Positions 1 through 55,165 of a stretch of 55,165 nucleotides of DNA are shown one piece after another; the first letter of the stretch is position 1; the number at the start of each line of letters is the position of its first letter. The notes under the pieces are model-generated. The model had not been told where the DNA came from. It saw nothing but the letters and a program-made list of their open reading frames with translations, and made no database searches. Made by a program: the position numbers and the translations under genes. Origin of the DNA: Alistipes sp. (GTDB taxonomy: Bacteria > Bacteroidota > Bacteroidia > Bacteroidales > Rikenellaceae); the NCBI GenBank assembly GCA_017937805.1, contig JAGBCX010000044.1:1-55165 (forward strand), in the 5' to 3' direction.

Positions 1-46
1 ATAGAAGATAGAAGATAGAAGATAGAAGAGAGGAGATAGGAGATAG
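1..46. repeat. Heptanucleotide repeat (ATAGAAG)n
   Basis: Four perfect ATAGAAG units (1-28) followed by degraded purine-rich copies (AGAGAGG, AGATAGG). The period is seven bases. It belongs to the family of seven-base repeats found at many other places in this window. The window starts inside it, so its true length is unknown. Confidence 0.85.
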
Positions 47-65
47 ATGTCGAGAGATGTGTTCT

Positions 66-100
66 AACTTTTAACTTTTAACTTTGCACTTTTAACTTTT
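66..100. repeat. Heptanucleotide repeat (AACTTTT)n carrying a promoter box
   Basis: Five contiguous seven-base units: AACTTTT, AACTTTT, AACTTTG, CACTTTT, AACTTTT. The variant third unit provides TTTG at 83-86, exactly 19 bases before the TATCTTTG box at 106-113, so the repeat appears to build the -33 element of the promoter. Confidence 0.85.
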
Positions 101-113
101 TTGGTTATCTTTG
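83..113 (+). promoter_or_regulatory. Bacteroidetes promoter for the FMN riboswitch transcript
   Basis: TTTG at 83-86, 19-base spacer, TATCTTTG at 106-113, matching the Bacteroides consensus TTTG/TAnnTTTG. Transcription should begin near 120, just before the FMN aptamer. Bases 82-113 match 3696-3727 at about 29 of 32 positions, a second promoter of the same build. Confidence 0.75.
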
Positions 114-119
114 CAGTCA

Positions 120-268
120 GAATACTCGGGGCAGGGTGAAATTCCCTACCGGCGGTGATAGTCCGCGACTCCCTATGGCGGTGATTTATAATAAATTACA
201 ATCTGATGGGACTGAATCGGTGAAATTCCGATACCGACGGTTAGAGTCCGGATGAGAGAGTGGGTGAG
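120..268 (+). ncRNA. FMN riboswitch (RFN element)
   Basis: The RFN hallmarks are present in order: the GGGGCAGGGTGAAATTCCC helix near 128-146, CCGGCGGTGATAGTCCGCGA near 149-168, a variable arm, GACTGAATCGGTGAAATTCCGATACCGACGG split over 209-240, and the closing AGAGTCCGGATGAGAGAG near 243-260. These are the conserved P2-P6 segments of the FMN aptamer. The next gene on this strand is a TonB-dependent receptor at 578, not a riboflavin synthesis gene. A rho-independent terminator at 533-566 sits between the aptamer and that gene and is the obvious expression platform. Confidence 0.93.
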
Positions 269-315
269 GTTGTATTAAACCTATTTACAGCGTTCTTTTA
301 TGTTCTTTTGGGCTC

Positions 316-373
316 TTTTTAATTGTAATTCTTGTTGCATAGTACCGCTATGCGCCGCAAATTACAATTAAAA
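316..373. repeat. Long hairpin with GCATAG core in the FMN leader
   Basis: A perfect 15-bp inverted repeat, 316-330 against 359-373 (TTTTTAATTGTAATT and its complement), encloses a second hairpin GCATAG (337-342)/CTATGC (348-353). It lies between the FMN aptamer and the terminator. The core resembles sequences in the inverted repeats at 442-499 and 7209-7330. Confidence 0.7.
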
Positions 374-441
374 ATAACCACAAAACAACTATAAAATTAC
401 TTTGTAAACAAGTTCAAAACAACCTCGGATTTATGAATGGT

Positions 442-499
442 GATTTCTGCGTTACGCTTAGTATGCTGCGGTTTCTCGAACTTTGCAAGCCTTGAAATC
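442..499. repeat. Inverted repeat with GCTTAGTATGCTGCG core
   Basis: Six-base ends GATTTC (442-447) and GAAATC (494-499) flank an internal GCTTAGTATGCTGCG. The element at 7209-7330 carries GCTTACTATGCTGCG in the same relative place, so the two look related. It sits in the leader of the TonB receptor gene. Confidence 0.45.
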
Positions 500-532
500 T
501 CTCATTCAAAATCAACCTTCATTTGTGGTTAT

Positions 533-566
533 AATGTCCCGAATTATGTTTGGGACATTTTTTATT
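533..566 (+). terminator. Intrinsic terminator of the FMN riboswitch leader
   Basis: AATGTCCC (533-540) pairs with GGGACATT (552-559), followed by TTTTATTT. It lies 12 bases before the receptor start codon, so readthrough is needed for expression. This is the arrangement expected for transcription attenuation by the upstream FMN aptamer. A competing antiterminator was not identified. Confidence 0.75.
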
Positions 567-577
567 TATATACAGAT

Positions 578-3500
578 ATGAAGCGTTTTACACTTGCTTT
601 ATTTGCTTTGGTGGCGACAATAGCAGCCACCGCACAATCAACTACTGCATCGTTGCAGGGTTTTGTTACGGACAATAACGGTAAGCCGTTAGTGGGTGCT
701 ACGGTGGTGGCTACGCACTTGCCGACAGAAACGGTATATGGCACAATTACAGATGCAAACGGCGAGTATCGCTTGCAGGGCTTGCGTGTGGGTGTGCCAT
801 ATATGGTGGAGCTCTCGTTTGTGGGTTACAAGGATAAGAAGATTGAGGATATCGCCCTATCGTTAGGCGAAAAGCAACAGATAGATGCGCAACTATCCGA
901 CACGCAAAACATTGATGCTGTTGTGGTTACAAGCGACAAGTTTAGAGCGAGCCGAATGGGGGCAGGCGAGGCTTTCAGTAGCGATATTATCGAACGCACT
1001 CCAACGGTTTCGCGCTCGATAGATGATATTACGCGATTAGCTCCGCAGGCTATGGTGTCGAAAGATGGCGGTATCTCCATCGCTGGTACAAACTCTCGCT
1101 ACAACTCCTTCCAGATTGACGGTACTGCATCGAACGATATGTACGGCTTGACCTCGACGGGTACAAATGGCGGTTTGGCAGGTGCAAACCCCATTCCGCT
1201 TGATGCAATTTCGGATATTCAGGTCGTAACGGCACCTTTCGATGTTCGCCAAGGCGGTTTTAGTGGCGGAGGTATAAATGCCATTACAAAGTCGGGCTCA
1301 AACACCTTCTCAGGTACGGCATACGCCTACTATAACGACCAGGATTTCTATGGCCGAAGCCCTATGAACGGAGCAAAACTTGCGGAGCAGAGAACGCAGA
1401 TTTACGGCGTGTCGCTCGGTGGTGCAATCGTCAAAAATAAGTTGTTTTTCTTCCTCAACGGAGAGTTTAACCTCGACTCCTCGCCCTCGTCGTACTATGT
1501 GGGCGATAGCGGTTGCAACATCTCCGAGAGCGATGCGCAGACAATTGCAAATCGCTTCTACGAACTTACGGGTTACGATGGTGGCGGCTACGGCATACAG
1601 ACACTAAAAAGGCATACAGGCTCGTTAATTGCGCGACTTGATTGGAATATCTCGTCACGCCACAACCTCTCGTTGCGCTACAACTTCCTCGATGCACGAA
1701 AAGATGAATTTGTGTCGAGTGCTACCGAACTGCGCTTCAATGGCGAGGGCTACACCTCGATTGCCGATACGCACTCGGTGGTTGCGGAGTTGCACTCGCG
1801 CGTGTCGGAGAAGATGTTTAACGAGTTCCGAGTAGGCTACACCCGAGTACACGATGGTCGCGATGCAATGAGTGGCGAGAAATATCCCTATGTAGAGATT
1901 AAGAAGATGCGTGACGGTGAAAATACAAAGGTCCTCATTGGTACAGACCCATTCGCCATTATGAACGATTTGGTGCAGAATACCGTTACGCTGACCGACA
2001 ACTTCTCCTACTATGCCGATTCGCACACGATAACAATCGGTACGCACAACGAGATTTTCAACTCTTCGTGCCTCTATATGGCGAATGCGTTGGGTGCATA
2101 TACTTACAATACGCTACAAGATTTTCTTGACGATAAGGCGAATAAATATGTGCGCAACTACTCTGACAATCCTTATACAAATATAACTTCTGCACAATTT
2201 GGCGTATATATTCAGGACGAGTGGAACGCCTCGTCCCGCTTTTCGATGACCTATGGTCTGCGAGCCGATATCCCTGTGATATTCGGAAACCCTCCCACAA
2301 ATGAGGCGTTCAACTCTTCTGATGTGGCACAAAAGTATGGCATAAAGACCAACCAAGTGCCAACTCCTACGGTATTGCTCTCGCCACGTATCGGAGTGCG
2401 CTGGCAAATAGCCAAGAGCGCAGAGGCTTCGACATTGTTGCGTGGTGGCGTGGGTATATTCTCGGGAAGAATACCGTTTGTGTGGATATCCAACTGCTTC
2501 TCCAATAGCGGTATGACACAACGCGGATATACGCTCAAAGACTCATCAACGCCAAAGTTTCGCGAGGAGCCTTCAGGCACGGAGGGAGTATCCTCTAACC
2601 CGATGATAAATATCGTGGCGAAGGATTTTCGTTATCCGCAAGTGGCGCGTGCAACACTCGCCTTGGAGCAAGATTATAAGGGTTGGCACTTTGCGGTTGA
2701 GGGTATCTTCTCGAAGTCTATTAACGACCTCTTGATTACCAATCTTACGGCACAAGATAAGGGTAATAAGTTATTTGCCGTAAATTCGGCTCTTGCAAAT
2801 GAGCAGAATACCACAACCCTCTACGACACATCGTTGGCGAAGTCATACTCTTCGATTTACCTCTTATCGAACACCTCGAAGGGGTATGGCTATTCGGTGA
2901 GTGCATCGGTGGCAAAGCACTTCCGCTTTGGTTTGGACCTCTACGCTGCATATACCTTTGCTCACTCCTACTCGGTAATGGACGGCATCTCGGCACAGGC
3001 TCTCAACACTTGGAGTCGCAACTACTCGGCAGATAGCAACAATCAGGCGTTGAGTTACTCGTTGTTTGATGTTCCGCACAAGGTTACCGCTTCGCTCTCG
3101 TATCGTACACCTCGCTATGCGAAGGTGCTCGGCACGACTATCTCGTTGCTCTATCAGGGCTATTCGGGTATGCGCTACTCGTTGACTTATGCGGGCGAAG
3201 ATGCAAACAATGACAGCAGTAACGGCAATACGACAATCTATGTGCCTACGGCAGATGAGTTGCAGGCTATGGAGTTCGAGAGCGAGGAGCAACGCACTGC
3301 CTTCGGGGAGTATATCGAGGCGACACCTGCCCTGCGCCGTTCTCGTGGTAAATTCCTTGCACGAAACGCCTTGCAGACACCTTTCGAGCACCATCTCGAC
3401 CTCCATATTGCGCAGGATATCTACTTCGGAGATAATACCTCACGTAAGGTGCAGATTTCGCTCGATGTGATAAATCTCGGCTCGCTCATCTCGAAGGATT

Positions 3501-3676
3501 GGGGAGCAAGTTACTACACCTCGAAGTATCGCCTGTCGCCTGTTGAGGTTTGTGATAAGATAACTGATGCTGATGGTAACCGCACACCGAAATATCGCTT
3601 TGTGGGTGGCGAGGTGTCGCGCAACGATCTTCTCTCTCGTTGGCGTATGCAGGTGGGTGTAAGAGTGGTATTTTAG
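578..3676 (+). CDS. TonB-dependent receptor, FMN-riboswitch controlled
   Basis: Outer-membrane TonB-dependent receptor of 1032 residues. An N-terminal signal peptide (about 1-20, ending ATAQ) is followed by a CarboxypepD-regulatory-like domain (about 25-105, with GKPLVGATV and FVGYKD), a plug (about 110-240, including GGINAITKSGSN) and a barrel ending in phenylalanine. The architecture is Oar-like; no SusD partner follows. The start at 578 is chosen because the longer open frame from 437 runs through the riboswitch leader and its terminator, and because a clean signal peptide begins here. The FMN aptamer upstream suggests uptake of riboflavin or another flavin; that substrate is inferred from regulation only. 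It could instead carry a different ligand under flavin control. Confidence 0.88.
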   Translation: MKRFTLALFALVATIAATAQSTTASLQGFVTDNNGKPLVGATVVATHLPTETVYGTITDANGEYRLQGLRVGVPYMVELSFVGYKDKKIEDIALSLGEKQQIDAQLSDTQNIDAVVVTSDKFRASRMGAGEAFSSDIIERTPTVSRSIDDITRLAPQAMVSKDGGISIAGTNSRYNSFQIDGTASNDMYGLTSTGTNGGLAGANPIPLDAISDIQVVTAPFDVRQGGFSGGGINAITKSGSNTFSGTAYAYYNDQDFYGRSPMNGAKLAEQRTQIYGVSLGGAIVKNKLFFFLNGEFNLDSSPSSYYVGDSGCNISESDAQTIANRFYELTGYDGGGYGIQTLKRHTGSLIARLDWNISSRHNLSLRYNFLDARKDEFVSSATELRFNGEGYTSIADTHSVVAELHSRVSEKMFNEFRVGYTRVHDGRDAMSGEKYPYVEIKKMRDGENTKVLIGTDPFAIMNDLVQNTVTLTDNFSYYADSHTITIGTHNEIFNSSCLYMANALGAYTYNTLQDFLDDKANKYVRNYSDNPYTNITSAQFGVYIQDEWNASSRFSMTYGLRADIPVIFGNPPTNEAFNSSDVAQKYGIKTNQVPTPTVLLSPRIGVRWQIAKSAEASTLLRGGVGIFSGRIPFVWISNCFSNSGMTQRGYTLKDSSTPKFREEPSGTEGVSSNPMINIVAKDFRYPQVARATLALEQDYKGWHFAVEGIFSKSINDLLITNLTAQDKGNKLFAVNSALANEQNTTTLYDTSLAKSYSSIYLLSNTSKGYGYSVSASVAKHFRFGLDLYAAYTFAHSYSVMDGISAQALNTWSRNYSADSNNQALSYSLFDVPHKVTASLSYRTPRYAKVLGTTISLLYQGYSGMRYSLTYAGEDANNDSSNGNTTIYVPTADELQAMEFESEEQRTAFGEYIEATPALRRSRGKFLARNALQTPFEHHLDLHIAQDIYFGDNTSRKVQISLDVINLGSLISKDWGASYYTSKYRLSPVEVCDKITDADGNRTPKYRFVGGEVSRNDLLSRWRMQVGVRVVF

Positions 3677-3696
3677 CGTAATTCTTGGCGTTTGGC

Positions 3697-3727
3697 TTTG
3701 CGCTTTTAACTTTTTTTGCTATCTTTG
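3697..3727 (+). promoter_or_regulatory. Bacteroidetes promoter
   Basis: TTTG at 3697-3700, 19-base spacer, TATCTTTG at 3720-3727, serving the gene at 3751. The region 3696-3727 is nearly the same as 82-113, including the CTTTTAACTTTTTT stretch between the boxes. Confidence 0.7.
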
Positions 3728-3750
3728 TAAGTTAAAGAAATTGTATACTT

Positions 3751-4548
3751 ATGAATTTGAAAGATAGATTGCAACGAATGTTGCAGATTGTGGAGGAGTC
3801 GGAGCGTGTGGGTGCGTTGTCCGACCTTGAACGAGATATTCTCTTGAATGACCTGCGTGAGGCGTATGCCGAATTGAAATTCGGCAAAACGGAGAACGAT
3901 GATTTTTCGGTCGTTCCTACAACCCCTACTGAGGAGATTAAGTCGGAGCCCGAACCTGCGGTTGAGCCAGAGGAGGAGAGTGAGCCAGAGGTTGAAGCTG
4001 ATGACGAGCCGGAGGTTGAGGTGGAAATTATCTTCGATGAGGAGGAAAATGACGAAGAGGACCCTGCTGTCGCTGAGCCTGCTGTCGCAGAGCCTGTTGT
4101 TGCTGAGCCTGTTGTTGCTGAGCCTGTTGTTGCTGAAACCCCTAACACCCCTATCGTAGAGGAAAATCTCTCAACTCTCAACTCTCAATTCTCAACTCCA
4201 AAGCGCAGCCCACTGCTATCTCTCTATGAAGATGAGCCAATGCCGATACTTGGTGAGCAGTTCCATGAGAAGCCGTCAGTTGCCGATACCATTGCCTGCC
4301 CGAAGGGTGTGGCAGAGAGTGCTCCCGTAACATCGTTGCGTGATGCGATAGGTGTGGCGGATAAGTTTATGTTGATAAGAGAGTTGTTCGCGGGTGATGC
4401 TGTGGCATACGATAGTGCTATTGAGGCACTTGATAAGCAAGCATCATTTGATGACTGCATAATCTTTATTGCAGAGCATTATGCTTGGGCACCAAACTCG
4501 CAAGCCACAAAGCTTGTGATGGATTTACTACAAAGAAAATATAATTAA
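3751..4548 (+). CDS. Acidic repeat protein, conserved Bacteroidetes family of unknown function
   Basis: 265 residues, no signal peptide or membrane segment. An N-terminal helical part (1-45, MNLKDRLQRMLQIVEE) is followed by a very acidic Glu/Pro/Val linker (50-130) that ends in five VAEP-type repeats coded by 15-bp tandem units (4066-4140). A C-terminal domain (about 150-265) contains SLRDAIGVADKFMLIRELF and a HYAWAPNS motif that I recall as conserved in Bacteroidetes hypothetical proteins. A seven-base repeat (4168-4195) is read in frame as STLNSQFST between linker and domain. It is 21 bases upstream of rsmI and probably cotranscribed. Function unknown; the layout suggests a tethered C-terminal domain. 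Confidence 0.8.
   Translation: MNLKDRLQRMLQIVEESERVGALSDLERDILLNDLREAYAELKFGKTENDDFSVVPTTPTEEIKSEPEPAVEPEEESEPEVEADDEPEVEVEIIFDEEENDEEDPAVAEPAVAEPVVAEPVVAEPVVAETPNTPIVEENLSTLNSQFSTPKRSPLLSLYEDEPMPILGEQFHEKPSVADTIACPKGVAESAPVTSLRDAIGVADKFMLIRELFAGDAVAYDSAIEALDKQASFDDCIIFIAEHYAWAPNSQATKLVMDLLQRKYN
4066..4140. repeat. 15-bp tandem repeat coding VAEP units
   Basis: Five 15-base units of the form GCTGTCGCTGAGCCT / GTTGTTGCTGAGCCT, giving (A/V)VAEP repeats in the acidic linker. The last three are almost identical, which points to recent slippage. Changes in copy number keep the frame. Confidence 0.85.
4168..4195. repeat. Heptanucleotide repeat (CTCTCAA)4 inside a gene
   Basis: CTCTCAA, CTCTCAA, CTCTCAA, TTCTCAA, read in frame within the acidic repeat protein. 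The same kind of repeat (AATTCTC) occurs between genes at 45381 and 50636. Confidence 0.8.
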
Positions 4549-4569
4549 AATGCCAATGGCTAAGAAACT

Positions 4570-5274
4570 ATGGCAAAACTCTATATAGTACCTACGCCGA
4601 TAGGCAATTTGGAGGATATAACACTGCGCGCAATACGAGTGCTGAAAGAGGTGGATTTCATCTTGGCAGAGGATACGCGTACGAGCTCGGTGTTGCTTAA
4701 GCATCTCGGCATAGAGAAGCCCTTGCGCTCGCATCATAAGTTCAACGAACATGCTACTGTGCAGATGGTGGCTGATGCAATCGAAGCGGGCAAAGATGTA
4801 GCTTTGGTGTCGGACGCAGGAACACCGGGCATTTCGGACCCGGGATTCTTGTTGGTGCGCACATGCGTAGAGAGGGGTGTTGATGTAGTAACCTTGCCGG
4901 GAGCTACTGCATTTGTGCCGGCATTGGTGCAGAGTGGTTTTCCATGCGACAGATTCTGTTTTGAGGGCTTTTTGCCACAGAAGAAGGGGCGTAAAAAACG
5001 TATCGAAGCATTGGCTGACGAGGAGCGCACAATGATATTCTACGAATCGCCATTCCGCGTAGTGAAGTGCTTGGAGCAGTTGGCCGAGGTCCTTGGCGAG
5101 GAGCGCGAGGTAGCTGTATCGCGTGAAATTACAAAGATGTTCGAGGAGACCGTGCGCGGAACGCTTGCCGAGGTGGCAATGCATTTCCGTCAGCACACAC
5201 CAAAGGGTGAGTTTGTGATTGTGGTGGCAGGTCGCTCAAACAAAAAATCAAGAGACGAAGAGGATGAAGAGTAA
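4570..5274 (+). CDS. rsmI: 16S rRNA (cytidine-1402-2'-O)-methyltransferase RsmI
   Basis: 234 residues of the tetrapyrrole-methylase fold. RsmI 2'-O-methylates C1402 in the decoding centre of 16S rRNA using S-adenosylmethionine. Diagnostic motifs are VPTPIGNLEDITLRA near the N-terminus, AEDTRTSSVLL, SDAGTPGISDPG near 80-91 and LPGATAFVPALVQSG. The protein is shorter than the E. coli form (about 286) and lacks the extra C-terminal region, which fits Bacteroidetes versions. Its end overlaps the next gene: the acyltransferase ATG at 5264 precedes the rsmI stop at 5272-5274, suggesting coupled translation. Confidence 0.95.
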   Translation: MAKLYIVPTPIGNLEDITLRAIRVLKEVDFILAEDTRTSSVLLKHLGIEKPLRSHHKFNEHATVQMVADAIEAGKDVALVSDAGTPGISDPGFLLVRTCVERGVDVVTLPGATAFVPALVQSGFPCDRFCFEGFLPQKKGRKKRIEALADEERTMIFYESPFRVVKCLEQLAEVLGEEREVAVSREITKMFEETVRGTLAEVAMHFRQHTPKGEFVIVVAGRSNKKSRDEEDEE

Positions 5275-6208
5275 AATCAATAAGATTGCAGAAGATGTGG
5301 CTGTGGAGTTGTTGTGGGCGGTATGTTATCTGTTCGCATTGTTGCCACGTTGCGTGCGTTACGGGCTATTTACACCGATTACATCATTTCTTCTACGCAA
5401 GGTCGCACACTACCGCTATGACGTAATCATGGGTCAATTACGCGACTCCTTCCCCGAAAAAGAGGAGGCGGAGATTGCCGATATATGCCGCCGCTACTAC
5501 GACCATCTTGCCGAGATGATTATAGGTACATTATCATTGGCGGGTGTAAGTGATAAGAAGCGAGCAAAGTGTACCGAATTTGATTTTTCCGACAACTTCA
5601 AGGAGGAGATTGATGGTCGCAATATTGTAGCAATGACCTCGCATTACGGATTTTGGGAGATTGCCTTGAATCTCTATCTCGTAGCACCAAAACACCATCT
5701 TGTGGTGGCATATCGTCCATTGAAGAGTCGTGTGATGGATAGATTTTACTACCGCCTGCGAAAAGGTCACTCGGTAGATGCTGTTGCAAGCAAGAATTTC
5801 ATGCGCTACTATGTAGCTAATCGTCACGGAATAAATGGCAAAAATATTGTGGTAGGACTTATCTCCGACCAAAATTGCCCTGTAACCAAAGGTTGTTGTT
5901 GGCACAACTTCTTAAATCACGACTCGCTCTTCTTTGACGGTGCAGAGCAGTTGGCCATGAAGTTCGGGCTACCGGTCTACTATGTGGAGTTGGAGCGTAT
6001 TAAGGCGGGGTGCTATCGTCATCACTACACCCTAATATATGACGGAAAGGAGGAGGTGAAACCTCACGAGATAACGGAGCGATATGTGCGCCATTTGGAA
6101 CGTACAATCCAGGCAAAACCGGAGTATTGGATGTGGTCGCATAAGCGATGGAAATTTACTCCTGACGAGAACTCTCTGTTTTACGATAACTACAAAGATA
6201 GAGTATAG
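5264..6208 (+). CDS. Lipid A biosynthesis acyltransferase (LpxL/HtrB family)
   Basis: 314 residues, inner-membrane associated, expected to transfer an acyl chain to a lipid A precursor. The catalytic HX4E motif is seen as HYGFWE at residues 127-132, and an N-terminal hydrophobic segment lies at about 12-28. The start at 5264 overlaps rsmI by 11 bases; the longer frame from 5219 reads through rsmI and lacks support. The following glycosyltransferase begins 3 bases after the stop, so the two probably share a transcript and a role in envelope glycolipid synthesis. The exact acyl donor and position cannot be told from sequence. Confidence 0.88.
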   Translation: MKSKINKIAEDVAVELLWAVCYLFALLPRCVRYGLFTPITSFLLRKVAHYRYDVIMGQLRDSFPEKEEAEIADICRRYYDHLAEMIIGTLSLAGVSDKKRAKCTEFDFSDNFKEEIDGRNIVAMTSHYGFWEIALNLYLVAPKHHLVVAYRPLKSRVMDRFYYRLRKGHSVDAVASKNFMRYYVANRHGINGKNIVVGLISDQNCPVTKGCCWHNFLNHDSLFFDGAEQLAMKFGLPVYYVELERIKAGCYRHHYTLIYDGKEEVKPHEITERYVRHLERTIQAKPEYWMWSHKRWKFTPDENSLFYDNYKDRV

Positions 6209-6211
6209 AGC

Positions 6212-7210
6212 TTGAAAACTGCGGTCGTAATACTTAATTGGAACGGATTGCTCCATTTGCAACGCTACTTGCCGAGTGTGGTTGCGACTACGCCCGATGC
6301 CGATATTGTGGTTGCCGACAATGGCTCGACTGATGGCTCGTTAGCGTGGCTCAGGGAGGCGATGCCGAGCGTACAGACGATTGCTCTTGACAAGAATTAC
6401 GGCTTCGCCGAGGGCTATAATCGCGCTTTGAGAGAGTTGAGTGGCTATGATGTCTATGTATTGTTAAATTCTGATATTAGAACCGAAGAGGGGTGGTTGT
6501 CGCCACTGTTGAACTATCTGGAGCAGAATGACGATGTGGCGGTTGTAGTACCGAAGATACTTGACGATAAGTGCCACGATAGGTTTGAGTATGCGGGCGC
6601 AGCAGGAGGTTTTATCGATATTTTGGGCTATCCCTTCTGTCGTGGGCGCATACTTAACCATGTAGAGAGGGATTACGGGCAGTACGATAATGCTTGCGAT
6701 GTGATGTGGGGTAGTGGTGCGGCATTCTGTTGTCGCGCGGAGGTCTTTCATGAGTTGGGAGGCTTTGCCAAAGAGTTCTTTGCGCATCAGGAGGAGATTG
6801 ACCTCTGCTGGCGAGTGTGGTTGTCGGGCAGAAGAGTGGCGGTGGAGCCACGCTCGAAGGTATATCATCTTGGAGGTGCAACGCTTTCGACTGACTCGCC
6901 TTTCAAGACGATGTTGAACCATCGCAACAACCTCGCAATGCTATATCGTTGTGCTTCGCCTGCGCAGCGGTTGTTGGTGGCGGTGGTACGCCCGGCGTTG
7001 GATTTCGCCGCATTTGTGGTGTACCTCTTGCAGGGCAAAAAGCAGAGTGCAAAGGCGGTATTGCAGGCGTGGCGTGACTTCTTGCGTTGGCATGGGCGAT
7101 TGTCGGCAGAACGCAAGGCTATTCGCAGTGATGTGAAGCGTGAGGCTCCGATATATAAGGGCTCAATAGTTTTGCGTTACTTACTCGGAAGGAGGACCTT
7201 CCAAGAATAA
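6212..7210 (+). CDS. Glycosyltransferase family 2 (rhamnosyltransferase-like)
   Basis: 332 residues with a GT-A fold. The nucleotide-sugar site includes VILNWNG at 6-12, ADNGSTDGS at 35-43 and the metal-binding NSD at 86-88; a later HQEEIDLCWR motif is typical of the GT2 rhamnosyltransferase-like (WbbL) group. A hydrophobic stretch near 250-275 may associate with the membrane. The start codon is TTG: the in-frame triplet two codons earlier is the stop of the preceding gene, and the next in-frame ATG would remove the catalytic N-terminus. It probably adds a sugar to a cell-surface glycan or lipopolysaccharide. Confidence 0.87.
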   Translation: MKTAVVILNWNGLLHLQRYLPSVVATTPDADIVVADNGSTDGSLAWLREAMPSVQTIALDKNYGFAEGYNRALRELSGYDVYVLLNSDIRTEEGWLSPLLNYLEQNDDVAVVVPKILDDKCHDRFEYAGAAGGFIDILGYPFCRGRILNHVERDYGQYDNACDVMWGSGAAFCCRAEVFHELGGFAKEFFAHQEEIDLCWRVWLSGRRVAVEPRSKVYHLGGATLSTDSPFKTMLNHRNNLAMLYRCASPAQRLLVAVVRPALDFAAFVVYLLQGKKQSAKAVLQAWRDFLRWHGRLSAERKAIRSDVKREAPIYKGSIVLRYLLGRRTFQE

Positions 7211-7330
7211 ATCGTTTTTATGAGTTCTTTTTGCACGAGAGCATCGGTCGTCAAAATGCTCACATAGGCTTACTATGCTGCGCTTTTGTCGCCTTGCTTC
7301 GCACAAAAATAATCTCATAATTTACGATTT
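7209..7330. repeat. 122-bp long inverted repeat element
   Basis: Outer arms AAATCGT (7209-7215)/ACGATTT (7324-7330) and TTATGAG (7218-7224)/CTCATAA (7314-7320), then imperfect pairing between TTTTTGCACGAGAGCA and TGCTTCGCACAAAAA, with a GCTTACTATGCTGCG core. It begins inside the stop codon of the glycosyltransferase. It has the look of a REP or MITE-like extragenic element and codes for nothing visible. Confidence 0.7.
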
Positions 7331-7343
7331 AGAGGCGTGATGA

Positions 7344-7371
7344 AATTAAGAATTAAGAATTGAGAATTAAA
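7344..7371. repeat. Heptanucleotide repeat (AATTAAG)4
   Basis: Units AATTAAG, AATTAAG, AATTGAG, AATTAAA. Same flavour as the repeats at 22813, 34459 and 54072. Confidence 0.85.
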
Positions 7372-7388
7372 AATAAACAGTTAAAGCG

Positions 7389-7490
7389 CACCCTATAAAG
7401 CGAACGGAGTGAGCGCCCCCATAAAGGGCGGAACGCCCGCCCCCCCATAAAGCAGTCGCAGACTGCGCCCCCATAAATCGCTGCGCCTTG
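7389..7490. repeat. Array of CCCCATAAA units with mini-hairpins
   Basis: Four copies of CCC(C/T)ATAAA alternate with short GC-rich palindromes: GCGAACGGAGTGAGCGC, GGGCG-GAA-CGCCC and GCAGTC-GCA-GACTGC. The last two have GNA triloops, which are known to form unusually stable DNA mini-hairpins. It ends 33 bases before the DPM1-like gene. No family name recognised. Confidence 0.7.
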
Positions 7491-7523
7491 ACAAGGTTAG
7501 GAGTTCGGAAAACAAAATATATT

Positions 7524-8237
7524 ATGAAGAGAATCGTAATAATTCCAACATACAACGAGTGTGAGAATGTGGCTCGTATGACCGATAAGGTGATGTCACT
7601 TGCGGGCGATTTCGACCTCCTCTATGTCGATGACGGCTCGCCTGATGGTACAGCTGCAATTATCCGTGAGAAGATGGTGCAGTATGGCTCGCGCGTAAAT
7701 CTCTTGGAGCGCAAAGGCAAACTCGGCTTGGGTACAGCATATATCGCAGGCTTCAAGTGGGCCTTGGAGCGTGATTATGATGAGATTTTCGAGATGGATT
7801 GCGACTTTTCGCACAATCCTGACGATTTGATTCGTCTTGCATCTCGTTTGGAGAGCGATGCTGATGTAGCGATAGGTTCGCGATATATTACTGGTATGAA
7901 TGTGGTGAATTGGCCTCTATCACGTATTCTAATCTCCTACGGAGCATCGCTATATGTGCGCTTGGTTACGGGAATGCCTGTTTACGATTCGACTGCCGGT
8001 TTTGTTGGCTATAAGGCTGAAGTTTTGCGCCGTATAAATCTCGATAAAGTGCAGATGATTGGCTATGGCTTTCAGATAGAGATGAAGTATACGGCTTGGA
8101 AAAAGGGATTTCGTCTGCGAGAGGAGTCAATTATCTTTACCGACCGCGAACTCGGAACCTCGAAGATGTCGAGCAGTATCTTCGGTGAGGCGTTTTTCGG
8201 AGTGTTAAAACTGCCGTTCAGGCACCTCAATAGGTAA
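7524..8237 (+). CDS. Polyprenol monophosphomannose synthase (DPM1-like GT2)
   Basis: 237 residues. Transfers mannose, or another hexose, from GDP-sugar to a polyprenyl phosphate at the cytoplasmic face of the membrane. Motifs: IPTYNECENV at 7-16, YVDDGSPDGT at 34-43, MDCDFSHNP at 91-99 carrying the metal-binding DxD, and a late DRELGTSKMS motif characteristic of DPM1-type enzymes. No C-terminal membrane domain, as in single-domain DPM1. The start at 7524 is preferred over a longer frame from 7488 because the family begins directly at the RIVIIPTYNE strand. A small outer-membrane protein gene follows after 12 bases. Confidence 0.9.
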   Translation: MKRIVIIPTYNECENVARMTDKVMSLAGDFDLLYVDDGSPDGTAAIIREKMVQYGSRVNLLERKGKLGLGTAYIAGFKWALERDYDEIFEMDCDFSHNPDDLIRLASRLESDADVAIGSRYITGMNVVNWPLSRILISYGASLYVRLVTGMPVYDSTAGFVGYKAEVLRRINLDKVQMIGYGFQIEMKYTAWKKGFRLREESIIFTDRELGTSKMSSSIFGEAFFGVLKLPFRHLNR

Positions 8238-8249
8238 AAAAAGTTACAG

Positions 8250-9170
8250 ATGAAGAGACCACTAAACATATTGCTTACACTGCTTGCCCTGCTCTTTGTG
8301 GGGCATGTTTCTGCGCAGACCGATATAGAGCAACCAAATCTTGGAGTACCGAGCAAGATTGGTCCTGCATACTTCGGACCTAACGCCTTTCCGGTACCCG
8401 ATATGCTTGATGGTCGCACCTCCTCGGAGTTGAAACTCGAACTCTATGGTGATTGTTTCCTCGGCACAACTACGGGGCGAGCATCAGACGATATCACGGG
8501 CGATTTGTTTGCAAAACTGACCATTCCACTCTTCACTCCAAAGGCTAATCTGACGGTGTGGATGCCGATATTCGAGTACTTCTACACCTCGGCAGAGTTG
8601 AACGCCTTGCGCCGATTGCCGGCACCATACAACACGAATGATTTGCAAGGTATGGATTCTGGCGATGTCTATATCTCGGCAGATGTGCGCATACTCTCGC
8701 AGGAACGACACTATGTCGATATGGCTGTTCGTGCAGCGCTGAAAACTGCCTCTGCAAATCAGTATGCCAAAGGTCGTTGCTATGATGCTCCGGGTTATTT
8801 CTTCGATGTGGCAGTGGGACACAGCATCAACCTTATCGGAGGTAATCACTACCTTCGTGTTGCGGCTTCGACAGGCTTTCTGTGTTGGCAAACCGACAAC
8901 GGCCGACAAAATGATGCTGTGATGTATGGAGTGATGCTGGCTTATAGATTTCGGCGTGTATCCATAGATGCGACTTTCGGCGGATATGCAGGTTGGGAGC
9001 GTGTAGGTGACCGCCCGATGACCTTGAAAGCAAATCTGTCGTACCATATTGATAACCTCTCGTTGCGTTTGGGCTATCAGGTTGGTTTCAAGGATTGGCC
9101 ATATCGCCAAATTCGAGTGGGCGCAACATACGCCTTCGATATTCTGAACAAGAAGAGTAGGATAAAATAA
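8250..9170 (+). CDS. Predicted outer-membrane beta-barrel protein, function unknown
   Basis: 306 residues with a signal peptide (1-22, ending VSAQ). The remainder alternates amphipathic strands rich in Tyr, Phe and Gly, for example YVDMAVRAALKTA, NHYLRVAASTGFLCW and LRLGYQVGFKDWPYRQIRVGATYAF, consistent with a barrel of about 12 strands. The C-terminus (NKKSRIK) is charged and lacks the usual terminal aromatic residue, although YAFDI lies close by. I do not recognise a named family. It sits between the DPM1-like gene and a purine permease with short gaps, so it is probably cotranscribed. Confidence 0.72.
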   Translation: MKRPLNILLTLLALLFVGHVSAQTDIEQPNLGVPSKIGPAYFGPNAFPVPDMLDGRTSSELKLELYGDCFLGTTTGRASDDITGDLFAKLTIPLFTPKANLTVWMPIFEYFYTSAELNALRRLPAPYNTNDLQGMDSGDVYISADVRILSQERHYVDMAVRAALKTASANQYAKGRCYDAPGYFFDVAVGHSINLIGGNHYLRVAASTGFLCWQTDNGRQNDAVMYGVMLAYRFRRVSIDATFGGYAGWERVGDRPMTLKANLSYHIDNLSLRLGYQVGFKDWPYRQIRVGATYAFDILNKKSRIK

Positions 9171-9179
9171 TTTACTGCT

Positions 9180-10466
9180 ATGCTCAAACGATTATTCGGA
9201 TTAGATAGTTCGGTTACACCTGTTAAAACCGAGATTATTGCGGGTATTACCACATTCTTGACAATGGCGTATATACTCGCCGTAAATCCAAATATCCTTT
9301 CGGTTACAGGAATGGACAAAGGGGCACTCTTTACAACAACGGTGCTGGCGGCATTTATCCCGACATTGATGATGGGATTGTATGCCAAGTTGCCCTTTGC
9401 GTTGGCTCCGTGTATGGGTTTGAACGCCTTTTTTGCCTATACGGTTTGCCTCACGATGGGCTACTCGTGGCAATTTGCCCTGACGGCAGTGTTGATTGAA
9501 GGTCTGATTTTTATCCTGCTCACGGTTACCAACCTGCGTGAAAAGATTGTACACGCCTTGCCAAAGTGTCTGCGAGAGTCAATTTCGGTGGGTATTGGTC
9601 TGTTTATCGCCTTTATCGGTCTGCAAAATGCAGGTCTTATCGTTCGCTCCGATGCAACGCTTGTGACATTGGGCGATATTGGCACTCCGACTGCGATACT
9701 CTCGATACTCGGACTCGTTATAACCTCGATATTGTTGGTTAAGCGAGTTAAAGGTGCGCTGCTGATAGGTATCGTTCTCGCTGCCGTTATCGGTGTGCCG
9801 ATGGGTGTGACAAAGTTTGGTGGCTTTGTCAGCACACCTCCAAGCATCGAGCCTATATTCTGCAAGTTCGAGTGGGCTAATATCCTCTCGAAAGATATGT
9901 TTATCGTGGTATTTACACTCCTCTTTATCGACCTGTTCGATACCATTGGAACGCTTATCGGAGTCTCGGCAAAGGCTAATATGTTGGACAGAGAGGGCAA
10001 TCCTATCCGTATGCGTCAGGCGTTTATGTGCGATGCTATCGGAACTACGGCAGGTGCGTTTCTCGGCACCAGCACCGTTGGAACCTATGTCGAGAGTGCC
10101 GCAGGTGTGTCGGAGGGTGGTCGCAGCGGATTGACTGCAACGGTAACGGCGTTGTGCTTCTTGTTGTGCCTCTTTTTTGCCCCGTTCTTCCTCTCGTTGC
10201 CGAGTGCGGCGACTGCTCCGGTGCTTATCTTGGTGGGCGTGATGATGATGTCGGGAGTGTCGAAAATCGACTTCTCGAACTACTTGGAGGCTATACCATC
10301 TTTTTTGTGTATTATAATGATGCCGTTGGCATACAGCATCTCCGATGGTATTATCTTTGGTGTGTTGAGCTATGTGCTGATACATCTCGGCAGTGGAAAC
10401 TATCGCAAGGTAAGTATCTCGACCTATATCCTTGCAGCGTTGTTCTTGTTGAAATTCTTGTTGTAA
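9180..10466 (+). CDS. NCS2-family purine permease (AzgA/GhxP-like)
   Basis: 428 residues with about 12-14 membrane segments. The N-terminus TEIIAGITTFLTMAYILAVNP is the signature of the AzgA branch of nucleobase-cation symporters, which carry adenine, guanine or hypoxanthine with protons. Other family motifs seen are APCMGLNAFFAYT, FTLLFIDLFDTIGTLIG and GTSTVGTYVESAAGVSEGGRSGLTA, the last containing substrate and cation residues of transmembrane segment 10. Ten bases separate it from the upstream barrel gene. The specific purine cannot be decided. Confidence 0.93.
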   Translation: MLKRLFGLDSSVTPVKTEIIAGITTFLTMAYILAVNPNILSVTGMDKGALFTTTVLAAFIPTLMMGLYAKLPFALAPCMGLNAFFAYTVCLTMGYSWQFALTAVLIEGLIFILLTVTNLREKIVHALPKCLRESISVGIGLFIAFIGLQNAGLIVRSDATLVTLGDIGTPTAILSILGLVITSILLVKRVKGALLIGIVLAAVIGVPMGVTKFGGFVSTPPSIEPIFCKFEWANILSKDMFIVVFTLLFIDLFDTIGTLIGVSAKANMLDREGNPIRMRQAFMCDAIGTTAGAFLGTSTVGTYVESAAGVSEGGRSGLTATVTALCFLLCLFFAPFFLSLPSAATAPVLILVGVMMMSGVSKIDFSNYLEAIPSFLCIIMMPLAYSISDGIIFGVLSYVLIHLGSGNYRKVSISTYILAALFLLKFLL

Positions 10467-10477
10467 CAGATTATATT

Positions 10478-10927
10478 ATGAGAAAGGTTATTACAATTTT
10501 GGCGGCACTGCTGATTGGTGCAGGTGCAGTGTTTTTTTACTTCCGCTTCTACTTCGTCTTTGGCGAGGGTGTGAAGAGTGGAGAGTTGAACTATGTGGTC
10601 CATAAGGGCTTTATCTTCAAGACCTATGAGGGTAAACTTATTCAGGCTGGTTTCCGTGCGCAGACGGCTGGTGTGCAGTCCTACGAGTTTGAGTTCTCGG
10701 TGCCTGACAAGGAGTTGGCTGAGCGTTTGATGTTGCTCGGTGGTCAGACAGTGGAGTTACACTATAAGGAGTACTTTGGCTCACTGCCTTGGCGAGGATT
10801 TACGAAGTTTGTAGTAGATAGTATAGTCTCTGCACGTCCGCTTTACTATCCACAAACTCCGGCAGGTAGGTTGCCATTAGACGAACCAAAGAGTGCCACT
10901 ACAGAGATTGCGGGCGAGGAGATTTAG
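10478..10927 (+). CDS. Membrane-anchored conserved Bacteroidetes protein
   Basis: 149 residues: one N-terminal transmembrane segment (about 4-24) and a soluble, presumably periplasmic domain with FGEGVKSGELNYVVHKGFIFKTYEG split across 29-53 and the phrase ELHYKEYFGSLPWRGFTKFVV. I recall homologues widespread in Bacteroidales, sometimes mislabelled as 6-phosphogluconate dehydrogenase, for which nothing here gives support. The start at 10478 is chosen over the longer frame from 10028, which merely overlaps the permease. A strong terminator follows directly, closing this transcript. Confidence 0.78.
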   Translation: MRKVITILAALLIGAGAVFFYFRFYFVFGEGVKSGELNYVVHKGFIFKTYEGKLIQAGFRAQTAGVQSYEFEFSVPDKELAERLMLLGGQTVELHYKEYFGSLPWRGFTKFVVDSIVSARPLYYPQTPAGRLPLDEPKSATTEIAGEEI

Positions 10928-10934
10928 AGAAGGG

Positions 10935-10965
10935 GAGTTCGGTGTTGCACCGAACTCTTTTTCGT
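10935..10965 (+). terminator. Rho-independent terminator
   Basis: GAGTTCGGTG (10935-10944), loop TTG, CACCGAACTC (10948-10957), then TTTTTCGTTTTTT. It ends the operon before the cobalamin riboswitch promoter. Confidence 0.88.
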
Positions 10966-11005
10966 TTTTTTGTGCGTTATATACTGCATTTTAATTTCTT
11001 TTTCC

Positions 11006-11013
11006 TATCTTTG
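11006..11013 (+). promoter_or_regulatory. Promoter -7 box for the cobalamin operon
   Basis: TATCTTTG, matching TAnnTTTG. Transcription should start near 11020, at the first bases of the cobalamin riboswitch. Confidence 0.65.
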
Positions 11014-11019
11014 CATCGT

Positions 11020-11252
11020 CAGAGGTTCCGGTGCAGAGCCACGCTCGCACGGATTAAAACGGAATTCGGTGCAAATCCGAAACAGTACCTGCTGCTGTAA
11101 GTTCCTGCCCCAGAGGGTGCAAGGGTTGTGTCGGGAGATGCAACACTGTGCAAAAAAGGGGGTAAAAAGGCACTCTTTGCCACTGGTCTTTTTTAGGGAT
11201 TGGGAAGGCGCCTTGCGGAACAAGTCAGAAGACCTACCTCGACATTTTTGTT
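11020..11252 (+). ncRNA. Cobalamin riboswitch
   Basis: The conserved blocks are present in order: GGTTCCGGTGCAGAGCC at the 5' side, CGGTGCAAATCCGAAACAGT, the CTGCTGCTGTAAG core, GGCACTCTTTGCCACTG, GGGAAGGCGCC and the closing AAGTCAGAAGACCTACC near 11223-11239. The organisation fits the AdoCbl class with a long variable P-region. It precedes three coupled genes ending in a BtuB-like receptor, the standard target of B12 repression in Bacteroidetes. Confidence 0.93.
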
Positions 11253-11292
11253 TAACAATCCGCAGGCAATCGGATTATAAAACTTACATTTT

Positions 11293-12189
11293 ATGTCCAA
11301 AATATTTAAGTTTGCACTTGTTGCAGCCCTATTGGTGGTAGGTGGCTGTACATCATTTGAAGGTGGTTTTGTAGGTGGCGGTAATAATACGGCCCCCAAA
11401 CCGGCAACGTACGAGTACGAGGTGGTGGAGTTTCTCCCTGCACCCGGGCAGTTTGTGAATGAAGGCTACTCTGCTGCAACTATGGAGGAGGCGTGTGCCT
11501 ATGCGCAAGAGCGCATCAATAATCGCTACTTTGTTTCGTTAGGTGGCTTTGGCGGATATATAGTTGTAAGGTTTAAAAAACCTGTCGTAAATTCGGAGGG
11601 CGACTACGACTTCGGAATTTACGGAAACTCGTTTAGTGGCAGTTCAGAGCCCGGTGTTGTGTGGGTGTCGCAAGATACAAATAAGAATGGTGTGGCAGAT
11701 GATGAGTGGTTTGAGTTGCATGGCTCGGAGAGTGGCAAGGATAGCACTCAGCAAAATTACGCTATTACCTACTCTCGGACAGATAATGAAACCGAAATTG
11801 CGTGGCGCGACAACAAGGGCGAGAGTGGCACTATTGAGCGCAATTCGATGCACCGACAAGACTATTTTCCTGCGTGGGTGACCGATAACGAATACACCCT
11901 TTCGGGTACGCTTCTGCCCGACAATAGCGAGTGGATCGAGAAGAATCAGGAGTGGGTATTGCACGCTTTTGAGTGGGGTTATGTCGATAATTTCAGTGAG
12001 ATAGACCTTGCAGAGGACCGAGCAAATCGTTTTCGTATCCTCGATGCTCGTGATGCGTTAGGTGAGGTGGCAAACTTGCCACAAATCGACTTTGTAAAGG
12101 TGCAATCGGCAACAAATGTAATCCATAAGGCTATTGGCGAGGTTTCGACCGAGGTGTGTGGCTTTGTATCATATAACAGCGAGGAGTAA
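11293..12189 (+). CDS. Surface lipoprotein of the cobalamin uptake operon
   Basis: 298 residues; lipobox VVGGC with the acylated cysteine at residue 19, followed by a Gly/Asn-rich stretch typical of Bacteroidetes surface-exported lipoproteins. The mature part contains the phrases VSLGGFGGYIVVRF, DFGIYGNSFSGSSEPGVVWVSQD and ADDEWFELHGSE. I recall this type of protein, often called cell surface protein, near BtuB/BtuG genes in Bacteroides. It is first in the riboswitch operon and its stop overlaps the next start (TAATG). A role in capturing cobalamin or corrinoid complexes at the surface is inferred from position; equivalence to BtuH is not established. Confidence 0.75.
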   Translation: MSKIFKFALVAALLVVGGCTSFEGGFVGGGNNTAPKPATYEYEVVEFLPAPGQFVNEGYSAATMEEACAYAQERINNRYFVSLGGFGGYIVVRFKKPVVNSEGDYDFGIYGNSFSGSSEPGVVWVSQDTNKNGVADDEWFELHGSESGKDSTQQNYAITYSRTDNETEIAWRDNKGESGTIERNSMHRQDYFPAWVTDNEYTLSGTLLPDNSEWIEKNQEWVLHAFEWGYVDNFSEIDLAEDRANRFRILDARDALGEVANLPQIDFVKVQSATNVIHKAIGEVSTEVCGFVSYNSEE

Positions 12190-13286
12190 TGCGCTGCCTA
12201 CGCCAAATATCTGTTTGCATACTTGCAGTACTGCTCGCCTCGTGCATGAGGTGGGAGTATGGCCTTACGGAGCAGTTTGATGCCACAGCAAATGGCGTAT
12301 TTATTACGAATGAGGGAAATTTTACCTACGGCGGAGCGACACTGTCATATTACGACCCTACCTTCAAAAGTGTAGAAAACGAGGTCTTTTATCGTGCCAA
12401 CGCGATGAAGTTGGGCGATGTGGCGCAGTCGATGGTTGTGCGCAACGGTATCGGTTGGGTGGTGGTTAATAACTCGCATGTGGTCTTTGCCATTGATGTC
12501 GAAACCTTCCGTGAGGTAGGGCGTATAACCGACTTACCTTCACCGCGTTATATCCTCTTCGCATCTGACGAAAAGGCCTATATCTCGCAGATTGATAGCG
12601 ATAGAATAATTATCGTAAACCCCAAAACTTTCCAGATTACGGGCGAGATTATCTGTCCGATGACAACCGAATATCGCACCGGCTCGACAGAGCAGATGGT
12701 GCTGTTGGGTGACTATCTCTATGTCGCTTGTTGGTCGTATCAAAAACGAATTTTGAAGATTGATACCCGCACCGATAAAGTGGTGGATTACAAGGATATA
12801 GGCTTGCAGCCAAAATCTATGGTTGCGGATAAAAACGGCAAGTTGTGGGTTGTGAGCGATGGCGGTTACGAGGGTAATGCAATAGGCTACGAGCCTGCGA
12901 AATTATATCGCATAAATCCCGAAAATTTGGAGGTGGAGCAGACTTTTGCACTCGGCTTGAATGGTTCGGGTAATGCTACTCGCTCGGCTTCGCGTCTGAA
13001 AATCAACGACAAGGGCGATATGCTCTATTGGATTGATGGTGGCGTGTGGCGTATGGCGATTGATGCTGCGGAGTTGCCTGCCGAGCCATTTATCCGACCT
13101 ATTGAAGGGGTAAATCGCTCGTTGTACTACGCTTTGGGCGTTGCTCCCGATACGGAGGAGGTCTATGTGGGCGATGCACTCGACTATCAGCAACGCTCGA
13201 TTATCTATCGCTATTCGAGCGATGGCAAATTGCTCGATTCATTTACCGCAGGCGTTATTGCAGGCGATTTTTGTTGGAAAAAGTGA
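12189..13286 (+). CDS. btuG: BtuG-like beta-propeller cobalamin-binding surface lipoprotein
   Basis: 365 residues with signal sequence and lipobox cysteine at about residue 19 (LLASC). The mature protein shows YVTN/YncE-like propeller repeats: FREVGRITDLPSPRYILF, KTFQITGEIICPM, DKVVDYKDIGLQPKSMV, and NGKLWVVSDGGYEG. BtuG of Bacteroides is such a propeller, binds vitamin B12 with very high affinity on the outer face and caps BtuB. Genomic position directly before the BtuB-like receptor and under a cobalamin riboswitch supports the assignment. Start overlaps the previous stop and its own stop overlaps the BtuB start (TGATG), so all three are translationally coupled. Confidence 0.85.
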   Translation: MRCLRQISVCILAVLLASCMRWEYGLTEQFDATANGVFITNEGNFTYGGATLSYYDPTFKSVENEVFYRANAMKLGDVAQSMVVRNGIGWVVVNNSHVVFAIDVETFREVGRITDLPSPRYILFASDEKAYISQIDSDRIIIVNPKTFQITGEIICPMTTEYRTGSTEQMVLLGDYLYVACWSYQKRILKIDTRTDKVVDYKDIGLQPKSMVADKNGKLWVVSDGGYEGNAIGYEPAKLYRINPENLEVEQTFALGLNGSGNATRSASRLKINDKGDMLYWIDGGVWRMAIDAAELPAEPFIRPIEGVNRSLYYALGVAPDTEEVYVGDALDYQQRSIIYRYSSDGKLLDSFTAGVIAGDFCWKK

Positions 13287-15301
13287 TGCGCAAGGGGATT
13301 TCAATATTGCTGTTACTTCTTGTTTCTCTGACTGCTTGGGCGGAGGAGCGCGATTGGTTGCGTGATGGCTTGGAGATTCCCGATGTGGAGGTCGTGGCTC
13401 GCCGACCGATGCGCGATATTGGGGTGGAGCAGACCAAAATAGACTCGGCAATGCTGCATCAAAATATCTCGCTCTCGATGGCAGATATTCTCTCGTTTAA
13501 CTCCTCGATTTTTGTCAAAAATAGCGGTCGTGCAACCCTCTCGACCGTGTCGTTTCGAGGTACTTCACCATCGCATACACAGGTGCTGTGGAATGGTCTG
13601 CTTATAAACTCACCAATGCTCGGCATGACCGATTTTTCGATGATACCATCGTTTTTGGTCGATAAAGCTACGCTTCTGCATGGCTCCTCATCGGTTACCG
13701 AGTCGGGTGGTGGCTTGGGTGGTGCGGTAAAACTCGCTACCGAGCCAACTGCGGAGGAGGGTTTCGGACTCCACTTTGTACAGGGCGTTGGCTCATTCTG
13801 GACTTTTGACGATTTCTTGCGTTTGACATACGGCAATGGTCGTTGGCACTCCTCGACAAGAGTGGTCTTTTCGACCTCGAAAAACAACTATCGCTACCGC
13901 AACTACGACAAAAAGGAGAATATCTACGATGCGGAGCATAATATCGTGGAACAGTACTATCCCGTGGAGCGCAACCGCAATGCCGCCTTTCGCGATGCGC
14001 ATCTCTTGCAGGAGGTCTATTACAAGACGAAAAATGGCGACCGCCTATCGTTAAATGCGTGGTACACAAATTCTTATCGAGAGTTGCCACTGCTGACTAC
14101 CGACTATGGCTCTTCGCCCGAATATGAAAACTATCAGCGCGAAAATTCGTTCCGAGGGGTTGTGGGCTACGACCATATTCGCACGAATTGGCGAGTAGGG
14201 GCAAAGGCGGGATATATCTACACTTGGCTCGGTTACGACTACTCCTATAACAAAGTCGCAACAACTCGTTCCCGAAGTCGCATCAATACGATTTACGCTT
14301 CAGTGTCGGGCAACTACTCCTTCGAGGAGGCGAAGGTGTTGCTGTCGGGCGATATTACCCTGCACGAAAACTTTGTCCGCTCATCGGACAGTGCAGTAGG
14401 GTATAGTGCTGACCGAGCTGAACTCTCGGCTGTGGTGTCGGCTCGTTGGCAACCGATTGATAGATTGGGCGTTGCAGCGACTATGCGTGAAGAGATGTAT
14501 GGGCAAGAGTGGACTCTGCCTATTCCGGTTGTGGCGGTCGAAGGTGTTGTGTCGCAGAAAGGAAATATAATGCTCCGAGCCTCAGCCTCACGCAACCATC
14601 GTGCGCCATCGCTCAATGATTTGTACTTTCGACCGGGAGGAAATCCCGACCTTCGCAGTGAAACGGGTTGGAGTTATGATGCAGGTATTTCGAGCGAGGT
14701 AGGGCGCAAAGATATATACAAATTGAAGGTGTCGGCTTCGTGGTTTGAGTCGTGGATTGACGATTGGATTTTGTGGCTGCCGACAAACAAGGGTTTCTTT
14801 TCGCCCCGCAATGTCAAAAAAGTACACTCCTACGGTGTGGAGGCACAAGCATCGCTCTCGGTGCGCTTGGCAAAGGATTGGCGATTGGAACTAAATGGCT
14901 CGGCAGCGTGGACACCTTCGGTGAATGTGGGCGCACCAATCTCGGCTGGCGACAACTCGATAGGCAAGCAGTTGCCTTATGTGCCACGCTTTTCATCTTC
15001 GGTAACGGGGCGATTGTCATTCCGTTCGTGGTCGCTATTGTACAAGTGGTGCCATTATAGCGAGCGATTTACAATGTCAAGCAATGATGTAGCCTTGACG
15101 GGCAAACTACCGCCATACTTTATGAATAATATCGAGTTGGAGAAGCAATTTTCCTTCCGCTGGGCAGACCTCTCGCTCAAAGGCGCTATAAATAACCTCT
15201 TCAACGAGGAGTATGTATCGGTGTTGTCGCACCCGATGCCGGGTATAAACTTTGAAATATTCTTTGGTATTAGACCCAAGTGGGGAGAGAAAAAACGATA
15301 A
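13286..15301 (+). CDS. btuB: BtuB-like TonB-dependent cobalamin receptor
   Basis: 671 residues: signal peptide (1-20), short TonB-box region around LEIPDVEVVARR, plug about 45-165 (DILSFNSSIFVKNSGRATL, VSFRGTSPSHTQVLWNG, GGGLGGAVKLAT) and a barrel through residue 671. The barrel contains RNHRAPSLNDLYFRPGGNP and NLFNEEY, common in siderophore/B12-type receptors. The start at 13286 forms TGATG with the btuG stop; a start at 13271 would add five residues before the signal peptide and is less likely. With BtuG it should move cobalamins across the outer membrane; no BtuCDF genes are in the window. Confidence 0.9.
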   Translation: MRKGISILLLLLVSLTAWAEERDWLRDGLEIPDVEVVARRPMRDIGVEQTKIDSAMLHQNISLSMADILSFNSSIFVKNSGRATLSTVSFRGTSPSHTQVLWNGLLINSPMLGMTDFSMIPSFLVDKATLLHGSSSVTESGGGLGGAVKLATEPTAEEGFGLHFVQGVGSFWTFDDFLRLTYGNGRWHSSTRVVFSTSKNNYRYRNYDKKENIYDAEHNIVEQYYPVERNRNAAFRDAHLLQEVYYKTKNGDRLSLNAWYTNSYRELPLLTTDYGSSPEYENYQRENSFRGVVGYDHIRTNWRVGAKAGYIYTWLGYDYSYNKVATTRSRSRINTIYASVSGNYSFEEAKVLLSGDITLHENFVRSSDSAVGYSADRAELSAVVSARWQPIDRLGVAATMREEMYGQEWTLPIPVVAVEGVVSQKGNIMLRASASRNHRAPSLNDLYFRPGGNPDLRSETGWSYDAGISSEVGRKDIYKLKVSASWFESWIDDWILWLPTNKGFFSPRNVKKVHSYGVEAQASLSVRLAKDWRLELNGSAAWTPSVNVGAPISAGDNSIGKQLPYVPRFSSSVTGRLSFRSWSLLYKWCHYSERFTMSSNDVALTGKLPPYFMNNIELEKQFSFRWADLSLKGAINNLFNEEYVSVLSHPMPGINFEIFFGIRPKWGEKKR

Positions 15302-15325
15302 ATAGATAAAAAAAGTAAAAAAGAT

Positions 15326-15356
15326 TTTGCGGAAATGGAAATTTCGCTTATCTTTG
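15326..15356 (+). promoter_or_regulatory. Promoter of the tRNA-Met gene
   Basis: TTTG at 15326-15329, 19-base spacer, TATCTTTG at 15349-15356. Transcription would begin about 12 bases before the mature tRNA. Confidence 0.75.
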
Positions 15357-15374
15357 CACTCGCTTAAACGCAAT

Positions 15375-15448
15375 GGCGGGATAGCTCAGCTGGTTAGAGC
15401 GCATGATTCATAATCATGAGGTCGAGAGTTCAAGTCTCTCTCCCGCTA
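15375..15448 (+). tRNA. tRNA-Met (anticodon CAT)
   Basis: 74 nt cloverleaf: acceptor GGCGGGA/TCCCGCT with a G-T first pair and discriminator A; D stem GCTC/GAGC; anticodon stem CATGA/TCATG with loop TTCATAA (anticodon CAT); T arm GAGAG-TTCAAGT-CTCTC. CCA is not encoded. The paired 1-72 position and the absence of three G-C pairs at the base of the anticodon stem argue against the initiator. It is elongator Met, or possibly the lysidine-modified Ile2 isoacceptor. Confidence 0.95.
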
Positions 15449-15460
15449 CAAAAAACAGTT

Positions 15461-15489
15461 AGGAGTGATTTTTATCACTCCTTTTTTTT
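15461..15489 (+). terminator. Terminator of the tRNA-Met transcript
   Basis: AGGAGTGAT (15461-15469), loop TTTT, ATCACTCCT (15474-15482), then a run of T. It lies inside a larger inverted repeat in which the 3' end of the tRNA (from about 15436) pairs with TTTTTTTGTAGCGGGGAGAGA-like sequence at 15483-15503. Confidence 0.88.
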
Positions 15490-15514
15490 GTAGCGGGGAG
15501 AGACCGTGTGTTAC

Positions 15515-15552
15515 CCACCCCCTAAATCCCCCTCCTGTGAGGGGGACTTATT
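15515..15552. repeat. GC-rich extragenic hairpin (CCCCCTC-GAGGGGG)
   Basis: CCCCCTC CTGT GAGGGGG preceded by CCACCCCCTAAATC. I recall this sort of C-rich palindrome as scattered extragenic sequence in many bacteria. No coding signal. Confidence 0.55.
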
Positions 15553-15596
15553 TATATACGCAACAAACGCAATCACCCTATCGTAATCCCTTATGA

Positions 15597-15653
15597 CCTA
15601 CAAAAAATGATTAGGAGTGGTTTTGCCACTCCTATTTTTTTGTAGCGGAGAGA
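15597..15653. repeat. Second copy of the tRNA 3'-flank terminator block
   Basis: CTACAAAAAATGATT, hairpin AGGAGTGG (15613-15620)/CCACTCCT (15626-15633), T run, then GTAGCGGAGAGAGA. It aligns closely with 15446-15503 (tRNA end, terminator and GTAGCGGGGAGAGA) but no tRNA body precedes it. It is either a remnant of a lost second tRNA or a duplicated terminator. Confidence 0.7.
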
Positions 15654-15720
15654 GAGCCCCCCCCTCTTGCGACAGATTAGATAAAACTTTGGCTTGCGTT
15701 TTGCGGTCTTGGTGATGGTT

Positions 15721-16626
15721 ATGGGAGAGTTGCGCTACAATATGGCTCTTGTTGTGTCGAATATACTCTTCGGAGTATCGTTTTCGGTCTATGTATCGTT
15801 GCTACAAGGTACGATACAAACCTCTCAGCTCTTCGTTATTCAACTTCTCTTTTCGCTCCTTCTCTTTACTCCGGCCGCAATGTTGCATCGCGACTTTTAT
15901 CGTCTGACACTCAATGACTTCGGCTCAATATTTATTGTCGCAATATTGGTAATATTCGGGTGGTGGTATATGCTGATGACGGGAGCCTCCTACACCAATC
16001 CGATAGATGCATCAACCATCGCAACAATAGGACCGCTATTTACACTTATAACCTCAATCATCGTGCACTCCCGTAGAGCCAAACTCGGTGAGAAAATAGG
16101 CATATTTATAGCGTTGTCGGGCGTTGTTGCCATACTCGTAGATAGAGGTAGGGTGCTGGTAGTAGATGGTGGTGAGGGTTATGGAAATGCCATTGTCTTG
16201 TGTGCTGTAGTTGCCATAGCCGTCAATACGGTACTTATCGCGCCCGTACTTCGTCGCCACGGAGCAATAGTCGTTATGGGGTGGTATTATATTATAGGAG
16301 CTCTACTCGCTTTACCTCTTATTCTGCAAGAACTACCAACAATATCAATCTCGCATCTCTCCCATTTGGAGTTGGGCGAATTGGCCTATATCCTGATTTT
16401 TGGCTCAGCACTGCCTATGTATCTGCTCTATGTCGGCTCCGAGCATCTTACGGCCACTCACACGGCAGTATATCGCTATATTCAGCCTGTCGTTGCGACA
16501 ATTGTGGCTTTGTTGCGCGGGCAGGCAATAATAGACAGCACCAACATTGTTGGTGCTGTGCTGATATTCTTTGGAATGTTATGTGTGATTCTATCTACTC
16601 CTCGTCAAGAGACTATTCGCGGATAA
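15721..16626 (+). CDS. EamA/DMT-family transporter
   Basis: 301 residues, ten predicted membrane segments arranged as two EamA repeats (about 5-140 and 155-295). The second repeat ends with YVGSEHLTATHTAVYRYIQPVVATIVAL, a hallmark of this drug/metabolite transporter superfamily. Substrate cannot be predicted. ATG at 15721 is preferred; GTG- or TTG-initiated forms from 15694 would add a few residues. The 3' end overlaps the converging tsaC gene by 14 bases, leaving no room for a separate terminator. Confidence 0.87.
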   Translation: MGELRYNMALVVSNILFGVSFSVYVSLLQGTIQTSQLFVIQLLFSLLLFTPAAMLHRDFYRLTLNDFGSIFIVAILVIFGWWYMLMTGASYTNPIDASTIATIGPLFTLITSIIVHSRRAKLGEKIGIFIALSGVVAILVDRGRVLVVDGGEGYGNAIVLCAVVAIAVNTVLIAPVLRRHGAIVVMGWYYIIGALLALPLILQELPTISISHLSHLELGELAYILIFGSALPMYLLYVGSEHLTATHTAVYRYIQPVVATIVALLRGQAIIDSTNIVGAVLIFFGMLCVILSTPRQETIRG

Positions 16627-17176
16627 TCTTAACCTCTCCTCTCTCGCCGAAGGCGATAATCGAACTTGGTTGTCCCGTAGGTCGTCCTTGAAAACGAGGA
16701 TTTACCATAAAATCGACACCTTCGATAATCTCTTTCGATATATCGCGAACGCTTCGAGGTGTTGGCTCGCCGGAGATGTTTGCTGACGTTGAAACGATTG
16801 GTCGTCCGAATTTGCGGAGCAATTTGTGGCAAAATTCGTGCTCGGGAACGCGCACACCCAAGGTTTTAGCCTCAGGAATAAGGTTCTTTGCCAATCCCGT
16901 AGCGCCCGGCAAAATCAGTGTCAGAGGCTTTGTTGCCATCTCCATAACCTCGAAAGCAATGCCTGGAGCTTTATCCACATAGCGCACTACCATGTCGGCA
17001 TCGCGGCATAGTACAAGCATTGCGTGTTTGTCCTCGCTACGTTTCAAAGCGTATATCTTTGCTACGGCATCTTCGTTTGTAGCATCGCAACCAATGCCCC
17101 ATACCGTATCTGTCGGGTAGAGTATAATTCCGCCCTTGCGGAGTATATCTATTGCCAATTCAATCTCTCTATCCAT
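16613..17176 (-). CDS. tsaC: L-threonylcarbamoyladenylate synthase (TsaC/Sua5, YrdC domain)
   Basis: 187 residues covering one YrdC domain. It makes threonylcarbamoyl-AMP from threonine, bicarbonate and ATP for the t6A modification at position 37 of ANN-decoding tRNAs. Motifs: GGIILYPTDTVWGIGCDATNEDAV at the N-terminus (in two parts), IYALKRSEDKHAM with the nucleotide-binding KR pair, LTLILPGATGLAKNL and RPIVSTSANISGEPTP. It lacks the Sua5 extension, so it is the short TsaC type. It follows a VOC gene by three bases on the same strand, so the two are probably one operon. Confidence 0.94.
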   Translation of the reverse strand: MDREIELAIDILRKGGIILYPTDTVWGIGCDATNEDAVAKIYALKRSEDKHAMLVLCRDADMVVRYVDKAPGIAFEVMEMATKPLTLILPGATGLAKNLIPEAKTLGVRVPEHEFCHKLLRKFGRPIVSTSANISGEPTPRSVRDISKEIIEGVDFMVNPRFQGRPTGQPSSIIAFGERGEVKIIRE

Positions 17177-17179
17177 GGT

Positions 17180-17560
17180 TTAGTGCTTTTTAGGCAAAAT
17201 CTCAATCCAATAATCGTCTGGGTCGTTGATGAAGTATAAACCCATATCGTGATTTTCGTAGCAGATGCAACCCATTTCGCGGTGATACTCGCGCACGGCA
17301 TCGTAATCTCCCTCTACGCGAAGACAGAGATGAGTTTCATTATCGCCCAACTCGTAGGCTCCCTCCTTGTCGCGCAACCAAGTAAGTTCCAATAGAAAAT
17401 GGCCACTATCGTCACCTAAATAGACGAGAATAAACGAGCCATCGGCTGCCTCCTTACGCTTCACTTCCTTCAAGCCAAGTGCTTTTTCGTAGAACGCCAT
17501 GCTACGTGCCAAATCGGTAACATTTATGTTCAGATGGTCGAATGTACTTTTAATATCCAT
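17180..17560 (-). CDS. VOC family protein (glyoxalase I/lactoylglutathione lyase-like)
   Basis: 126 residues forming a single vicinal-oxygen-chelate domain. Seen motifs: FDHLNINVTDLARSMAFYEKALG at the start, GHFLLELTWLRD, ETHLCLRVEGDYDAV and the closing GLYFINDPDDYWIEILPKK. Metal ligands at the usual positions (His near 8, Glu near 55, His near 78, Glu near 121) are consistent with a lactoylglutathione lyase-type enzyme. The start at 17560 follows a TATCTTTG promoter; a much longer open frame to 17809 runs over the divergent promoter and the NUDIX gene and is rejected. Confidence 0.87.
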   Translation of the reverse strand: MDIKSTFDHLNINVTDLARSMAFYEKALGLKEVKRKEAADGSFILVYLGDDSGHFLLELTWLRDKEGAYELGDNETHLCLRVEGDYDAVREYHREMGCICYENHDMGLYFINDPDDYWIEILPKKH

Positions 17561-17583
17561 AATACTAAATATTTGTTCTACTG

Positions 17584-17612
17584 CAAAGATAGTGAAAAAA
17601 TTACTAATTTTG
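17584..17612. promoter_or_regulatory. Divergent promoter pair (VOC/tsaC and NUDIX)
   Basis: On the minus strand TATCTTTG (17584-17591) faces the VOC gene; on the plus strand TAATTTTG (17605-17612) faces the NUDIX gene. The two -7 boxes are 13 bases apart, so their -33 regions overlap and the promoters may interfere. Confidence 0.65.
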
Positions 17613-17633
17613 CACCAACAAAAGCAATAGTGT

Positions 17634-18200
17634 ATGGTAAAACCTCTGAAAAATCGTAAATGGAGCGTACTGTCGCGCGAATATCTGCTTCGCGAAGGCG
17701 ATTGGTGTACGGTGCGCCGTGATAGGGTACAGTTGCCAAGCGGAGTGATTATTCCGGAGTGGTATGTCTTTGAATTTCCGAGTTGGGCAAATGTTATTGC
17801 TATAACCAAGGAGGGGGAAATGGTTATGGTGAGCCAATATCGTCACGGCATAGGCGCTACAAATTACGAGCTGTGTGCAGGCTTGGTCGATTCGACAGAT
17901 GCTTCGCCTATGGAGGGTGCAAAGCGCGAATTGGAGGAGGAGACGGGATATGGAGGTGGTCGTTGGTCGCTCTATATGACTACGTCTGCCAATCCGTCAA
18001 ACCACAACAACTTCAACTACACTTTTTTGGCTGAGGGTGTCGAAATAGTTGCAGAACGCCACCCTGAGGAGAGTGAAGATGTTGATGTGCATCTGCTGAC
18101 AAAAGACGAGGTGCGAGAGTTGTTGGAGCGAGGTGAGATAATTCAGGCAATGCATGCTGCACCACTTTGGCGCTACTTTGCCGAGAATGCAGCCAAATAG
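17634..18200 (+). CDS. NUDIX hydrolase (ADP-ribose pyrophosphatase-like)
   Basis: 188 residues. The NUDIX box is recognisable as GLVDSTDASPMEGAKR followed by ELEEETGY, with the catalytic REx2EExG core intact; compared with GX5EX7RE, the first Glu is Asp and one extra residue lies before REL. The region before the box (SVLSREYLLREGDWCTVRRDRVQLPSG, in parts) resembles the N-terminal dimer domain of ADP-ribose or sugar-nucleotide pyrophosphatases. It probably hydrolyses a nucleoside diphosphate linked to a sugar. A shared terminator separates it from the converging ferredoxin gene. Confidence 0.9.
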   Translation: MVKPLKNRKWSVLSREYLLREGDWCTVRRDRVQLPSGVIIPEWYVFEFPSWANVIAITKEGEMVMVSQYRHGIGATNYELCAGLVDSTDASPMEGAKRELEEETGYGGGRWSLYMTTSANPSNHNNFNYTFLAEGVEIVAERHPEESEDVDVHLLTKDEVRELLERGEIIQAMHAAPLWRYFAENAAK

Positions 18201-18212
18201 GTAGAATATGAT

Positions 18213-18252
18213 AAAAAAATGAGGGAGCTTTCGCGACTCCCTCATTTTTTTT
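18213..18252. terminator. Bidirectional terminator between NUDIX and ferredoxin genes
   Basis: A 15-bp stem, AAAAAAATGAGGGAG (18213-18227) with CTCCCTCATTTTTTT (18237-18251), loop of nine bases. A-run on one side and T-run on the other let it work in both directions. Confidence 0.9.
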
Positions 18253-18270
18253 GCGTAGGCTTCCGTCAGA

Positions 18271-18435
18271 CTACAAGCTGATAGCTTCGGAAGGACATAC
18301 ACCTGCACATGCGCCACACTCAATGCACTTATCTGCATCAATTACATAGATGTCGCCGGCAGAAATAGCCTCAACCGGACACTCATCAATGCAAGTACCA
18401 CATGCAATACATGAATCTGAAATTTTGTAAGCCAT
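18271..18435 (-). CDS. 2[4Fe-4S] ferredoxin
   Basis: 54 residues, translated by hand. Two CxxCxxCxxxCP clusters are seen: CIACGTCIDECP (9-20) and CIECGACAGVCP (37-48), each followed by VEAIS or SEAIS. This is the classic clostridial-type bacterial ferredoxin, a small soluble electron carrier, for example for pyruvate:ferredoxin oxidoreductase. ATG at 18435 and TAG at 18271-18273. It stands alone between a bidirectional terminator and the divergent PhnP-like gene. Confidence 0.95.
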   Translation of the reverse strand: MAYKISDSCIACGTCIDECPVEAISAGDIYVIDADKCIECGACAGVCPSEAISL

Positions 18436-18511
18436 AGTGTTTAATTAGATTATTTTGTGTTAATTAACACCGCGAAGTTACACTTTTATTCTCAATTTTC
18501 CAAAAGAATTG

Positions 18512-18519
18512 TATCTTTG
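18512..18519 (+). promoter_or_regulatory. Promoter -7 box for the PhnP-like gene
   Basis: TATCTTTG. Transcription should begin near 18526, which is downstream of a possible start at 18519 and therefore supports the ATG at 18549. Confidence 0.65.
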
Positions 18520-18548
18520 TGGTGACGTTTATCGAAAAAACTACAAAA

Positions 18549-19343
18549 ATGGAGCCATTAACAACATCGCTATGTCTTACTTTCTTAGGTACCGGCACAT
18601 CGCAGGGTGTTCCTGTCATAGGGTGTGATTGTGCCGTATGTTGCTCGGCCGATGAGCGCGATAGACGATTGCGTACTTCGGCAATGGTGGAGGTTGGCTC
18701 CAAGAGGTTTATTATTGATGCAGGGCCCGATTTTAGGGAGCAGATGTTGCGCGAAGGGGTAAGCCATATCACGGCTATATTGCTGACGCACAAACATAAA
18801 GACCATATTGGCGGACTTGATGATGTTCGAGCGTTGAATTTTGTCGACTATCCTGACGAGATTCACACGGTGCATATCTACGGCACGCACGACACTTGCG
18901 ACTGTGTGCGCAAAGATTACGACTATGCTTTTGCTGAAAAACCCTATCGTGGCGTTCCGCAGATTGAGTTGCACGAGTTTGGCGCAGAGCCTTTCGAGGT
19001 GGAGGGCGTTGAGGTTGTACCGATAAAGGGCGAACACTCACGCTTTGAGGTTACGGGATTTCGATTTGGAAAGTTGGCATATTTGACAGATTTCAAGTCT
19101 ATTGCCGAGGAGGAGTTACAGAAGTTGTTGGGCGTGGAGGTGCTGGTGGTAAATGCTCTGCGATTTGAGCCACACGACTCGCATTTCTCGGTTGGTGAGG
19201 CGTTGCAATTGATTGAGAAGGTTGCTCCAAAACGGGCATATCTAACCCACATGTCGCACGATATAGGATTGCATTGTGTGGCTAATTTGCGACTGCCTGA
19301 GGGTGTTGAATTTGCTTACGATGGACTGAAAATTGAAATATAA
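18549..19343 (+). CDS. MBL-fold metallohydrolase, PhnP/phosphoribosyl cyclic phosphodiesterase-like
   Basis: 264 residues with the metallo-beta-lactamase fold. The metal site is HKHKDH at 81-86, with DAGPDFR at 58-64, EHSRFEVTGFRFG and a late YLTHMSHDIGLH supplying further ligands. GTGTSQGVPVIGCDCAVC (14-31) holds a cysteine cluster typical of PhnP relatives, which bind an extra zinc. The family hydrolyses cyclic phosphates such as phosphoribosyl 1,2-cyclic phosphate, though no phn operon is nearby. The SDR gene begins six bases after the stop, so they are likely cotranscribed. Confidence 0.88.
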   Translation: MEPLTTSLCLTFLGTGTSQGVPVIGCDCAVCCSADERDRRLRTSAMVEVGSKRFIIDAGPDFREQMLREGVSHITAILLTHKHKDHIGGLDDVRALNFVDYPDEIHTVHIYGTHDTCDCVRKDYDYAFAEKPYRGVPQIELHEFGAEPFEVEGVEVVPIKGEHSRFEVTGFRFGKLAYLTDFKSIAEEELQKLLGVEVLVVNALRFEPHDSHFSVGEALQLIEKVAPKRAYLTHMSHDIGLHCVANLRLPEGVEFAYDGLKIEI

Positions 19344-19349
19344 AACGAT

Positions 19350-20168
19350 ATGAAAAACGCATTAAACGGAAAAGTTGTAGTGATTACGGGCGCATCGTCA
19401 GGTATTGGTGAGGCGATGGCGCGCCTATATTCGAAGATGGGTGCAAAGGTCGTACTTGGTGCCCGCAACGAGGAGAAACTTGCGTTGTTGGCGCAAATTA
19501 TCGCAACCGAGGGAGGAAAAGCGACCTATGTCGCTACCGATGTGACGAAAGAGGTGGATTGCAAACGACTTATCGACAAAGCGGTCGAGGTGTTTGGCGG
19601 TATTGATGTGTTGATTTGCAATGCAGGTATCTCGATGCGCGCCATATTCGACGATGTCGATACGAAGGTTTTGCACCGCTTGATGGATGTAAATTTCTGG
19701 GGTACTGTATATTGCGCAAAATACGCTTTGCCATATTTGCAAGCCTCGAAAGGCTCGTTGGTGGGTATCTCTTCGGTGGCAGGATTGCACGGCTTGCCTG
19801 GCAGGACAGGCTATTCGGCATCGAAGTTCGCGATGACAGGATTGCTCGAAACTATCCGTATCGAAAATATCAAAAAGGGGCTGCACGTGATGGTTGCTTG
19901 TCCGGGATTTACCGCCTCGAATGTTCGTTTTTCGGCTTTGACGGCAGATGGCTCGGCGCAGGGCTCGACACCGCGAGAGGAGGGTAAGATGATGACTGCC
20001 GAGGAGGTTGCACGCATTGTGGCACAAGGTATTGCAAAGCGTCAGCGTTTGTGCCTTATGGAGGCAGAGGGGCGAGCAACTCACTTTGTAAAGAAGTTTG
20101 CCCCCGGGTTGCTCGATAGAATATTCTATTGGGTGATGTCGAAGGAACCAGATTCGCCATTCAAATAG
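19350..20168 (+). CDS. SDR-family oxidoreductase
   Basis: 272 residues of classical short-chain dehydrogenase. NAD(P)-binding TGASSGIG at 13-20, NAG motif in ICNAGIS, catalytic serine in GISSVAGLHG and YSASK at 155-159. A basic residue pattern (GARNEEKL) after strand two suggests NADP(H). The C-terminal part (AEGRATHFVKKFAPGLLDRIFYWVM) is hydrophobic and resembles DHRS7-like members that sit at membranes. Substrate unknown. Confidence 0.92.
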   Translation: MKNALNGKVVVITGASSGIGEAMARLYSKMGAKVVLGARNEEKLALLAQIIATEGGKATYVATDVTKEVDCKRLIDKAVEVFGGIDVLICNAGISMRAIFDDVDTKVLHRLMDVNFWGTVYCAKYALPYLQASKGSLVGISSVAGLHGLPGRTGYSASKFAMTGLLETIRIENIKKGLHVMVACPGFTASNVRFSALTADGSAQGSTPREEGKMMTAEEVARIVAQGIAKRQRLCLMEAEGRATHFVKKFAPGLLDRIFYWVMSKEPDSPFK

Positions 20169-20196
20169 AGATGGTCAAACCAAACTAAATTTTACC

Positions 20197-21321
20197 ATAA
20201 AGAAACGACTTGAATCATTAGATGTATTGCGTGGAGCCGACCTATTCTTTTTGATGGCGGTTGGACCTCTTGTGCGCCGATTTATTAGAACCGTAGATAT
20301 GCCGTGGCTTAACGATTGCGCATGGCTGTTCGACCATGTGGAGTGGCAGGGCTTTTCGCCTTGGGATATCATTATGCCACTGTTTGTCTTTATGACGGGT
20401 ATAACGATTCCGTTTGCCTTGGGGCGTATGCGCGAGGAGCGCAACTATAGCGCAGCCGCATGGCGAATTTTGCGCAGAGTAGTCGTATTGTGGATATTCG
20501 GTATGATTTGTCAAGGTCGATTGCTGAGCCTTGATTTTGACCGCATGTATCTTTACTCCAATACCTTGCAGGCTATTGCCGTAGCCTATGCCGTGTCGGC
20601 AGTGATGTTCCTGTTTACGAAACTGCGCACGCAGATTATCACTGCCGCAGTGCTTCTTTTGGGCTATTGGGCGGCTATGGAGCTTATCTCGGTTGATGGC
20701 TTTGGTGGTGGCGACTATACGCCCGAAAAGAACCTTGCCGAGTGGATCGACCGTGCGGTTTTGGGGCGTTTTCGCGATGGTGCAAAGGTAGTTGATGGGG
20801 TAGTGGTATTCAAAGAGGGCTACCACTACACTTGGATACTCTCCTCACTGACTTTTGCCGTTACGGGTATGCTCGGAATGTTCGCAGGTGTGATTGCCAA
20901 GTCGCAAATGGCTGAAAAGTGCAAACTTTGGTGGTTTGCAGGACTTGGCGTTGCGATGATTGTGGCCGGACAAGTGTGGGGTATCTGGCACCCGATTATC
21001 AAGATGATTTGGACCTCTTCGATGACGCTCTTCTCGGGCGGAATATGCTTCCTGCTGCTGTGGCTTTGCTACTATCTGATTGATTATAAGGGATATCGCC
21101 GTGGTTTGACGCTCTTTAAGGTCTATGGAATGAACTCCATCGCGGCATATATGATGCCTAAGTTTATCAAGATGAGGGCGATATCGACCGCCCTGCTATA
21201 CGGCACAGCGCAGTATCTTGGCGATGATTGGTACGCAATGCTCATTGCCGTAGCCAATGTAGTGCTGTCGTATCTGCTGTTGTACTATATGTATAAGCGA
21301 CAGTTGTTCCTCAAAGTGTAG
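20197..21321 (+). CDS. DUF5009/HGSNAT-like multipass membrane protein with non-canonical start
   Basis: 374 residues if translation starts at ATA 20197. The family, related to heparan-alpha-glucosaminide N-acetyltransferase, begins with KRLESLDVLRGxDLF, which is encoded here at 20200-20244, but no ATG, GTG or TTG lies in frame at or before this motif. The first in-frame TTG (20227) would cut off the conserved motif. About ten membrane segments follow, with FDHVEWQGFSPWDIIMPLF, FMTGITIPFALG and YGMNSIAAYMMPKF as conserved phrases. Either ATA initiates or an ATG has mutated to ATA. Another ATG at 20171 opens only five codons in a different frame. It is probably an acetyl or acyl transferase acting on a surface sugar. 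Confidence 0.8.
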   Translation: MKKRLESLDVLRGADLFFLMAVGPLVRRFIRTVDMPWLNDCAWLFDHVEWQGFSPWDIIMPLFVFMTGITIPFALGRMREERNYSAAAWRILRRVVVLWIFGMICQGRLLSLDFDRMYLYSNTLQAIAVAYAVSAVMFLFTKLRTQIITAAVLLLGYWAAMELISVDGFGGGDYTPEKNLAEWIDRAVLGRFRDGAKVVDGVVVFKEGYHYTWILSSLTFAVTGMLGMFAGVIAKSQMAEKCKLWWFAGLGVAMIVAGQVWGIWHPIIKMIWTSSMTLFSGGICFLLLWLCYYLIDYKGYRRGLTLFKVYGMNSIAAYMMPKFIKMRAISTALLYGTAQYLGDDWYAMLIAVANVVLSYLLLYYMYKRQLFLKV

Positions 21322-21367
21322 CATGCAATTTGTATATAGGTGGTAGGAACACTTATATATAAAAAGT

Positions 21368-21772
21368 ATGCATCAATCTATTACTATCCATGCAAAGGAG
21401 AACGGGAAGTTCGCCCTTGCAAAACCGTGTGAGTTGGATAAACTCAATCCGAAGGAGTTGTTGCTCTATTCTACGGCCTTGTGTGCCGGTATGACCGTGC
21501 AGGCAATAGCCGAGAAGGAGCGTGTTAAACTTGTAAAACTCGAAATCAAGATGTCGGGCGAACTCGACACCGAGAAGGTCGAAGGCAAGAGTAAGTTTGA
21601 GTCGTTCAATATTGCTTATAATATTGAGTGTAAGCATATTGACGAGCAGTCGAAGGTGTCGCATGCCGTACAACTTGCAACCGACAAGTATTGCGGAGGT
21701 TTGGCTATGTTGCGAAAGATTGCCCCTGTTTCGCACTCGATTTCAATCGTTAGCGTAGAGGTGGAAGCATAA
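21368..21772 (+). CDS. OsmC-family protein
   Basis: 134 residues. OsmC/Ohr proteins are dimeric thiol peroxidases acting on organic hydroperoxides or unknown thiols. The first cysteine lies in STALCAGMTVQA on the central helix and the second in DKYCGGLAMLRK, matching the catalytic pair of the family. The strand-helix order fits the YhfA-like subgroup. It ends directly against a strong bidirectional terminator shared with prs. Confidence 0.88.
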   Translation: MHQSITIHAKENGKFALAKPCELDKLNPKELLLYSTALCAGMTVQAIAEKERVKLVKLEIKMSGELDTEKVEGKSKFESFNIAYNIECKHIDEQSKVSHAVQLATDKYCGGLAMLRKIAPVSHSISIVSVEVEA

Positions 21773-21804
21773 GTAAAGGCGGTCCGAAAAGACCGCCTTT
21801 ACTT
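21771..21804. terminator. Bidirectional terminator between osmC-like gene and prs
   Basis: A perfect 14-bp stem, AAGTAAAGGCGGTC (21771-21784) and GACCGCCTTTACTT (21791-21804), loop CGAAAA. The stem begins at the stop codon of the OsmC gene. T-richness after the stem is weak on both sides. Confidence 0.8.
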
Positions 21805-21827
21805 ATTATATAATTTATGCGCAACTA

Positions 21828-22769
21828 CTATTTGTAGAAGAGCGAAGATATTGACTGATAGTTGTGTACGCGCTCGATGCACTCGGCAATAATGTCAGCA
21901 CACGAGAGTACGGTGAACTTCGACAAATCCTTCTCAGGGTTGAGAGGAATGGTGTCAGTTACGATAACCTCCTGCAATGCGCTCTCGGCAATACGCTCGT
22001 AAGCCTTACCCGACAATACAGGGTGGGTAATAGCAGCACGAACACTCTTTGCACCGCGCTCCATTAACATATTCGCAGCCATGCAGATAGTACCTGCGGT
22101 GTCAATCATATCATCAACGATAAGGATATTACGTCCCTCAACCTCACCAATTGCGGTCATCGAGCCAACAACATTAGCCTTTGCGCGCTCCTTGTGCGAG
22201 ATGATGATAGGAGTTTCGAGCAACTTAGCGTAGGTGCTTGCTCGCTTTGCACCGCCCATATCAGGCGAAGCAATAGAGAGGTCCTCAATGCCGAGGCTCT
22301 TGATGTAAGGGATAAAGATACCACTTGCATAGAGAGCATCAACAGGAACATCAAAGAAGCCCTGAATCTGGTCGGCGTGCAAGTCGAGAGTCATCACACG
22401 GTCTGCACCAGCCACTGTGAGCATATTTGCCACGAGTGCGGAGGTGATAGGTACGCGAGGACGGTCTTTGCGGTCTTGACGTGCCCAACCGAAGTAAGGG
22501 ATTACCGCTACAACCTTGTAAGCCGAAGCACGCTTTGCAGCATCAATCATCATCAACAGCTCCATCAGATTATCCGACTTAGGGAATGTTGATTGAATAA
22601 TGAACACTGTGCAACCACGAATCGACTCGATGAAGTGCGGTTGGAACTCGCCGTCACTGAACTCTACAACTTCGCACTCTCCGAGAGTAGTGCCGTAGGC
22701 AGCAACGATTTTTTCTGCAAGGTAGCGCGATGCGCGACCTGTAAAGAATTTAATTTTGTGGATAGCCAT
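21828..22769 (-). CDS. prs: Ribose-phosphate pyrophosphokinase
   Basis: 313 residues. Makes PRPP from ribose 5-phosphate and ATP for purine, pyrimidine, histidine and NAD synthesis. Motifs: GEVEGRNILIVDDMIDTAGT, the PRPP-binding loop (in two parts, about 212-230), VMTLDLHADQIQGFFDVP near 125-142 and YFGWARQDRKDRPR containing the ATP site. Length is standard. It lies alone on the minus strand, downstream of engB with a repeat-filled gap between them. Confidence 0.96.
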   Translation of the reverse strand: MAIHKIKFFTGRASRYLAEKIVAAYGTTLGECEVVEFSDGEFQPHFIESIRGCTVFIIQSTFPKSDNLMELLMMIDAAKRASAYKVVAVIPYFGWARQDRKDRPRVPITSALVANMLTVAGADRVMTLDLHADQIQGFFDVPVDALYASGIFIPYIKSLGIEDLSIASPDMGGAKRASTYAKLLETPIIISHKERAKANVVGSMTAIGEVEGRNILIVDDMIDTAGTICMAANMLMERGAKSVRAAITHPVLSGKAYERIAESALQEVIVTDTIPLNPEKDLSKFTVLSCADIIAECIERVHNYQSISSLFYK

Positions 22770-22812
22770 ACTATTTTTATTTAAGTAAGTGTCAATTTAG
22801 CTATCAACCGAA

Positions 22813-22884
22813 AATTAAAAATTAAGAATTAAAAATTAAGAATTACCTTAATTGTCAATTGTCAATTATCAATTATCAATTGAT
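22813..22884. repeat. Two adjoining heptanucleotide repeats (AATTAAR and AATTRTC)
   Basis: 22813-22847: AATTAAA, AATTAAG, AATTAAA, AATTAAG, AATTACC. 22850-22884: AATTGTC, AATTGTC, AATTATC, AATTATC, AATTGAT. Both are strictly seven-base and fill most of the engB-prs gap. Confidence 0.9.
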
Positions 22885-22913
22885 TGGTAGCGCAAAAATA
22901 GTATTTTTTGCGC

Positions 22914-23513
22914 TTATTCACTGCTTTCTGCCAAAATTTTATTAACAAAAGTTAATATATCCTCACGACCTTGCCCGTTCTCGCTCGAAGAGAGCAACAT
23001 TGGAGGCAACTCCTCCCACTGCTCGGCAAGGCGTTTTTTGTAGGCCGTAACGGCTCGTTGTGTCTGCGTGGCGGACTGCTTGTCGCACTTGGTGAAGATG
23101 AGCGCAAAAGGTACTCCACCTTCGCCCAGCATCTCAATAAACTCCAAATCTATCTTCTGTGGCTCCAAGCGCGAATCGACCAAAACAAAGAGGTAGTGCA
23201 TCTTCTCGCACTTGAAAACATAGTCCAAAATAATCTTCGCGAAGGCTCCACGCTCACGCTTCGAGGTGCAGGCATAGCCATAACCGGGCAAATCAACCAA
23301 ATACCACTCCTTGTTGATAAGGAAGTGGTTTATCAACTTAGTCTTACCCGGTGTTGCCGATACCTTTGCCAACCCCTTGTGGCGGGTGAGCATGTTTATA
23401 AGCGATGACTTACCCACATTGCTTCGCCCGATGAAGGCGATATCCTTCAACGAGTCCTTCGGCACCTGCGATATGCGCTCCGAGGAGCATTTAAACTCTG
23501 CTTTTGTAATCAT
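22914..23513 (-). CDS. engB: Ribosome biogenesis GTPase YihA/YsxC
   Basis: 199 residues with one G domain. G1 GRSNVGKSS at 29-37, G3 DLPGYGYA, G4 TKCDK and a G5-like SSSENGQGR. YihA/YsxC is essential in many bacteria for late assembly of the 50S subunit. It begins 12 bases after the alpha-galactosidase stop, so readthrough from that gene is possible. Confidence 0.95.
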   Translation of the reverse strand: MITKAEFKCSSERISQVPKDSLKDIAFIGRSNVGKSSLINMLTRHKGLAKVSATPGKTKLINHFLINKEWYLVDLPGYGYACTSKRERGAFAKIILDYVFKCEKMHYLFVLVDSRLEPQKIDLEFIEMLGEGGVPFALIFTKCDKQSATQTQRAVTAYKKRLAEQWEELPPMLLSSSENGQGREDILTFVNKILAESSE

Positions 23514-23525
23514 TCTTTGGTGTGA

Positions 23526-25760
23526 TTATTTAACCTCCGTCAATTCGAGTACCACGCTGCGCCAATCGTTTGTTGCACGCATATCGTTGAGTTCAACATT
23601 CGATTTATACCACTTTGAAAGTTCCGGAATTACGATGCCCTCCTCCATCAACATCTTGCCACTTACAACTTTGCCATTAAGAGCAACAGGCTGATTTTCA
23701 AACTCCGGAGCAACCTCACGAATACGATATTTGGCATCAGCCTTCAAACCCTGCAAACGGATAATCGGCATTTGTGTCTCACGCCAAATAAGGTGACGAT
23801 ATGTAAATACGACTGCCCTCTCCTTTGATTCGTTGACATACATCAACGAGGTAAAATTCTTGTCGCCTTCGTAAGGCGAAATAAGGCGGTAGAGGTCACC
23901 CTGCTGTACTACGGGGCGGATTGTCTTGTATTCAGCAATTGCGCGCTTTGCGTAGGCACGCTCCGTGTCGCTCAACTTTGATGGAACCATCTCCATACCG
24001 AGTCGGCACATCGAAGCGACATCGAAACGGAACTTGATAGGTACCAAACGCTGTGTATATTTGCTATATGCCGAGCCGACATGTGCAGCCAACATATTCG
24101 ATGGGTAGAAGTTCATCGAGCCCCACTGAATAAGAATACGATGGTATGCATCGGTCTGGTCGCTGGTCCACATCTCCTGGAAATATGGCATAAAGCCGTA
24201 GTTCAGACGAGCGCCACCCGAAGCGCAGAGCTGAATTACAACTTGCGGATACTTGGCACGAATACGTTTCAAAATCTTTTCGAGTGCAAGGGTGAAATCG
24301 ACCTGCAAGTTCGACTGCAGCGCCTTTGGCAAATAGAGCGATTGCGTATTGGTCATGCTCATATTGTTATCCCACTTAATGTAGTATATATCAGGATTTT
24401 GGGTGAGCAAATCATCAACCACACCAAACACGAAATCCTGCACTTGCGGGTTGGTCAAGTCGAGCAATAACTGACCACCACCACGGCCATAAGTAGGCTC
24501 GAAATCGGGGTGACGCAACACCCAATCAGGGTGCTTCTCGTAGAGCTCACTCTTTACATTCACCATTTCAGGCTCAATCCATATGCCGAACTTCATTCCG
24601 TGCTTGTGGGTGAGGTCGATAAGTGGGCGAATGCCGTTAGGCAACTTCGACTTAGCAACGCCCCAATCGCCAAGCGATGACTTTGCATCATTGCGAGGGT
24701 ATTTAGGGCCAAACCAGCCATCATCGACCACGAACATCTCGCCACCGAGCGCAGCGAAATCTTTGACCATAGGCTCTAAGTTTGCTTCGGTGGTGTCGAA
24801 GTGTACACCCTCCCACGAGTTGAGCAATACCTCACGCTCCTTTGTGCCATCAAGCAACTGATATTTACGAGCCCAACGGTGGAGGTTGCGCGAGGCCTCG
24901 CCCTTGCCGTTAGTGGTGTAGGTGAAGACCATTTCAGGTGTTACGAGCGACTTTTTGCCTGCTAAGGTGTAGTCGCTTGCTGCTGGGTTGATGCCGCCCA
25001 TAAAGAGCGTTTTAGCAGAACTTTTGAGGGTGTTGTGGAACTCAAAGTGGAAGTTGCCCATCCATACGAGAGTACCTGCAACAACGGGGCAGTTTGCCTC
25101 GTCAAGTCGACCATTCAAGCCGAGCATAAACGACGCATTTTCGAATATTGCTACACGCGAACCTGTTTGCGAAGAGATTATGCGTACACCATTTGTGAGT
25201 GGCTCGATATTCTCGTTGCACTCATTCTTGGCCGAACCGTCGAGGTGGAGCAGTACGCAGTTGTCTGACTGAATAGGCAGAAATGCCGACATGTACTTCT
25301 GCAAAACGATAGGCTTCTTGCCCTCGTTGATATACTCGGTGTTCATCTTCACGATGTCGAGGTCGGAGTATGCCGAGTAGTTCAACTTCACGGCAAGAGT
25401 CGGGTGTGCCACATCGCGCAACAAAATCGAGAGGGTGGTGATGGTGCCATCAACGCTCTCGGTAACCTTTTCAACAACGAATTTTACGGCATTATCTCCA
25501 TCGTGTTGCTTGACGAGCGAAGCGAAAGGTTCGATGCAGTTAGTACCGTATGCAGGGTAGGCCTCCTGCTCGGAGAGCGCTCTGCCCGAAGCCTTTACAT
25601 CGCTAACATCGGCACGTGAACCATAGTAGAGAAAATGAGGTGCTTTGCCCTCCGTTGCCGAGATAATAAGCGTAGAGTTTGGTGTAGATAGAGCATAATC
25701 CTTTGCTTGTGCTGCAAATACCGCTACTATTGCACCAAGAATAAGTAGTGTTTTTTTCAT
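23526..25760 (-). CDS. Secreted alpha-galactosidase, GH36
   Basis: 744 residues with a signal peptide (1-19, ending AQA), so exported to periplasm or surface. N-terminal beta-sandwich about 25-300, TIM barrel about 300-640, C-terminal beta domain to the end. The nucleophile is Asp464 in YIKWDNN and the acid/base is Asp534 in WTSDQTD; VDDGWFG and GIWIEPEMVN are also typical. It should remove terminal alpha-galactose from raffinose-type sugars or glycans. A longer open frame to 26231 overlaps the divergent MazG-like gene and is not used. No SusC/D pair is nearby, so it is a single glycosidase gene. Confidence 0.94.
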   Translation of the reverse strand: MKKTLLILGAIVAVFAAQAKDYALSTPNSTLIISATEGKAPHFLYYGSRADVSDVKASGRALSEQEAYPAYGTNCIEPFASLVKQHDGDNAVKFVVEKVTESVDGTITTLSILLRDVAHPTLAVKLNYSAYSDLDIVKMNTEYINEGKKPIVLQKYMSAFLPIQSDNCVLLHLDGSAKNECNENIEPLTNGVRIISSQTGSRVAIFENASFMLGLNGRLDEANCPVVAGTLVWMGNFHFEFHNTLKSSAKTLFMGGINPAASDYTLAGKKSLVTPEMVFTYTTNGKGEASRNLHRWARKYQLLDGTKEREVLLNSWEGVHFDTTEANLEPMVKDFAALGGEMFVVDDGWFGPKYPRNDAKSSLGDWGVAKSKLPNGIRPLIDLTHKHGMKFGIWIEPEMVNVKSELYEKHPDWVLRHPDFEPTYGRGGGQLLLDLTNPQVQDFVFGVVDDLLTQNPDIYYIKWDNNMSMTNTQSLYLPKALQSNLQVDFTLALEKILKRIRAKYPQVVIQLCASGGARLNYGFMPYFQEMWTSDQTDAYHRILIQWGSMNFYPSNMLAAHVGSAYSKYTQRLVPIKFRFDVASMCRLGMEMVPSKLSDTERAYAKRAIAEYKTIRPVVQQGDLYRLISPYEGDKNFTSLMYVNESKERAVVFTYRHLIWRETQMPIIRLQGLKADAKYRIREVAPEFENQPVALNGKVVSGKMLMEEGIVIPELSKWYKSNVELNDMRATNDWRSVVLELTEVK

Positions 25761-25793
25761 AGAAAAAAGGTTTGGTTTTGGATATATTTTAGA

Positions 25794-25801
25794 CAAAGGT
25801 A
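25794..25801 (-). promoter_or_regulatory. Promoter -7 box for the alpha-galactosidase gene
   Basis: On the minus strand TACCTTTG, 33 bases before the start codon. A clear TTTG at -33 was not seen. Confidence 0.5.
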
Positions 25802-25843
25802 GTAAAAAGTCTGAAATAAAGCATAAAAAGTAAAACTTTTTTG

Positions 25844-25851
25844 TATCTTTG
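25844..25851 (+). promoter_or_regulatory. Promoter -7 box for the MazG-like gene
   Basis: TATCTTTG on the plus strand, 76 bases upstream of the start codon, in the divergent spacer with the alpha-galactosidase promoter. Confidence 0.6.
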
Positions 25852-25927
25852 CACCTTGGTATAAAATGGGATAAAAGTACCCGTTGTGTAGGGATAAGAA
25901 AATTAAAAATAAATAGACGATAAAACC

Positions 25928-26326
25928 ATGAAGAAGGAATGGAATGATGTGAAGGAATTTCACGAGAAGTTTGGTCACCCTGTAGCGGAGCAACCTGTGA
26001 TGATTGCCAAGAAACGCGCTTTGAGCCGTGCAAAGTGGATGAACGAGGAGGTTGCCGAGTTCTTGATTGCAGAGGATATCTATGAGCAGGCAGATGCGAT
26101 GATTGACTTGATGTACTTCGCTCTCGGCACAATGGTCGAGATGGGCTTGGAGGCTGACGAGTTGTTCGACATCGTGCAGAAGGCAAATATGGCGAAGTTG
26201 TGGCCAGACGGAAAACCGCACTACAACCCAAAGGATAACAAAGTTATCAAACCTGAGGGCTGGGAGGACCCGAAGCCGAAGATTAAGGCTTACATCGACT
26301 CGGTAATTGCGGCAAAGAGCAAATAA
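25928..26326 (+). CDS. MazG-like/PRA-PH family nucleotide pyrophosphohydrolase
   Basis: 132 residues, all alpha. The metal-binding EExxE..ExxD pattern of the all-alpha NTP pyrophosphatases appears as NEEVAEFLIAEDIYEQADAMIDLMYFALG (in parts, 38-66). The C-terminal tail KLWPDGKPHYNPKDNKVIKPEGW resembles the phosphoribosyl-ATP pyrophosphohydrolase-like or Cof-like branch. It likely cleaves a nucleoside triphosphate or related compound to a monophosphate as a house-cleaning enzyme. It has its own promoter and is followed after 30 bases by the HU-like gene. Confidence 0.85.
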   Translation: MKKEWNDVKEFHEKFGHPVAEQPVMIAKKRALSRAKWMNEEVAEFLIAEDIYEQADAMIDLMYFALGTMVEMGLEADELFDIVQKANMAKLWPDGKPHYNPKDNKVIKPEGWEDPKPKIKAYIDSVIAAKSK

Positions 26327-26356
26327 TAGATTGACTTTTTCAGTCGTTTAATAGTC

Positions 26357-26983
26357 ATGAGTGTTATCGTAGAGGTAATTACTGCGCATTTGCGCTCCAA
26401 TCGTAGATTGGTTGTTCCTAACTTCGGAGCCTTTGTGGTGAAGGAGTCGGGAGAGTATCTGTTTTCCGACCTATTGCGCGATGATGATGGAGTACTTGCA
26501 TCTCTGTTGCGCGAAAAGGGGCTGAGTGAGATGGAGGCGGCAGTTATGACCGATCGCTTTATATTCGAAGTACGTCACGAATTGGAGCAGTATGGCTATT
26601 GTCGTTTGGGGGATATAGGAACACTGCGTATTGAGCCAGATACCAAAGTGCTTAAGCTCTATCCGCCTGTGCAGGGCGAACTGCCAAAGCAGACTCCGTA
26701 CATTCCGAAACAAGTTTCGGAAGCGGAAAACGGAGAACGGAAAACTGAAAACGAAGATAAGAGTATAGGTGGCGATAATGAAACCCCTGCAACCTTTGCA
26801 ACGCCTAAGAAACCTATAAAACCTCGTAAAAAGGTTGATTTTGTGATAGTTGTGGCGGTAATTATTCTGTTGGCGGCATTGGTCGGTATTGGTTACGGCT
26901 GGTATGTCTCAAATCTCGGTGTTGCAGATGATGATGCCGCTATGGACGCATTGAGAGTGACGTCAGAACAATTAAACGAATAG
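26357..26983 (+). CDS. HU-like domain protein with a transmembrane segment
   Basis: 208 residues. An N-terminal prokaryotic HU/CCDC81-like domain (about 1-100: IVEVITAHLRSNRRLVVPNFGAFVV, ending GDIGTLRIEPD) is followed by a low-complexity linker and one transmembrane helix near 160-185 (VIVVAVIILLAALVGIGYGWYV in parts), with a short outer tail. Related Bacteroidetes proteins pair this domain with SPOR repeats; no SPOR is seen here. The linker contains seven-base repeats (26725-26752) read as ENGERKTENED. Seven bases from the sigma-54 activator gene. May link nucleoid or another partner to the membrane; unproven. Confidence 0.75.
   Translation: MSVIVEVITAHLRSNRRLVVPNFGAFVVKESGEYLFSDLLRDDDGVLASLLREKGLSEMEAAVMTDRFIFEVRHELEQYGYCRLGDIGTLRIEPDTKVLKLYPPVQGELPKQTPYIPKQVSEAENGERKTENEDKSIGGDNETPATFATPKKPIKPRKKVDFVIVVAVIILLAALVGIGYGWYVSNLGVADDDAAMDALRVTSEQLNE
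26725..26752. repeat. Heptanucleotide repeat (GGAAAAC)4 inside a gene
   Basis: GGAAAAC, GGAGAAC, GGAAAAC, TGAAAAC, in frame within the HU-like gene linker. The reverse complement flavour (GTTTTCC) occurs at 29649 and 45921 between or at the ends of genes. Confidence 0.85.
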
Positions 26984-26989
26984 ATTGAA

Positions 26990-28204
26990 ATGATGGATAA
27001 TAGTACTTTACTCTCCGTAAAACAACGCTTTGGGATAATCGGCAACTCGCCATTGCTCAATCGGGCATTGGAAGTTGCGTTGCGTGTTGCTCCTACCGAT
27101 TTGACGGTGCTTGTTACGGGCGAGAGTGGTGTGGGTAAAGAGTTCTTTCCGCAAGTTATCCATGCCCATTCGGCACGCAAACATAATAAGTATGTTGCGG
27201 TAAACTGCGGAGCAATACCCGAAGGCACGATTGACTCGGAGTTGTTTGGTCACGAGAAGGGTGCTTTTACGGGAGCAATAGAGGCGCGCAAAGGATACTT
27301 CGAGGAGGCTGACGGAGGAACAATATTCCTTGATGAGGTTGGCGAACTTCCACTTGCTACACAGGTGCGACTATTGCGAGTGTTGCAGACGGGTGAGTTT
27401 ATGCGTGTAGGCTCGGCAAAGGTGCAGAAGACAAATGTGCGAGTTGTGGCGGCCACGAACTCCAATCTGATGAAGGCTATCGCCGATGGTCGCTTCCGCG
27501 AAGATTTATACTATCGACTCAATACTGTGCCTATCACTGTGCCGGCATTGCGCGAGCGCCCTGAAGATATATATATGTTGTTCCGTCGCTTTGCTACAGA
27601 GGTAGCGGTGCAGTATAAGATGCCGGCAATTGCCCTGAATGAGGAGGCACGTACGATGCTCGAAACCTACTATTGGCGAGGAAATATTCGCCAGTTGAAG
27701 AATGTGGCAGAGCAGATTTCGGCTATTGAGGAGTCGCGAGATATTACACCTCAGGTGCTTGCAAAGTATCTCGTAGACGAGAGTTCGGCATCATCTCCGA
27801 CTCTCACGCAGTCGGCCAAGATTGAGGATATGAACTCGGAGCGAGAGTTGTTGTACAAGATATTGTTCGATATGCGCAGCGATATCAACGACTTGAAACG
27901 CATGATGGCGGACCTCCATAGTGGCTACTCTTCGTATCGTACAACCTCTGCACCGAGCGAAAAGAGCGAGGTTAAGGCTCTGTTGCCTCACGCTCCTGTG
28001 GTGTCGCCCGTAGAGGAAGAGTATGCCGAGAGTGAAATTGTAGATGAGATGCCACGCGAGATGACAAAGGCCGATATGCAACGCGAGCAGATTGTGAAGG
28101 CTCTACGCCGTAATGGTGGTAGTCGTCGTGCAGCAGCTGCCGAGTTATTTATGTCGGAACGCACTCTTTATCGCAAGATTAAAGAACTTAATATCGAAGA
28201 GTAA
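26990..28204 (+). CDS. Sigma-54-dependent transcriptional activator without receiver domain
   Basis: 404 residues. AAA+ domain from about 15 to 250: Walker A GESGVGKE (44-51), the sigma-54 contact loop GAFTGA (91-96), Walker B GGTIFLDE (about 109-116), and an arginine-finger region REDLYYRL. A linker of about 100 residues precedes a C-terminal Fis-type helix-turn-helix (about 365-400, RAAAAELFMSERTLYRKIKEL). No receiver or PAS domain at the N-terminus, so control is by another route, such as a partner or its own level. Two adjacent ATG codons (26990, 26993) are equally possible. It sits before lptE and secG in what I recall as a conserved Bacteroidetes cluster. Confidence 0.92.
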   Translation: MMDNSTLLSVKQRFGIIGNSPLLNRALEVALRVAPTDLTVLVTGESGVGKEFFPQVIHAHSARKHNKYVAVNCGAIPEGTIDSELFGHEKGAFTGAIEARKGYFEEADGGTIFLDEVGELPLATQVRLLRVLQTGEFMRVGSAKVQKTNVRVVAATNSNLMKAIADGRFREDLYYRLNTVPITVPALRERPEDIYMLFRRFATEVAVQYKMPAIALNEEARTMLETYYWRGNIRQLKNVAEQISAIEESRDITPQVLAKYLVDESSASSPTLTQSAKIEDMNSERELLYKILFDMRSDINDLKRMMADLHSGYSSYRTTSAPSEKSEVKALLPHAPVVSPVEEEYAESEIVDEMPREMTKADMQREQIVKALRRNGGSRRAAAAELFMSERTLYRKIKELNIEE

Positions 28205-28206
28205 AT

Positions 28207-28716
28207 ATGAAGAGATTTTGCTTTATATTGTGTAGTTTAATGCTTTTGCTAACAAGCGGTTGCACGGTTAAATATACATTGTCGGGTGCTTCGATTCCAC
28301 CCGATGCAAAGACCTTCTCGGTGGCATATTTCCCGAACAATGCTCCGATGGTTGCGCCTATTTTGAGTGCAACACTGACAGATGAACTCACTCAGCGCTT
28401 TGCAACGCGAACACGCTTGGTGCAGGTACCGGAGGGTGGCGACTTTGCTTTCGAAGGTGAGATTGTGGGCTACACCTCAACAACATCTTCGGTGTCGAGT
28501 GGCGATTATGCCCTGCAAAACCGATTGACAATCACTGTGAAAGTCAATTTTACCAATGCGATAGACGATAAGGCCTCATTTAAGGCGAAAACCTTTTCGG
28601 CCTATGCCGACTATGACTCAACGAAGTTGCTGAATGAGGTGGAGAGTACCCTTATCCCTGAGATTGTGGAGCAACTCGTTACGGATATATTTATGGCGGC
28701 AGCCTCGAATTGGTAA
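28207..28716 (+). CDS. lptE: LPS-assembly lipoprotein LptE
   Basis: 169 residues; signal sequence and lipobox LTSGC with acylated Cys19. LptE plugs the LptD barrel and helps insert lipopolysaccharide into the outer leaflet. The Bacteroidetes LptE signature is seen: VKYTLSGASIPPDAKTFSVAYFPNNAP (in parts), LTDELTQRF, and EGEIVGYTST. Begins two bases after the activator stop, so the two are one transcript. Confidence 0.9.
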   Translation: MKRFCFILCSLMLLLTSGCTVKYTLSGASIPPDAKTFSVAYFPNNAPMVAPILSATLTDELTQRFATRTRLVQVPEGGDFAFEGEIVGYTSTTSSVSSGDYALQNRLTITVKVNFTNAIDDKASFKAKTFSAYADYDSTKLLNEVESTLIPEIVEQLVTDIFMAAASNW

Positions 28717-28717
28717 C

Positions 28718-28731
28718 GGAAAACGGAAACT
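28718..28731. repeat. Short heptanucleotide repeat (GGAAAAC)2
   Basis: GGAAAAC and GGAAACT directly after the lptE stop codon, the minimal form of this repeat family. Confidence 0.5.
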
Positions 28732-28737
28732 CCTCCT

Positions 28738-29121
28738 ATGACAGAAGAGCAAATATCCCAATTTCTTGCCAAGTACCCTTGGTACGAGGTGGCACGAGTG
28801 GCTGCATCGGGTGGCGCTGTGCGCCGAGAGGTTGATGCAGAGAAGATTGCCGAGGAGAGCGAGGGCGAGATTATCAACCGCTTTCTACGCAAGAACGACT
28901 ATCGTATTGTTGCCGAGGAGGGTGATGTTGAGGTCGATGTCCGTACAGAGGCGGAGATTGACGATGAAGACGATTTGGTAAGCGAGGAGTTGGCCGAAAT
29001 ATACCTTGCGCAAGGGCTAAAATGCGAGGCTGTTGAAATATATCGTAAATTAAGTTTGCTAAATTCAGAAAAAAGTGCTTACTTTGCCGAGAAAATCGAA
29101 AGTATCGAGAAAAATAATTAA
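28738..29121 (+). CDS. Small acidic helical protein between lptE and secG
   Basis: 127 residues, strongly acidic (EEGDVEVDVRTEAEIDDEDD near 60-80), no signal peptide or membrane segment. The C-terminal third (LVSEELAEIYLAQGLKCEAVEIYRKLSLLNSEKSAYFAEKI, in parts) looks like a single tetratricopeptide-type helical hairpin. I recall comparable TPR-like genes in this position in other Bacteroidetes. Function unknown; the location suggests involvement with envelope biogenesis. Confidence 0.75.
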   Translation: MTEEQISQFLAKYPWYEVARVAASGGAVRREVDAEKIAEESEGEIINRFLRKNDYRIVAEEGDVEVDVRTEAEIDDEDDLVSEELAEIYLAQGLKCEAVEIYRKLSLLNSEKSAYFAEKIESIEKNN

Positions 29122-29134
29122 AAAATAATAGACT

Positions 29135-29485
29135 ATGTACACATTTTTGATTGTATTGATTCTTATCGCGAGCATATTGATGGTGCTTGCAGTGTTGGTT
29201 CAGAACCCAAAGAGTGGTATGGCATCGAACTTTGGTGCATCGAATCAGGTTATGGGTGTTCGTCAGACAGCAGACTTTCTTGAAAAGTTTACTTGGGGTG
29301 CAGCTGTTGTTGTGTTGGTATTGTCGCTCCTTTCGACAATCTTCGTAGGCGGTAAGTTGCAAGAGGCTGGCAAGTCGGGTGTTGCAAGTGACCTCGAAAT
29401 GCTCTCTGCTCCTGCTACTGAGCAGGCTGTTGAGATGCCACAGGCTGAACTTCCTGCTGCAACTGAGACCCCTGCACAGAACTAA
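29135..29485 (+). CDS. secG: Preprotein translocase subunit SecG
   Basis: 116 residues with two transmembrane helices (about 3-22 and 53-72) linked by NPKSGMASNFGASNQVMGVRQTADFLEK (in parts), the conserved SecG loop. It is the small accessory subunit of the SecYEG channel. The C-terminal tail (LSAPATEQAVEMPQAELPAATETPAQN, in parts) is Pro/Ala/Glu-rich, common in Bacteroidetes SecG. A strong terminator follows, ending the HU-like/activator/lptE/secG transcript. Confidence 0.92.
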   Translation: MYTFLIVLILIASILMVLAVLVQNPKSGMASNFGASNQVMGVRQTADFLEKFTWGAAVVVLVLSLLSTIFVGGKLQEAGKSGVASDLEMLSAPATEQAVEMPQAELPAATETPAQN

Positions 29486-29509
29486 TCGCGGGTTAAAGAC
29501 AAGAGTTGA

Positions 29510-29540
29510 GAGTGGAGAAATTTCTCCACTCTTTTTTTTG
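29510..29540 (+). terminator. Terminator after secG
   Basis: GAGTGGAG, AAATTT loop, CTCCACTC (29510-29531), then eight T. Confidence 0.9.
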
Positions 29541-29577
29541 TTTTGCAGATTCCGAGTGTGGTTAAGGTTCAAGCGAG

Positions 29578-29642
29578 AATAGGTCGATAGGGAGCACTAA
29601 AAGTAATTTTTAATTCAAAAACTTTCGTCTATCGCCTATTTT
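29578..29642. repeat. Imperfect inverted repeat before the TPR gene
   Basis: AATAGG-T-CGATAG at 29578-29590 is complementary to CTATCG-CCTATT near 29631-29642. The right arm ends in TATTTTTG (29637-29644), a second possible promoter box. Confidence 0.45.
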
Positions 29643-29648
29643 TGTAAA

Positions 29649-29683
29649 GTTTTCCGTTTTCCGTTTTCCGTTTTCCGTTTTTA
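29649..29683. repeat. Heptanucleotide repeat (GTTTTCC)5 upstream of a promoter
   Basis: Four perfect GTTTTCC units (29649-29676) and one GTTTTTA. It occupies the -33 region of the following TATTTTTG box. Confidence 0.9.
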
Positions 29684-29687
29684 TTTG

Positions 29688-29695
29688 TATTTTTG
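29688..29695 (+). promoter_or_regulatory. Promoter -7 box for the TPR gene
   Basis: TATTTTTG, 26 bases before the start codon. The -33 position falls inside the GTTTTCC repeat, where TTTC rather than TTTG is found. Confidence 0.55.
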
Positions 29696-29721
29696 CCTAA
29701 ATTAAGAAATATAGTGTTGCT

Positions 29722-32706
29722 ATGTTTAGAAAGAGCGTATTGATACTGCTGTTGGCAGTGATGAATATAGGATTAGCGGAGGCTGCTGTTTCGACCGATA
29801 TTAAGCGCGAAACCGAGCGTGCTACATCGCTTATCGAGCATGGAAGATATGCCGAGGCTCGCCATGTACTGACCTCTCTGCGTAGGCATGTGCCTATTGA
29901 TGACGAGGTGCTGGTGCGTCATATCGACTTCGAGTTGGCATTGTGTGCCTCCGAGTTGCATGACAACGAGGCCGAGAAGATAATGCTTGCCTTCCTGCGC
30001 CGTTATCCCGAGTCGGTACATGTGAACGATGTGCGCTTTATGTTGGCAATGTACTATTGCGAGCGCGAGGAGTATGCGAACGCCCGAAAATATCTCGATA
30101 TGGTGTCGTACAAGGCTCTCACGGCCGACAATAAGGAGCGTTACAATATGCGAATGGGCTATATCGAGTTTACATCGGGCAACTACGATAAGGCCTATAA
30201 GTTGTTCTCTACACTTTCTCCAACGGGAAATTATGCCGACCATGCCGTATACTATAAGTCGTATATCCACTACGCTCGTGGCGAGTACAAAGAGGCATAT
30301 AAAGGTTTCGATTCGCTGAAAAAGAGCGATAACTACTCGAAGGTTATCCCGTATTACCTCTTTCAGATTGAGTTCGCACGAGGCAACTATCAATATGTCG
30401 TAAAGAGTGGCGATGAGTTGTTGAAGCAGTCGGTCGAGGTAGAGCGCACTGAGTTGATGCGAGTGATAGCGGAGGCTTGGTATCGCTTGCAAGGCTACAA
30501 CAAAGCGTTCCTCTACATGTCGATGTACCAGCGTTCGGGCGGTAAAATGGGACGAGAGGAGAACTATATCCTCGGCTACTCGGCATATCGTTCGACCGAT
30601 TATGCCACTGCGATTGAGGCTCTGCGCAAGGTGGCAGAGGGTAGTGACGAGTTGGCGCAGAACGCTTCGTATCACTTGGCAGATTGCTATATTCGCCGTG
30701 ATGACAAGCGTCAGGCAATTCACGCCTTTGCTATGGCGGCAGACGAGAAGTATAACAACGAGATTTCGGAAGATGCCTTGTTTAACTATGGCAAGTTGCT
30801 CTTTGAAACGGGTGGCGGAACTTTCAACGAATCTATCAATGTGTTGACTCGTTATGTTACGAAATATCCCGATTCGGAGCGCGCTGACGAAGCACGCGAG
30901 TTGCTGATTGCCGCATACTACAACTCGCACGATTACGAGATGGCTTACAAGGCGATTAAGGCCTTTCCGAATCCTGACGGAACGCAACGAGCAGCGTTGC
31001 AGAAGATTGCCTACTTCAACGGTTTGGAGTACTTTATGGTGGGCGACTATGTAAAGGCGAAAGCGAAACTCGATGAAGCGCAAAAGATTGGCGTGAGCCC
31101 TAAATATAATGCTTTGTGCCTCTTTTGGTTAGGCGAGATAGCTTATATATCGGGCAACTACGCAGAGGCTATAAGCTATTACGATTACTATTTGCGTCGT
31201 GCGCCAAAAACAGAGAAGGAGTATCAGATGGCTTTGTATAATCTTGGCTATGCCCACTTTACGCAGAAGGATATGACGAAGAGCCAAAAGGCTTTCGAGG
31301 GCTTTATTTGGCTCTATAAGGCTGCTGACCGCTATCGTGCCGATGCCTTCAACCGCTTGGGCGATGCGCAGTACTCGCAACGCAAATATGCCGATGCAGT
31401 GAAGAGCTACGAAGGTGCTGTGGCACTCGGAACAGCGGAGCAAGATTATGCCAAGTATCAACGCGCTATTTCGCTCGGTTTGGCGGGTAAAACAACGGCT
31501 AAAATCGGAGCTTTGCGCCAGATGCAGGGCGAGAATTGTGGCGACTACAATGACGATGCTGCATACGAACTTGGCCGTACCTATGTGTCGCTTGGTCGTT
31601 ATGCTGACGGAGCCTCGGTCTTGGAGGGTTTTGTTGAGAGATATCCACAATCACCATATTACACACCGGCATTGTTGGATTTGGGTTTGGTGCATTTCAA
31701 CCTCGGAAATAGCGATAAGTCGTTGCACTATTACGACCGCATTATCTCTTCGGCTCCGCAGTCGAAGGCTGCAAAAGATGCAATGCAGAGTGTGCGCGAG
31801 ATATACGTGGCAAAGGGTAATATAAACGACTACTTCGCTTATGCCGAGCGTACGGGCGTGGAGTGCGATTTGAGCGTGATGGCTCGCGATTCGTTGTCGT
31901 TCCGTGCTGCGCAGAATATCTATCTTGCCGACCGAACAGCCGATGCAATATCGCACCTAAAAGGGTACTTGGAGAACTATCCGAAGGGATATTATACCAA
32001 CGATGCTTTGTTCTGTCTGAGCGATTGCTACCTCAAAAGCGACAGCCTTGACCGCGCAGTTGAGAGTTTGAAGTTGTTGGCCGAGCAACCGCAAAACCAA
32101 TATACAATACCTGTGGTTGAGAAGTTGGCACGAGTAACTTTCGACAATGGCATATACGAGGAGTCGGCTCAGGCCTTCCGCCGCATGTATGAGCTGGCTG
32201 ATGGGCCAACCGCACGAATGGAGTCGGCAAATGGATATGCCGAATCGGTGCTTTTGCGTAAAGATGACGATGCACTGATGGCTATGGCAAACGATTTGGA
32301 TACCTTGGCCGATGTTGATGCTACGATGCTTCGTCGAGTACGTTTCGCAAAGGCGAAGGTGCTTACCTCGCGAGGCGAGAGCGTGGAGGCTCGCAAGATT
32401 TATGAATTGCTTTCGGCAGATGTATCAAATGTGGAGGGTGCCGAATCGGCTTATCGCGTTATTGAGGCCCTCTTTGGCGAGGCCAAACTCGATGAGTGCG
32501 AGCAGAAGATATATGCCTTGGCGGATAGCAAAACTCCTCATTCGTATTGGTTGGGTAAGGCGTTTATCTTGCTGGGCGATATATATGTACAGCGCAATGA
32601 CCTCTTCCAAGCTAAAGCGACATACCGCAGTGTGGTAGATGGTTATACCCCTGTTGATGATGGTGTTGTGGCAGAGGCGCAGTCGAAACTCGAAAAATTG
32701 AATTAG
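29722..32706 (+). CDS. Large tetratricopeptide-repeat protein, exported
   Basis: 994 residues with a signal peptide (1-21, ending AEAA). Almost the whole mature protein is helical repeats; clear TPR-like units read YAEARKYLDMVSYKALT, YDKAYKLFSTLSPTGNY, YKEAYKGFDSLKKSDNY, YAEAISYYDYYLRRAPKT, MTKSQKAFEGFIWLYK and FQAKATYRSVVDGYTP. It is probably periplasmic or on the inner face of the outer membrane, serving as a scaffold. The stop is six bases from the next gene, a plugless barrel, so the two proteins probably work together. I recall this gene pair in other Bacteroidales, without an assigned function. Confidence 0.85.
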   Translation: MFRKSVLILLLAVMNIGLAEAAVSTDIKRETERATSLIEHGRYAEARHVLTSLRRHVPIDDEVLVRHIDFELALCASELHDNEAEKIMLAFLRRYPESVHVNDVRFMLAMYYCEREEYANARKYLDMVSYKALTADNKERYNMRMGYIEFTSGNYDKAYKLFSTLSPTGNYADHAVYYKSYIHYARGEYKEAYKGFDSLKKSDNYSKVIPYYLFQIEFARGNYQYVVKSGDELLKQSVEVERTELMRVIAEAWYRLQGYNKAFLYMSMYQRSGGKMGREENYILGYSAYRSTDYATAIEALRKVAEGSDELAQNASYHLADCYIRRDDKRQAIHAFAMAADEKYNNEISEDALFNYGKLLFETGGGTFNESINVLTRYVTKYPDSERADEARELLIAAYYNSHDYEMAYKAIKAFPNPDGTQRAALQKIAYFNGLEYFMVGDYVKAKAKLDEAQKIGVSPKYNALCLFWLGEIAYISGNYAEAISYYDYYLRRAPKTEKEYQMALYNLGYAHFTQKDMTKSQKAFEGFIWLYKAADRYRADAFNRLGDAQYSQRKYADAVKSYEGAVALGTAEQDYAKYQRAISLGLAGKTTAKIGALRQMQGENCGDYNDDAAYELGRTYVSLGRYADGASVLEGFVERYPQSPYYTPALLDLGLVHFNLGNSDKSLHYYDRIISSAPQSKAAKDAMQSVREIYVAKGNINDYFAYAERTGVECDLSVMARDSLSFRAAQNIYLADRTADAISHLKGYLENYPKGYYTNDALFCLSDCYLKSDSLDRAVESLKLLAEQPQNQYTIPVVEKLARVTFDNGIYEESAQAFRRMYELADGPTARMESANGYAESVLLRKDDDALMAMANDLDTLADVDATMLRRVRFAKAKVLTSRGESVEARKIYELLSADVSNVEGAESAYRVIEALFGEAKLDECEQKIYALADSKTPHSYWLGKAFILLGDIYVQRNDLFQAKATYRSVVDGYTPVDDGVVAEAQSKLEKLN

Positions 32707-32712
32707 TACGCT

Positions 32713-34446
32713 ATGAAAAGATGTATAACAACTCTTATATTGCTTTGTGTGGTGTCGTTTTCGGCATCGGCACAGGTCGAGAAGCAGGTCGAAGTGACAA
32801 AAAACTATGCGCCGGAGATTGGTGCAGCGCGCAAGATGGATATTGTGCCGAATATGGTCGATACCATAACGCTTCGTCCCGAAATAGATTATAGCGTTAC
32901 GCCTCGCTCATTTGCATCGACACTCGGTACGCATCGTTTTAATCCTGCGACTGTTACATATTGGGAGTATAAACGTCAATATCCGTTCTATTTGAAGTTC
33001 GGAGCCGGTTATCCGTTAAATACCATAGGCGATTTGTATGCTTCGGCTCATCGTGCCGATGTGGGTTATGTAACGGGATATGCCAATCACTATGGTCAAT
33101 ATCTACGTTTCAAAGAGTACCCAAATCGCCGTGCCAATAAGATGGAAAATCGTTTTGGCGTAATGGGAGGAAAGTATTTTGGCAGATATACGCTTTCGGG
33201 CGATTTGCACTACGACTTGAATAGTTATACTCGTTTTCCGTCTACAGATAGTTACGATAGGCGCAAAATCGAGTACAACGACGTTAAGTTGGCGGCGAGT
33301 TTTGGTGATTCGTTTGCCGATTATAACCACCTTAATTTCAAAGTCTATGGCTCGGCCGATCTCTATACGGACAACTCCAAAAACTTGGTGGAGAGTGATA
33401 GGTATCAGCAGATAAATGCTACGGCAGGAGTGGCTCTGGCTCGCGAGATAACCAAACGTGGTGCGCTCTCCTTAAATGTAGATTATCAGGGATACTATGG
33501 TTTGAAATCGCTCAAAAGCTATAAGAATTCGATTGTCGGAGCTACACTGATGTGTCGCTATCGTTCGGGCGGATTGTTGGATTTGAATGCCGGAGTGAAA
33601 CTCTATTATGACCATAATCCTGCCTATGCCGAGAAGGCAGACAAGTGGCATGGTTTCCCTGTTGTGAATGTTTCGCTCAATATAGGCGATAAAGGTCGTG
33701 CCGTGCCTTATGTGGAGGTCGATGGAGAGTTGCGCAATAACAGCTACTACGCACTTGTGAAGCGTAATCCGTATGTGTCGATTTTTGGCGCGGGAGATGG
33801 CTTGTTGCAGAGTGATATAGCTCTGCCAAATACCGATATATACAATGTCCGTTTCGGTATTTCGGGACACTCGGCAAGTAGCAAATTTGCATATCGTTTC
33901 TATGCTAATATGTCGTTTATGCTGAATGACCTCTATTGGTATAATGTAAACAGACTATTCTTCGATGTCGTAACGGCAAATCGTAATATATGGTCGTTGT
34001 GCGGAGCCGTTGACTATAAGCCTATATCGCAATTGCTTATTACAGCACAAGTGAAGGGCTCGTTGTATGATGATATGGCGTGGTACAAAGACCAACATCT
34101 TGCAGGTACTATGCCTGATGTGGAGGCTATGTTGCAGGTGAGATATACCCACAAAAAATTTACTTTGGGGTTGTCGGCCGAGCTATATGGACGTACTCAG
34201 TGGTTGAGTGTCTATAACGAGAGGCTGTTTAATGAGGAGGCTACAACTTCATCGGAGATGTACGGAGTCTTTAAGGCACCAACCTCGCTCAATCTGAGCC
34301 TCTATGCTGATTGGCATGTGAATAGCACCTGTACGGTATTTGCCGAGGGAAACAACCTGATAGGTAGCGTGATGCCGACCTACCGTTGGGCATTCTATCG
34401 CGAGATGGGCCCATCATTTACGGTGGGTGTGAAGGTGCAGTTCTAA
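32713..34446 (+). CDS. TonB-receptor-like outer-membrane barrel without a plug
   Basis: 577 residues: signal peptide (1-21, ending SASAQ), then VEKQVEVTKNYAPEIGAARKMDI and a barrel with many Tyr-rich strands (KFGAGYPLNTIGDLYASAHR, YTLSGDLHYDLNSYTRF) ending VGVKVQF, a proper C-terminal BAM signal. No CarboxypepD-like or plug domain fits before the strands, so it is a structural barrel or channel and not an active transporter. Cotranscribed with the TPR gene. Substrate or client unknown. Confidence 0.78.
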   Translation: MKRCITTLILLCVVSFSASAQVEKQVEVTKNYAPEIGAARKMDIVPNMVDTITLRPEIDYSVTPRSFASTLGTHRFNPATVTYWEYKRQYPFYLKFGAGYPLNTIGDLYASAHRADVGYVTGYANHYGQYLRFKEYPNRRANKMENRFGVMGGKYFGRYTLSGDLHYDLNSYTRFPSTDSYDRRKIEYNDVKLAASFGDSFADYNHLNFKVYGSADLYTDNSKNLVESDRYQQINATAGVALAREITKRGALSLNVDYQGYYGLKSLKSYKNSIVGATLMCRYRSGGLLDLNAGVKLYYDHNPAYAEKADKWHGFPVVNVSLNIGDKGRAVPYVEVDGELRNNSYYALVKRNPYVSIFGAGDGLLQSDIALPNTDIYNVRFGISGHSASSKFAYRFYANMSFMLNDLYWYNVNRLFFDVVTANRNIWSLCGAVDYKPISQLLITAQVKGSLYDDMAWYKDQHLAGTMPDVEAMLQVRYTHKKFTLGLSAELYGRTQWLSVYNERLFNEEATTSSEMYGVFKAPTSLNLSLYADWHVNSTCTVFAEGNNLIGSVMPTYRWAFYREMGPSFTVGVKVQF

Positions 34447-34458
34447 TGCGGAGCATTA

Positions 34459-34513
34459 AATTAAGAATTAAAAATTAAAAATTATTTATAGTTAATGGCT
34501 AACGGCTAATGGC
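34459..34513. repeat. Heptanucleotide repeats (AATTAAR)4 and (TAATGGC)3
   Basis: 34459-34486: AATTAAG, AATTAAA, AATTAAA, AATTATT. 34493-34513: TAATGGC, TAACGGC, TAATGGC. The third TAATGGC carries the ATG (34509) that is the upstream start candidate for the next gene. Confidence 0.88.
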
Positions 34514-35036
34514 AAAAAATATGGGTAACAAAGGCTTCTATACCGTTCCGTTTGTGTGGAGTAAGAGTGTGTGGGTGATAACGTTCTCCTTCTTTATCCT
34601 TTGGGTGGGCGTATCTGCATTTATGCTCTATGAGATATTTACGCAGGCGGAAAATACCGAGTCCTTGATAGGACTTATTGTCTTCAATATCATAATGTTG
34701 CCAACGATGTTGGCGTGCGAGGGGCTGGCTCCGCAACGCTTGGAAGTGGGGGAGTCGCAGATTGTGGTTTTGCGCCGCTATCAGAGCGTTGTGATTAGTC
34801 GTGACGAGATAAAGAGCGTTGAACCGCTGCCCGCGAATGCTATGCGTGGCGCAATTCGCACCTGTGGGGTAGGTGGTTTGTTCGGCTACTTTGGAAAGTA
34901 TTATGCTCGCAGTATCGGCTCGTTTTCGCTCTATGCCACCGGCTCGGAAAATCTCTTCCTTATCCGCAAGTGGAACGGCAAAAATATCGTTATCGCCTGT
35001 GCCGAACCGGACAAGATGAAGCAATTTATTGAATGA
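34509..35036 (+). CDS. Membrane protein with a PH-like domain
   Basis: 175 residues. Two transmembrane segments near 20-42 and 55-72, then a soluble region with GESQIVVLRRYQSVVISRDEIKSVEPLP (in parts), the strand pattern of bacterial PH domains (bPH_2-like). Two starts are possible: ATG 34509 lies inside a TAATGGC repeat, ATG 34521 just after it. The later start gives MGNKGFYTVPF and does not depend on the repeat. Function unknown. Confidence 0.72.
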   Translation: MAKNMGNKGFYTVPFVWSKSVWVITFSFFILWVGVSAFMLYEIFTQAENTESLIGLIVFNIIMLPTMLACEGLAPQRLEVGESQIVVLRRYQSVVISRDEIKSVEPLPANAMRGAIRTCGVGGLFGYFGKYYARSIGSFSLYATGSENLFLIRKWNGKNIVIACAEPDKMKQFIE

Positions 35037-35131
35037 TAGGGCAATATCTATCAAAAGGACCTGCATTTTTGATGTGGGTTCTTTTTCTTTTTTTAATTAT
35101 TAAAAAAGTTGTGTAATTCAAAAAATGTTCG

Positions 35132-35139
35132 TACCTTTG
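35132..35139 (+). promoter_or_regulatory. Promoter of the rplM-rpsI operon
   Basis: TACCTTTG. Just downstream, CGCACT-CGCAA-AGTGCG (35140-35156) forms a small hairpin at the 5' end of the transcript, a possible L13 leader. Confidence 0.6.
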
Positions 35140-35191
35140 CGCACTCGCAAAGTGCGAGGTTGGATTACATAAATTTTTTAACAAGTATTAG

Positions 35192-35647
35192 ATGGATTCA
35201 TTAAGTTACAAAACTATCTCGTTGAATGCAGCGACAGTCAACAAGGAGTGGGTTGTCATTGACGCTACCAACGAGGTATTGGGACGCTTGGCATCGCAGA
35301 TCGCAAAGATTCTCTGCGGTAAGAACAAGCCGGGCTACACCCCTCACGTAGATTGCGGTGACAATGTTATCGTTATCAACGCCGAGAAGGTAAAGCTCAC
35401 AGGTAAGAAGTTGACCGATAAGGTCTATGTCCGCCACACCGGCTATCCGGGTGGTCAGCGTTTCGCTACTCCTGCCTTATATTTGGCAAAGAAACCTGAG
35501 TTCGTAATCGAAGAGGCAGTTCGTGGTATGTTGCCAAAGAACCGTCTTGGAGAGGCTATCATCAAAAACTTGAAGGTTTACGCTGGTGCAGAGCATCCGC
35601 ACGCAGCTCAGAACCCAAAGCAAATTAAGTTAAACGAGATTAAGTAA
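35192..35647 (+). CDS. rplM: 50S ribosomal protein L13
   Basis: 151 residues. Standard L13 motifs: [22 protein letters not shown] near the N-terminus (in parts), [31 protein letters not shown] and [15 protein letters not shown]. It binds 23S rRNA domain VI early in 50S assembly. It is followed by rpsI after five bases, the usual pairing. Confidence 0.97.
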
Positions 35648-35652
35648 GAATT

Positions 35653-36039
35653 ATGGAAGTTGTAAACACAGTTGGTCGCCGTAAGGCAGCTGTAGCTCGC
35701 GTATTCGTGAAGCCAGGAACTGGTAACATTACAATCAACCACAAGGCTCTCGATGTCTATTTCCCATTGAACATCTTGCAGTACGAGGTTAAGCAGCCAT
35801 TGCTCGTAACCGAGACTGCAGAGGCTTACGATGTTGTTGTAAACCTCGTAGGTGGTGGTATCAAGGGTCAGGCAGAGGCCGCTCGTATGGGTATCGCTCG
35901 CGCATTGTGCGAGATTAACGCAGAGTATCGTCCTGTTTTGAAGAAGAACGGATTCCTTACTCGTGACGCCCGTGAGGTTGAGCGTAAGAAGCCGGGACAG
36001 CCTGGTGCACGTCGTAAGTTCCAGTTCAGCAAGCGTTAA
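35653..36039 (+). CDS. rpsI: 30S ribosomal protein S9
   Basis: 128 residues. N-terminal [18 protein letters not shown], central [19 protein letters not shown] and the basic tail [11 protein letters not shown] that reaches the P-site tRNA. Complete and normal length. Confidence 0.97.
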
Positions 36040-36134
36040 TATTTATTTCGCAAGCGGACTAACAAATCGGCAAAGCACGACAAGGGTTTACGAAAGTCAG
36101 CAAGACCACTTATACTTATATTATTATATAGAGC

Positions 36135-36162
36135 TAATGGCCAATGGCTAATAGCTGATGGT
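36135..36162. repeat. Heptanucleotide repeat (TAATGGC)4 upstream of rpsB
   Basis: TAATGGC, CAATGGC, TAATAGC, TGATGGT, in the rpsI-rpsB spacer. Same flavour as 34493-34513. It lies just before a TACTTTG sequence (36176-36182) that may be the promoter. Confidence 0.85.
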
Positions 36163-36201
36163 CAGAAAAAAGTGCTACTTTGCTACTTGCCCTGTCGCGG
36201 A

Positions 36202-36240
36202 AAACTCTCAGGATTAACAAGGTTACTACCGTGAGAGTTG
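36202..36240 (+). promoter_or_regulatory. Candidate rpsB leader hairpin
   Basis: AACTCTCA near 36202-36209 pairs with TGAGAGTT near 36231-36240 around a loop containing GGATTAACAAGGTTACTACC. It lies about 40 bases before the S2 start, where ribosomal proteins often autoregulate. No Rfam family recognised. Confidence 0.4.
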
Positions 36241-36279
36241 AAGTAAAGAGAAATTAAAATTACAAAAAAAGAAACTAAA

Positions 36280-36984
36280 ATGTCTAGAACAGATTTTAAT
36301 ACATTGTTGGAGGCCGGCGTACATTTCGGACACTTGAAGCGCAAGTGGAATCCTAAAATGGCTCCATATATCTTTATGGAGAAGAACGGCATTCATATCA
36401 TCGACCTTCACAAGACAGTAGTGAAGTTAGATGAGGCTGCAGCAGCACTCAAAAATATCGCTAAGAGCGGTCGCCGTGTGTTGTTCGTAGCAACAAAGAA
36501 ACAAGCAAAGGAGATTGTTGCCGAAAAGGTAGCAGCCGTTGGTATGCCATACGTAACTGAGCGTTGGGCTGGCGGTATGCTTACAAACTTCCCAACTATA
36601 CGCCGTGCTGTCAAGAAGATGGCTACCATCGACAAGCAGATAGCAGACGGTCTTTTCGAGAACTTCTCGAAGCGTGAGAAGTTGCAAATTTCGCGTCAGC
36701 GTGCTAAATTGGAGAAGAACCTCGGTTCTATCGCTGACCTTACTCGCCTTCCTGCTGCGTTGTTCGTAGTAGATGTTCAGAAGGAGCAGAATGCTGTTAA
36801 GGAGGCAAAGCGTTTGAATATTCCGGTATTTGCAATGGTAGATACTTGTTGTGATCCAACCGACATCGATTTCGTAATCCCTGCAAATGACGATGCTACA
36901 AAGTCAATCGCTTTGATTCTCGACACTGTATGTGCTGCTATCGCTGAGGGCGCAGAGGAGCGTAAGCTCGAGAAGGAGAAGTAG
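36280..36984 (+). CDS. rpsB: 30S ribosomal protein S2, ended by an early amber codon
   Basis: 234 residues before TAG. The S2 fold is complete: FNTLLEAGVHFGHLKRKWNPKM, the zinc/RNA region IFMEKNGIHIIDLHKT, TERWAGGMLTNFPTI and PAALFVVDVQKE. Beyond the TAG (36982-36984) the same frame stays open for 54 further codons to TAA at 37147, giving an Ala/Glu/Lys-rich tail as found at the end of many Bacteroidetes S2 proteins. The core should assemble normally; loss of the tail is a nonsense mutation or an assembly error. tsf follows, the usual order. Confidence 0.95.
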   Translation: MSRTDFNTLLEAGVHFGHLKRKWNPKMAPYIFMEKNGIHIIDLHKTVVKLDEAAAALKNIAKSGRRVLFVATKKQAKEIVAEKVAAVGMPYVTERWAGGMLTNFPTIRRAVKKMATIDKQIADGLFENFSKREKLQISRQRAKLEKNLGSIADLTRLPAALFVVDVQKEQNAVKEAKRLNIPVFAMVDTCCDPTDIDFVIPANDDATKSIALILDTVCAAIAEGAEERKLEKEK

Positions 36985-37149
36985 GCTGTTGAGGCTGAGG
37001 CTAATACAGAGGCTCCTGCAAAGAAACCTGCCAAGACTCGTATCAAGAAGAGCGTAAAGGCTACTGTTGATGCTGAGGAGAAGGCAGCAGAGGAGATTGT
37101 TGCAGCTGTTGAGGCTGCTCCTGCTGCTGAGGAGGCACAGGCAGAGTAA
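36985..37149 (+). pseudogene. Untranslated in-frame tail of rpsB
   Basis: 54 sense codons in frame with rpsB beginning AVEAEANTEAPAKKPAKTR and ending AAPAAEEAQAE, then TAA. The codon use matches the neighbouring ribosomal genes and the lysine/alanine/glutamate composition is that of a ribosomal protein tail, so it was coding until recently. Readthrough of the amber codon would restore a 289-residue protein if one residue is inserted. Confidence 0.8.
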
Positions 37150-37178
37150 TTATTAACTAAGTAAATTACAGAAAAACT

Positions 37179-38180
37179 ATGGCAATAGAGATTAAGGCAG
37201 CTGATGTAATGAAGCTGCGTAAGATGACCGGTGCCGGTATGATGGACTGCAAGAAGGCTCTCGTAGATGCAGAAGGCGATTACGAGCGTGCTAAGGAGAT
37301 CATCAAGGAGAAGGGTAAGCTCGTAGCAGCAAAGCGTGCTGACCGCGAGACCTCTGAGGGTGCTGTTATTGCAAAGGTTCAGGACGGAAAGGCTATCGTA
37401 GTAGGTCTTGGTTGTGAGACTGACTTCGTGGCAAAGAATGCTGACTTCCAGGCACTTGCTCAGGCAATTGCAGATGCAGCTCTCACTCACTTCCCTGCTG
37501 ATAAGGAGGCTCTCATGGCTTGCACACTCGCAGATGGCCGCACAGTTGAGGCAGCTGTTACAGAGTTGACAGGTCAGACAGGCGAGAAGCATGTTGTTGC
37601 AGGTTACGAGGCTATTGAGGCTCCATTTATTGTGGCTTATATGCACGTTATCACCGGTAAGCTTGCTGCTGTTGTTGGCTTCAACAAGGAGCTTGACGCA
37701 CAGGTTGCTAAGGGTGTAGCAATGCAGGTTGCTTCGATGAATCCGGTAGCTGTATCGGCTACAAATGTTGAGCAGAGCGTACTTGACGCTGAGTTCAAGA
37801 CTGCAGTTGAGAAGACTAAGGACGAGCTTGTACAGAAGGAGATTAACTCGGCTCTCACAAAGGCTGGTATCAACCCTGCACACGTTGATAGCGAGGATCA
37901 CATTGAGTCTAACCAGTCTAAGGGTTGGATTACCGCAGAGCAGGCAGCGCAGGCTCGCGAGATTATCAAGACCGTAGGCGAGGCTAAGGCTGCAAACCTC
38001 AATATGCAGATGATTGAGAACATCGCTAAGGGCCGTGTTCAGAAGTTCCTCAAGGAGAACACTCTCGAGGAGCAGGGCTACCAGATGGGCGATGGTAAGA
38101 CTCCTGTTAAGGAGGTTATCAAGGCAGCTGACGCAGAGGCTAAGGTTCTTGTATTCAAGCGAGTATCACTCTCTGACTAA
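37179..38180 (+). CDS. tsf: Elongation factor Ts
   Basis: 333 residues, nucleotide-exchange factor for EF-Tu. N-terminal UBA-like domain with VMKLRKMTGAGMMDCKKAL (10-28) and the EF-Tu contact TDFVAKN near 87-93. The length and long central insertion match Bacteroidetes EF-Ts. Ends at a strong terminator. Confidence 0.97.
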   Translation: MAIEIKAADVMKLRKMTGAGMMDCKKALVDAEGDYERAKEIIKEKGKLVAAKRADRETSEGAVIAKVQDGKAIVVGLGCETDFVAKNADFQALAQAIADAALTHFPADKEALMACTLADGRTVEAAVTELTGQTGEKHVVAGYEAIEAPFIVAYMHVITGKLAAVVGFNKELDAQVAKGVAMQVASMNPVAVSATNVEQSVLDAEFKTAVEKTKDELVQKEINSALTKAGINPAHVDSEDHIESNQSKGWITAEQAAQAREIIKTVGEAKAANLNMQMIENIAKGRVQKFLKENTLEEQGYQMGDGKTPVKEVIKAADAEAKVLVFKRVSLSD

Positions 38181-38200
38181 TCAGGGCTAATCCCAATACG

Positions 38201-38235
38201 AAAGCAGTACGAGAAATCGTACTGCTTTTTTTTTG
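38201..38235 (+). terminator. Terminator after tsf
   Basis: AAAGCAGTACGA (38201-38212), GAAA tetraloop, TCGTACTGCTTT (38217-38228), then a long T run. Confidence 0.93.
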
Positions 38236-38252
38236 CTTTCGTTGTATATCTT

Positions 38253-39005
38253 TTAGTGGTGGTGATGTTCCAATACGGTATGAGGAACGTGACCGTGCGA
38301 AATAATCTGAATAGGGCAGTGGTAATTCTCTAATTGCTCGGCAGTTATTATGTTCGAGTCGTGGCGATGAACGGTGCGATTGACGCAAACAATGCTCTTT
38401 ACGACGCTTGTAATGGTGCCGAGGTCGTGCGATACCATAACTATCGCCATACGCTCGTTCAAGCGGTGTAGAAGTGTGTATAATTCGTTCTCGAACTGAT
38501 TGTCCACGAAGTTGGTCGGCTCGTCAAGAATAAGCAGTTTTGGCTCTAAAATCACTGCACGGCAGAGTAGTGCGCGTTGCATCTGTCCGCCCGAAATCTC
38601 GCTTATTTGTCGCTCGGCAATCGACTCTATGCCAGCCATTTCAAGCAGTTGTATTGCACGTTTACGGTCTGTGGCGGTATATCGTTTGAGTAGCCCTTTC
38701 TCCGCTTGCAGACCAGACATTACAACCTCAATGACCGAAATCGGAAACGAACGGTCGAACTCTGCTTGTTGCGGAAGGTAGCCGATAAGACGATGTCCTT
38801 GCTCCGAAAGAGTGGGGGAGTAGGCGACCTCTCCTTTGTGCGGAATGGTGCCTAAAATTGCCTTTACGAGGGTGGTTTTACCTCCGCCATTTGGTCCGAT
38901 AATGCCCAGAAAATCATCGGGGTATATATCGAGCGAGACACTCTCTAACGCAGTCGTTTCATCATACTGCACCGATACATTTTTCAGCGAAACAAGTGAC
39001 TCCAT
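38253..39005 (-). CDS. znuC: Zinc ABC transporter ATP-binding protein (ZnuC-like)
   Basis: 250 residues. Walker A GPNGGGKTT (37-45), signature ISGGQMQRA (about 138-146), Walker B LLILDEPTNF and the H-loop in VMVSHDLGTI. The C-terminus is rich in histidine (HGHVPHTVLEHHHH), which suits a zinc transporter. It lies two bases downstream of the binding-protein gene, so they form one operon. The matching permease is not adjacent; a candidate is at 53183-54034. Confidence 0.9.
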   Translation of the reverse strand: MESLVSLKNVSVQYDETTALESVSLDIYPDDFLGIIGPNGGGKTTLVKAILGTIPHKGEVAYSPTLSEQGHRLIGYLPQQAEFDRSFPISVIEVVMSGLQAEKGLLKRYTATDRKRAIQLLEMAGIESIAERQISEISGGQMQRALLCRAVILEPKLLILDEPTNFVDNQFENELYTLLHRLNERMAIVMVSHDLGTITSVVKSIVCVNRTVHRHDSNIITAEQLENYHCPIQIISHGHVPHTVLEHHHH

Positions 39006-39007
39006 TT

Positions 39008-39874
39008 TTACTCGGTAATGAGGGTTGCGATATGACGGATATTCTCAAAAATATTCTCGTCTAATGGGTTGATTTCCACTGCAGTAGCATTGATATCCTT
39101 GCATATAATCTCGACTGACGATGCCGGAAACTCCGATTGATAAAAGACGTACTTAATACCCTTATCTCGTGCCTGCTCGATGATGCTGGCGAGATGTTTT
39201 GCGCTTGGCTCTTTACCCTCATTTTCGATAGCAATTTGCATAAGTTGGTAGTCGCGTGCCAAGTAGGATAGGGCAGGGTGGTATATCACAAATGCTTTAT
39301 CCTCCTCTTCGTCAGTAAAACACTTCTTGGCAACCTCCATATTAAGATCTGATATTCTGATGATTAGATCATTGAATGCCATCTTGTATTTTACAGAATC
39401 AGGCATCTCGCGAATGATTGCATGATATGCATTTCTTGCCATCTTATCGAGTGATTTAGGCGAGCACCAGATGTGTGGATCAACTCCGTGAGCGTGTCCG
39501 CATGAGTGGTCGTGATGCGCGTGCGAGCAGGTGCCGGCAATAAGTTCTATACCTTGTGAAAGGTTGATAATCTGCTCGTTACGGGCAATACGATGTAGTA
39601 GTTCCTGTTCAAATTCGAGCAATCCGGTGCCAAAGACAAAGCGAGCTGTCTCAACTTCGCGCAGTTGCTTTGGTGTTGGCTCGAAGGTTTCAGGCGAAGC
39701 TCCTTGCGGAACAAGTACCGAAATTTCAAAGTCATCGCCTAAAATGTTCTCAACTAATGGTTTAAGCGGAGCAATCGAGACAACAGCTCGATTTTCAACA
39801 ACGATTTTTCGCTCAGCACAACCGACAAATAATAGTGTTGTGAAAATAGTTAATATTAGTCTTAATTTTCTCAT
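39008..39874 (-). CDS. znuA: Zinc ABC transporter substrate-binding lipoprotein (ZnuA-like)
   Basis: 288 residues, a TroA/ZnuA cluster A-I protein. Lipobox LLFVGC with acylated Cys19. VVSIAPLKPLVENILGDD is the family N-terminus; a His-rich loop HAHHDHSCGHAHGVDPH (118-134) and DPHIWCSPKS are typical for zinc. Further ligands are His in IYHPALSYLA and Asp/Glu near EINPLDEN. The start at 39874 is preferred over one at 39913, which would put 13 residues before the signal peptide. A palindrome and a His-rich short open frame lie in its leader. Confidence 0.9.
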   Translation of the reverse strand: MRKLRLILTIFTTLLFVGCAERKIVVENRAVVSIAPLKPLVENILGDDFEISVLVPQGASPETFEPTPKQLREVETARFVFGTGLLEFEQELLHRIARNEQIINLSQGIELIAGTCSHAHHDHSCGHAHGVDPHIWCSPKSLDKMARNAYHAIIREMPDSVKYKMAFNDLIIRISDLNMEVAKKCFTDEEEDKAFVIYHPALSYLARDYQLMQIAIENEGKEPSAKHLASIIEQARDKGIKYVFYQSEFPASSVEIICKDINATAVEINPLDENIFENIRHIATLITE

Positions 39875-39897
39875 AATCAGTTTTTTACAAATAAAAT

Positions 39898-40005
39898 TTA
39901 ACATAATATACATATTACACCGTAGGTGTAAAAAGAGGGTAGAGAGGGGTGGTCATGATACAACGCATGCATCTGTATATCCGGTAATCGGCGCACTCCC
40001 TGCAT
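39898..40005 (-). CDS. Possible leader peptide upstream of znuA
   Basis: A 35-codon frame on the minus strand, ATG at 40005, TAA at 39898-39900, lying fully within the predicted znuA leader between its promoter and start. It reads MQGVRRLPDIQ then MHALYHDHPSL and ends ICILC, so it holds three His and two Cys, in keeping with a metal-responsive leader. This may be chance; no translation signal was available to support it. Confidence 0.25.
   Translation of the reverse strand: MQGVRRLPDIQMHALYHDHPSLPSFYTYGVICILC
39915..39931. promoter_or_regulatory. Palindrome in the znuA leader, possible metal-regulator operator
   Basis: TTACACC-GTA-GGTGTAA, seven-base arms with a three-base centre, 41 bases before the znuA start. 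Size and symmetry suit a Fur-family (Zur) or DtxR-like dimer site, but it does not match the E. coli Zur consensus in detail. Confidence 0.45.
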
Positions 40006-40025
40006 TACGCTCTCAATTTCTGCTA

Positions 40026-40033
40026 CAAAGATA
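40026..40033 (-). promoter_or_regulatory. Promoter -7 box for znuA-znuC
   Basis: On the minus strand TATCTTTG. It implies a leader of about 140 bases before the znuA start codon. Confidence 0.6.
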
Positions 40034-40260
40034 AAAATAATTTGATGAGTTTGATGCGATATGTTGATTTATACTTATTTGAAAAAGTTTTTATATCTCG
40101 ACAAATCACAACGTTAATATCTGATTATCAATACAATACATTGCCAATACCGATTATTTTAACGCTCTGAGAATTGCGTATTCTTATAAATGCGAGGAGT
40201 TGTGCGTGAATTTTCGCTTCAAAAATCAGGAAAATACCTTATTTATATATATAAGGTAAT

Positions 40261-40297
40261 AAAAATATAGGGTAGTCGGACTACCCTATATTTTTAT
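40261..40297 (-). terminator. Terminator of the XRE regulator gene
   Basis: AAAAATATAGGGTAGT (40261-40276), loop CGG, ACTACCCTATATTTTT (40280-40295). Perfect 16-bp stem, with T runs on both strands. The rest of 40034-40260 is AT-rich with no clear gene. Confidence 0.88.
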
Positions 40298-40321
40298 TGT
40301 CCAAGTCGCTTCGGGCGTTTG

Positions 40322-40741
40322 CTATCTCTTTGGTCGCAACTCCTCAAAGGTCTGGTCTTGATAGACGATGATAATCTTCTCGATGTCGGAACGGCCGAGT
40401 TGAGCGATTGAGGCAACTTGAGAATTTTGTGCAATATCCGAATTGTCGCTTTTATCATGTGAGCCATTCGATAAATCGAAGAGAGTTCCCGATGCCGGAA
40501 CCTGACTCTCTGATGTCGAAATTGGAGTATTCATATTGCGCATTTCTTCTGCATCTCCAAGCAACCAATAAGGGTTGATCTGAGGAAAGCGATTGACAAT
40601 TTTGCACAACAACTCGAAGCTCGGTTTGTTTCGCCCACTCAAAATATGAGATACAGCTGCCGGCTTTACTTCGAGAATTTCAGCGAGCCTGCTTGCTGTT
40701 AAATTCTCACTTTGCATCAAAATACGCAATTTTTCGTTCAT
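40322..40741 (-). CDS. XRE-family transcriptional regulator
   Basis: 139 residues. Helix-turn-helix at about 8-60: NLTASRLAEILEVKPAAVSHILSGRNKPS, in parts, with PYWLLGDAEEM just after, a frequent feature of Bacteroidetes XRE proteins. The C-terminal half is polar and ends with EKIIIVYQDQTFEELRPKR, which may be a dimer or partner segment. Its own promoter is overlapped by an inverted repeat, consistent with autoregulation, and it borders a 660-base gap with phased repeats. Confidence 0.88.
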   Translation of the reverse strand: MNEKLRILMQSENLTASRLAEILEVKPAAVSHILSGRNKPSFELLCKIVNRFPQINPYWLLGDAEEMRNMNTPISTSESQVPASGTLFDLSNGSHDKSDNSDIAQNSQVASIAQLGRSDIEKIIIVYQDQTFEELRPKR

Positions 40742-40744
40742 TTT

Positions 40745-40788
40745 CGTAAGTTTTTACAAAGGTAAATAATTTTTACGAATCAAACAAA
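40745..40788 (-). promoter_or_regulatory. XRE promoter with overlapping operator-like dyad
   Basis: On the minus strand TTTG (40785-40788), 20 bases, TACCTTTG (40757-40764). An inverted repeat CGTAA...TTACG spans 40745-40777 with an inner TTTAC-CTTT-GTAAA centred on the -7 box. Probably the site where the XRE protein represses itself. Confidence 0.5.
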
Positions 40789-41119
40789 TTAAAATATACA
40801 AATGTTAAATGTTAATAATTGTTAATAACTGTTACAATTGTTAATAGATTGATACTTGATAAAAACTTGGAAATGCCTTATATGCTATTATGCTTTATAT
40901 AATGACGTGTAAATTGCTGATTATATAATATATGGCATGTTTAATAATCCTAAATAAGATGGGTATTGCCTAAATCTCTTTATATTACGATTAAGAGGCT
41001 GAAATGACTTTATATAAAATATGTAAATGCTTGATAATTAGTAATAATATATGTAATAATTCAATAAATGTACAGCTTTGAAACATCTTGATTCCTGCTG
41101 CATTTTCCGTACTTTTCAT

Positions 41120-41230
41120 ATTTTACAAATGTTACACATAGGGCATTATTAACACATATCAACATTTTACAAATGTTAATATATGCAGTATGTTACCCTT
41201 TGATTGTATTTTACAAATGTAAATATATGG
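41120..41230. repeat. Three ATTTTACAAATGT repeats at exact 44-base spacing
   Basis: Copies begin at 41120, 41164 and 41208. The second is part of a palindrome AACATTT-TAC-AAATGTT (41161-41177). Copies two and three share about 20 bases (ATTTTACAAATGT then WAATATATG). Spacers are unrelated. Confidence 0.75.
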
Positions 41231-41340
41231 ACTGTTTTAGGGTGATTTTTAGAAAAATTGATGATAAAAATATTACTCCCCTACCCTGCGTTTTTTTGTG
41301 TCGGAGATTTTTCTTAGATTATGTTAAATTTATATATAAG

Positions 41341-41376
41341 ATATGCAGGATAATAACAATCTATTATCCTGCATAT
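41341..41376. terminator. Perfect 15-bp hairpin downstream of the HIT gene
   Basis: ATATGCAGGATAATA (41341-41355), six-base loop, TATTATCCTGCATAT (41362-41376), 30 bases after the HIT stop on the minus strand. A long T run is missing, so it may terminate weakly or stabilise the transcript end. Confidence 0.5.
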
Positions 41377-41405
41377 TAAGATGTTACAAAGTTGTTAACA
41401 CTCCC

Positions 41406-41792
41406 CTACTCTCTCAAAGCAGAGGCTATTTCTGAAAACTCTTCTGGAGTTAAAACGAGCTTTTTGCGGCCGAAATCCACATCTTTTTCGCTATTCATAG
41501 GGATAAGATGTATGTGTGCATGGGGCACTTCAAGGCCTAAAACCACCGTTGCAACCTTCTTGCAGCCGCTAAAAGCTTTGATTTTCTGTGCAACTTGCTT
41601 AGCGAAGACAATCATGCCCTCCAATGTGTTGTCGTCGAGGTCGTAGAAGTAGTCCACCTCCTGCTTGGGAACAACGAGTGTGTGGCCTTTTGCCAGCGGG
41701 TTGATATCAAGAAATGCGTAATAGTGGTCGTTTTCTGCCACCTTGTAGCTCGGAATCTCACCGGATATAATTCGAGAAAAGATTGTTGCCAT
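41406..41792 (-). CDS. HIT-family nucleotide hydrolase
   Basis: 128 residues. Histidine triad HAHIHL at 91-96, preceded by NPLAKGHTLVVPK. HIT/HINT proteins hydrolyse adenosine 5'-phosphoramidate-like nucleotides. The catalytic histidine is the middle one of the triad. The N-terminus TIFSRIISGEIPSYKV is classic. Alone on its transcript. Confidence 0.93.
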   Translation of the reverse strand: MATIFSRIISGEIPSYKVAENDHYYAFLDINPLAKGHTLVVPKQEVDYFYDLDDNTLEGMIVFAKQVAQKIKAFSGCKKVATVVLGLEVPHAHIHLIPMNSEKDVDFGRKKLVLTPEEFSEIASALRE

Positions 41793-41954
41793 ATTTTATC
41801 CTTTTTTAATTTGAAATTTACTATCAACCTCCCTACCCTACTCGTTGGTCGTTTCGAGTATCGTACCTTAAGAGATGGGTTTAATGCTATTTATTGAATT
41901 TAGCAAAATGTTCGATTTGTCGCTTTTTATAATTTCCACTATTGGCGAGCGCAG

Positions 41955-44162
41955 TTACTCCATATCATTATTTTCGATACGTTTCACTCTCTCTAAGCCT
42001 TTAATGTGGCGGAACTTATCCATCAAGGCGTAGAGGGCATCGGCATTTTGTACGTATAGGCTCAATTTGCCCTCGAAAATACCATCGTGGCTGCGTAGGT
42101 GTATCTCGCGCATATTGATGCTGAAATCGTCTGAAACGATGTGCGTAATGTCCGACAACATTCCCATTCGGTCAATACCTCGTAGCTCAATTGTTGAGAG
42201 ATACGCCTTAGCCTTGTGTTGCGACCAGGTAATTTTCTCTTTGACGATGTTTTTGCCATATTGCGAAGCGAGGCGATTTAGCTCGTCACAGTTCGCTTTG
42301 TGTACTACGATATTGTTAGATACGGGATCCCTGAATCCAACGACATTGTCACCCGGCAATGGGTTACAACACGTAGCAATGACGTAACTATCGTCGTGAG
42401 GGTGTTTTTCAACCCCTTTGCTATCCTCAATATCGTCGTCGTCTTCCTGACGTAACTTCCAGAACTTTAACAACTTGCTCGTAGAAGACGATTTAAGCAC
42501 TTTCTCGATGTTGTCGAGTGAGATGATACCTGCACCTACATGGCTGTAGAATTCGTCTTTGTATTTGCAACCATATGCCTGTATTGCTTTGCGGAGAACT
42601 CGTCCACTCATCGCCACATTGTGCTCGGCTAATTTGCTCTCGAACAATGCGATGCCATTCTCGATATTATTCTCTTGCTCGCGCTTTAAAAATGCCGTAA
42701 TCTTCTGCTTAGCCTTTGTTGTAGTTACAACTTCGAGCCACTCAGCTTTTGGTTTCGCACTATCGGCGGTGATTATCTCAATCTGGTCACCCCACTTCAA
42801 CGTTTTGGTTATAGGCTCAATTTTGTGGTTGATTTTTGCACCTATAGCGTGGTCGCCGACCTTGGTGTGAATATCGTATGCAAAATCGAGAGCAGTTGCC
42901 CCATTTGGAAGCTCGCGTTGTTCACCCTTTGGGGTAAATACCGTAATTTCTGATGTATATAACGACAATTTGAAGTTGTCGAGGAACTCCACAGCGCTTT
43001 CTGTCGGGCTATTCAGCGCATCGCGAATCTTTTTGAGCCAGATGTCGAATGCGTCATCGTTTTGCGAAAGAGTGGCCTTTTTGTATTTCCAATGGGCAGC
43101 AAAACCTCGTTCGGCAATCTCCTCCATGCGCTGTGTGCGAATCTGAACCTCTACCCAATGGCCATCGGGGCCCATAACGGTCGAATGCAGTGCTTCATAG
43201 CCATTGGCTTTCGGCATCGAAATCCAGTCGCGCAGACGGTCTTGCTTAGGAGCGTATATATCTGTGATATTGGAATATATCTGCCAGCACTGACTCTTTT
43301 CGGAGAGTGCCGGATTGGTTTGGAAAACAATGCGAATGGCAAACAGATCGTAAATCTCCTCGAACGGAATCTGCTTGCGTTGCATCTTTGTCCATATCGA
43401 ATAGACGCTCTTTATTCGACCGGAAATCTCATATTTGATGTTGTTGCGGTCGAGAGCCTCGATAATAGGCTTGCAGAAGCGGTCTATATACTCTTTTCGT
43501 GTGTTGGCGGTTTGAGCCAATAGGTTGCTGATATGTTCGTACTCCTCGGGGAAACGGTACTTCATGCAGAGGTCCTCAAGCTCACTCTTTATCGGATAGA
43601 GGCCCAATCGATAGGCTAACGGAGCAAAGAGGTAGATGGTTTCACCCGTGATTTTAATCTGCTTGTTCAGAGGCATATATTGCAGTGTGCGCATATTGTG
43701 CAAGCGGTCTGCAATCTTTATGAGAATTACGCGTACGTCATCTGAGAGTGTTAGAAGGACCTTTCGGAAATACTCTGCCTGCTCAGATGAGTCGGCATTA
43801 AATACTCCCGACATCTTTGTCAAACCATCGACCATTGAGGCTATTTTCGCACCGAAAATATGCTCAATATCTTCGACCGTATAGTCGGTATCTTCTACAA
43901 CATCGTGCAGGAGTGATGCTACTACCGATTTTACGCCTAAACCGATCTCGTTAATTACGATTTGAGCCACCGCTATCGGGTGTAACATATATGGTTCTCC
44001 TGAACGGCGGCGAACGCCTGCATGCGCCTCCTTTGCAAGGAAGAATGCGCGTTTGATAAAATTCCAATCATCTTCACCCTTGCAAATTTTTTTGCACGAT
44101 TCGAGAAGCTCTTCGTAAGCTTTGTTAATCAATTTCTCGTCATCAGCCGTATAACTACTCAT
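41955..44162 (-). CDS. rsh: Bifunctional (p)ppGpp synthetase/hydrolase (RelA/SpoT, Rsh)
   Basis: 735 residues. Hydrolase HD domain at 40-200 with HPIAVA (61-66), LLHDVVEDTD (84-93) and IKIADRLHNMRTL; synthetase at about 240-370 with GRIKSVYSIWTKM and EVQIRTQRMEEIAE; TGS domain near 405-465 (FTPKGEQRELPNGATALDFAY, in parts); a C-terminal ACT domain to 735. Since the hydrolase HD residues are intact, the protein should both make and break the alarmone. It follows recA on the same strand with a hairpin between. Confidence 0.95.
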   Translation of the reverse strand: MSSYTADDEKLINKAYEELLESCKKICKGEDDWNFIKRAFFLAKEAHAGVRRRSGEPYMLHPIAVAQIVINEIGLGVKSVVASLLHDVVEDTDYTVEDIEHIFGAKIASMVDGLTKMSGVFNADSSEQAEYFRKVLLTLSDDVRVILIKIADRLHNMRTLQYMPLNKQIKITGETIYLFAPLAYRLGLYPIKSELEDLCMKYRFPEEYEHISNLLAQTANTRKEYIDRFCKPIIEALDRNNIKYEISGRIKSVYSIWTKMQRKQIPFEEIYDLFAIRIVFQTNPALSEKSQCWQIYSNITDIYAPKQDRLRDWISMPKANGYEALHSTVMGPDGHWVEVQIRTQRMEEIAERGFAAHWKYKKATLSQNDDAFDIWLKKIRDALNSPTESAVEFLDNFKLSLYTSEITVFTPKGEQRELPNGATALDFAYDIHTKVGDHAIGAKINHKIEPITKTLKWGDQIEIITADSAKPKAEWLEVVTTTKAKQKITAFLKREQENNIENGIALFESKLAEHNVAMSGRVLRKAIQAYGCKYKDEFYSHVGAGIISLDNIEKVLKSSSTSKLLKFWKLRQEDDDDIEDSKGVEKHPHDDSYVIATCCNPLPGDNVVGFRDPVSNNIVVHKANCDELNRLASQYGKNIVKEKITWSQHKAKAYLSTIELRGIDRMGMLSDITHIVSDDFSINMREIHLRSHDGIFEGKLSLYVQNADALYALMDKFRHIKGLERVKRIENNDME

Positions 44163-44189
44163 AACCTATACCTCATTAAAACCAATATA

Positions 44190-44223
44190 GAGAGCAGTAC
44201 CGTAGAAACGGTACAATGCTCTC
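44190..44223 (-). terminator. Hairpin between recA and rsh
   Basis: GAGAGCA-GTACCGT (44190-44203), AGAA loop, ACGGTAC-AA-TGCTCTC (44208-44223), 14 paired bases with an AA bulge. It lies downstream of the recA stop. Its T run is weak, so part of the transcription may continue into rsh. Confidence 0.6.
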
Positions 44224-44244
44224 ATTTTGTAGGGCTTAAAGCCT

Positions 44245-45252
44245 CTATTTACTTGTCATAGCCTCGCGCAACTTTGCTTCGATTTCATCGCACAAAGCCT
44301 TATCCGAGGTCAGCAAATCCTTCACGGCATCGCGGCCTTGGCCAATCTTCTTGTCGCCGTAGGAGAACCACGAGCCCGACTTCTTGATAATCTCGTAATC
44401 TACTGCCAAGTCAAGAATCTCGCCAATCTTCGAAATTCCCTCGCCGAACATGATGTCGAACTCAGCCTTCTTGAATGGAGGTGCCACCTTATTCTTCACA
44501 ACCTTTACGCGAGTGCGTGTTCCGAGCTGCTCGTCACCATCTTTGATAACCGATGTGCGGCGAATATCGATACGCACGCTGGCGTAGAACTTTAACGCAT
44601 TACCACCGGTTGTGGTTTCAGGGTTGCCGTAGATTACGCCAATCTTGTCACGCAATTGGTTGATAAAGATGCAGACGGTCTTTGTCTTTGCGATGCTTGC
44701 AGTCAATTTACGCAACGCCTGCGACATCAATCGAGCCTGCAAGCCCATCTTCGAATCGCCCATCTCGCCCTCGATTTCAGCCTTTGGAGTGAGGGCTGCC
44801 ACCGAGTCGATAACGATAATATCGATTGCGCTCGAACGAATCAACGAGTCAGCAATTTCGAGAGCCTGCTCGCCATTGTCGGGTTGCGATACGAGGAGGT
44901 TTTCGACATCTACGCCCAACTTCTGTGCGTAGAAGCTGTCGAAAGCGTGCTCTGCATCGATAAATGCTGCGATACCGCCAGCCTTCTGCGCCTCGGCAAT
45001 TGCGTGAATTGCGAGGGTTGTTTTACCTGATGACTCAGGACCAAAAATCTCGATTACACGACCTTTCGGGTAGCCACCCACGCCGAGTGCAACATCGAGA
45101 GTGATTGAGCCTGTCGGGATAACCGGCACATTCTCAACATTTTCGCTCGACATCTGCATAATCGAACCCTTGCCAAAATCCTTCTCGATTTTAGCCATTA
45201 CCGCCTTCAAGACCTTCATCTTTTCGGCATTCTGTGTTGTTACTTCGCTCAT
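44245..45252 (-). CDS. recA: Recombinase RecA
   Basis: 335 residues. Walker [10 protein letters not shown] (71-79), Walker [16 protein letters not shown], loop L2 with [28 protein letters not shown] (in parts). Strand-exchange protein and co-protease in DNA repair. The promoter on the minus strand is TAACTTTG at 45315-45322. No LexA-type box recognised nearby. Confidence 0.98.
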
Positions 45253-45314
45253 AGTATATTCAGTTTTAATTATTTGATTCTCTATAATCTTTTTTCCAAA
45301 GGAAAAACTTTCTT

Positions 45315-45322
45315 CAAAGTTA
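45315..45322 (-). promoter_or_regulatory. Promoter -7 box of recA
   Basis: TAACTTTG on the minus strand, 62 bases before the recA start. Confidence 0.55.
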
Positions 45323-45380
45323 AGAATTTTTTTCGAAAAAATAATACTCGTCTAAGCAACTTTTTTCTTTTTTCTCTTTT

Positions 45381-45415
45381 AATTCTCAATTCTTAATTCT
45401 CAATTCTCAATTTTG
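45381..45415. repeat. Heptanucleotide repeat (AATTCTC)5
   Basis: AATTCTC, AATTCTT, AATTCTC, AATTCTC, AATTTTG, just downstream of the zinc-ribbon gene stop at 45421. Confidence 0.9.
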
Positions 45416-45420
45416 GCGGT

Positions 45421-45630
45421 TTAATCCCAAAGTAAACTGCCAACAATCTGCTCGTTGAACTCCTCCTCGGTGTTGTTGAGTCGCTTCATACACTGTGGAC
45501 AACGAATAGCCGTTTCGGTTTCAACATGGCAAAAGCCGTCTTCGCAATCAAATCCCATAAATCCCAAGCCGGTCAAGTGCATAAACTCCGTACCGCAATG
45601 CTTGCATCTGATAGTGTGTCCTGTTCCCAT
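45421..45630 (-). CDS. Small zinc-ribbon protein
   Basis: 69 residues. Two CxxC pairs, CKHCG (9-13) and CPQCM (44-48), with additional Cys and His between (DCEDGFCHVE), suggest a zinc ribbon. The length and cysteine spacing are similar to FmdB-like or other small regulatory ribbons, but no named family is certain. It is eight bases downstream of a 53-residue membrane protein on the same strand, so the two are likely one operon. Confidence 0.75.
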   Translation of the reverse strand: MGTGHTIRCKHCGTEFMHLTGLGFMGFDCEDGFCHVETETAIRCPQCMKRLNNTEEEFNEQIVGSLLWD

Positions 45631-45638
45631 AACTGTAA

Positions 45639-45800
45639 TTATTTTAAGGTTTTACATTTGTCCATTATGTCTATTATTAAGGTCAATGCACCACCAACGA
45701 TTGCGACCAAAATAAGTAATGCCGCATATCCGACTGCGATGACTATTCCTATGCAGATTAGAAACATTATGATAAAGCCTATAAAACTAAAAAGCTCCAT
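45639..45800 (-). CDS. Small single-gene membrane protein
   Basis: 53 residues, translated by hand, below usual size cutoffs. MELFSFIGFIIMFLICIGIV, then IAVGYAALLILVAIVGGALT and a charged end DIMDKCKTLK: almost entirely hydrophobic, two adjacent membrane helices. ATG at 45800 is preceded by TAATTTTG (45844-45851 on the minus strand). It begins the operon with the zinc-ribbon gene. Function unknown. Confidence 0.65.
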   Translation of the reverse strand: MELFSFIGFIIMFLICIGIVIAVGYAALLILVAIVGGALTLIIDIMDKCKTLK

Positions 45801-45843
45801 AATTTTTCACTCGTTATTTGGTTATACATTTACTTTCACGATG

Positions 45844-45880
45844 CAAAATTACAGGGTGTTTTTGACAGGTTGTGTCAAAA
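45844..45880 (-). promoter_or_regulatory. Promoter with operator-like inverted repeat
   Basis: On the minus strand TAATTTTG (45844-45851). Immediately upstream, TTTTGACA (45860-45867) and TGTCAAAA (45873-45880) form an eight-base inverted repeat over the -33 region. Confidence 0.5.
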
Positions 45881-45884
45881 TAAA

Positions 45885-45914
45885 AAAAAGTGCGAATTTT
45901 TTTTCGCACTTTTT
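45885..45914 (-). terminator. Terminator of the SGNH hydrolase gene
   Basis: AAAAAGTGCGAA (45885-45896), six T loop, TTCGCACTTTTT (45903-45914). On the minus strand the stem is followed by a T run. Confidence 0.85.
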
Positions 45915-45920
45915 CTATCA

Positions 45921-45955
45921 GTTTTCCGCTTTCCGTTTTCAGTTTTCCGCTTTAA
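45921..45955. repeat. Heptanucleotide repeat (GTTTTCC)5 at the end of a gene
   Basis: GTTTTCC, GCTTTCC, GTTTTCA, GTTTTCC, GCTTTAA. Read on the minus strand, the repeat encodes the last residues of the SGNH hydrolase (LKAEN) and its TGA stop (45939-45941). Confidence 0.88.
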
Positions 45956-47255
45956 GCACTACCCTTTCGGCTACACTGCGCAGGTAGCGTGCAACCTCGG
46001 GATTGAGTCGTACGGGTGTGTCTGCCTTGAAAGGCTCCTTAAAGAGCGTCAGATAACCTACTGCGGCTGCGAGATAAGAGCCTGCATCAGATGGGTGTGA
46101 GCCATCTTTAACATACAATACGATATCGGGGCGTTCTCGGCGTACAATCTCCCACGCTATGCCTACGGGTGAAAGTTCCACGCCCAACTTCTGAGCAATT
46201 GCAGTAGTATTGGCTGTGATAACCTTTTGCATAGCTTCATAGCTCTCAAAGTACTCTGGGTGTGCCGTTTTGATATCCTGTAAGGCTTTCGACTTGGTAG
46301 CGTTATCGCCATCTCTGCGCCCCCAAGTCATCTCTATAATACACTTTGCCTTTGGACTGAATTTCTTAACTCTATCAACCATTTTACCCATCTCTCCTAC
46401 TACATTTTGGTCGGCAGAGGTGCCGATACGGAGCGATGAGATACTCTGGCCTTGAAGGAAGGCATAATCAAAGCCGCCCAATTCGACCGTTTCGCGCGAT
46501 ACACGGTCGGCAAGGTGGCGTTTCATCGAGTATCCACCGTGGAAATAGAGGGCGCAGTCGAGGTAGTGCCCTTCATGCCACGCCAACTCTTTCAACTGCA
46601 TAGGATAGAGGTTGTAGTAGGTGTAGCTATTACCTATAAATAATACGCGTGTAGTATCGCTTGGGATACGCTCGTCAAGGAGTGCGATTTTCGGTGCTTG
46701 ACCTGAGCCTCCACCATAAAGAGTGCTTTTGGAGATACCGCTATCGCATTGACGCAGGCGTACTCGCAAATTACCTCTTTTTACTCCATTTTCAAGCCTA
46801 ATAGCATGCCAAAGCATACGAGGTAACTTATTTGAGGTTGTTGAGTAGCAGTTTGCTCCATTCTTGTCGGCAGGAGTTACAGGCAACCACTTTTTGCCAT
46901 CAAGATACTCCCAAGCGAACTCGTGAGGCGTATCGCTCGGCTCGGCAAGGAACGGAAGCCAAATATCGATGGCCGTACCTGCTTTGAGATTTTTAACAGG
47001 AATTGTCATCAACCAATAGTCGCCCTTACGGCTATTTTCAACAGCAGGATAGCCCTTTTTTACGCCTACAGCAGTTGTAGCTTTCTTACTGATAAACTCA
47101 ATAGAGCCCTCTCCTGTTGTAGCAGGATATACCCCCGTTTCGAGATATGTAGCAGTTCGTTTTGTGGAGAACTTCCACTCCGTATGTTTTGGAGTCTGGG
47201 CAAAAAGCGACAGGGCAATTGCCACTGTCGCTATTAGTAACATAAATCGTTTCAT
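45939..47255 (-). CDS. Secreted SGNH/GDSL-like hydrolase (DUF4886-like)
   Basis: 438 residues with a signal peptide (1-19, ending LFAQ). The N-terminal half (20-195) is a beta-rich domain. The hydrolase begins at VLFIGNSYTYYN with Ser210 as nucleophile; the Asp/His pair is in KDGSHPSDAG (Asp384, His387). The fold suggests an esterase or deacetylase acting on glycans or other secreted substrates. The 3' end has been overrun by a seven-base repeat, so the last residues may not be ancestral. It lies 9 bases downstream of the DUF1015 gene. Confidence 0.8.
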   Translation of the reverse strand: MKRFMLLIATVAIALSLFAQTPKHTEWKFSTKRTATYLETGVYPATTGEGSIEFISKKATTAVGVKKGYPAVENSRKGDYWLMTIPVKNLKAGTAIDIWLPFLAEPSDTPHEFAWEYLDGKKWLPVTPADKNGANCYSTTSNKLPRMLWHAIRLENGVKRGNLRVRLRQCDSGISKSTLYGGGSGQAPKIALLDERIPSDTTRVLFIGNSYTYYNLYPMQLKELAWHEGHYLDCALYFHGGYSMKRHLADRVSRETVELGGFDYAFLQGQSISSLRIGTSADQNVVGEMGKMVDRVKKFSPKAKCIIEMTWGRRDGDNATKSKALQDIKTAHPEYFESYEAMQKVITANTTAIAQKLGVELSPVGIAWEIVRRERPDIVLYVKDGSHPSDAGSYLAAAVGYLTLFKEPFKADTPVRLNPEVARYLRSVAERVVLKAEN

Positions 47256-47264
47256 AACTTGTTG

Positions 47265-48500
47265 TTATTCAAAAGAGTGAATTACCACGCCCGAACGCAA
47301 TTTTGGCTCGAACCAAGTGGTCTTCGGAGGCATAATATTGCCTGTATCGGCGATGTCGATAAGCTGACGCATCGAAACGGGATAGAGAGCAAATGCAACC
47401 TTCATCTCGCCCGAATCAACTCTCTGCTGCAACTCGCCCAAACCACGAATACCGCCTACGAAATCAATTCGCTTAGAGGTGCGCAAATCCTTAATGCCGA
47501 GCAACTTATCGAGTACCAAATTCGACAAAATGGTAACATCAAGCACTCCGATAGGGTCTGCATCGTTGTAGCGACCCTCCTTTGCAGTGAGGCTGTACCA
47601 CTCGCCTCCGAGATACATCGAGAAGTTGTGCAGAGCGTTAGGATTATAAATCTCGCTACCCTGCTTCTCTACCACAAAATCCTCCTCCAAAGCGGCAAGG
47701 AACTCCCCTTCGCTGAGTCCGTTCAAATCCTTTACTACACGATTGTAGTCGATAATACGGAGGTGTGATTCAGGGAATGTAACCGCCAAGAAGTAGCAAT
47801 ACTCCTCCTCGCCCGTATGGTTCGGATTTTTACTCTTGCACTCTGCACCTACTCTCGCAGCCGCAGCGGTACGGTGGTGACCGTCAGCGACATACAATGC
47901 TGGAATTGTGCTAAAAACAGTGGTGATATGGTCGTTATACTCGGTCGGTACAACCCACAAAGTGTGACCAAAACCGTCTTCAGCCACAAAGTCATATTCC
48001 GGCTCCGATTTGATAACCGTCTTGACGATAGCATCAATATCTTCGTGGTCGGGATATGCGAAGAATACAGGCTCGATATTAGCCTTTTGGTTGCGAACGT
48101 GGTGCATACGGTCCTCCTCCTTGTCGGTGCGGGTAAGTTCGTGCTTTTTGATAGCGCCCGATAGATAGTCCTCAAAGTGACAGCACATTACCAATCCGTA
48201 TTGTGTGCGACCGTTCATCGTTTGAGCATAGATGTAGTAGTGTTCCTCGCCATCTTGTTGCAACCAGCCCTCGTTACGCCACTTTGCAAAATTCTCAACC
48301 GCCTTGTCGTAGACCTCCTGCGAATGCTCATCAGCGATAGGCTCGAAGTCGATTTCAGGCTTGATAATATGGAGCAGAGAGCGTTCCGTTGCCTCTGCCT
48401 TTGCCTCTGCGGAGTTCAGCACATCGTATGGGCGTGATGCAACCTCCTTTGCCAACTCCTTCGGTGGGCGAATACCCTTGAATGGTTTAATGCGTACCAT
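47265..48500 (-). CDS. DUF1015 family protein
   Basis: 411 residues. The N-terminus VRIKPFKGIRPPKELAKEVASRPYDVLN (in parts) and internal ALYVADGHHRTAAAARVG are typical of DUF1015, with a HHR motif that may be catalytic. In Bacteroidetes this gene commonly stands next to serA and serC, as here, three bases after the serA stop, suggesting a link to serine metabolism. Biochemical activity is unknown to me. Confidence 0.9.
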   Translation of the reverse strand: MVRIKPFKGIRPPKELAKEVASRPYDVLNSAEAKAEATERSLLHIIKPEIDFEPIADEHSQEVYDKAVENFAKWRNEGWLQQDGEEHYYIYAQTMNGRTQYGLVMCCHFEDYLSGAIKKHELTRTDKEEDRMHHVRNQKANIEPVFFAYPDHEDIDAIVKTVIKSEPEYDFVAEDGFGHTLWVVPTEYNDHITTVFSTIPALYVADGHHRTAAAARVGAECKSKNPNHTGEEEYCYFLAVTFPESHLRIIDYNRVVKDLNGLSEGEFLAALEEDFVVEKQGSEIYNPNALHNFSMYLGGEWYSLTAKEGRYNDADPIGVLDVTILSNLVLDKLLGIKDLRTSKRIDFVGGIRGLGELQQRVDSGEMKVAFALYPVSMRQLIDIADTGNIMPPKTTWFEPKLRSGVVIHSFE

Positions 48501-48503
48501 ATA

Positions 48504-49427
48504 CTATTTATTTACTTGGAAACGGGTGTTTCCGTTTACGAAATAATCTACAATCTGTCGTGCAGCAGCCAAACCTGCGTTGATATTAGCTTCGGCAGTC
48601 TCGGCTCCCATCTTCTTCGGAGTTCCGAAGTAGCGCTTACCGAACTTCTCAGCATACTCCGCAGCGGCATCAGGAGCAACATCGGTGATGTATTTCAAAT
48701 CTTCTCGTTCCTCCAAAGCCTTTGCCAAGCCTACCTCGTCAATAACCTCCTTGCGGGCAGTATTTACGAGTGTAGCACCCTTCGGCATCGACATTGCAAG
48801 GTCATAACCGATTGAGCCTTTGGTCTGTGGCGTTGCAGGGATATGCAACGAGAGAAAATCGGCACGGCGATACAACTCCTCCACCGAATCAACCTTCTCT
48901 ACCCCATCAGCCTCGAATACGGCAGCGTCAGAGATAAATGGATCGTAGGCGATAACATTCATGCCGAGAGCCTTGCCCTTGCGACCTACCAACTTGCCGA
49001 CATTTCCGTAGGCGTGAATTGCGAGTGTCTTGCCGATAAGTTCGTGACCTGTGCCCGGAGTGAGCTGGTTGCGCGACATATAGACCATAAAACAGAGCGC
49101 CAACTCCGCCACAGCATTCGAGTTCTGTCCTGGAGTGTTCATCACCACGATACCTCGCTTCTTCGCCTCCTCGCAATCGACATTGTCGAAGCCTGCACCG
49201 GCGCGAACAACGATTTTGAGGTTTTTGGCAGCCTCCATGACCTCCTTTGTAACCTTGTCGCTGCGAACGATAAGTGCATCAACATCGGCTACCGCAGCGA
49301 GCAAATCGCCTTTGTCCGCATATTTTTCGAGCAGTACGACCTCATACTCTGCCGCCTGCAAAATCTCTTTGATGCCATTTACAGCCTCTTTTGCAAATGG
49401 CTTTTCGGTTGCAATAAGAACTTTCAT
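48504..49427 (-). CDS. serA: D-3-phosphoglycerate dehydrogenase
   Basis: 307 residues from MKVLIATEKPFAKEAV. It oxidises 3-phosphoglycerate to 3-phosphohydroxypyruvate, the first step of serine synthesis. NAD-binding HAYGNVGKLVG has Ala at the first Gly, as I recall for Bacteroidetes enzymes; RAGAGFDNVD, MNTPGQNSNAVAEL and TARKEVIDEVGL carry substrate and catalytic residues. No C-terminal ACT domain, so no classic serine feedback site. The frame is open to an ATG at 49502, which would add 25 residues (MATIVPYTYEKKEEK...) and shorten the gap to serC to three bases; this alternative cannot be excluded. Confidence 0.9.
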   Translation of the reverse strand: MKVLIATEKPFAKEAVNGIKEILQAAEYEVVLLEKYADKGDLLAAVADVDALIVRSDKVTKEVMEAAKNLKIVVRAGAGFDNVDCEEAKKRGIVVMNTPGQNSNAVAELALCFMVYMSRNQLTPGTGHELIGKTLAIHAYGNVGKLVGRKGKALGMNVIAYDPFISDAAVFEADGVEKVDSVEELYRRADFLSLHIPATPQTKGSIGYDLAMSMPKGATLVNTARKEVIDEVGLAKALEEREDLKYITDVAPDAAAEYAEKFGKRYFGTPKKMGAETAEANINAGLAAARQIVDYFVNGNTRFQVNK

Positions 49428-49505
49428 ACCCTTAATCAATGATGTAAAGTGTATAATTTTTTCCTCTTTTTTCTCGTATGTATAAGGAACGATTGTAGCC
49501 ATAAA

Positions 49506-50579
49506 CTACTTGGTTTTAAGTTGCTCAAACTCCTGCATGCAAGCCACGAGAGCCTCTACCGACTCCTTTGGACAAGCGTTGTAGCACGATGCACGGAAGC
49601 CACCCACAAGGCGGTGTCCCTTGATGCCGACCATACCACGCTCCTTTGCAAACTCCAAGAACTCAGGTGCTAAATCCTCGTTGCCCTCGGTCATCACGAA
49701 GCAGATATTCATCAAAGAACGGTCCTCCTTCGCTACGGTTGGGCGGAACAATGAGTTGCGCTCAATTTCGTTGTAGAGCAACTCTGCCTTCTCGATATTG
49801 CGGCGATACATCTCCTCTACGCCACCGATAGACTTCAACCACTTCAAAGTTTCGTTCAATACGAAGATTGGGAATACCGGCGGAGTGTTGAACATCGAAT
49901 CGTTCTCCACATGGGTTTTAACATTCATCATTGTTGGCAATGGGCGCACAACCTTTTCGAGCATATCGTCACGAATAATCACGAATGTTACGCCTGCAGG
50001 AGCAAGATTCTTCTGCGCACCACCATAGATAAGGGCATACTTCGAAACATCGACAGGACGGCTCAAAATATCTGATGACATATCGGCAATGAGAGGTACA
50101 GGACAATCCATATCAACCTTGTACTCAGTGCCGTAGATAGTGTTATTAGCGCAAATATAGAGGTAGTCCAAGTCGCTCGGAATCTCAAATCCTTTCGGAA
50201 TGTAGGAGAAATTTTTATCTTCACTTGAATCAACAACCTCTACCTCGCCATAATATTTAGCCTCTTTGATAGCCTTCTTTGTCCAAACTCCTGTATTTAC
50301 ATATCCTGCCTTTTTCCCGAGGAAGTTTGCCGGAATATGGAAGAACTGCGTACTTGCACCACCGCCTACAAAGTAGATTTGATAGTTCTCCGGAATGTGG
50401 AGCAACTCGCGGAAGAGAGCCTTTGCCTCTGCCAATACCGCCTCGAACTCCTTGCTACGGTGCGAATACGAAAGTACCGAAATTCCTGTTCCGTTGAAGT
50501 CAAAAATTGCCTTTGCTGCATTTTCGAGGGCTACTTCCGGCAATACCGAAGGTCCTGCGCTGAAATTGTGCTTTTTCAT
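49506..50579 (-). CDS. serC: Phosphoserine aminotransferase
   Basis: 357 residues, PLP enzyme of fold type I. Second step of serine synthesis, and also used in pyridoxine synthesis. Phosphate-binding GGGASTQFF near 74-82, [12 protein letters not shown] and the PLP lysine in [12 protein letters not shown]. The N-terminus [11 protein letters not shown] is the family signature. First gene of the serC-serA-DUF1015 set. Confidence 0.96.
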
Positions 50580-50633
50580 AGCTTTACTGTTTTTATAGTG
50601 AAAATAATCATTTACGATTTCATCTCTTGGGAG

Positions 50634-51623
50634 TTAATTCTCAATTCTCAATTTTGCATTTTGCATTCTGAATTTTGCATTCTGCATTTGATATCCCAAT
50701 AATAAATCACGCACTGCCATACGCTTTTTGCCCGCTACTTGCAACTCCTCGATGGCAACTACTCCATCGGCACACGCCACCTTGATATAGGTTTTGTTGT
50801 CGGTAAGTATCGTGCCAACCTCTGCCGAGTGTGATTGCCCCTCGAAACGAGCCTTGAAAATCTTTACCGATAGCTCCTCCTCGCCACGTTGCAATATGCT
50901 CCACGCAGCAGGATATGGCGACAATCCTCGCACGAAATTGACAATATCTTTGCCGTTTTTGCCCCAATCAACCTCGCACATATCTTTGAAAATCTTTGGT
51001 GCAGGGCGAAGATTGGTATCCTCTTGCGGCTGCTCTATCGGCTCTATATTGCCTGATGCAATCTTCTCCACGCTCTCCACCACAAGTTCTGCACCCATAG
51101 TCATCAAGCGGTCGTACAACTCGCCTACGCACTCCTTGTCGCCAATTGGCGTGCGTTGCTGACCGATTATCGCGCCTTTGTCAATCTCGTGGTTGAGGAG
51201 GAAGGTGGTGTTGCCACTCTCCTTGTCGCCATTGATAATAGCCCAATTTATAGGTGCTGCGCCGCGATATTCGGGGAGTAGTGATGCGTGTAAATTGAAT
51301 GTTCCGAAGCGTGGCATCGCCCAAACGACCTCGGGTAACATTCTGAATGCAATTACGATACCCAAATCGGGGTTTAGTTCGCGCATAGCCTCCAAAAACT
51401 CCTCGTCACGCAGCTTCTCGGGTTGCAAGATGGTTCGTATACCCGACTCTTTGGCGGCGCGTTTTACATCGCTCTCCTGCAATTTCATTCCGCGACCTGC
51501 AGGCTTATCGGGCATGGTGACCACACCCACAACATTGTAGCCACCCTCCACCAATGCCTTCAACGAAGGCACCGCGAACTCGGGCGTACCCATAAATATT
51601 ATGCGAATATCTTTTGCGTTCAT
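50634..51623 (-). CDS. fmt: Methionyl-tRNA formyltransferase with a repeat-derived tail
   Basis: 329 residues. Formylates initiator Met-tRNA using 10-formyltetrahydrofolate. N-terminal IIFMGTPEFAVPSLKAL, catalytic NLHASLLPEYRGAAPINWAI with HxSLLP and DKGAIIGQQ; a C-terminal OB-like domain ends near KRMAVRDLLLGYQ. The last 17 residues, read as two copies of MQNAK(F/L)R and IEN, come entirely from the seven-base repeat at 50636-50691, and so does part of the stop codon. They appear to replace the original terminus. Confidence 0.95.
   Translation of the reverse strand: MNAKDIRIIFMGTPEFAVPSLKALVEGGYNVVGVVTMPDKPAGRGMKLQESDVKRAAKESGIRTILQPEKLRDEEFLEAMRELNPDLGIVIAFRMLPEVVWAMPRFGTFNLHASLLPEYRGAAPINWAIINGDKESGNTTFLLNHEIDKGAIIGQQRTPIGDKECVGELYDRLMTMGAELVVESVEKIASGNIEPIEQPQEDTNLRPAPKIFKDMCEVDWGKNGKDIVNFVRGLSPYPAAWSILQRGEEELSVKIFKARFEGQSHSAEVGTILTDNKTYIKVACADGVVAIEELQVAGKKRMAVRDLLLGYQMQNAKFRMQNAKLRIEN
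50636..50691. repeat. Heptanucleotide repeat spanning the 3' end of fmt
   Basis: Eight units of seven: AATTCTC, AATTCTC, AATTTTG, CATTTTG, CATTCTG, AATTTTG, CATTCTG, CATTTGA. The AATTCTC flavour at one end gives way to CATTCTG. It encodes the C-terminus of Fmt. Confidence 0.9.
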
Positions 51624-51628
51624 CTCTC

Positions 51629-53176
51629 TTATTTGTTTGTTTTCGCCACCCTCTTGGCGCGACGAGCATTGCGTTTTTCGGCTTGTCGCTCCTCTCGCTC
51701 AGCGAGTTTTTGTTGCCACTTTTCGGGTAACTTAGCAATTAACTTTTCTCGATAGTGCTTGTAGCGACCAATATACCAATCGATATCGAGTAGTGCAGAG
51801 TCGTTATTCGCTTTGTGCGACAGATATATCGCCAAAGGCGTAAGGATAATGGCTGAAATCCACATTCCGAGCAGCGAACTCCAAGTACCCTCCTTGGCAT
51901 ACTTCTCGCCCGAGATGGATATGATGTAATAGATGACGAAGAATATCACCGAGATAACTATCGGCATACCCAAACCGCCCTTACGAATAATTGCGCCGAG
52001 AGGTGCTCCGATAAGGAAGAATATCAAAATCGAAATCGGCAGTGTCAGTTTGCGATGCCACTCGTTTTTACTACGATATAGCTGATTTAAAGCCTCTTTC
52101 GAGGTGCTTTCGTCAAAAGAGAACATGTTTCTGGAGTTACGAGCAGTGCGCAATGCATTTTCGTAGACCTTGTCTTTTAATCGAGTTTTCAGCTTCGGTA
52201 TGGAGTCGAGCAGGTCGGCTCTAAAACTCTTTTGTGACCTATCAATCTCCACCGAGTCGGGAGGAGCAACACCATCGGGATCCTGCGCAAATATCTGATC
52301 TCGCAATAGAGGGTTGTATGCTGTTGCCGTAAGGTTATTAACCAGCATATCGAGCGAATCGATACTGTGTTGCAAGTCACTTATATCCATCGTCTGGCTG
52401 TTGTTGCCGAACATATTTTCGTCACTGCGTTGAAAATCGAATCCCGACATCGGAATCTTACCATCTTGACGCTCGAACTTGTGGTGACGTAACGAACTCT
52501 TGGTGTACCAATGATGGTTACGGGTCTGTTCGTATGTCTCGCCATTGAATAACGTTACGAGCAGGTATCGTTTGTCGTCAGAAAGACGAATATAGCCCGA
52601 ATCGGCTATTGTTGTGGTCATATCGCCGCTGTGCGAACGATTGTCGTAGATGAGTACTCCCGTAAGCAACTTAGTCTTAGGGTCTTGCTTCTCTACACGA
52701 ATACTCATGTCGTCAATTCCGTTAAAGAAGAGTCCGTCTTGGAATTCGAGAGCCTCGTTTTGTTGCTTGATGTCGTAGAGCGTTGCAAACATCTTTTTGT
52801 TGGCCCATGGCACGAGGTCATTTACGATAAAGAACGAACCGAACGAGATTATGCCGATAACCCAAAACAGCGGCTTCATAATCTGCATCAACGACATGCC
52901 GGCCGACTTCATTGCCAGCAGTTCGTAGTTCTCACCGAGGTTTCCCATAGTCATAATCGTAGCGAGCAAGATAGCCAACGGCAAACCCATCGGAATCATG
53001 TTGATTGTCGCGTACATGATGAGTTCGAGAATAACCAATGGGTCCAAGCCCTTACCCACCAATTCATCGATATATCGCCATACGAAGTTCATCATCAGGA
53101 TAAAGATGATGATAAAGAAGGTCAGCACAAGCGGACCGAGATATGATTTGAGAACAAGTTGATGAATCTTCTTCAT
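51629..53176 (-). CDS. LptF/LptG family permease (YjgP/YjgQ)
   Basis: 515 residues. Six membrane segments in two groups of three (about 12-35, 55-80, 100-122 and 375-400, 405-425, 435-455) flank a large periplasmic beta-jellyroll region. Inner-membrane part of the LPS export bridge with LptB and LptC. The N-terminus IHQLVLKSYLGPLVLTFFI is usual. The family's F and G members cannot be told apart here. The charged C-terminal tail is long (KWQQKLAEREERQAEKRNARR, in parts). Downstream of the metal permease by six bases. Confidence 0.9.
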   Translation of the reverse strand: MKKIHQLVLKSYLGPLVLTFFIIIFILMMNFVWRYIDELVGKGLDPLVILELIMYATINMIPMGLPLAILLATIMTMGNLGENYELLAMKSAGMSLMQIMKPLFWVIGIISFGSFFIVNDLVPWANKKMFATLYDIKQQNEALEFQDGLFFNGIDDMSIRVEKQDPKTKLLTGVLIYDNRSHSGDMTTTIADSGYIRLSDDKRYLLVTLFNGETYEQTRNHHWYTKSSLRHHKFERQDGKIPMSGFDFQRSDENMFGNNSQTMDISDLQHSIDSLDMLVNNLTATAYNPLLRDQIFAQDPDGVAPPDSVEIDRSQKSFRADLLDSIPKLKTRLKDKVYENALRTARNSRNMFSFDESTSKEALNQLYRSKNEWHRKLTLPISILIFFLIGAPLGAIIRKGGLGMPIVISVIFFVIYYIISISGEKYAKEGTWSSLLGMWISAIILTPLAIYLSHKANNDSALLDIDWYIGRYKHYREKLIAKLPEKWQQKLAEREERQAEKRNARRAKRVAKTNK

Positions 53177-53182
53177 TATTTT

Positions 53183-54034
53183 TTAGGCTTTCGTAGCCCT
53201 CGCTTTTGTTCGTTTCAGTCGTTTAACCCACAAAGATAACAATTTTATTGTTAAAAACGCCAAAGTGAGCATGAAAATTATCGCCGGACCCGATGGCACT
53301 TCGGCGTGATAACTCAACGCAATGCCCGTAACTCCGCCAATTACAGCCACTGCCACCGCAATCGGTATGATTTTTTTGTAATCTTTGGAGAGGATATTTG
53401 CCGTAACTACGGGCATTGTCAGGAGCGAAATCAGCAGCACAATACCCATTGTGCGTATCGAAAGCACGATTGTTATGGCGGTTACGACAGCCATCGTGTA
53501 GTGTATAAATTTCACGGGAACTCCCGAAGCTTCGGCAAAGTTGCGGTCGAAGGCTGCGAACATTATCGGGCGGTGCCACAATAACGCACCTGCAATCAGC
53601 ACGATGGAGAGTATTGCGAGCGCAATGATGTCGCTATTTGTTACCGTTAAAATGCTTCCGAAGAGGAAATTTGCCATATCGCCTGAGGTGTATCCGGGGC
53701 GCAAAGCGATAAAAAATGCACCGATAGCCATACCTATACCCCACACCATGCCTATTGCTGAGTCGGGGCGAATTTTCGAGCGAGAGTTACTCCACTCGAT
53801 GCCGAGTGCCGAGAGAACGGCAAAAATGGTCGCTCCGAAAATTGGATTTGCACCAAAGTAGAATGCGATGCCCAAACCGCCAAACGAAGCGTGAGTGATG
53901 CCACCGCAGAGAAAAACCATTCTTCGTGCTACGATATATGTACCTATAATTCCGCAAGTTATGCCCGACAACACGCAGGCGATAAGAGCGTTTGAGAGGT
54001 AGTTGTATTGGAGTATGTCTGTTATGAAATCCAT
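53183..54034 (-). CDS. Metal ABC transporter permease (ZnuB/MntB-like)
   Basis: 283 residues with about eight transmembrane segments of the ABC-3 family. TYIVARRMVFLCGGITHASFGGLG is typical, as is RTMGIVLLISLLTMPVVTANIL. Family members carry zinc, manganese or iron. It is alone here, while a binding protein and ATPase for the same kind of metal are at 38253-39874; since those lack a permease, this is the natural partner. The start at 54034 is preferred over 54058. Confidence 0.88.
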   Translation of the reverse strand: MDFITDILQYNYLSNALIACVLSGITCGIIGTYIVARRMVFLCGGITHASFGGLGIAFYFGANPIFGATIFAVLSALGIEWSNSRSKIRPDSAIGMVWGIGMAIGAFFIALRPGYTSGDMANFLFGSILTVTNSDIIALAILSIVLIAGALLWHRPIMFAAFDRNFAEASGVPVKFIHYTMAVVTAITIVLSIRTMGIVLLISLLTMPVVTANILSKDYKKIIPIAVAVAVIGGVTGIALSYHAEVPSGPAIIFMLTLAFLTIKLLSLWVKRLKRTKARATKA

Positions 54035-54071
54035 ATTTTTGCGTGTTTTTACACGCAAAAATACGAATTAA

Positions 54072-54113
54072 AATTGAGAATTGAGAATTGAGAATTGAGA
54101 ATTAAAAATTAAA
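54072..54113. repeat. Heptanucleotide repeat (AATTGAG)4(AATTAAA)2
   Basis: Four AATTGAG units followed by two AATTAAA units, immediately upstream of the promoter region for the leader RNA. Confidence 0.9.
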
Positions 54114-54121
54114 GGTACTTT

Positions 54122-54154
54122 TTTGCTACTTTTGGAAATAAGTTGCTATATTTG
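54122..54154 (+). promoter_or_regulatory. Promoter of the structured leader RNA
   Basis: TTTG at 54122-54125, 21 bases, TATATTTG at 54147-54154. A second TACTTTTG at 54127-54134 could serve as an alternative -7 box. Transcription should start near 54161. Confidence 0.6.
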
Positions 54155-54160
54155 CGTTAC

Positions 54161-54405
54161 AAAATAAAATTTTATTGCCTATGGAAAATTAGTGTATTTA
54201 GTACGCACATTTTAGACATATTGGAAAAGCATTAACTTTTATTCTGGCTGTTGAAACTTCGACAATTTCAAAAGTGGCACGAGAAGTGAAGTTGGTGCTC
54301 ACGCATTTTAGCGTGGGCTTCACTTTGATATTTGTGCCACAGGTAGTCGAAGACCTCAACAGCAGATAGAAGGAGTTTAGTCCTCGCTTTTTTATGTGCG
54401 CACAT
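54161..54405 (+). ncRNA. Deeply paired leader or small RNA of unknown class
   Basis: A nested long hairpin: GCTGTTGA (54247-54254)/TCAACAGC (54356-54363); CTTCGAC (54257-54263)/GTCGAAG (54346-54352); GTGGCAC (54274-54280)/GTGCCAC (54334-54340); AAGTGAAG (54284-54291)/CTTCACTT (54318-54325); tip GCTCACGC/GCGTGGGC. CGCACAT (54204-54210) can pair with ATGTGCG (54394-54400), which is also half of a palindrome. A short stem AGGA/TCCT before TTTTTT (54387-54393) may terminate it. It lies between a good promoter and the lipocalin-like gene. No Rfam family recognised. Confidence 0.65.
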
Positions 54406-54491
54406 AACTCGAATAAGAAAAGGACAACGGAGTAGCCGAAAAGCCGTAAAATGAGTAGGAGATAATAAATTGCAAAAAGAACTTAAATATT

Positions 54492-54842
54492 ATGAAAACA
54501 TTAAAGACAATTATTGCTTGTTTAATCATGGCTCTTTCATGCGCAACATTTGTTGGTTGTGACAAAGAGAAGGACAGTGACAGTAATGGTGGCTCAAATT
54601 CGATAGTAGGTACATGGCGTTATTCTGGCGGAGATGGAGAAGAGATATATGTTTTTAAGTCCAATGGTACATATGAAAATCGTTACACTCCAAGAGCTTA
54701 TGAAACATATGTTTATTATGGAACTTACCAATATCAGCCACCTTACTTAACCTTCCACGAAGATGGAGATTCTTGGGTCGTCAGTGTGTCTATAAATGGC
54801 AATACGATGACAATGGACGGTGACGTATACTATCGTCAATAA
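54492..54842 (+). CDS. Small lipocalin-like lipoprotein
   Basis: 116 residues. Signal peptide with a lipobox ending in Cys23 (FVGCDKEKD), followed by an acidic/Ser/Asn linker as in surface-exposed Bacteroidetes lipoproteins. The mature part has SIVGTWRYSG, IYVFKSNGTYENRY, YGTYQY and GNTMTMDGDVYY, the strand signature of lipocalin-like small lipoproteins. It probably binds a small ligand; none can be named. It follows a structured leader of about 330 bases, which is unusual for such a short gene. Confidence 0.83.
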   Translation: MKTLKTIIACLIMALSCATFVGCDKEKDSDSNGGSNSIVGTWRYSGGDGEEIYVFKSNGTYENRYTPRAYETYVYYGTYQYQPPYLTFHEDGDSWVVSVSINGNTMTMDGDVYYRQ

Positions 54843-54862
54843 ATATAACTACACACGAGTAT

Positions 54863-54897
54863 CCTCCACAGAATTTATTTCTGTGGAGGGCTTGTTT
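54863..54897 (+). terminator. Terminator after the lipocalin-like gene
   Basis: CCTCCACAGAA (54863-54873), five-base loop, TTCTGTGGAGG (54879-54889), then GCTTGTTTT. Confidence 0.85.
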
Positions 54898-54908
54898 TGC
54901 TGATAAGA

Positions 54909-55000
54909 TTGTAAGGGCTATTAAGGGCAGTTAACGGTTATTAAGGGAACTAATGTGTCGGCACTTTAACAGCCTTTAACAACCTTTAGTAGTCTTTACC
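54909..55000. repeat. Decanucleotide repeats in facing orientation
   Basis: 54909-54945 shows a period of ten (TTAAGGGCAG, TTAACGGTTA, TTAAGGGAAC); 54963-54999 shows CTTTAACAGC, CTTTAACAAC, CTTTAGTAGT. The second block is roughly the complement of the first, so the two could fold on each other. Confidence 0.6.
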
Positions 55001-55017
55001 CCCCCCATGCCCACATA

Positions 55018-55165
55018 GGTATCGAAAACAATACCCATCACTCAAAAGAGGGAACTCCCCTTCCATGCACCCACAGGTATCGAAAACGATACCTATCGCA
55101 CGAGGGAGAAAAAGTCTTGTATCAACGCCTTGCCTTCCTCTACCCTCATCGGTATCGAAAACGAT
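55018..55165. repeat. Start of an inverted-repeat array GGTATCG-AAAA-CGATACC
   Basis: Three copies: 55018-55035 (one mismatch, CAATACC), 55076-55093 (perfect), 55151 to the window end (incomplete). Repeat-start spacings are 58 and 75 bases. Copies one and two share flanks (ATGC-CCACA before, ATC after). No cas genes or recombinase seen; the array continues outside the window. Confidence 0.6.

Follow-up and report, generated by a model that had tools for sequence, protein, structure and literature searches.

The heptanucleotide arrays of this Alistipes genome appear to be dispersed five-word modules, some of which may be kept as interchangeable promoter parts, serving as upstream regions, rather than being random stutter. 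We place the probability of this reading, in which the copying of modules is inferred, at roughly 0.5. The arrays themselves are heptanucleotide repeats of a kind known in prokaryotes: tandem, beyond chance, and mainly intergenic. Going beyond the initial annotation, which had described a strict seven-base period with changing units, we observed that neither array length nor array position is free.

Within the window (the whole 55,165-base stretch of DNA analysed), period-7 repeats were present at all 16 heptamer sites of the initial annotation, two of them weak. Tandem Repeats Finder (score of at least 30) found 15 of the 16 coordinates to carry period-7 arrays, with just ~2 units at 28715; the sixteenth, at 36135, is the imperfect array GCTAATGGCCAATGGCTAATAGCTGATGGT, which matches itself at lag 7 in 17 of 23 positions and lies under the cut-offs of both finders used. 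The window holds 12 lag-7 runs of at least 10 matches, compared with 0.2 in order-3 Markov sequences, and 0-4 such runs for each other period from 2 to 30. In 455,165 bases (the window plus 20 stretches) there were 73 lag-7 runs against 1.0 expected, and 42 each for periods 14 and 21 (each control comprised one to ten Markov sets). The genome-wide peak at seven predicted earlier was also borne out in 771,786 bases, comprising the window plus 40 stretches, or 42% of the 1,841,472 bases of a genome that is 85% complete in 89 contigs. Here, 156 imperfect arrays had period seven, against 0 in one simulated set; other periods were 21 (26 arrays), 9 (18), 14 (14), and 10 (11). All these stretches lie on contigs with a pattern hit, so array density may be overstated, and the array finder misses arrays shorter than ~19 bp. 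By the gene calls of a simple in-house script, 140 of the 156 arrays are intergenic.

Table 1 Heptamer arrays and -7 boxes in the window.
Feature	Position	Strand	Context
ATAGAAG/ATAGGAG array	1..46	+	contig starts inside array
TAACTTT array, ~5 units	65..100	+	5 bp before -7 box, upstream of FMN riboswitch
-7 box TAnnTTTG	106..113	+	between TAACTTT array and FMN riboswitch (118-267)
AGTTGAG/AATTGAG array	4168..4195	- (purine strand)	within predicted gene
AATTAAG/AATTGAG array	7344..7368	+	intergenic, unanchored
AATTAAR array	22811..22845	+	
AATTGAC/AATTGAT array, 32 bp	22850..22881	-	convergent with AATTAAR array at 22811..22845
AAAACGG array	26724..26752	+	within predicted gene; GC-rich element E1 there in G094, G087
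AAAACGG, two units	28715..28729	+	at stop codon; E1 there in G094, G156
AAAACGG array, 33 bp, five words	29649..29681	-	promoter strand reads GTTTTCC
-7 box	29688..29695	+	6 bp downstream of array 29649..29681
AATTAAR array	34459..34484	+	stop codon 12 bp before
TAATGGC array, three units	34493..34513	+	
GCTAATGG-type imperfect array	36133..36162	+	under finders' cut-offs
AATTGAG/AATTAAG array, 32 bp	45381..45412	-	8 bp past stop of gene upstream of recA
AAAACTG/AAAGCGG array	45923..45947	-	gene end; mixed units in relatives
AATGCAR then AATTGAG array	50636..50688	-	3' end of formyltransferase-domain gene
-7 box	54056..54063	-	8 bp from array 54072..54113
AATTGAG then AATTAAA array	54072..54113	+	upstream of ABC-3 transporter gene

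The reported switching of units inside a single array was seen at 50636-50688 and 54072-54113. The observation that unit sequence varies under a constant period extends to other lineages of the genus, which behave alike with other units. Across the genus, species range from no match to hundreds. A pattern of 2.5 AATTGAG units matched 19 of 180 congeners, which proved too narrow a picture; a looser AATT-type pattern matched 121 of 180, its reversed control partly matching the same arrays. An assembly artefact is unlikely, as several assemblies, drawn from two naming series, have arrays at orthologous sites.

Array length is constrained as well. Of any unit, 69 of the 156 arrays in the 771,786 bases measure 31-33 bp, corresponding to five words and four spacers. 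The same length was found, with other units, in 25 of 46 arrays from 40 small pieces of eleven other genomes of the genus, picked by pattern hits. It is shared by 29 of 37 arrays located at -7 boxes versus 40 of 119 elsewhere (Fisher p 2.7e-6); since the mode is also present away from boxes, promoters alone are not its cause. One exact 32-mer occurs in 11 copies at separate sites. Independent draws of units predict 2.0 copies over the 42 arrays of its family (p 3.7e-6), and 1.1 when restricted to the 22 family arrays of at least 32 bp. Word order is likewise uneven: among the anchored arrays of this family, the variant AAAGC fills the third word in 11 of 14, and the first, second, and fourth in 0/7, 0/14, and 2/14, respectively. 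Word 3 of anchored arrays sits at about the expected position of the -33 box. AAAGC is again commonest as word 3 in unanchored family arrays (9 of 24), and this preference away from boxes fits copying better than a -33 function.

Promoters of Bacteroidetes have a consensus of -33 and -7 boxes. In 37 of the 140 intergenic arrays, a strict TAnnTTTG box of the Bacteroidetes -7 type, lying before a gene, starts 4-8 bp past the pyrimidine-strand end, against ~1.3 arrays predicted from the average density of such boxes between genes; at the opposite end a box was found at 1 array. Overall, the 156 arrays divide into 37 anchored, 3 weakly so, 30 at stop codons, 70 in other places, and 16 in coding sequence. 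With the purine strand assigned from base composition, the nearer gene end lies on its 5' side in 94 arrays and on its 3' side in 28. Anchoring was rarer at the loci of clade relatives (5 of 78) than in our own sample. Outside the clade, in samples chosen partly around pattern hits, we found 6 of 30 arrays anchored, carrying other units and all 31-33 bp long, and in a second sample 5 of 46, of which 3 have this length. Compared with the Bacteroidetes promoter, the anchored arrays share the -7 box and lie where the native -33 region would be expected. The -33 position of array promoters is T-rich, with no G peak and no clear TTTG box, whereas array-less promoters of array-poor congeners show a G peak there (G 0.41). 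We found no seven-base rhythm common to promoters throughout the genus; array-less promoters gave no lag-7 signal in either the own genome (z 0.9) or array-poor congeners (z -0.9).

We then compared orthologous sites in relatives. For 16 promoters, 36 of 65 comparisons yielded an anchored array and 29 of 65 did not, under a rule laxer than that of our own sample (score of at least 9, box 2-10 bp away). Among these 36 array-bearing orthologues, the unit differs at 3-4 of seven positions in 13, at 2 in 4, and at 0-1 in 19, and the array measures 31-33 bp in 23. Unit changes of 3-4 positions at one promoter do not agree with a single origin followed by slow unit drift. Two promoters of the window likewise carry other units in relatives, and site 29649 has diverged five-word versions in three relatives, with words better kept than spacers as judged by eye. 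Unit number varies between species (one genome per species).

Individual sites of the window illustrate this turnover. The site at 22811..22845 has an AGACGAG-type unit in G121, a TTAGCCA-type unit in G088 and G156, and none in G142 and G123. That at 45381..45412 keeps the same array in G088, G087, and G156, carries AAAACGG in G094 and G126 and AGACGAG in G082, and has no array in G142 and G123. At 50636..50688, in what is probably fmt, the array lengthens from G123 through G126 and G000 to G094, and is absent from G088, G087, and G082. The site at 54072..54113 reads AGTTGAG in G088, AAAACGG in G126, and AGACGAG in G082, with none in G087; its -7 box overlaps the predicted TTG start at 54058, and the true start is thus probably further inside the gene.

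These patterns suggest the following course of events. New arrays would come mostly as ready-made modules copied from another place in the genome, each of five words at exact seven-base spacing, and would afterwards be edited locally as units are gained or lost. If a module comes to lie in the -33/upstream region, ending 4-8 bp before a -7 box, selection would keep its length, phase, and strand, because the array is proposed to take over from the promoter's own upstream half; which unit it is built of would be of little importance. Arrays after stop codons or in longer spacers look tolerated rather than used. More tentatively, the upstream half of these promoters could be an exchangeable five-word cassette of seven-base pitch, conserved in pitch, word number, and spacing from the -7 box but free in the word itself, spreading as preformed 32-base modules that replace native -33 regions. 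Among the papers found, none describes such a promoter architecture. No copying enzyme was identified: neither reverse transcriptase nor Y1 transposase accounts for the arrays.

The initial annotation had suggested a process tied to unit length, and the idea that a polymerase produces heptamers is in print (Mrazek et al. 2007, via excerpts of PMC4679880 and PMC4692102). In its pure form, which we regard as possible though doubtful, polymerase slips easiest at seven bases, arrays grow and shrink everywhere, selection purges them from genes, and stop codons and -7 boxes are merely the points where growth must stop. The unit-wise steps between species at 50636 and 34459 fit this, as does G126, which has TAATGCAAAACATTAA in place of the AATGCAA array of G121, as if a local seed had grown. 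Such a process could account for the period, but is insufficient for the five-word length, a sharp mode rather than a falling distribution (the finder's blindness to the shortest arrays noted), or for anchoring on one side only, to -7 boxes (37 versus 1) and to stop codons. Nor does it explain by itself the identical 32-mer at 11 sites, or why one promoter can have equally long arrays of different units. Alternatively, arrays could be the ends of miniature mobile elements built as array, core, and inverted array, for example the GC-rich, hairpin-bearing E1 between AAAACGG words. E1 has 20 matches in our own sample, ~15 of them flanked on both sides by AAAACGG-like words (by eye); it lies beside or inside arrays in G094, G156, G087, and G030, the latter two with other units, and inverted array pairs stand 13-121 bp apart in G076, G077, G023, and G072. 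We nevertheless consider this origin unlikely: 20 matches face 156 arrays, and the DNA between inverted arrays varies by locus, with some terminator-like hairpins (by eye). Y1 transposase was found in just 2 of 180 congeners (G066 and G067), none of this clade, which also led us to reject a REP/RAYT origin.

A preferred unit number and a narrow distance to the -7 box would also be expected of binding sites for a repeat-reading regulator, as has been read for the five tandem heptanucleotide sites of Geobacter metallireducens (excerpts of PMC2700814). The unit change at one promoter in 13 of 36 orthologues makes this improbable, since a single sequence-specific protein can hardly read all arrays, and the 16 query genes gave the impression of unrelated housekeeping genes. 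SARP-type heptameric direct repeats have a longer spacing. Least probable of all is copying of heptamers off an RNA template by a telomerase-like or other reverse transcriptase. Arrays do start and end on the same word, the outcome expected of programmed repeat addition, and RVT_1 genes occur in some array-rich genomes (G093, G121, and G123); yet RVT_1, present in 61 of 180 congeners, is absent from array-rich G000, G087, G088, G082, and G094, which are 85-91% complete, making a miss in all five unlikely but possible. Loss of mismatch repair was rejected as a cause, as all 20 chosen genomes, array-rich and array-poor, had mutS1 above the cut-off.

Heptamer repeats have several published relatives. 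Long heptanucleotide simple sequence repeats were surveyed in prokaryotes by Mrazek et al. 2007 (via PMC4679880 and PMC4692102); as there, seven is preferred, occurrence is patchy between genomes, and the unit is free, whereas the arrays described here have a sharp mode at ~five words and, in a quarter of the intergenic cases, are locked to a promoter box. The initial annotation knew of no equivalent in Bacteroidales, but a precedent exists in the phylum: TAACTGA direct repeats occur in Beggiatoaceae, Cyanobacteria, and five Bacteroidetes, including Paludibacter (PMC4679880). They too are dispersed heptamer arrays near gene starts, but have one unit in 2-6 copies (in a Beggiatoaceae genome), mostly lie just before start codons, and were read as translational, unlike our many units and our anchored arrays upstream of the -7 box. 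The heptamers GGGAATC of Xanthomonas and GGGGAYT of Nostoc (PMC4692102) are G-rich and were read as quadruplexes. The Xanthomonas repeats resemble ours in that the majority have four units and some form inverted pairs, and in two close organisms they keep mostly the same gene neighbours while differing in length and sequence. Our arrays lack G-runs, and quadruplexes therefore do not explain their 4-5 units. The nearest published match in architecture is in Geobacter metallireducens, with 49 elements of four GGGACCG units and class-3 sites that are mostly paired and have five tandem heptanucleotides in 15 of 16; these differ in unit and phylum, and the available part of the paper describes no promoter-box anchoring (PMC2700814). 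Finally, the BrickBuilt MITE of Porphyromonas gingivalis, also in Bacteroidales, is an intergenic tandem-repeat element with promoter elements, but has a 23-base unit and inverted ends formed by leader and tail (PMC4596501).

Since at least 2007 it has been asked why unrelated bacteria favour seven. With both array-rich and matchless species, and with varied words at orthologous promoters, this genus makes the question testable, and can separate what is fixed by process (the period, and perhaps the five words) from what is fixed by selection (strand, phase, and distance). If the promoter reading is true, dispersed repeats would rebuild promoters in these bacteria while keeping their geometry.

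The source assembly comprises 1.84 Mb in 89 contigs and is 85% complete, the 55,165-base window being contig 32; the closest loci in the named collection come from metagenome assemblies titled Alistipes or Rikenellaceae, many of whose titles mention herbivore gut samples. The initial annotation had proposed a dispersed family of repeats with a strict seven-base period, and we recovered period-7 repeats at all 16 of its sites, two of them weak. Runs of at least ten matches at lag 7 numbered 12 in the window against 0.2 expected (other periods, 0–4), and 73 against 1.0 expected in 455 kb of the source genome. Extending the sample to 772 kb yielded 156 arrays, that is, imperfect tandem seven-base repeats, against none in the control; the runner-up periods were 21 (26 arrays) and 9 (18 arrays). 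In the 455-kb sample, 74 of 86 arrays were intergenic, as were 52,879 of the 455,165 bases by our own gene calls. The window itself starts partway through a heptamer array, suggesting that assemblies break at such repeats and that their number is underestimated. A separate 15-base tandem repeat of about five copies lies at 4063–4136, in a gene with no Pfam match.

Despite their differing units, the arrays share a common plan of five words and four spacers, such as five AATT with four RAG or five AAAAC with four GG. Lengths of 31, 32 and 33 bp occurred 18, 29 and 22 times among the 156 arrays, and 30 bp once. Likewise, among 46 arrays in 40 small pieces that were picked via pattern hits from eleven other genomes, 25 were 31–33 bp long and 7 were four-word arrays of 25 bp; a five-word array was present even in G022, G071 and G080, where the pattern matched just once or twice. 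Judging from excerpts of the respective papers, the heptamers of Xanthomonas (PMC4692102) and the heptanucleotide elements of Geobacter (PMC2700814) offer a parallel, with four to five units.

We then surveyed the genus with an AATT-type pattern of four words at pitch seven, for which one array can give several matches. At least one match occurred in 121 of 180 genomes, with forward counts ranging from 0 to 334 (147 in the source genome, at least 20 in about 44 genomes). The AATTGAG flavour was found in 19 of the 180; ten of these, which together account for most of the matches, belong to the nearest clade (RelA identity at least 86%), one member of which, G142, had no AATTGAG match. In-frame stop codons were reported in the RelA/SpoT matches of G018, G090, G002, G196 and others. 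Other lineages, G033 among them, carry other units, such as AATTCAY/AATTRTG in G073, G076 and G077; the remaining congener stretches sampled had mostly 0 or 1 run. At the class level, 221 of 296 genomes matched, although in many the count did not exceed that of the reversed control, and stand-outs such as G300 (112 versus 6) were few.

Array placement was one-sided. For 37 of 140 intergenic arrays, a strict Bacteroidetes −7 box (TAnnTTTG) started 4–8 bp past the pyrimidine-strand end, versus one at the opposite end; the roughly 1.3 expected by our arithmetic (140 × 5 × 0.0019) rests on mean box density, which rises near genes, leaving the one-sidedness unaffected. These anchored arrays measured 31–33 bp in 29 of 37 cases, versus 40 of 119 elsewhere. 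Another 30 arrays, whose purine strand is the sense strand, form a second group: they overlap a stop codon slightly or begin no more than 12 bp away from it. The nearer gene end faced the purine 5′ end in 94 arrays and the 3′ end in 28. Anchoring is not limited to the source genome, since two samples from beyond the clade showed it too (6 of 30 arrays and 5 of 46), and its share varies, reaching only 5 of 78 in loci of clade relatives.

Anchored arrays, riboswitches and the hairpin-bearing element E1 (window positions unless an L-numbered stretch is given)
Feature	Position	Remark
Anchored array	65–100	precedes FMN riboswitch
FMN riboswitch	118–267	Rfam; −7 box and heptamer array directly before
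Cobalamin riboswitch	11005–11255	Rfam
Anchored array	29649–29681	
Anchored array	54072–54113	
E1	L003:3441–3547, L164:17554–17657 and 18 more matches	often flanked by AAAACGG-like words

At orthologous promoters, the unit can differ between species. Upstream of an ABC-3 transporter gene, the unit is AATTGAG in the source genome, AGTTGAG in G088, AAAACGG in G126 and AGACGAG in G082; G087 has no array there. The promoter at 29649 carries AAAACGG in the source genome, AATTAAR in G121 and G156, a shorter AATT-type array in G123 and none in G126, and diverged 33-base versions in G094, G088 and G087 keep the words better than the spacers, as judged by eye. We compared 16 further promoters of 32 eligible, in up to six relatives each, obtaining upstream DNA in 65 of 96 possible cases (one promoter gave none). 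An array lay within 150 bp in 46 of the 65 and was anchored, by a laxer rule than the 4–8 bp count, in 36, of which 23 were 31–33 bp long. Relative to the source genome, the unit consensus of these 36 was identical in 9 and differed at one position in 10, at two in 4 and at three to four in 13. Relatives lacking an array have an ordinary T-rich upstream region instead (for example, promoter 3 in G126 and G082), suggesting that the array occupies the place of the −33 region, for which it may substitute upstream of the −7 box.

One 32-mer, AAACGGAAAACGGAAAGCGGAAAACGGAAAAC, occurs 11 times in our sample, where independent drawing of units predicts 2.0 copies over the family's 42 arrays (p = 3.7e-6). 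Its odd unit is the middle one; word 3 of the array reads AAAGC in 11 of 14 anchored and 9 of 24 unanchored members of the family. This bias reflects either whole-module copying or selection at the −33 position, or both; its presence in unanchored arrays as well favours copying. AAAACGG arrays often continue into TTTTRGTTTTTCG and then E1, a GC-rich element (20 matches) that adjoins arrays of other units in G087 and G030. An E1 variant also sits within another dispersed-looking element starting GTCATTGCGAG (L010:13624, L016:8925). Seven stretches (L173, L174, L175, L176, L189, L206 and L209) contain inverted array pairs, 13–121 bp apart; the DNA between the two arrays is specific to each locus and sometimes includes a terminator-like hairpin. 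Local growth exists too, as the array at 50636 keeps its purine 5′ part constant and varies in 3′ length among species. This array (50636–50688) falls within a formyltransferase-domain gene, at its 3′ end; any change of units is therefore expected to give the species different C-termini.

We propose that five-word modules arise and spread by some copying route and are then edited by unit gain, loss and substitution, differences that the species comparison displays. Close to genes, only harmless arrays would survive, which would set the boundaries; upstream of a −7 box, an array would displace the native −33 region, with selection keeping phase, strand and length. This last step draws on the box anchoring, the length at boxes and the orthologous promoters with changed units; against it, array-less promoters show no seven-base rhythm, and T-rich stretches near −15, −22 and −37 are common to promoters with and without arrays. 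Our search for a copying carrier among RVT_1 reverse transcriptase genes and Y1 transposase found none: RVT_1 was not found in five array-rich genomes and is present in others, and Y1 transposase occurs in 2 of 180 genomes of the genus. Loss of mutS1 as a cause is contradicted by its presence in all 20 genomes checked.

Heptanucleotide repeats as such are already known, as the excerpted literature indicates. Searches of an open-access library yielded, among the titles and abstract openings of the matches listed, no description of five-word heptamer arrays at Bacteroidales promoters. A promoter function of these arrays is put forward as a testable proposal.
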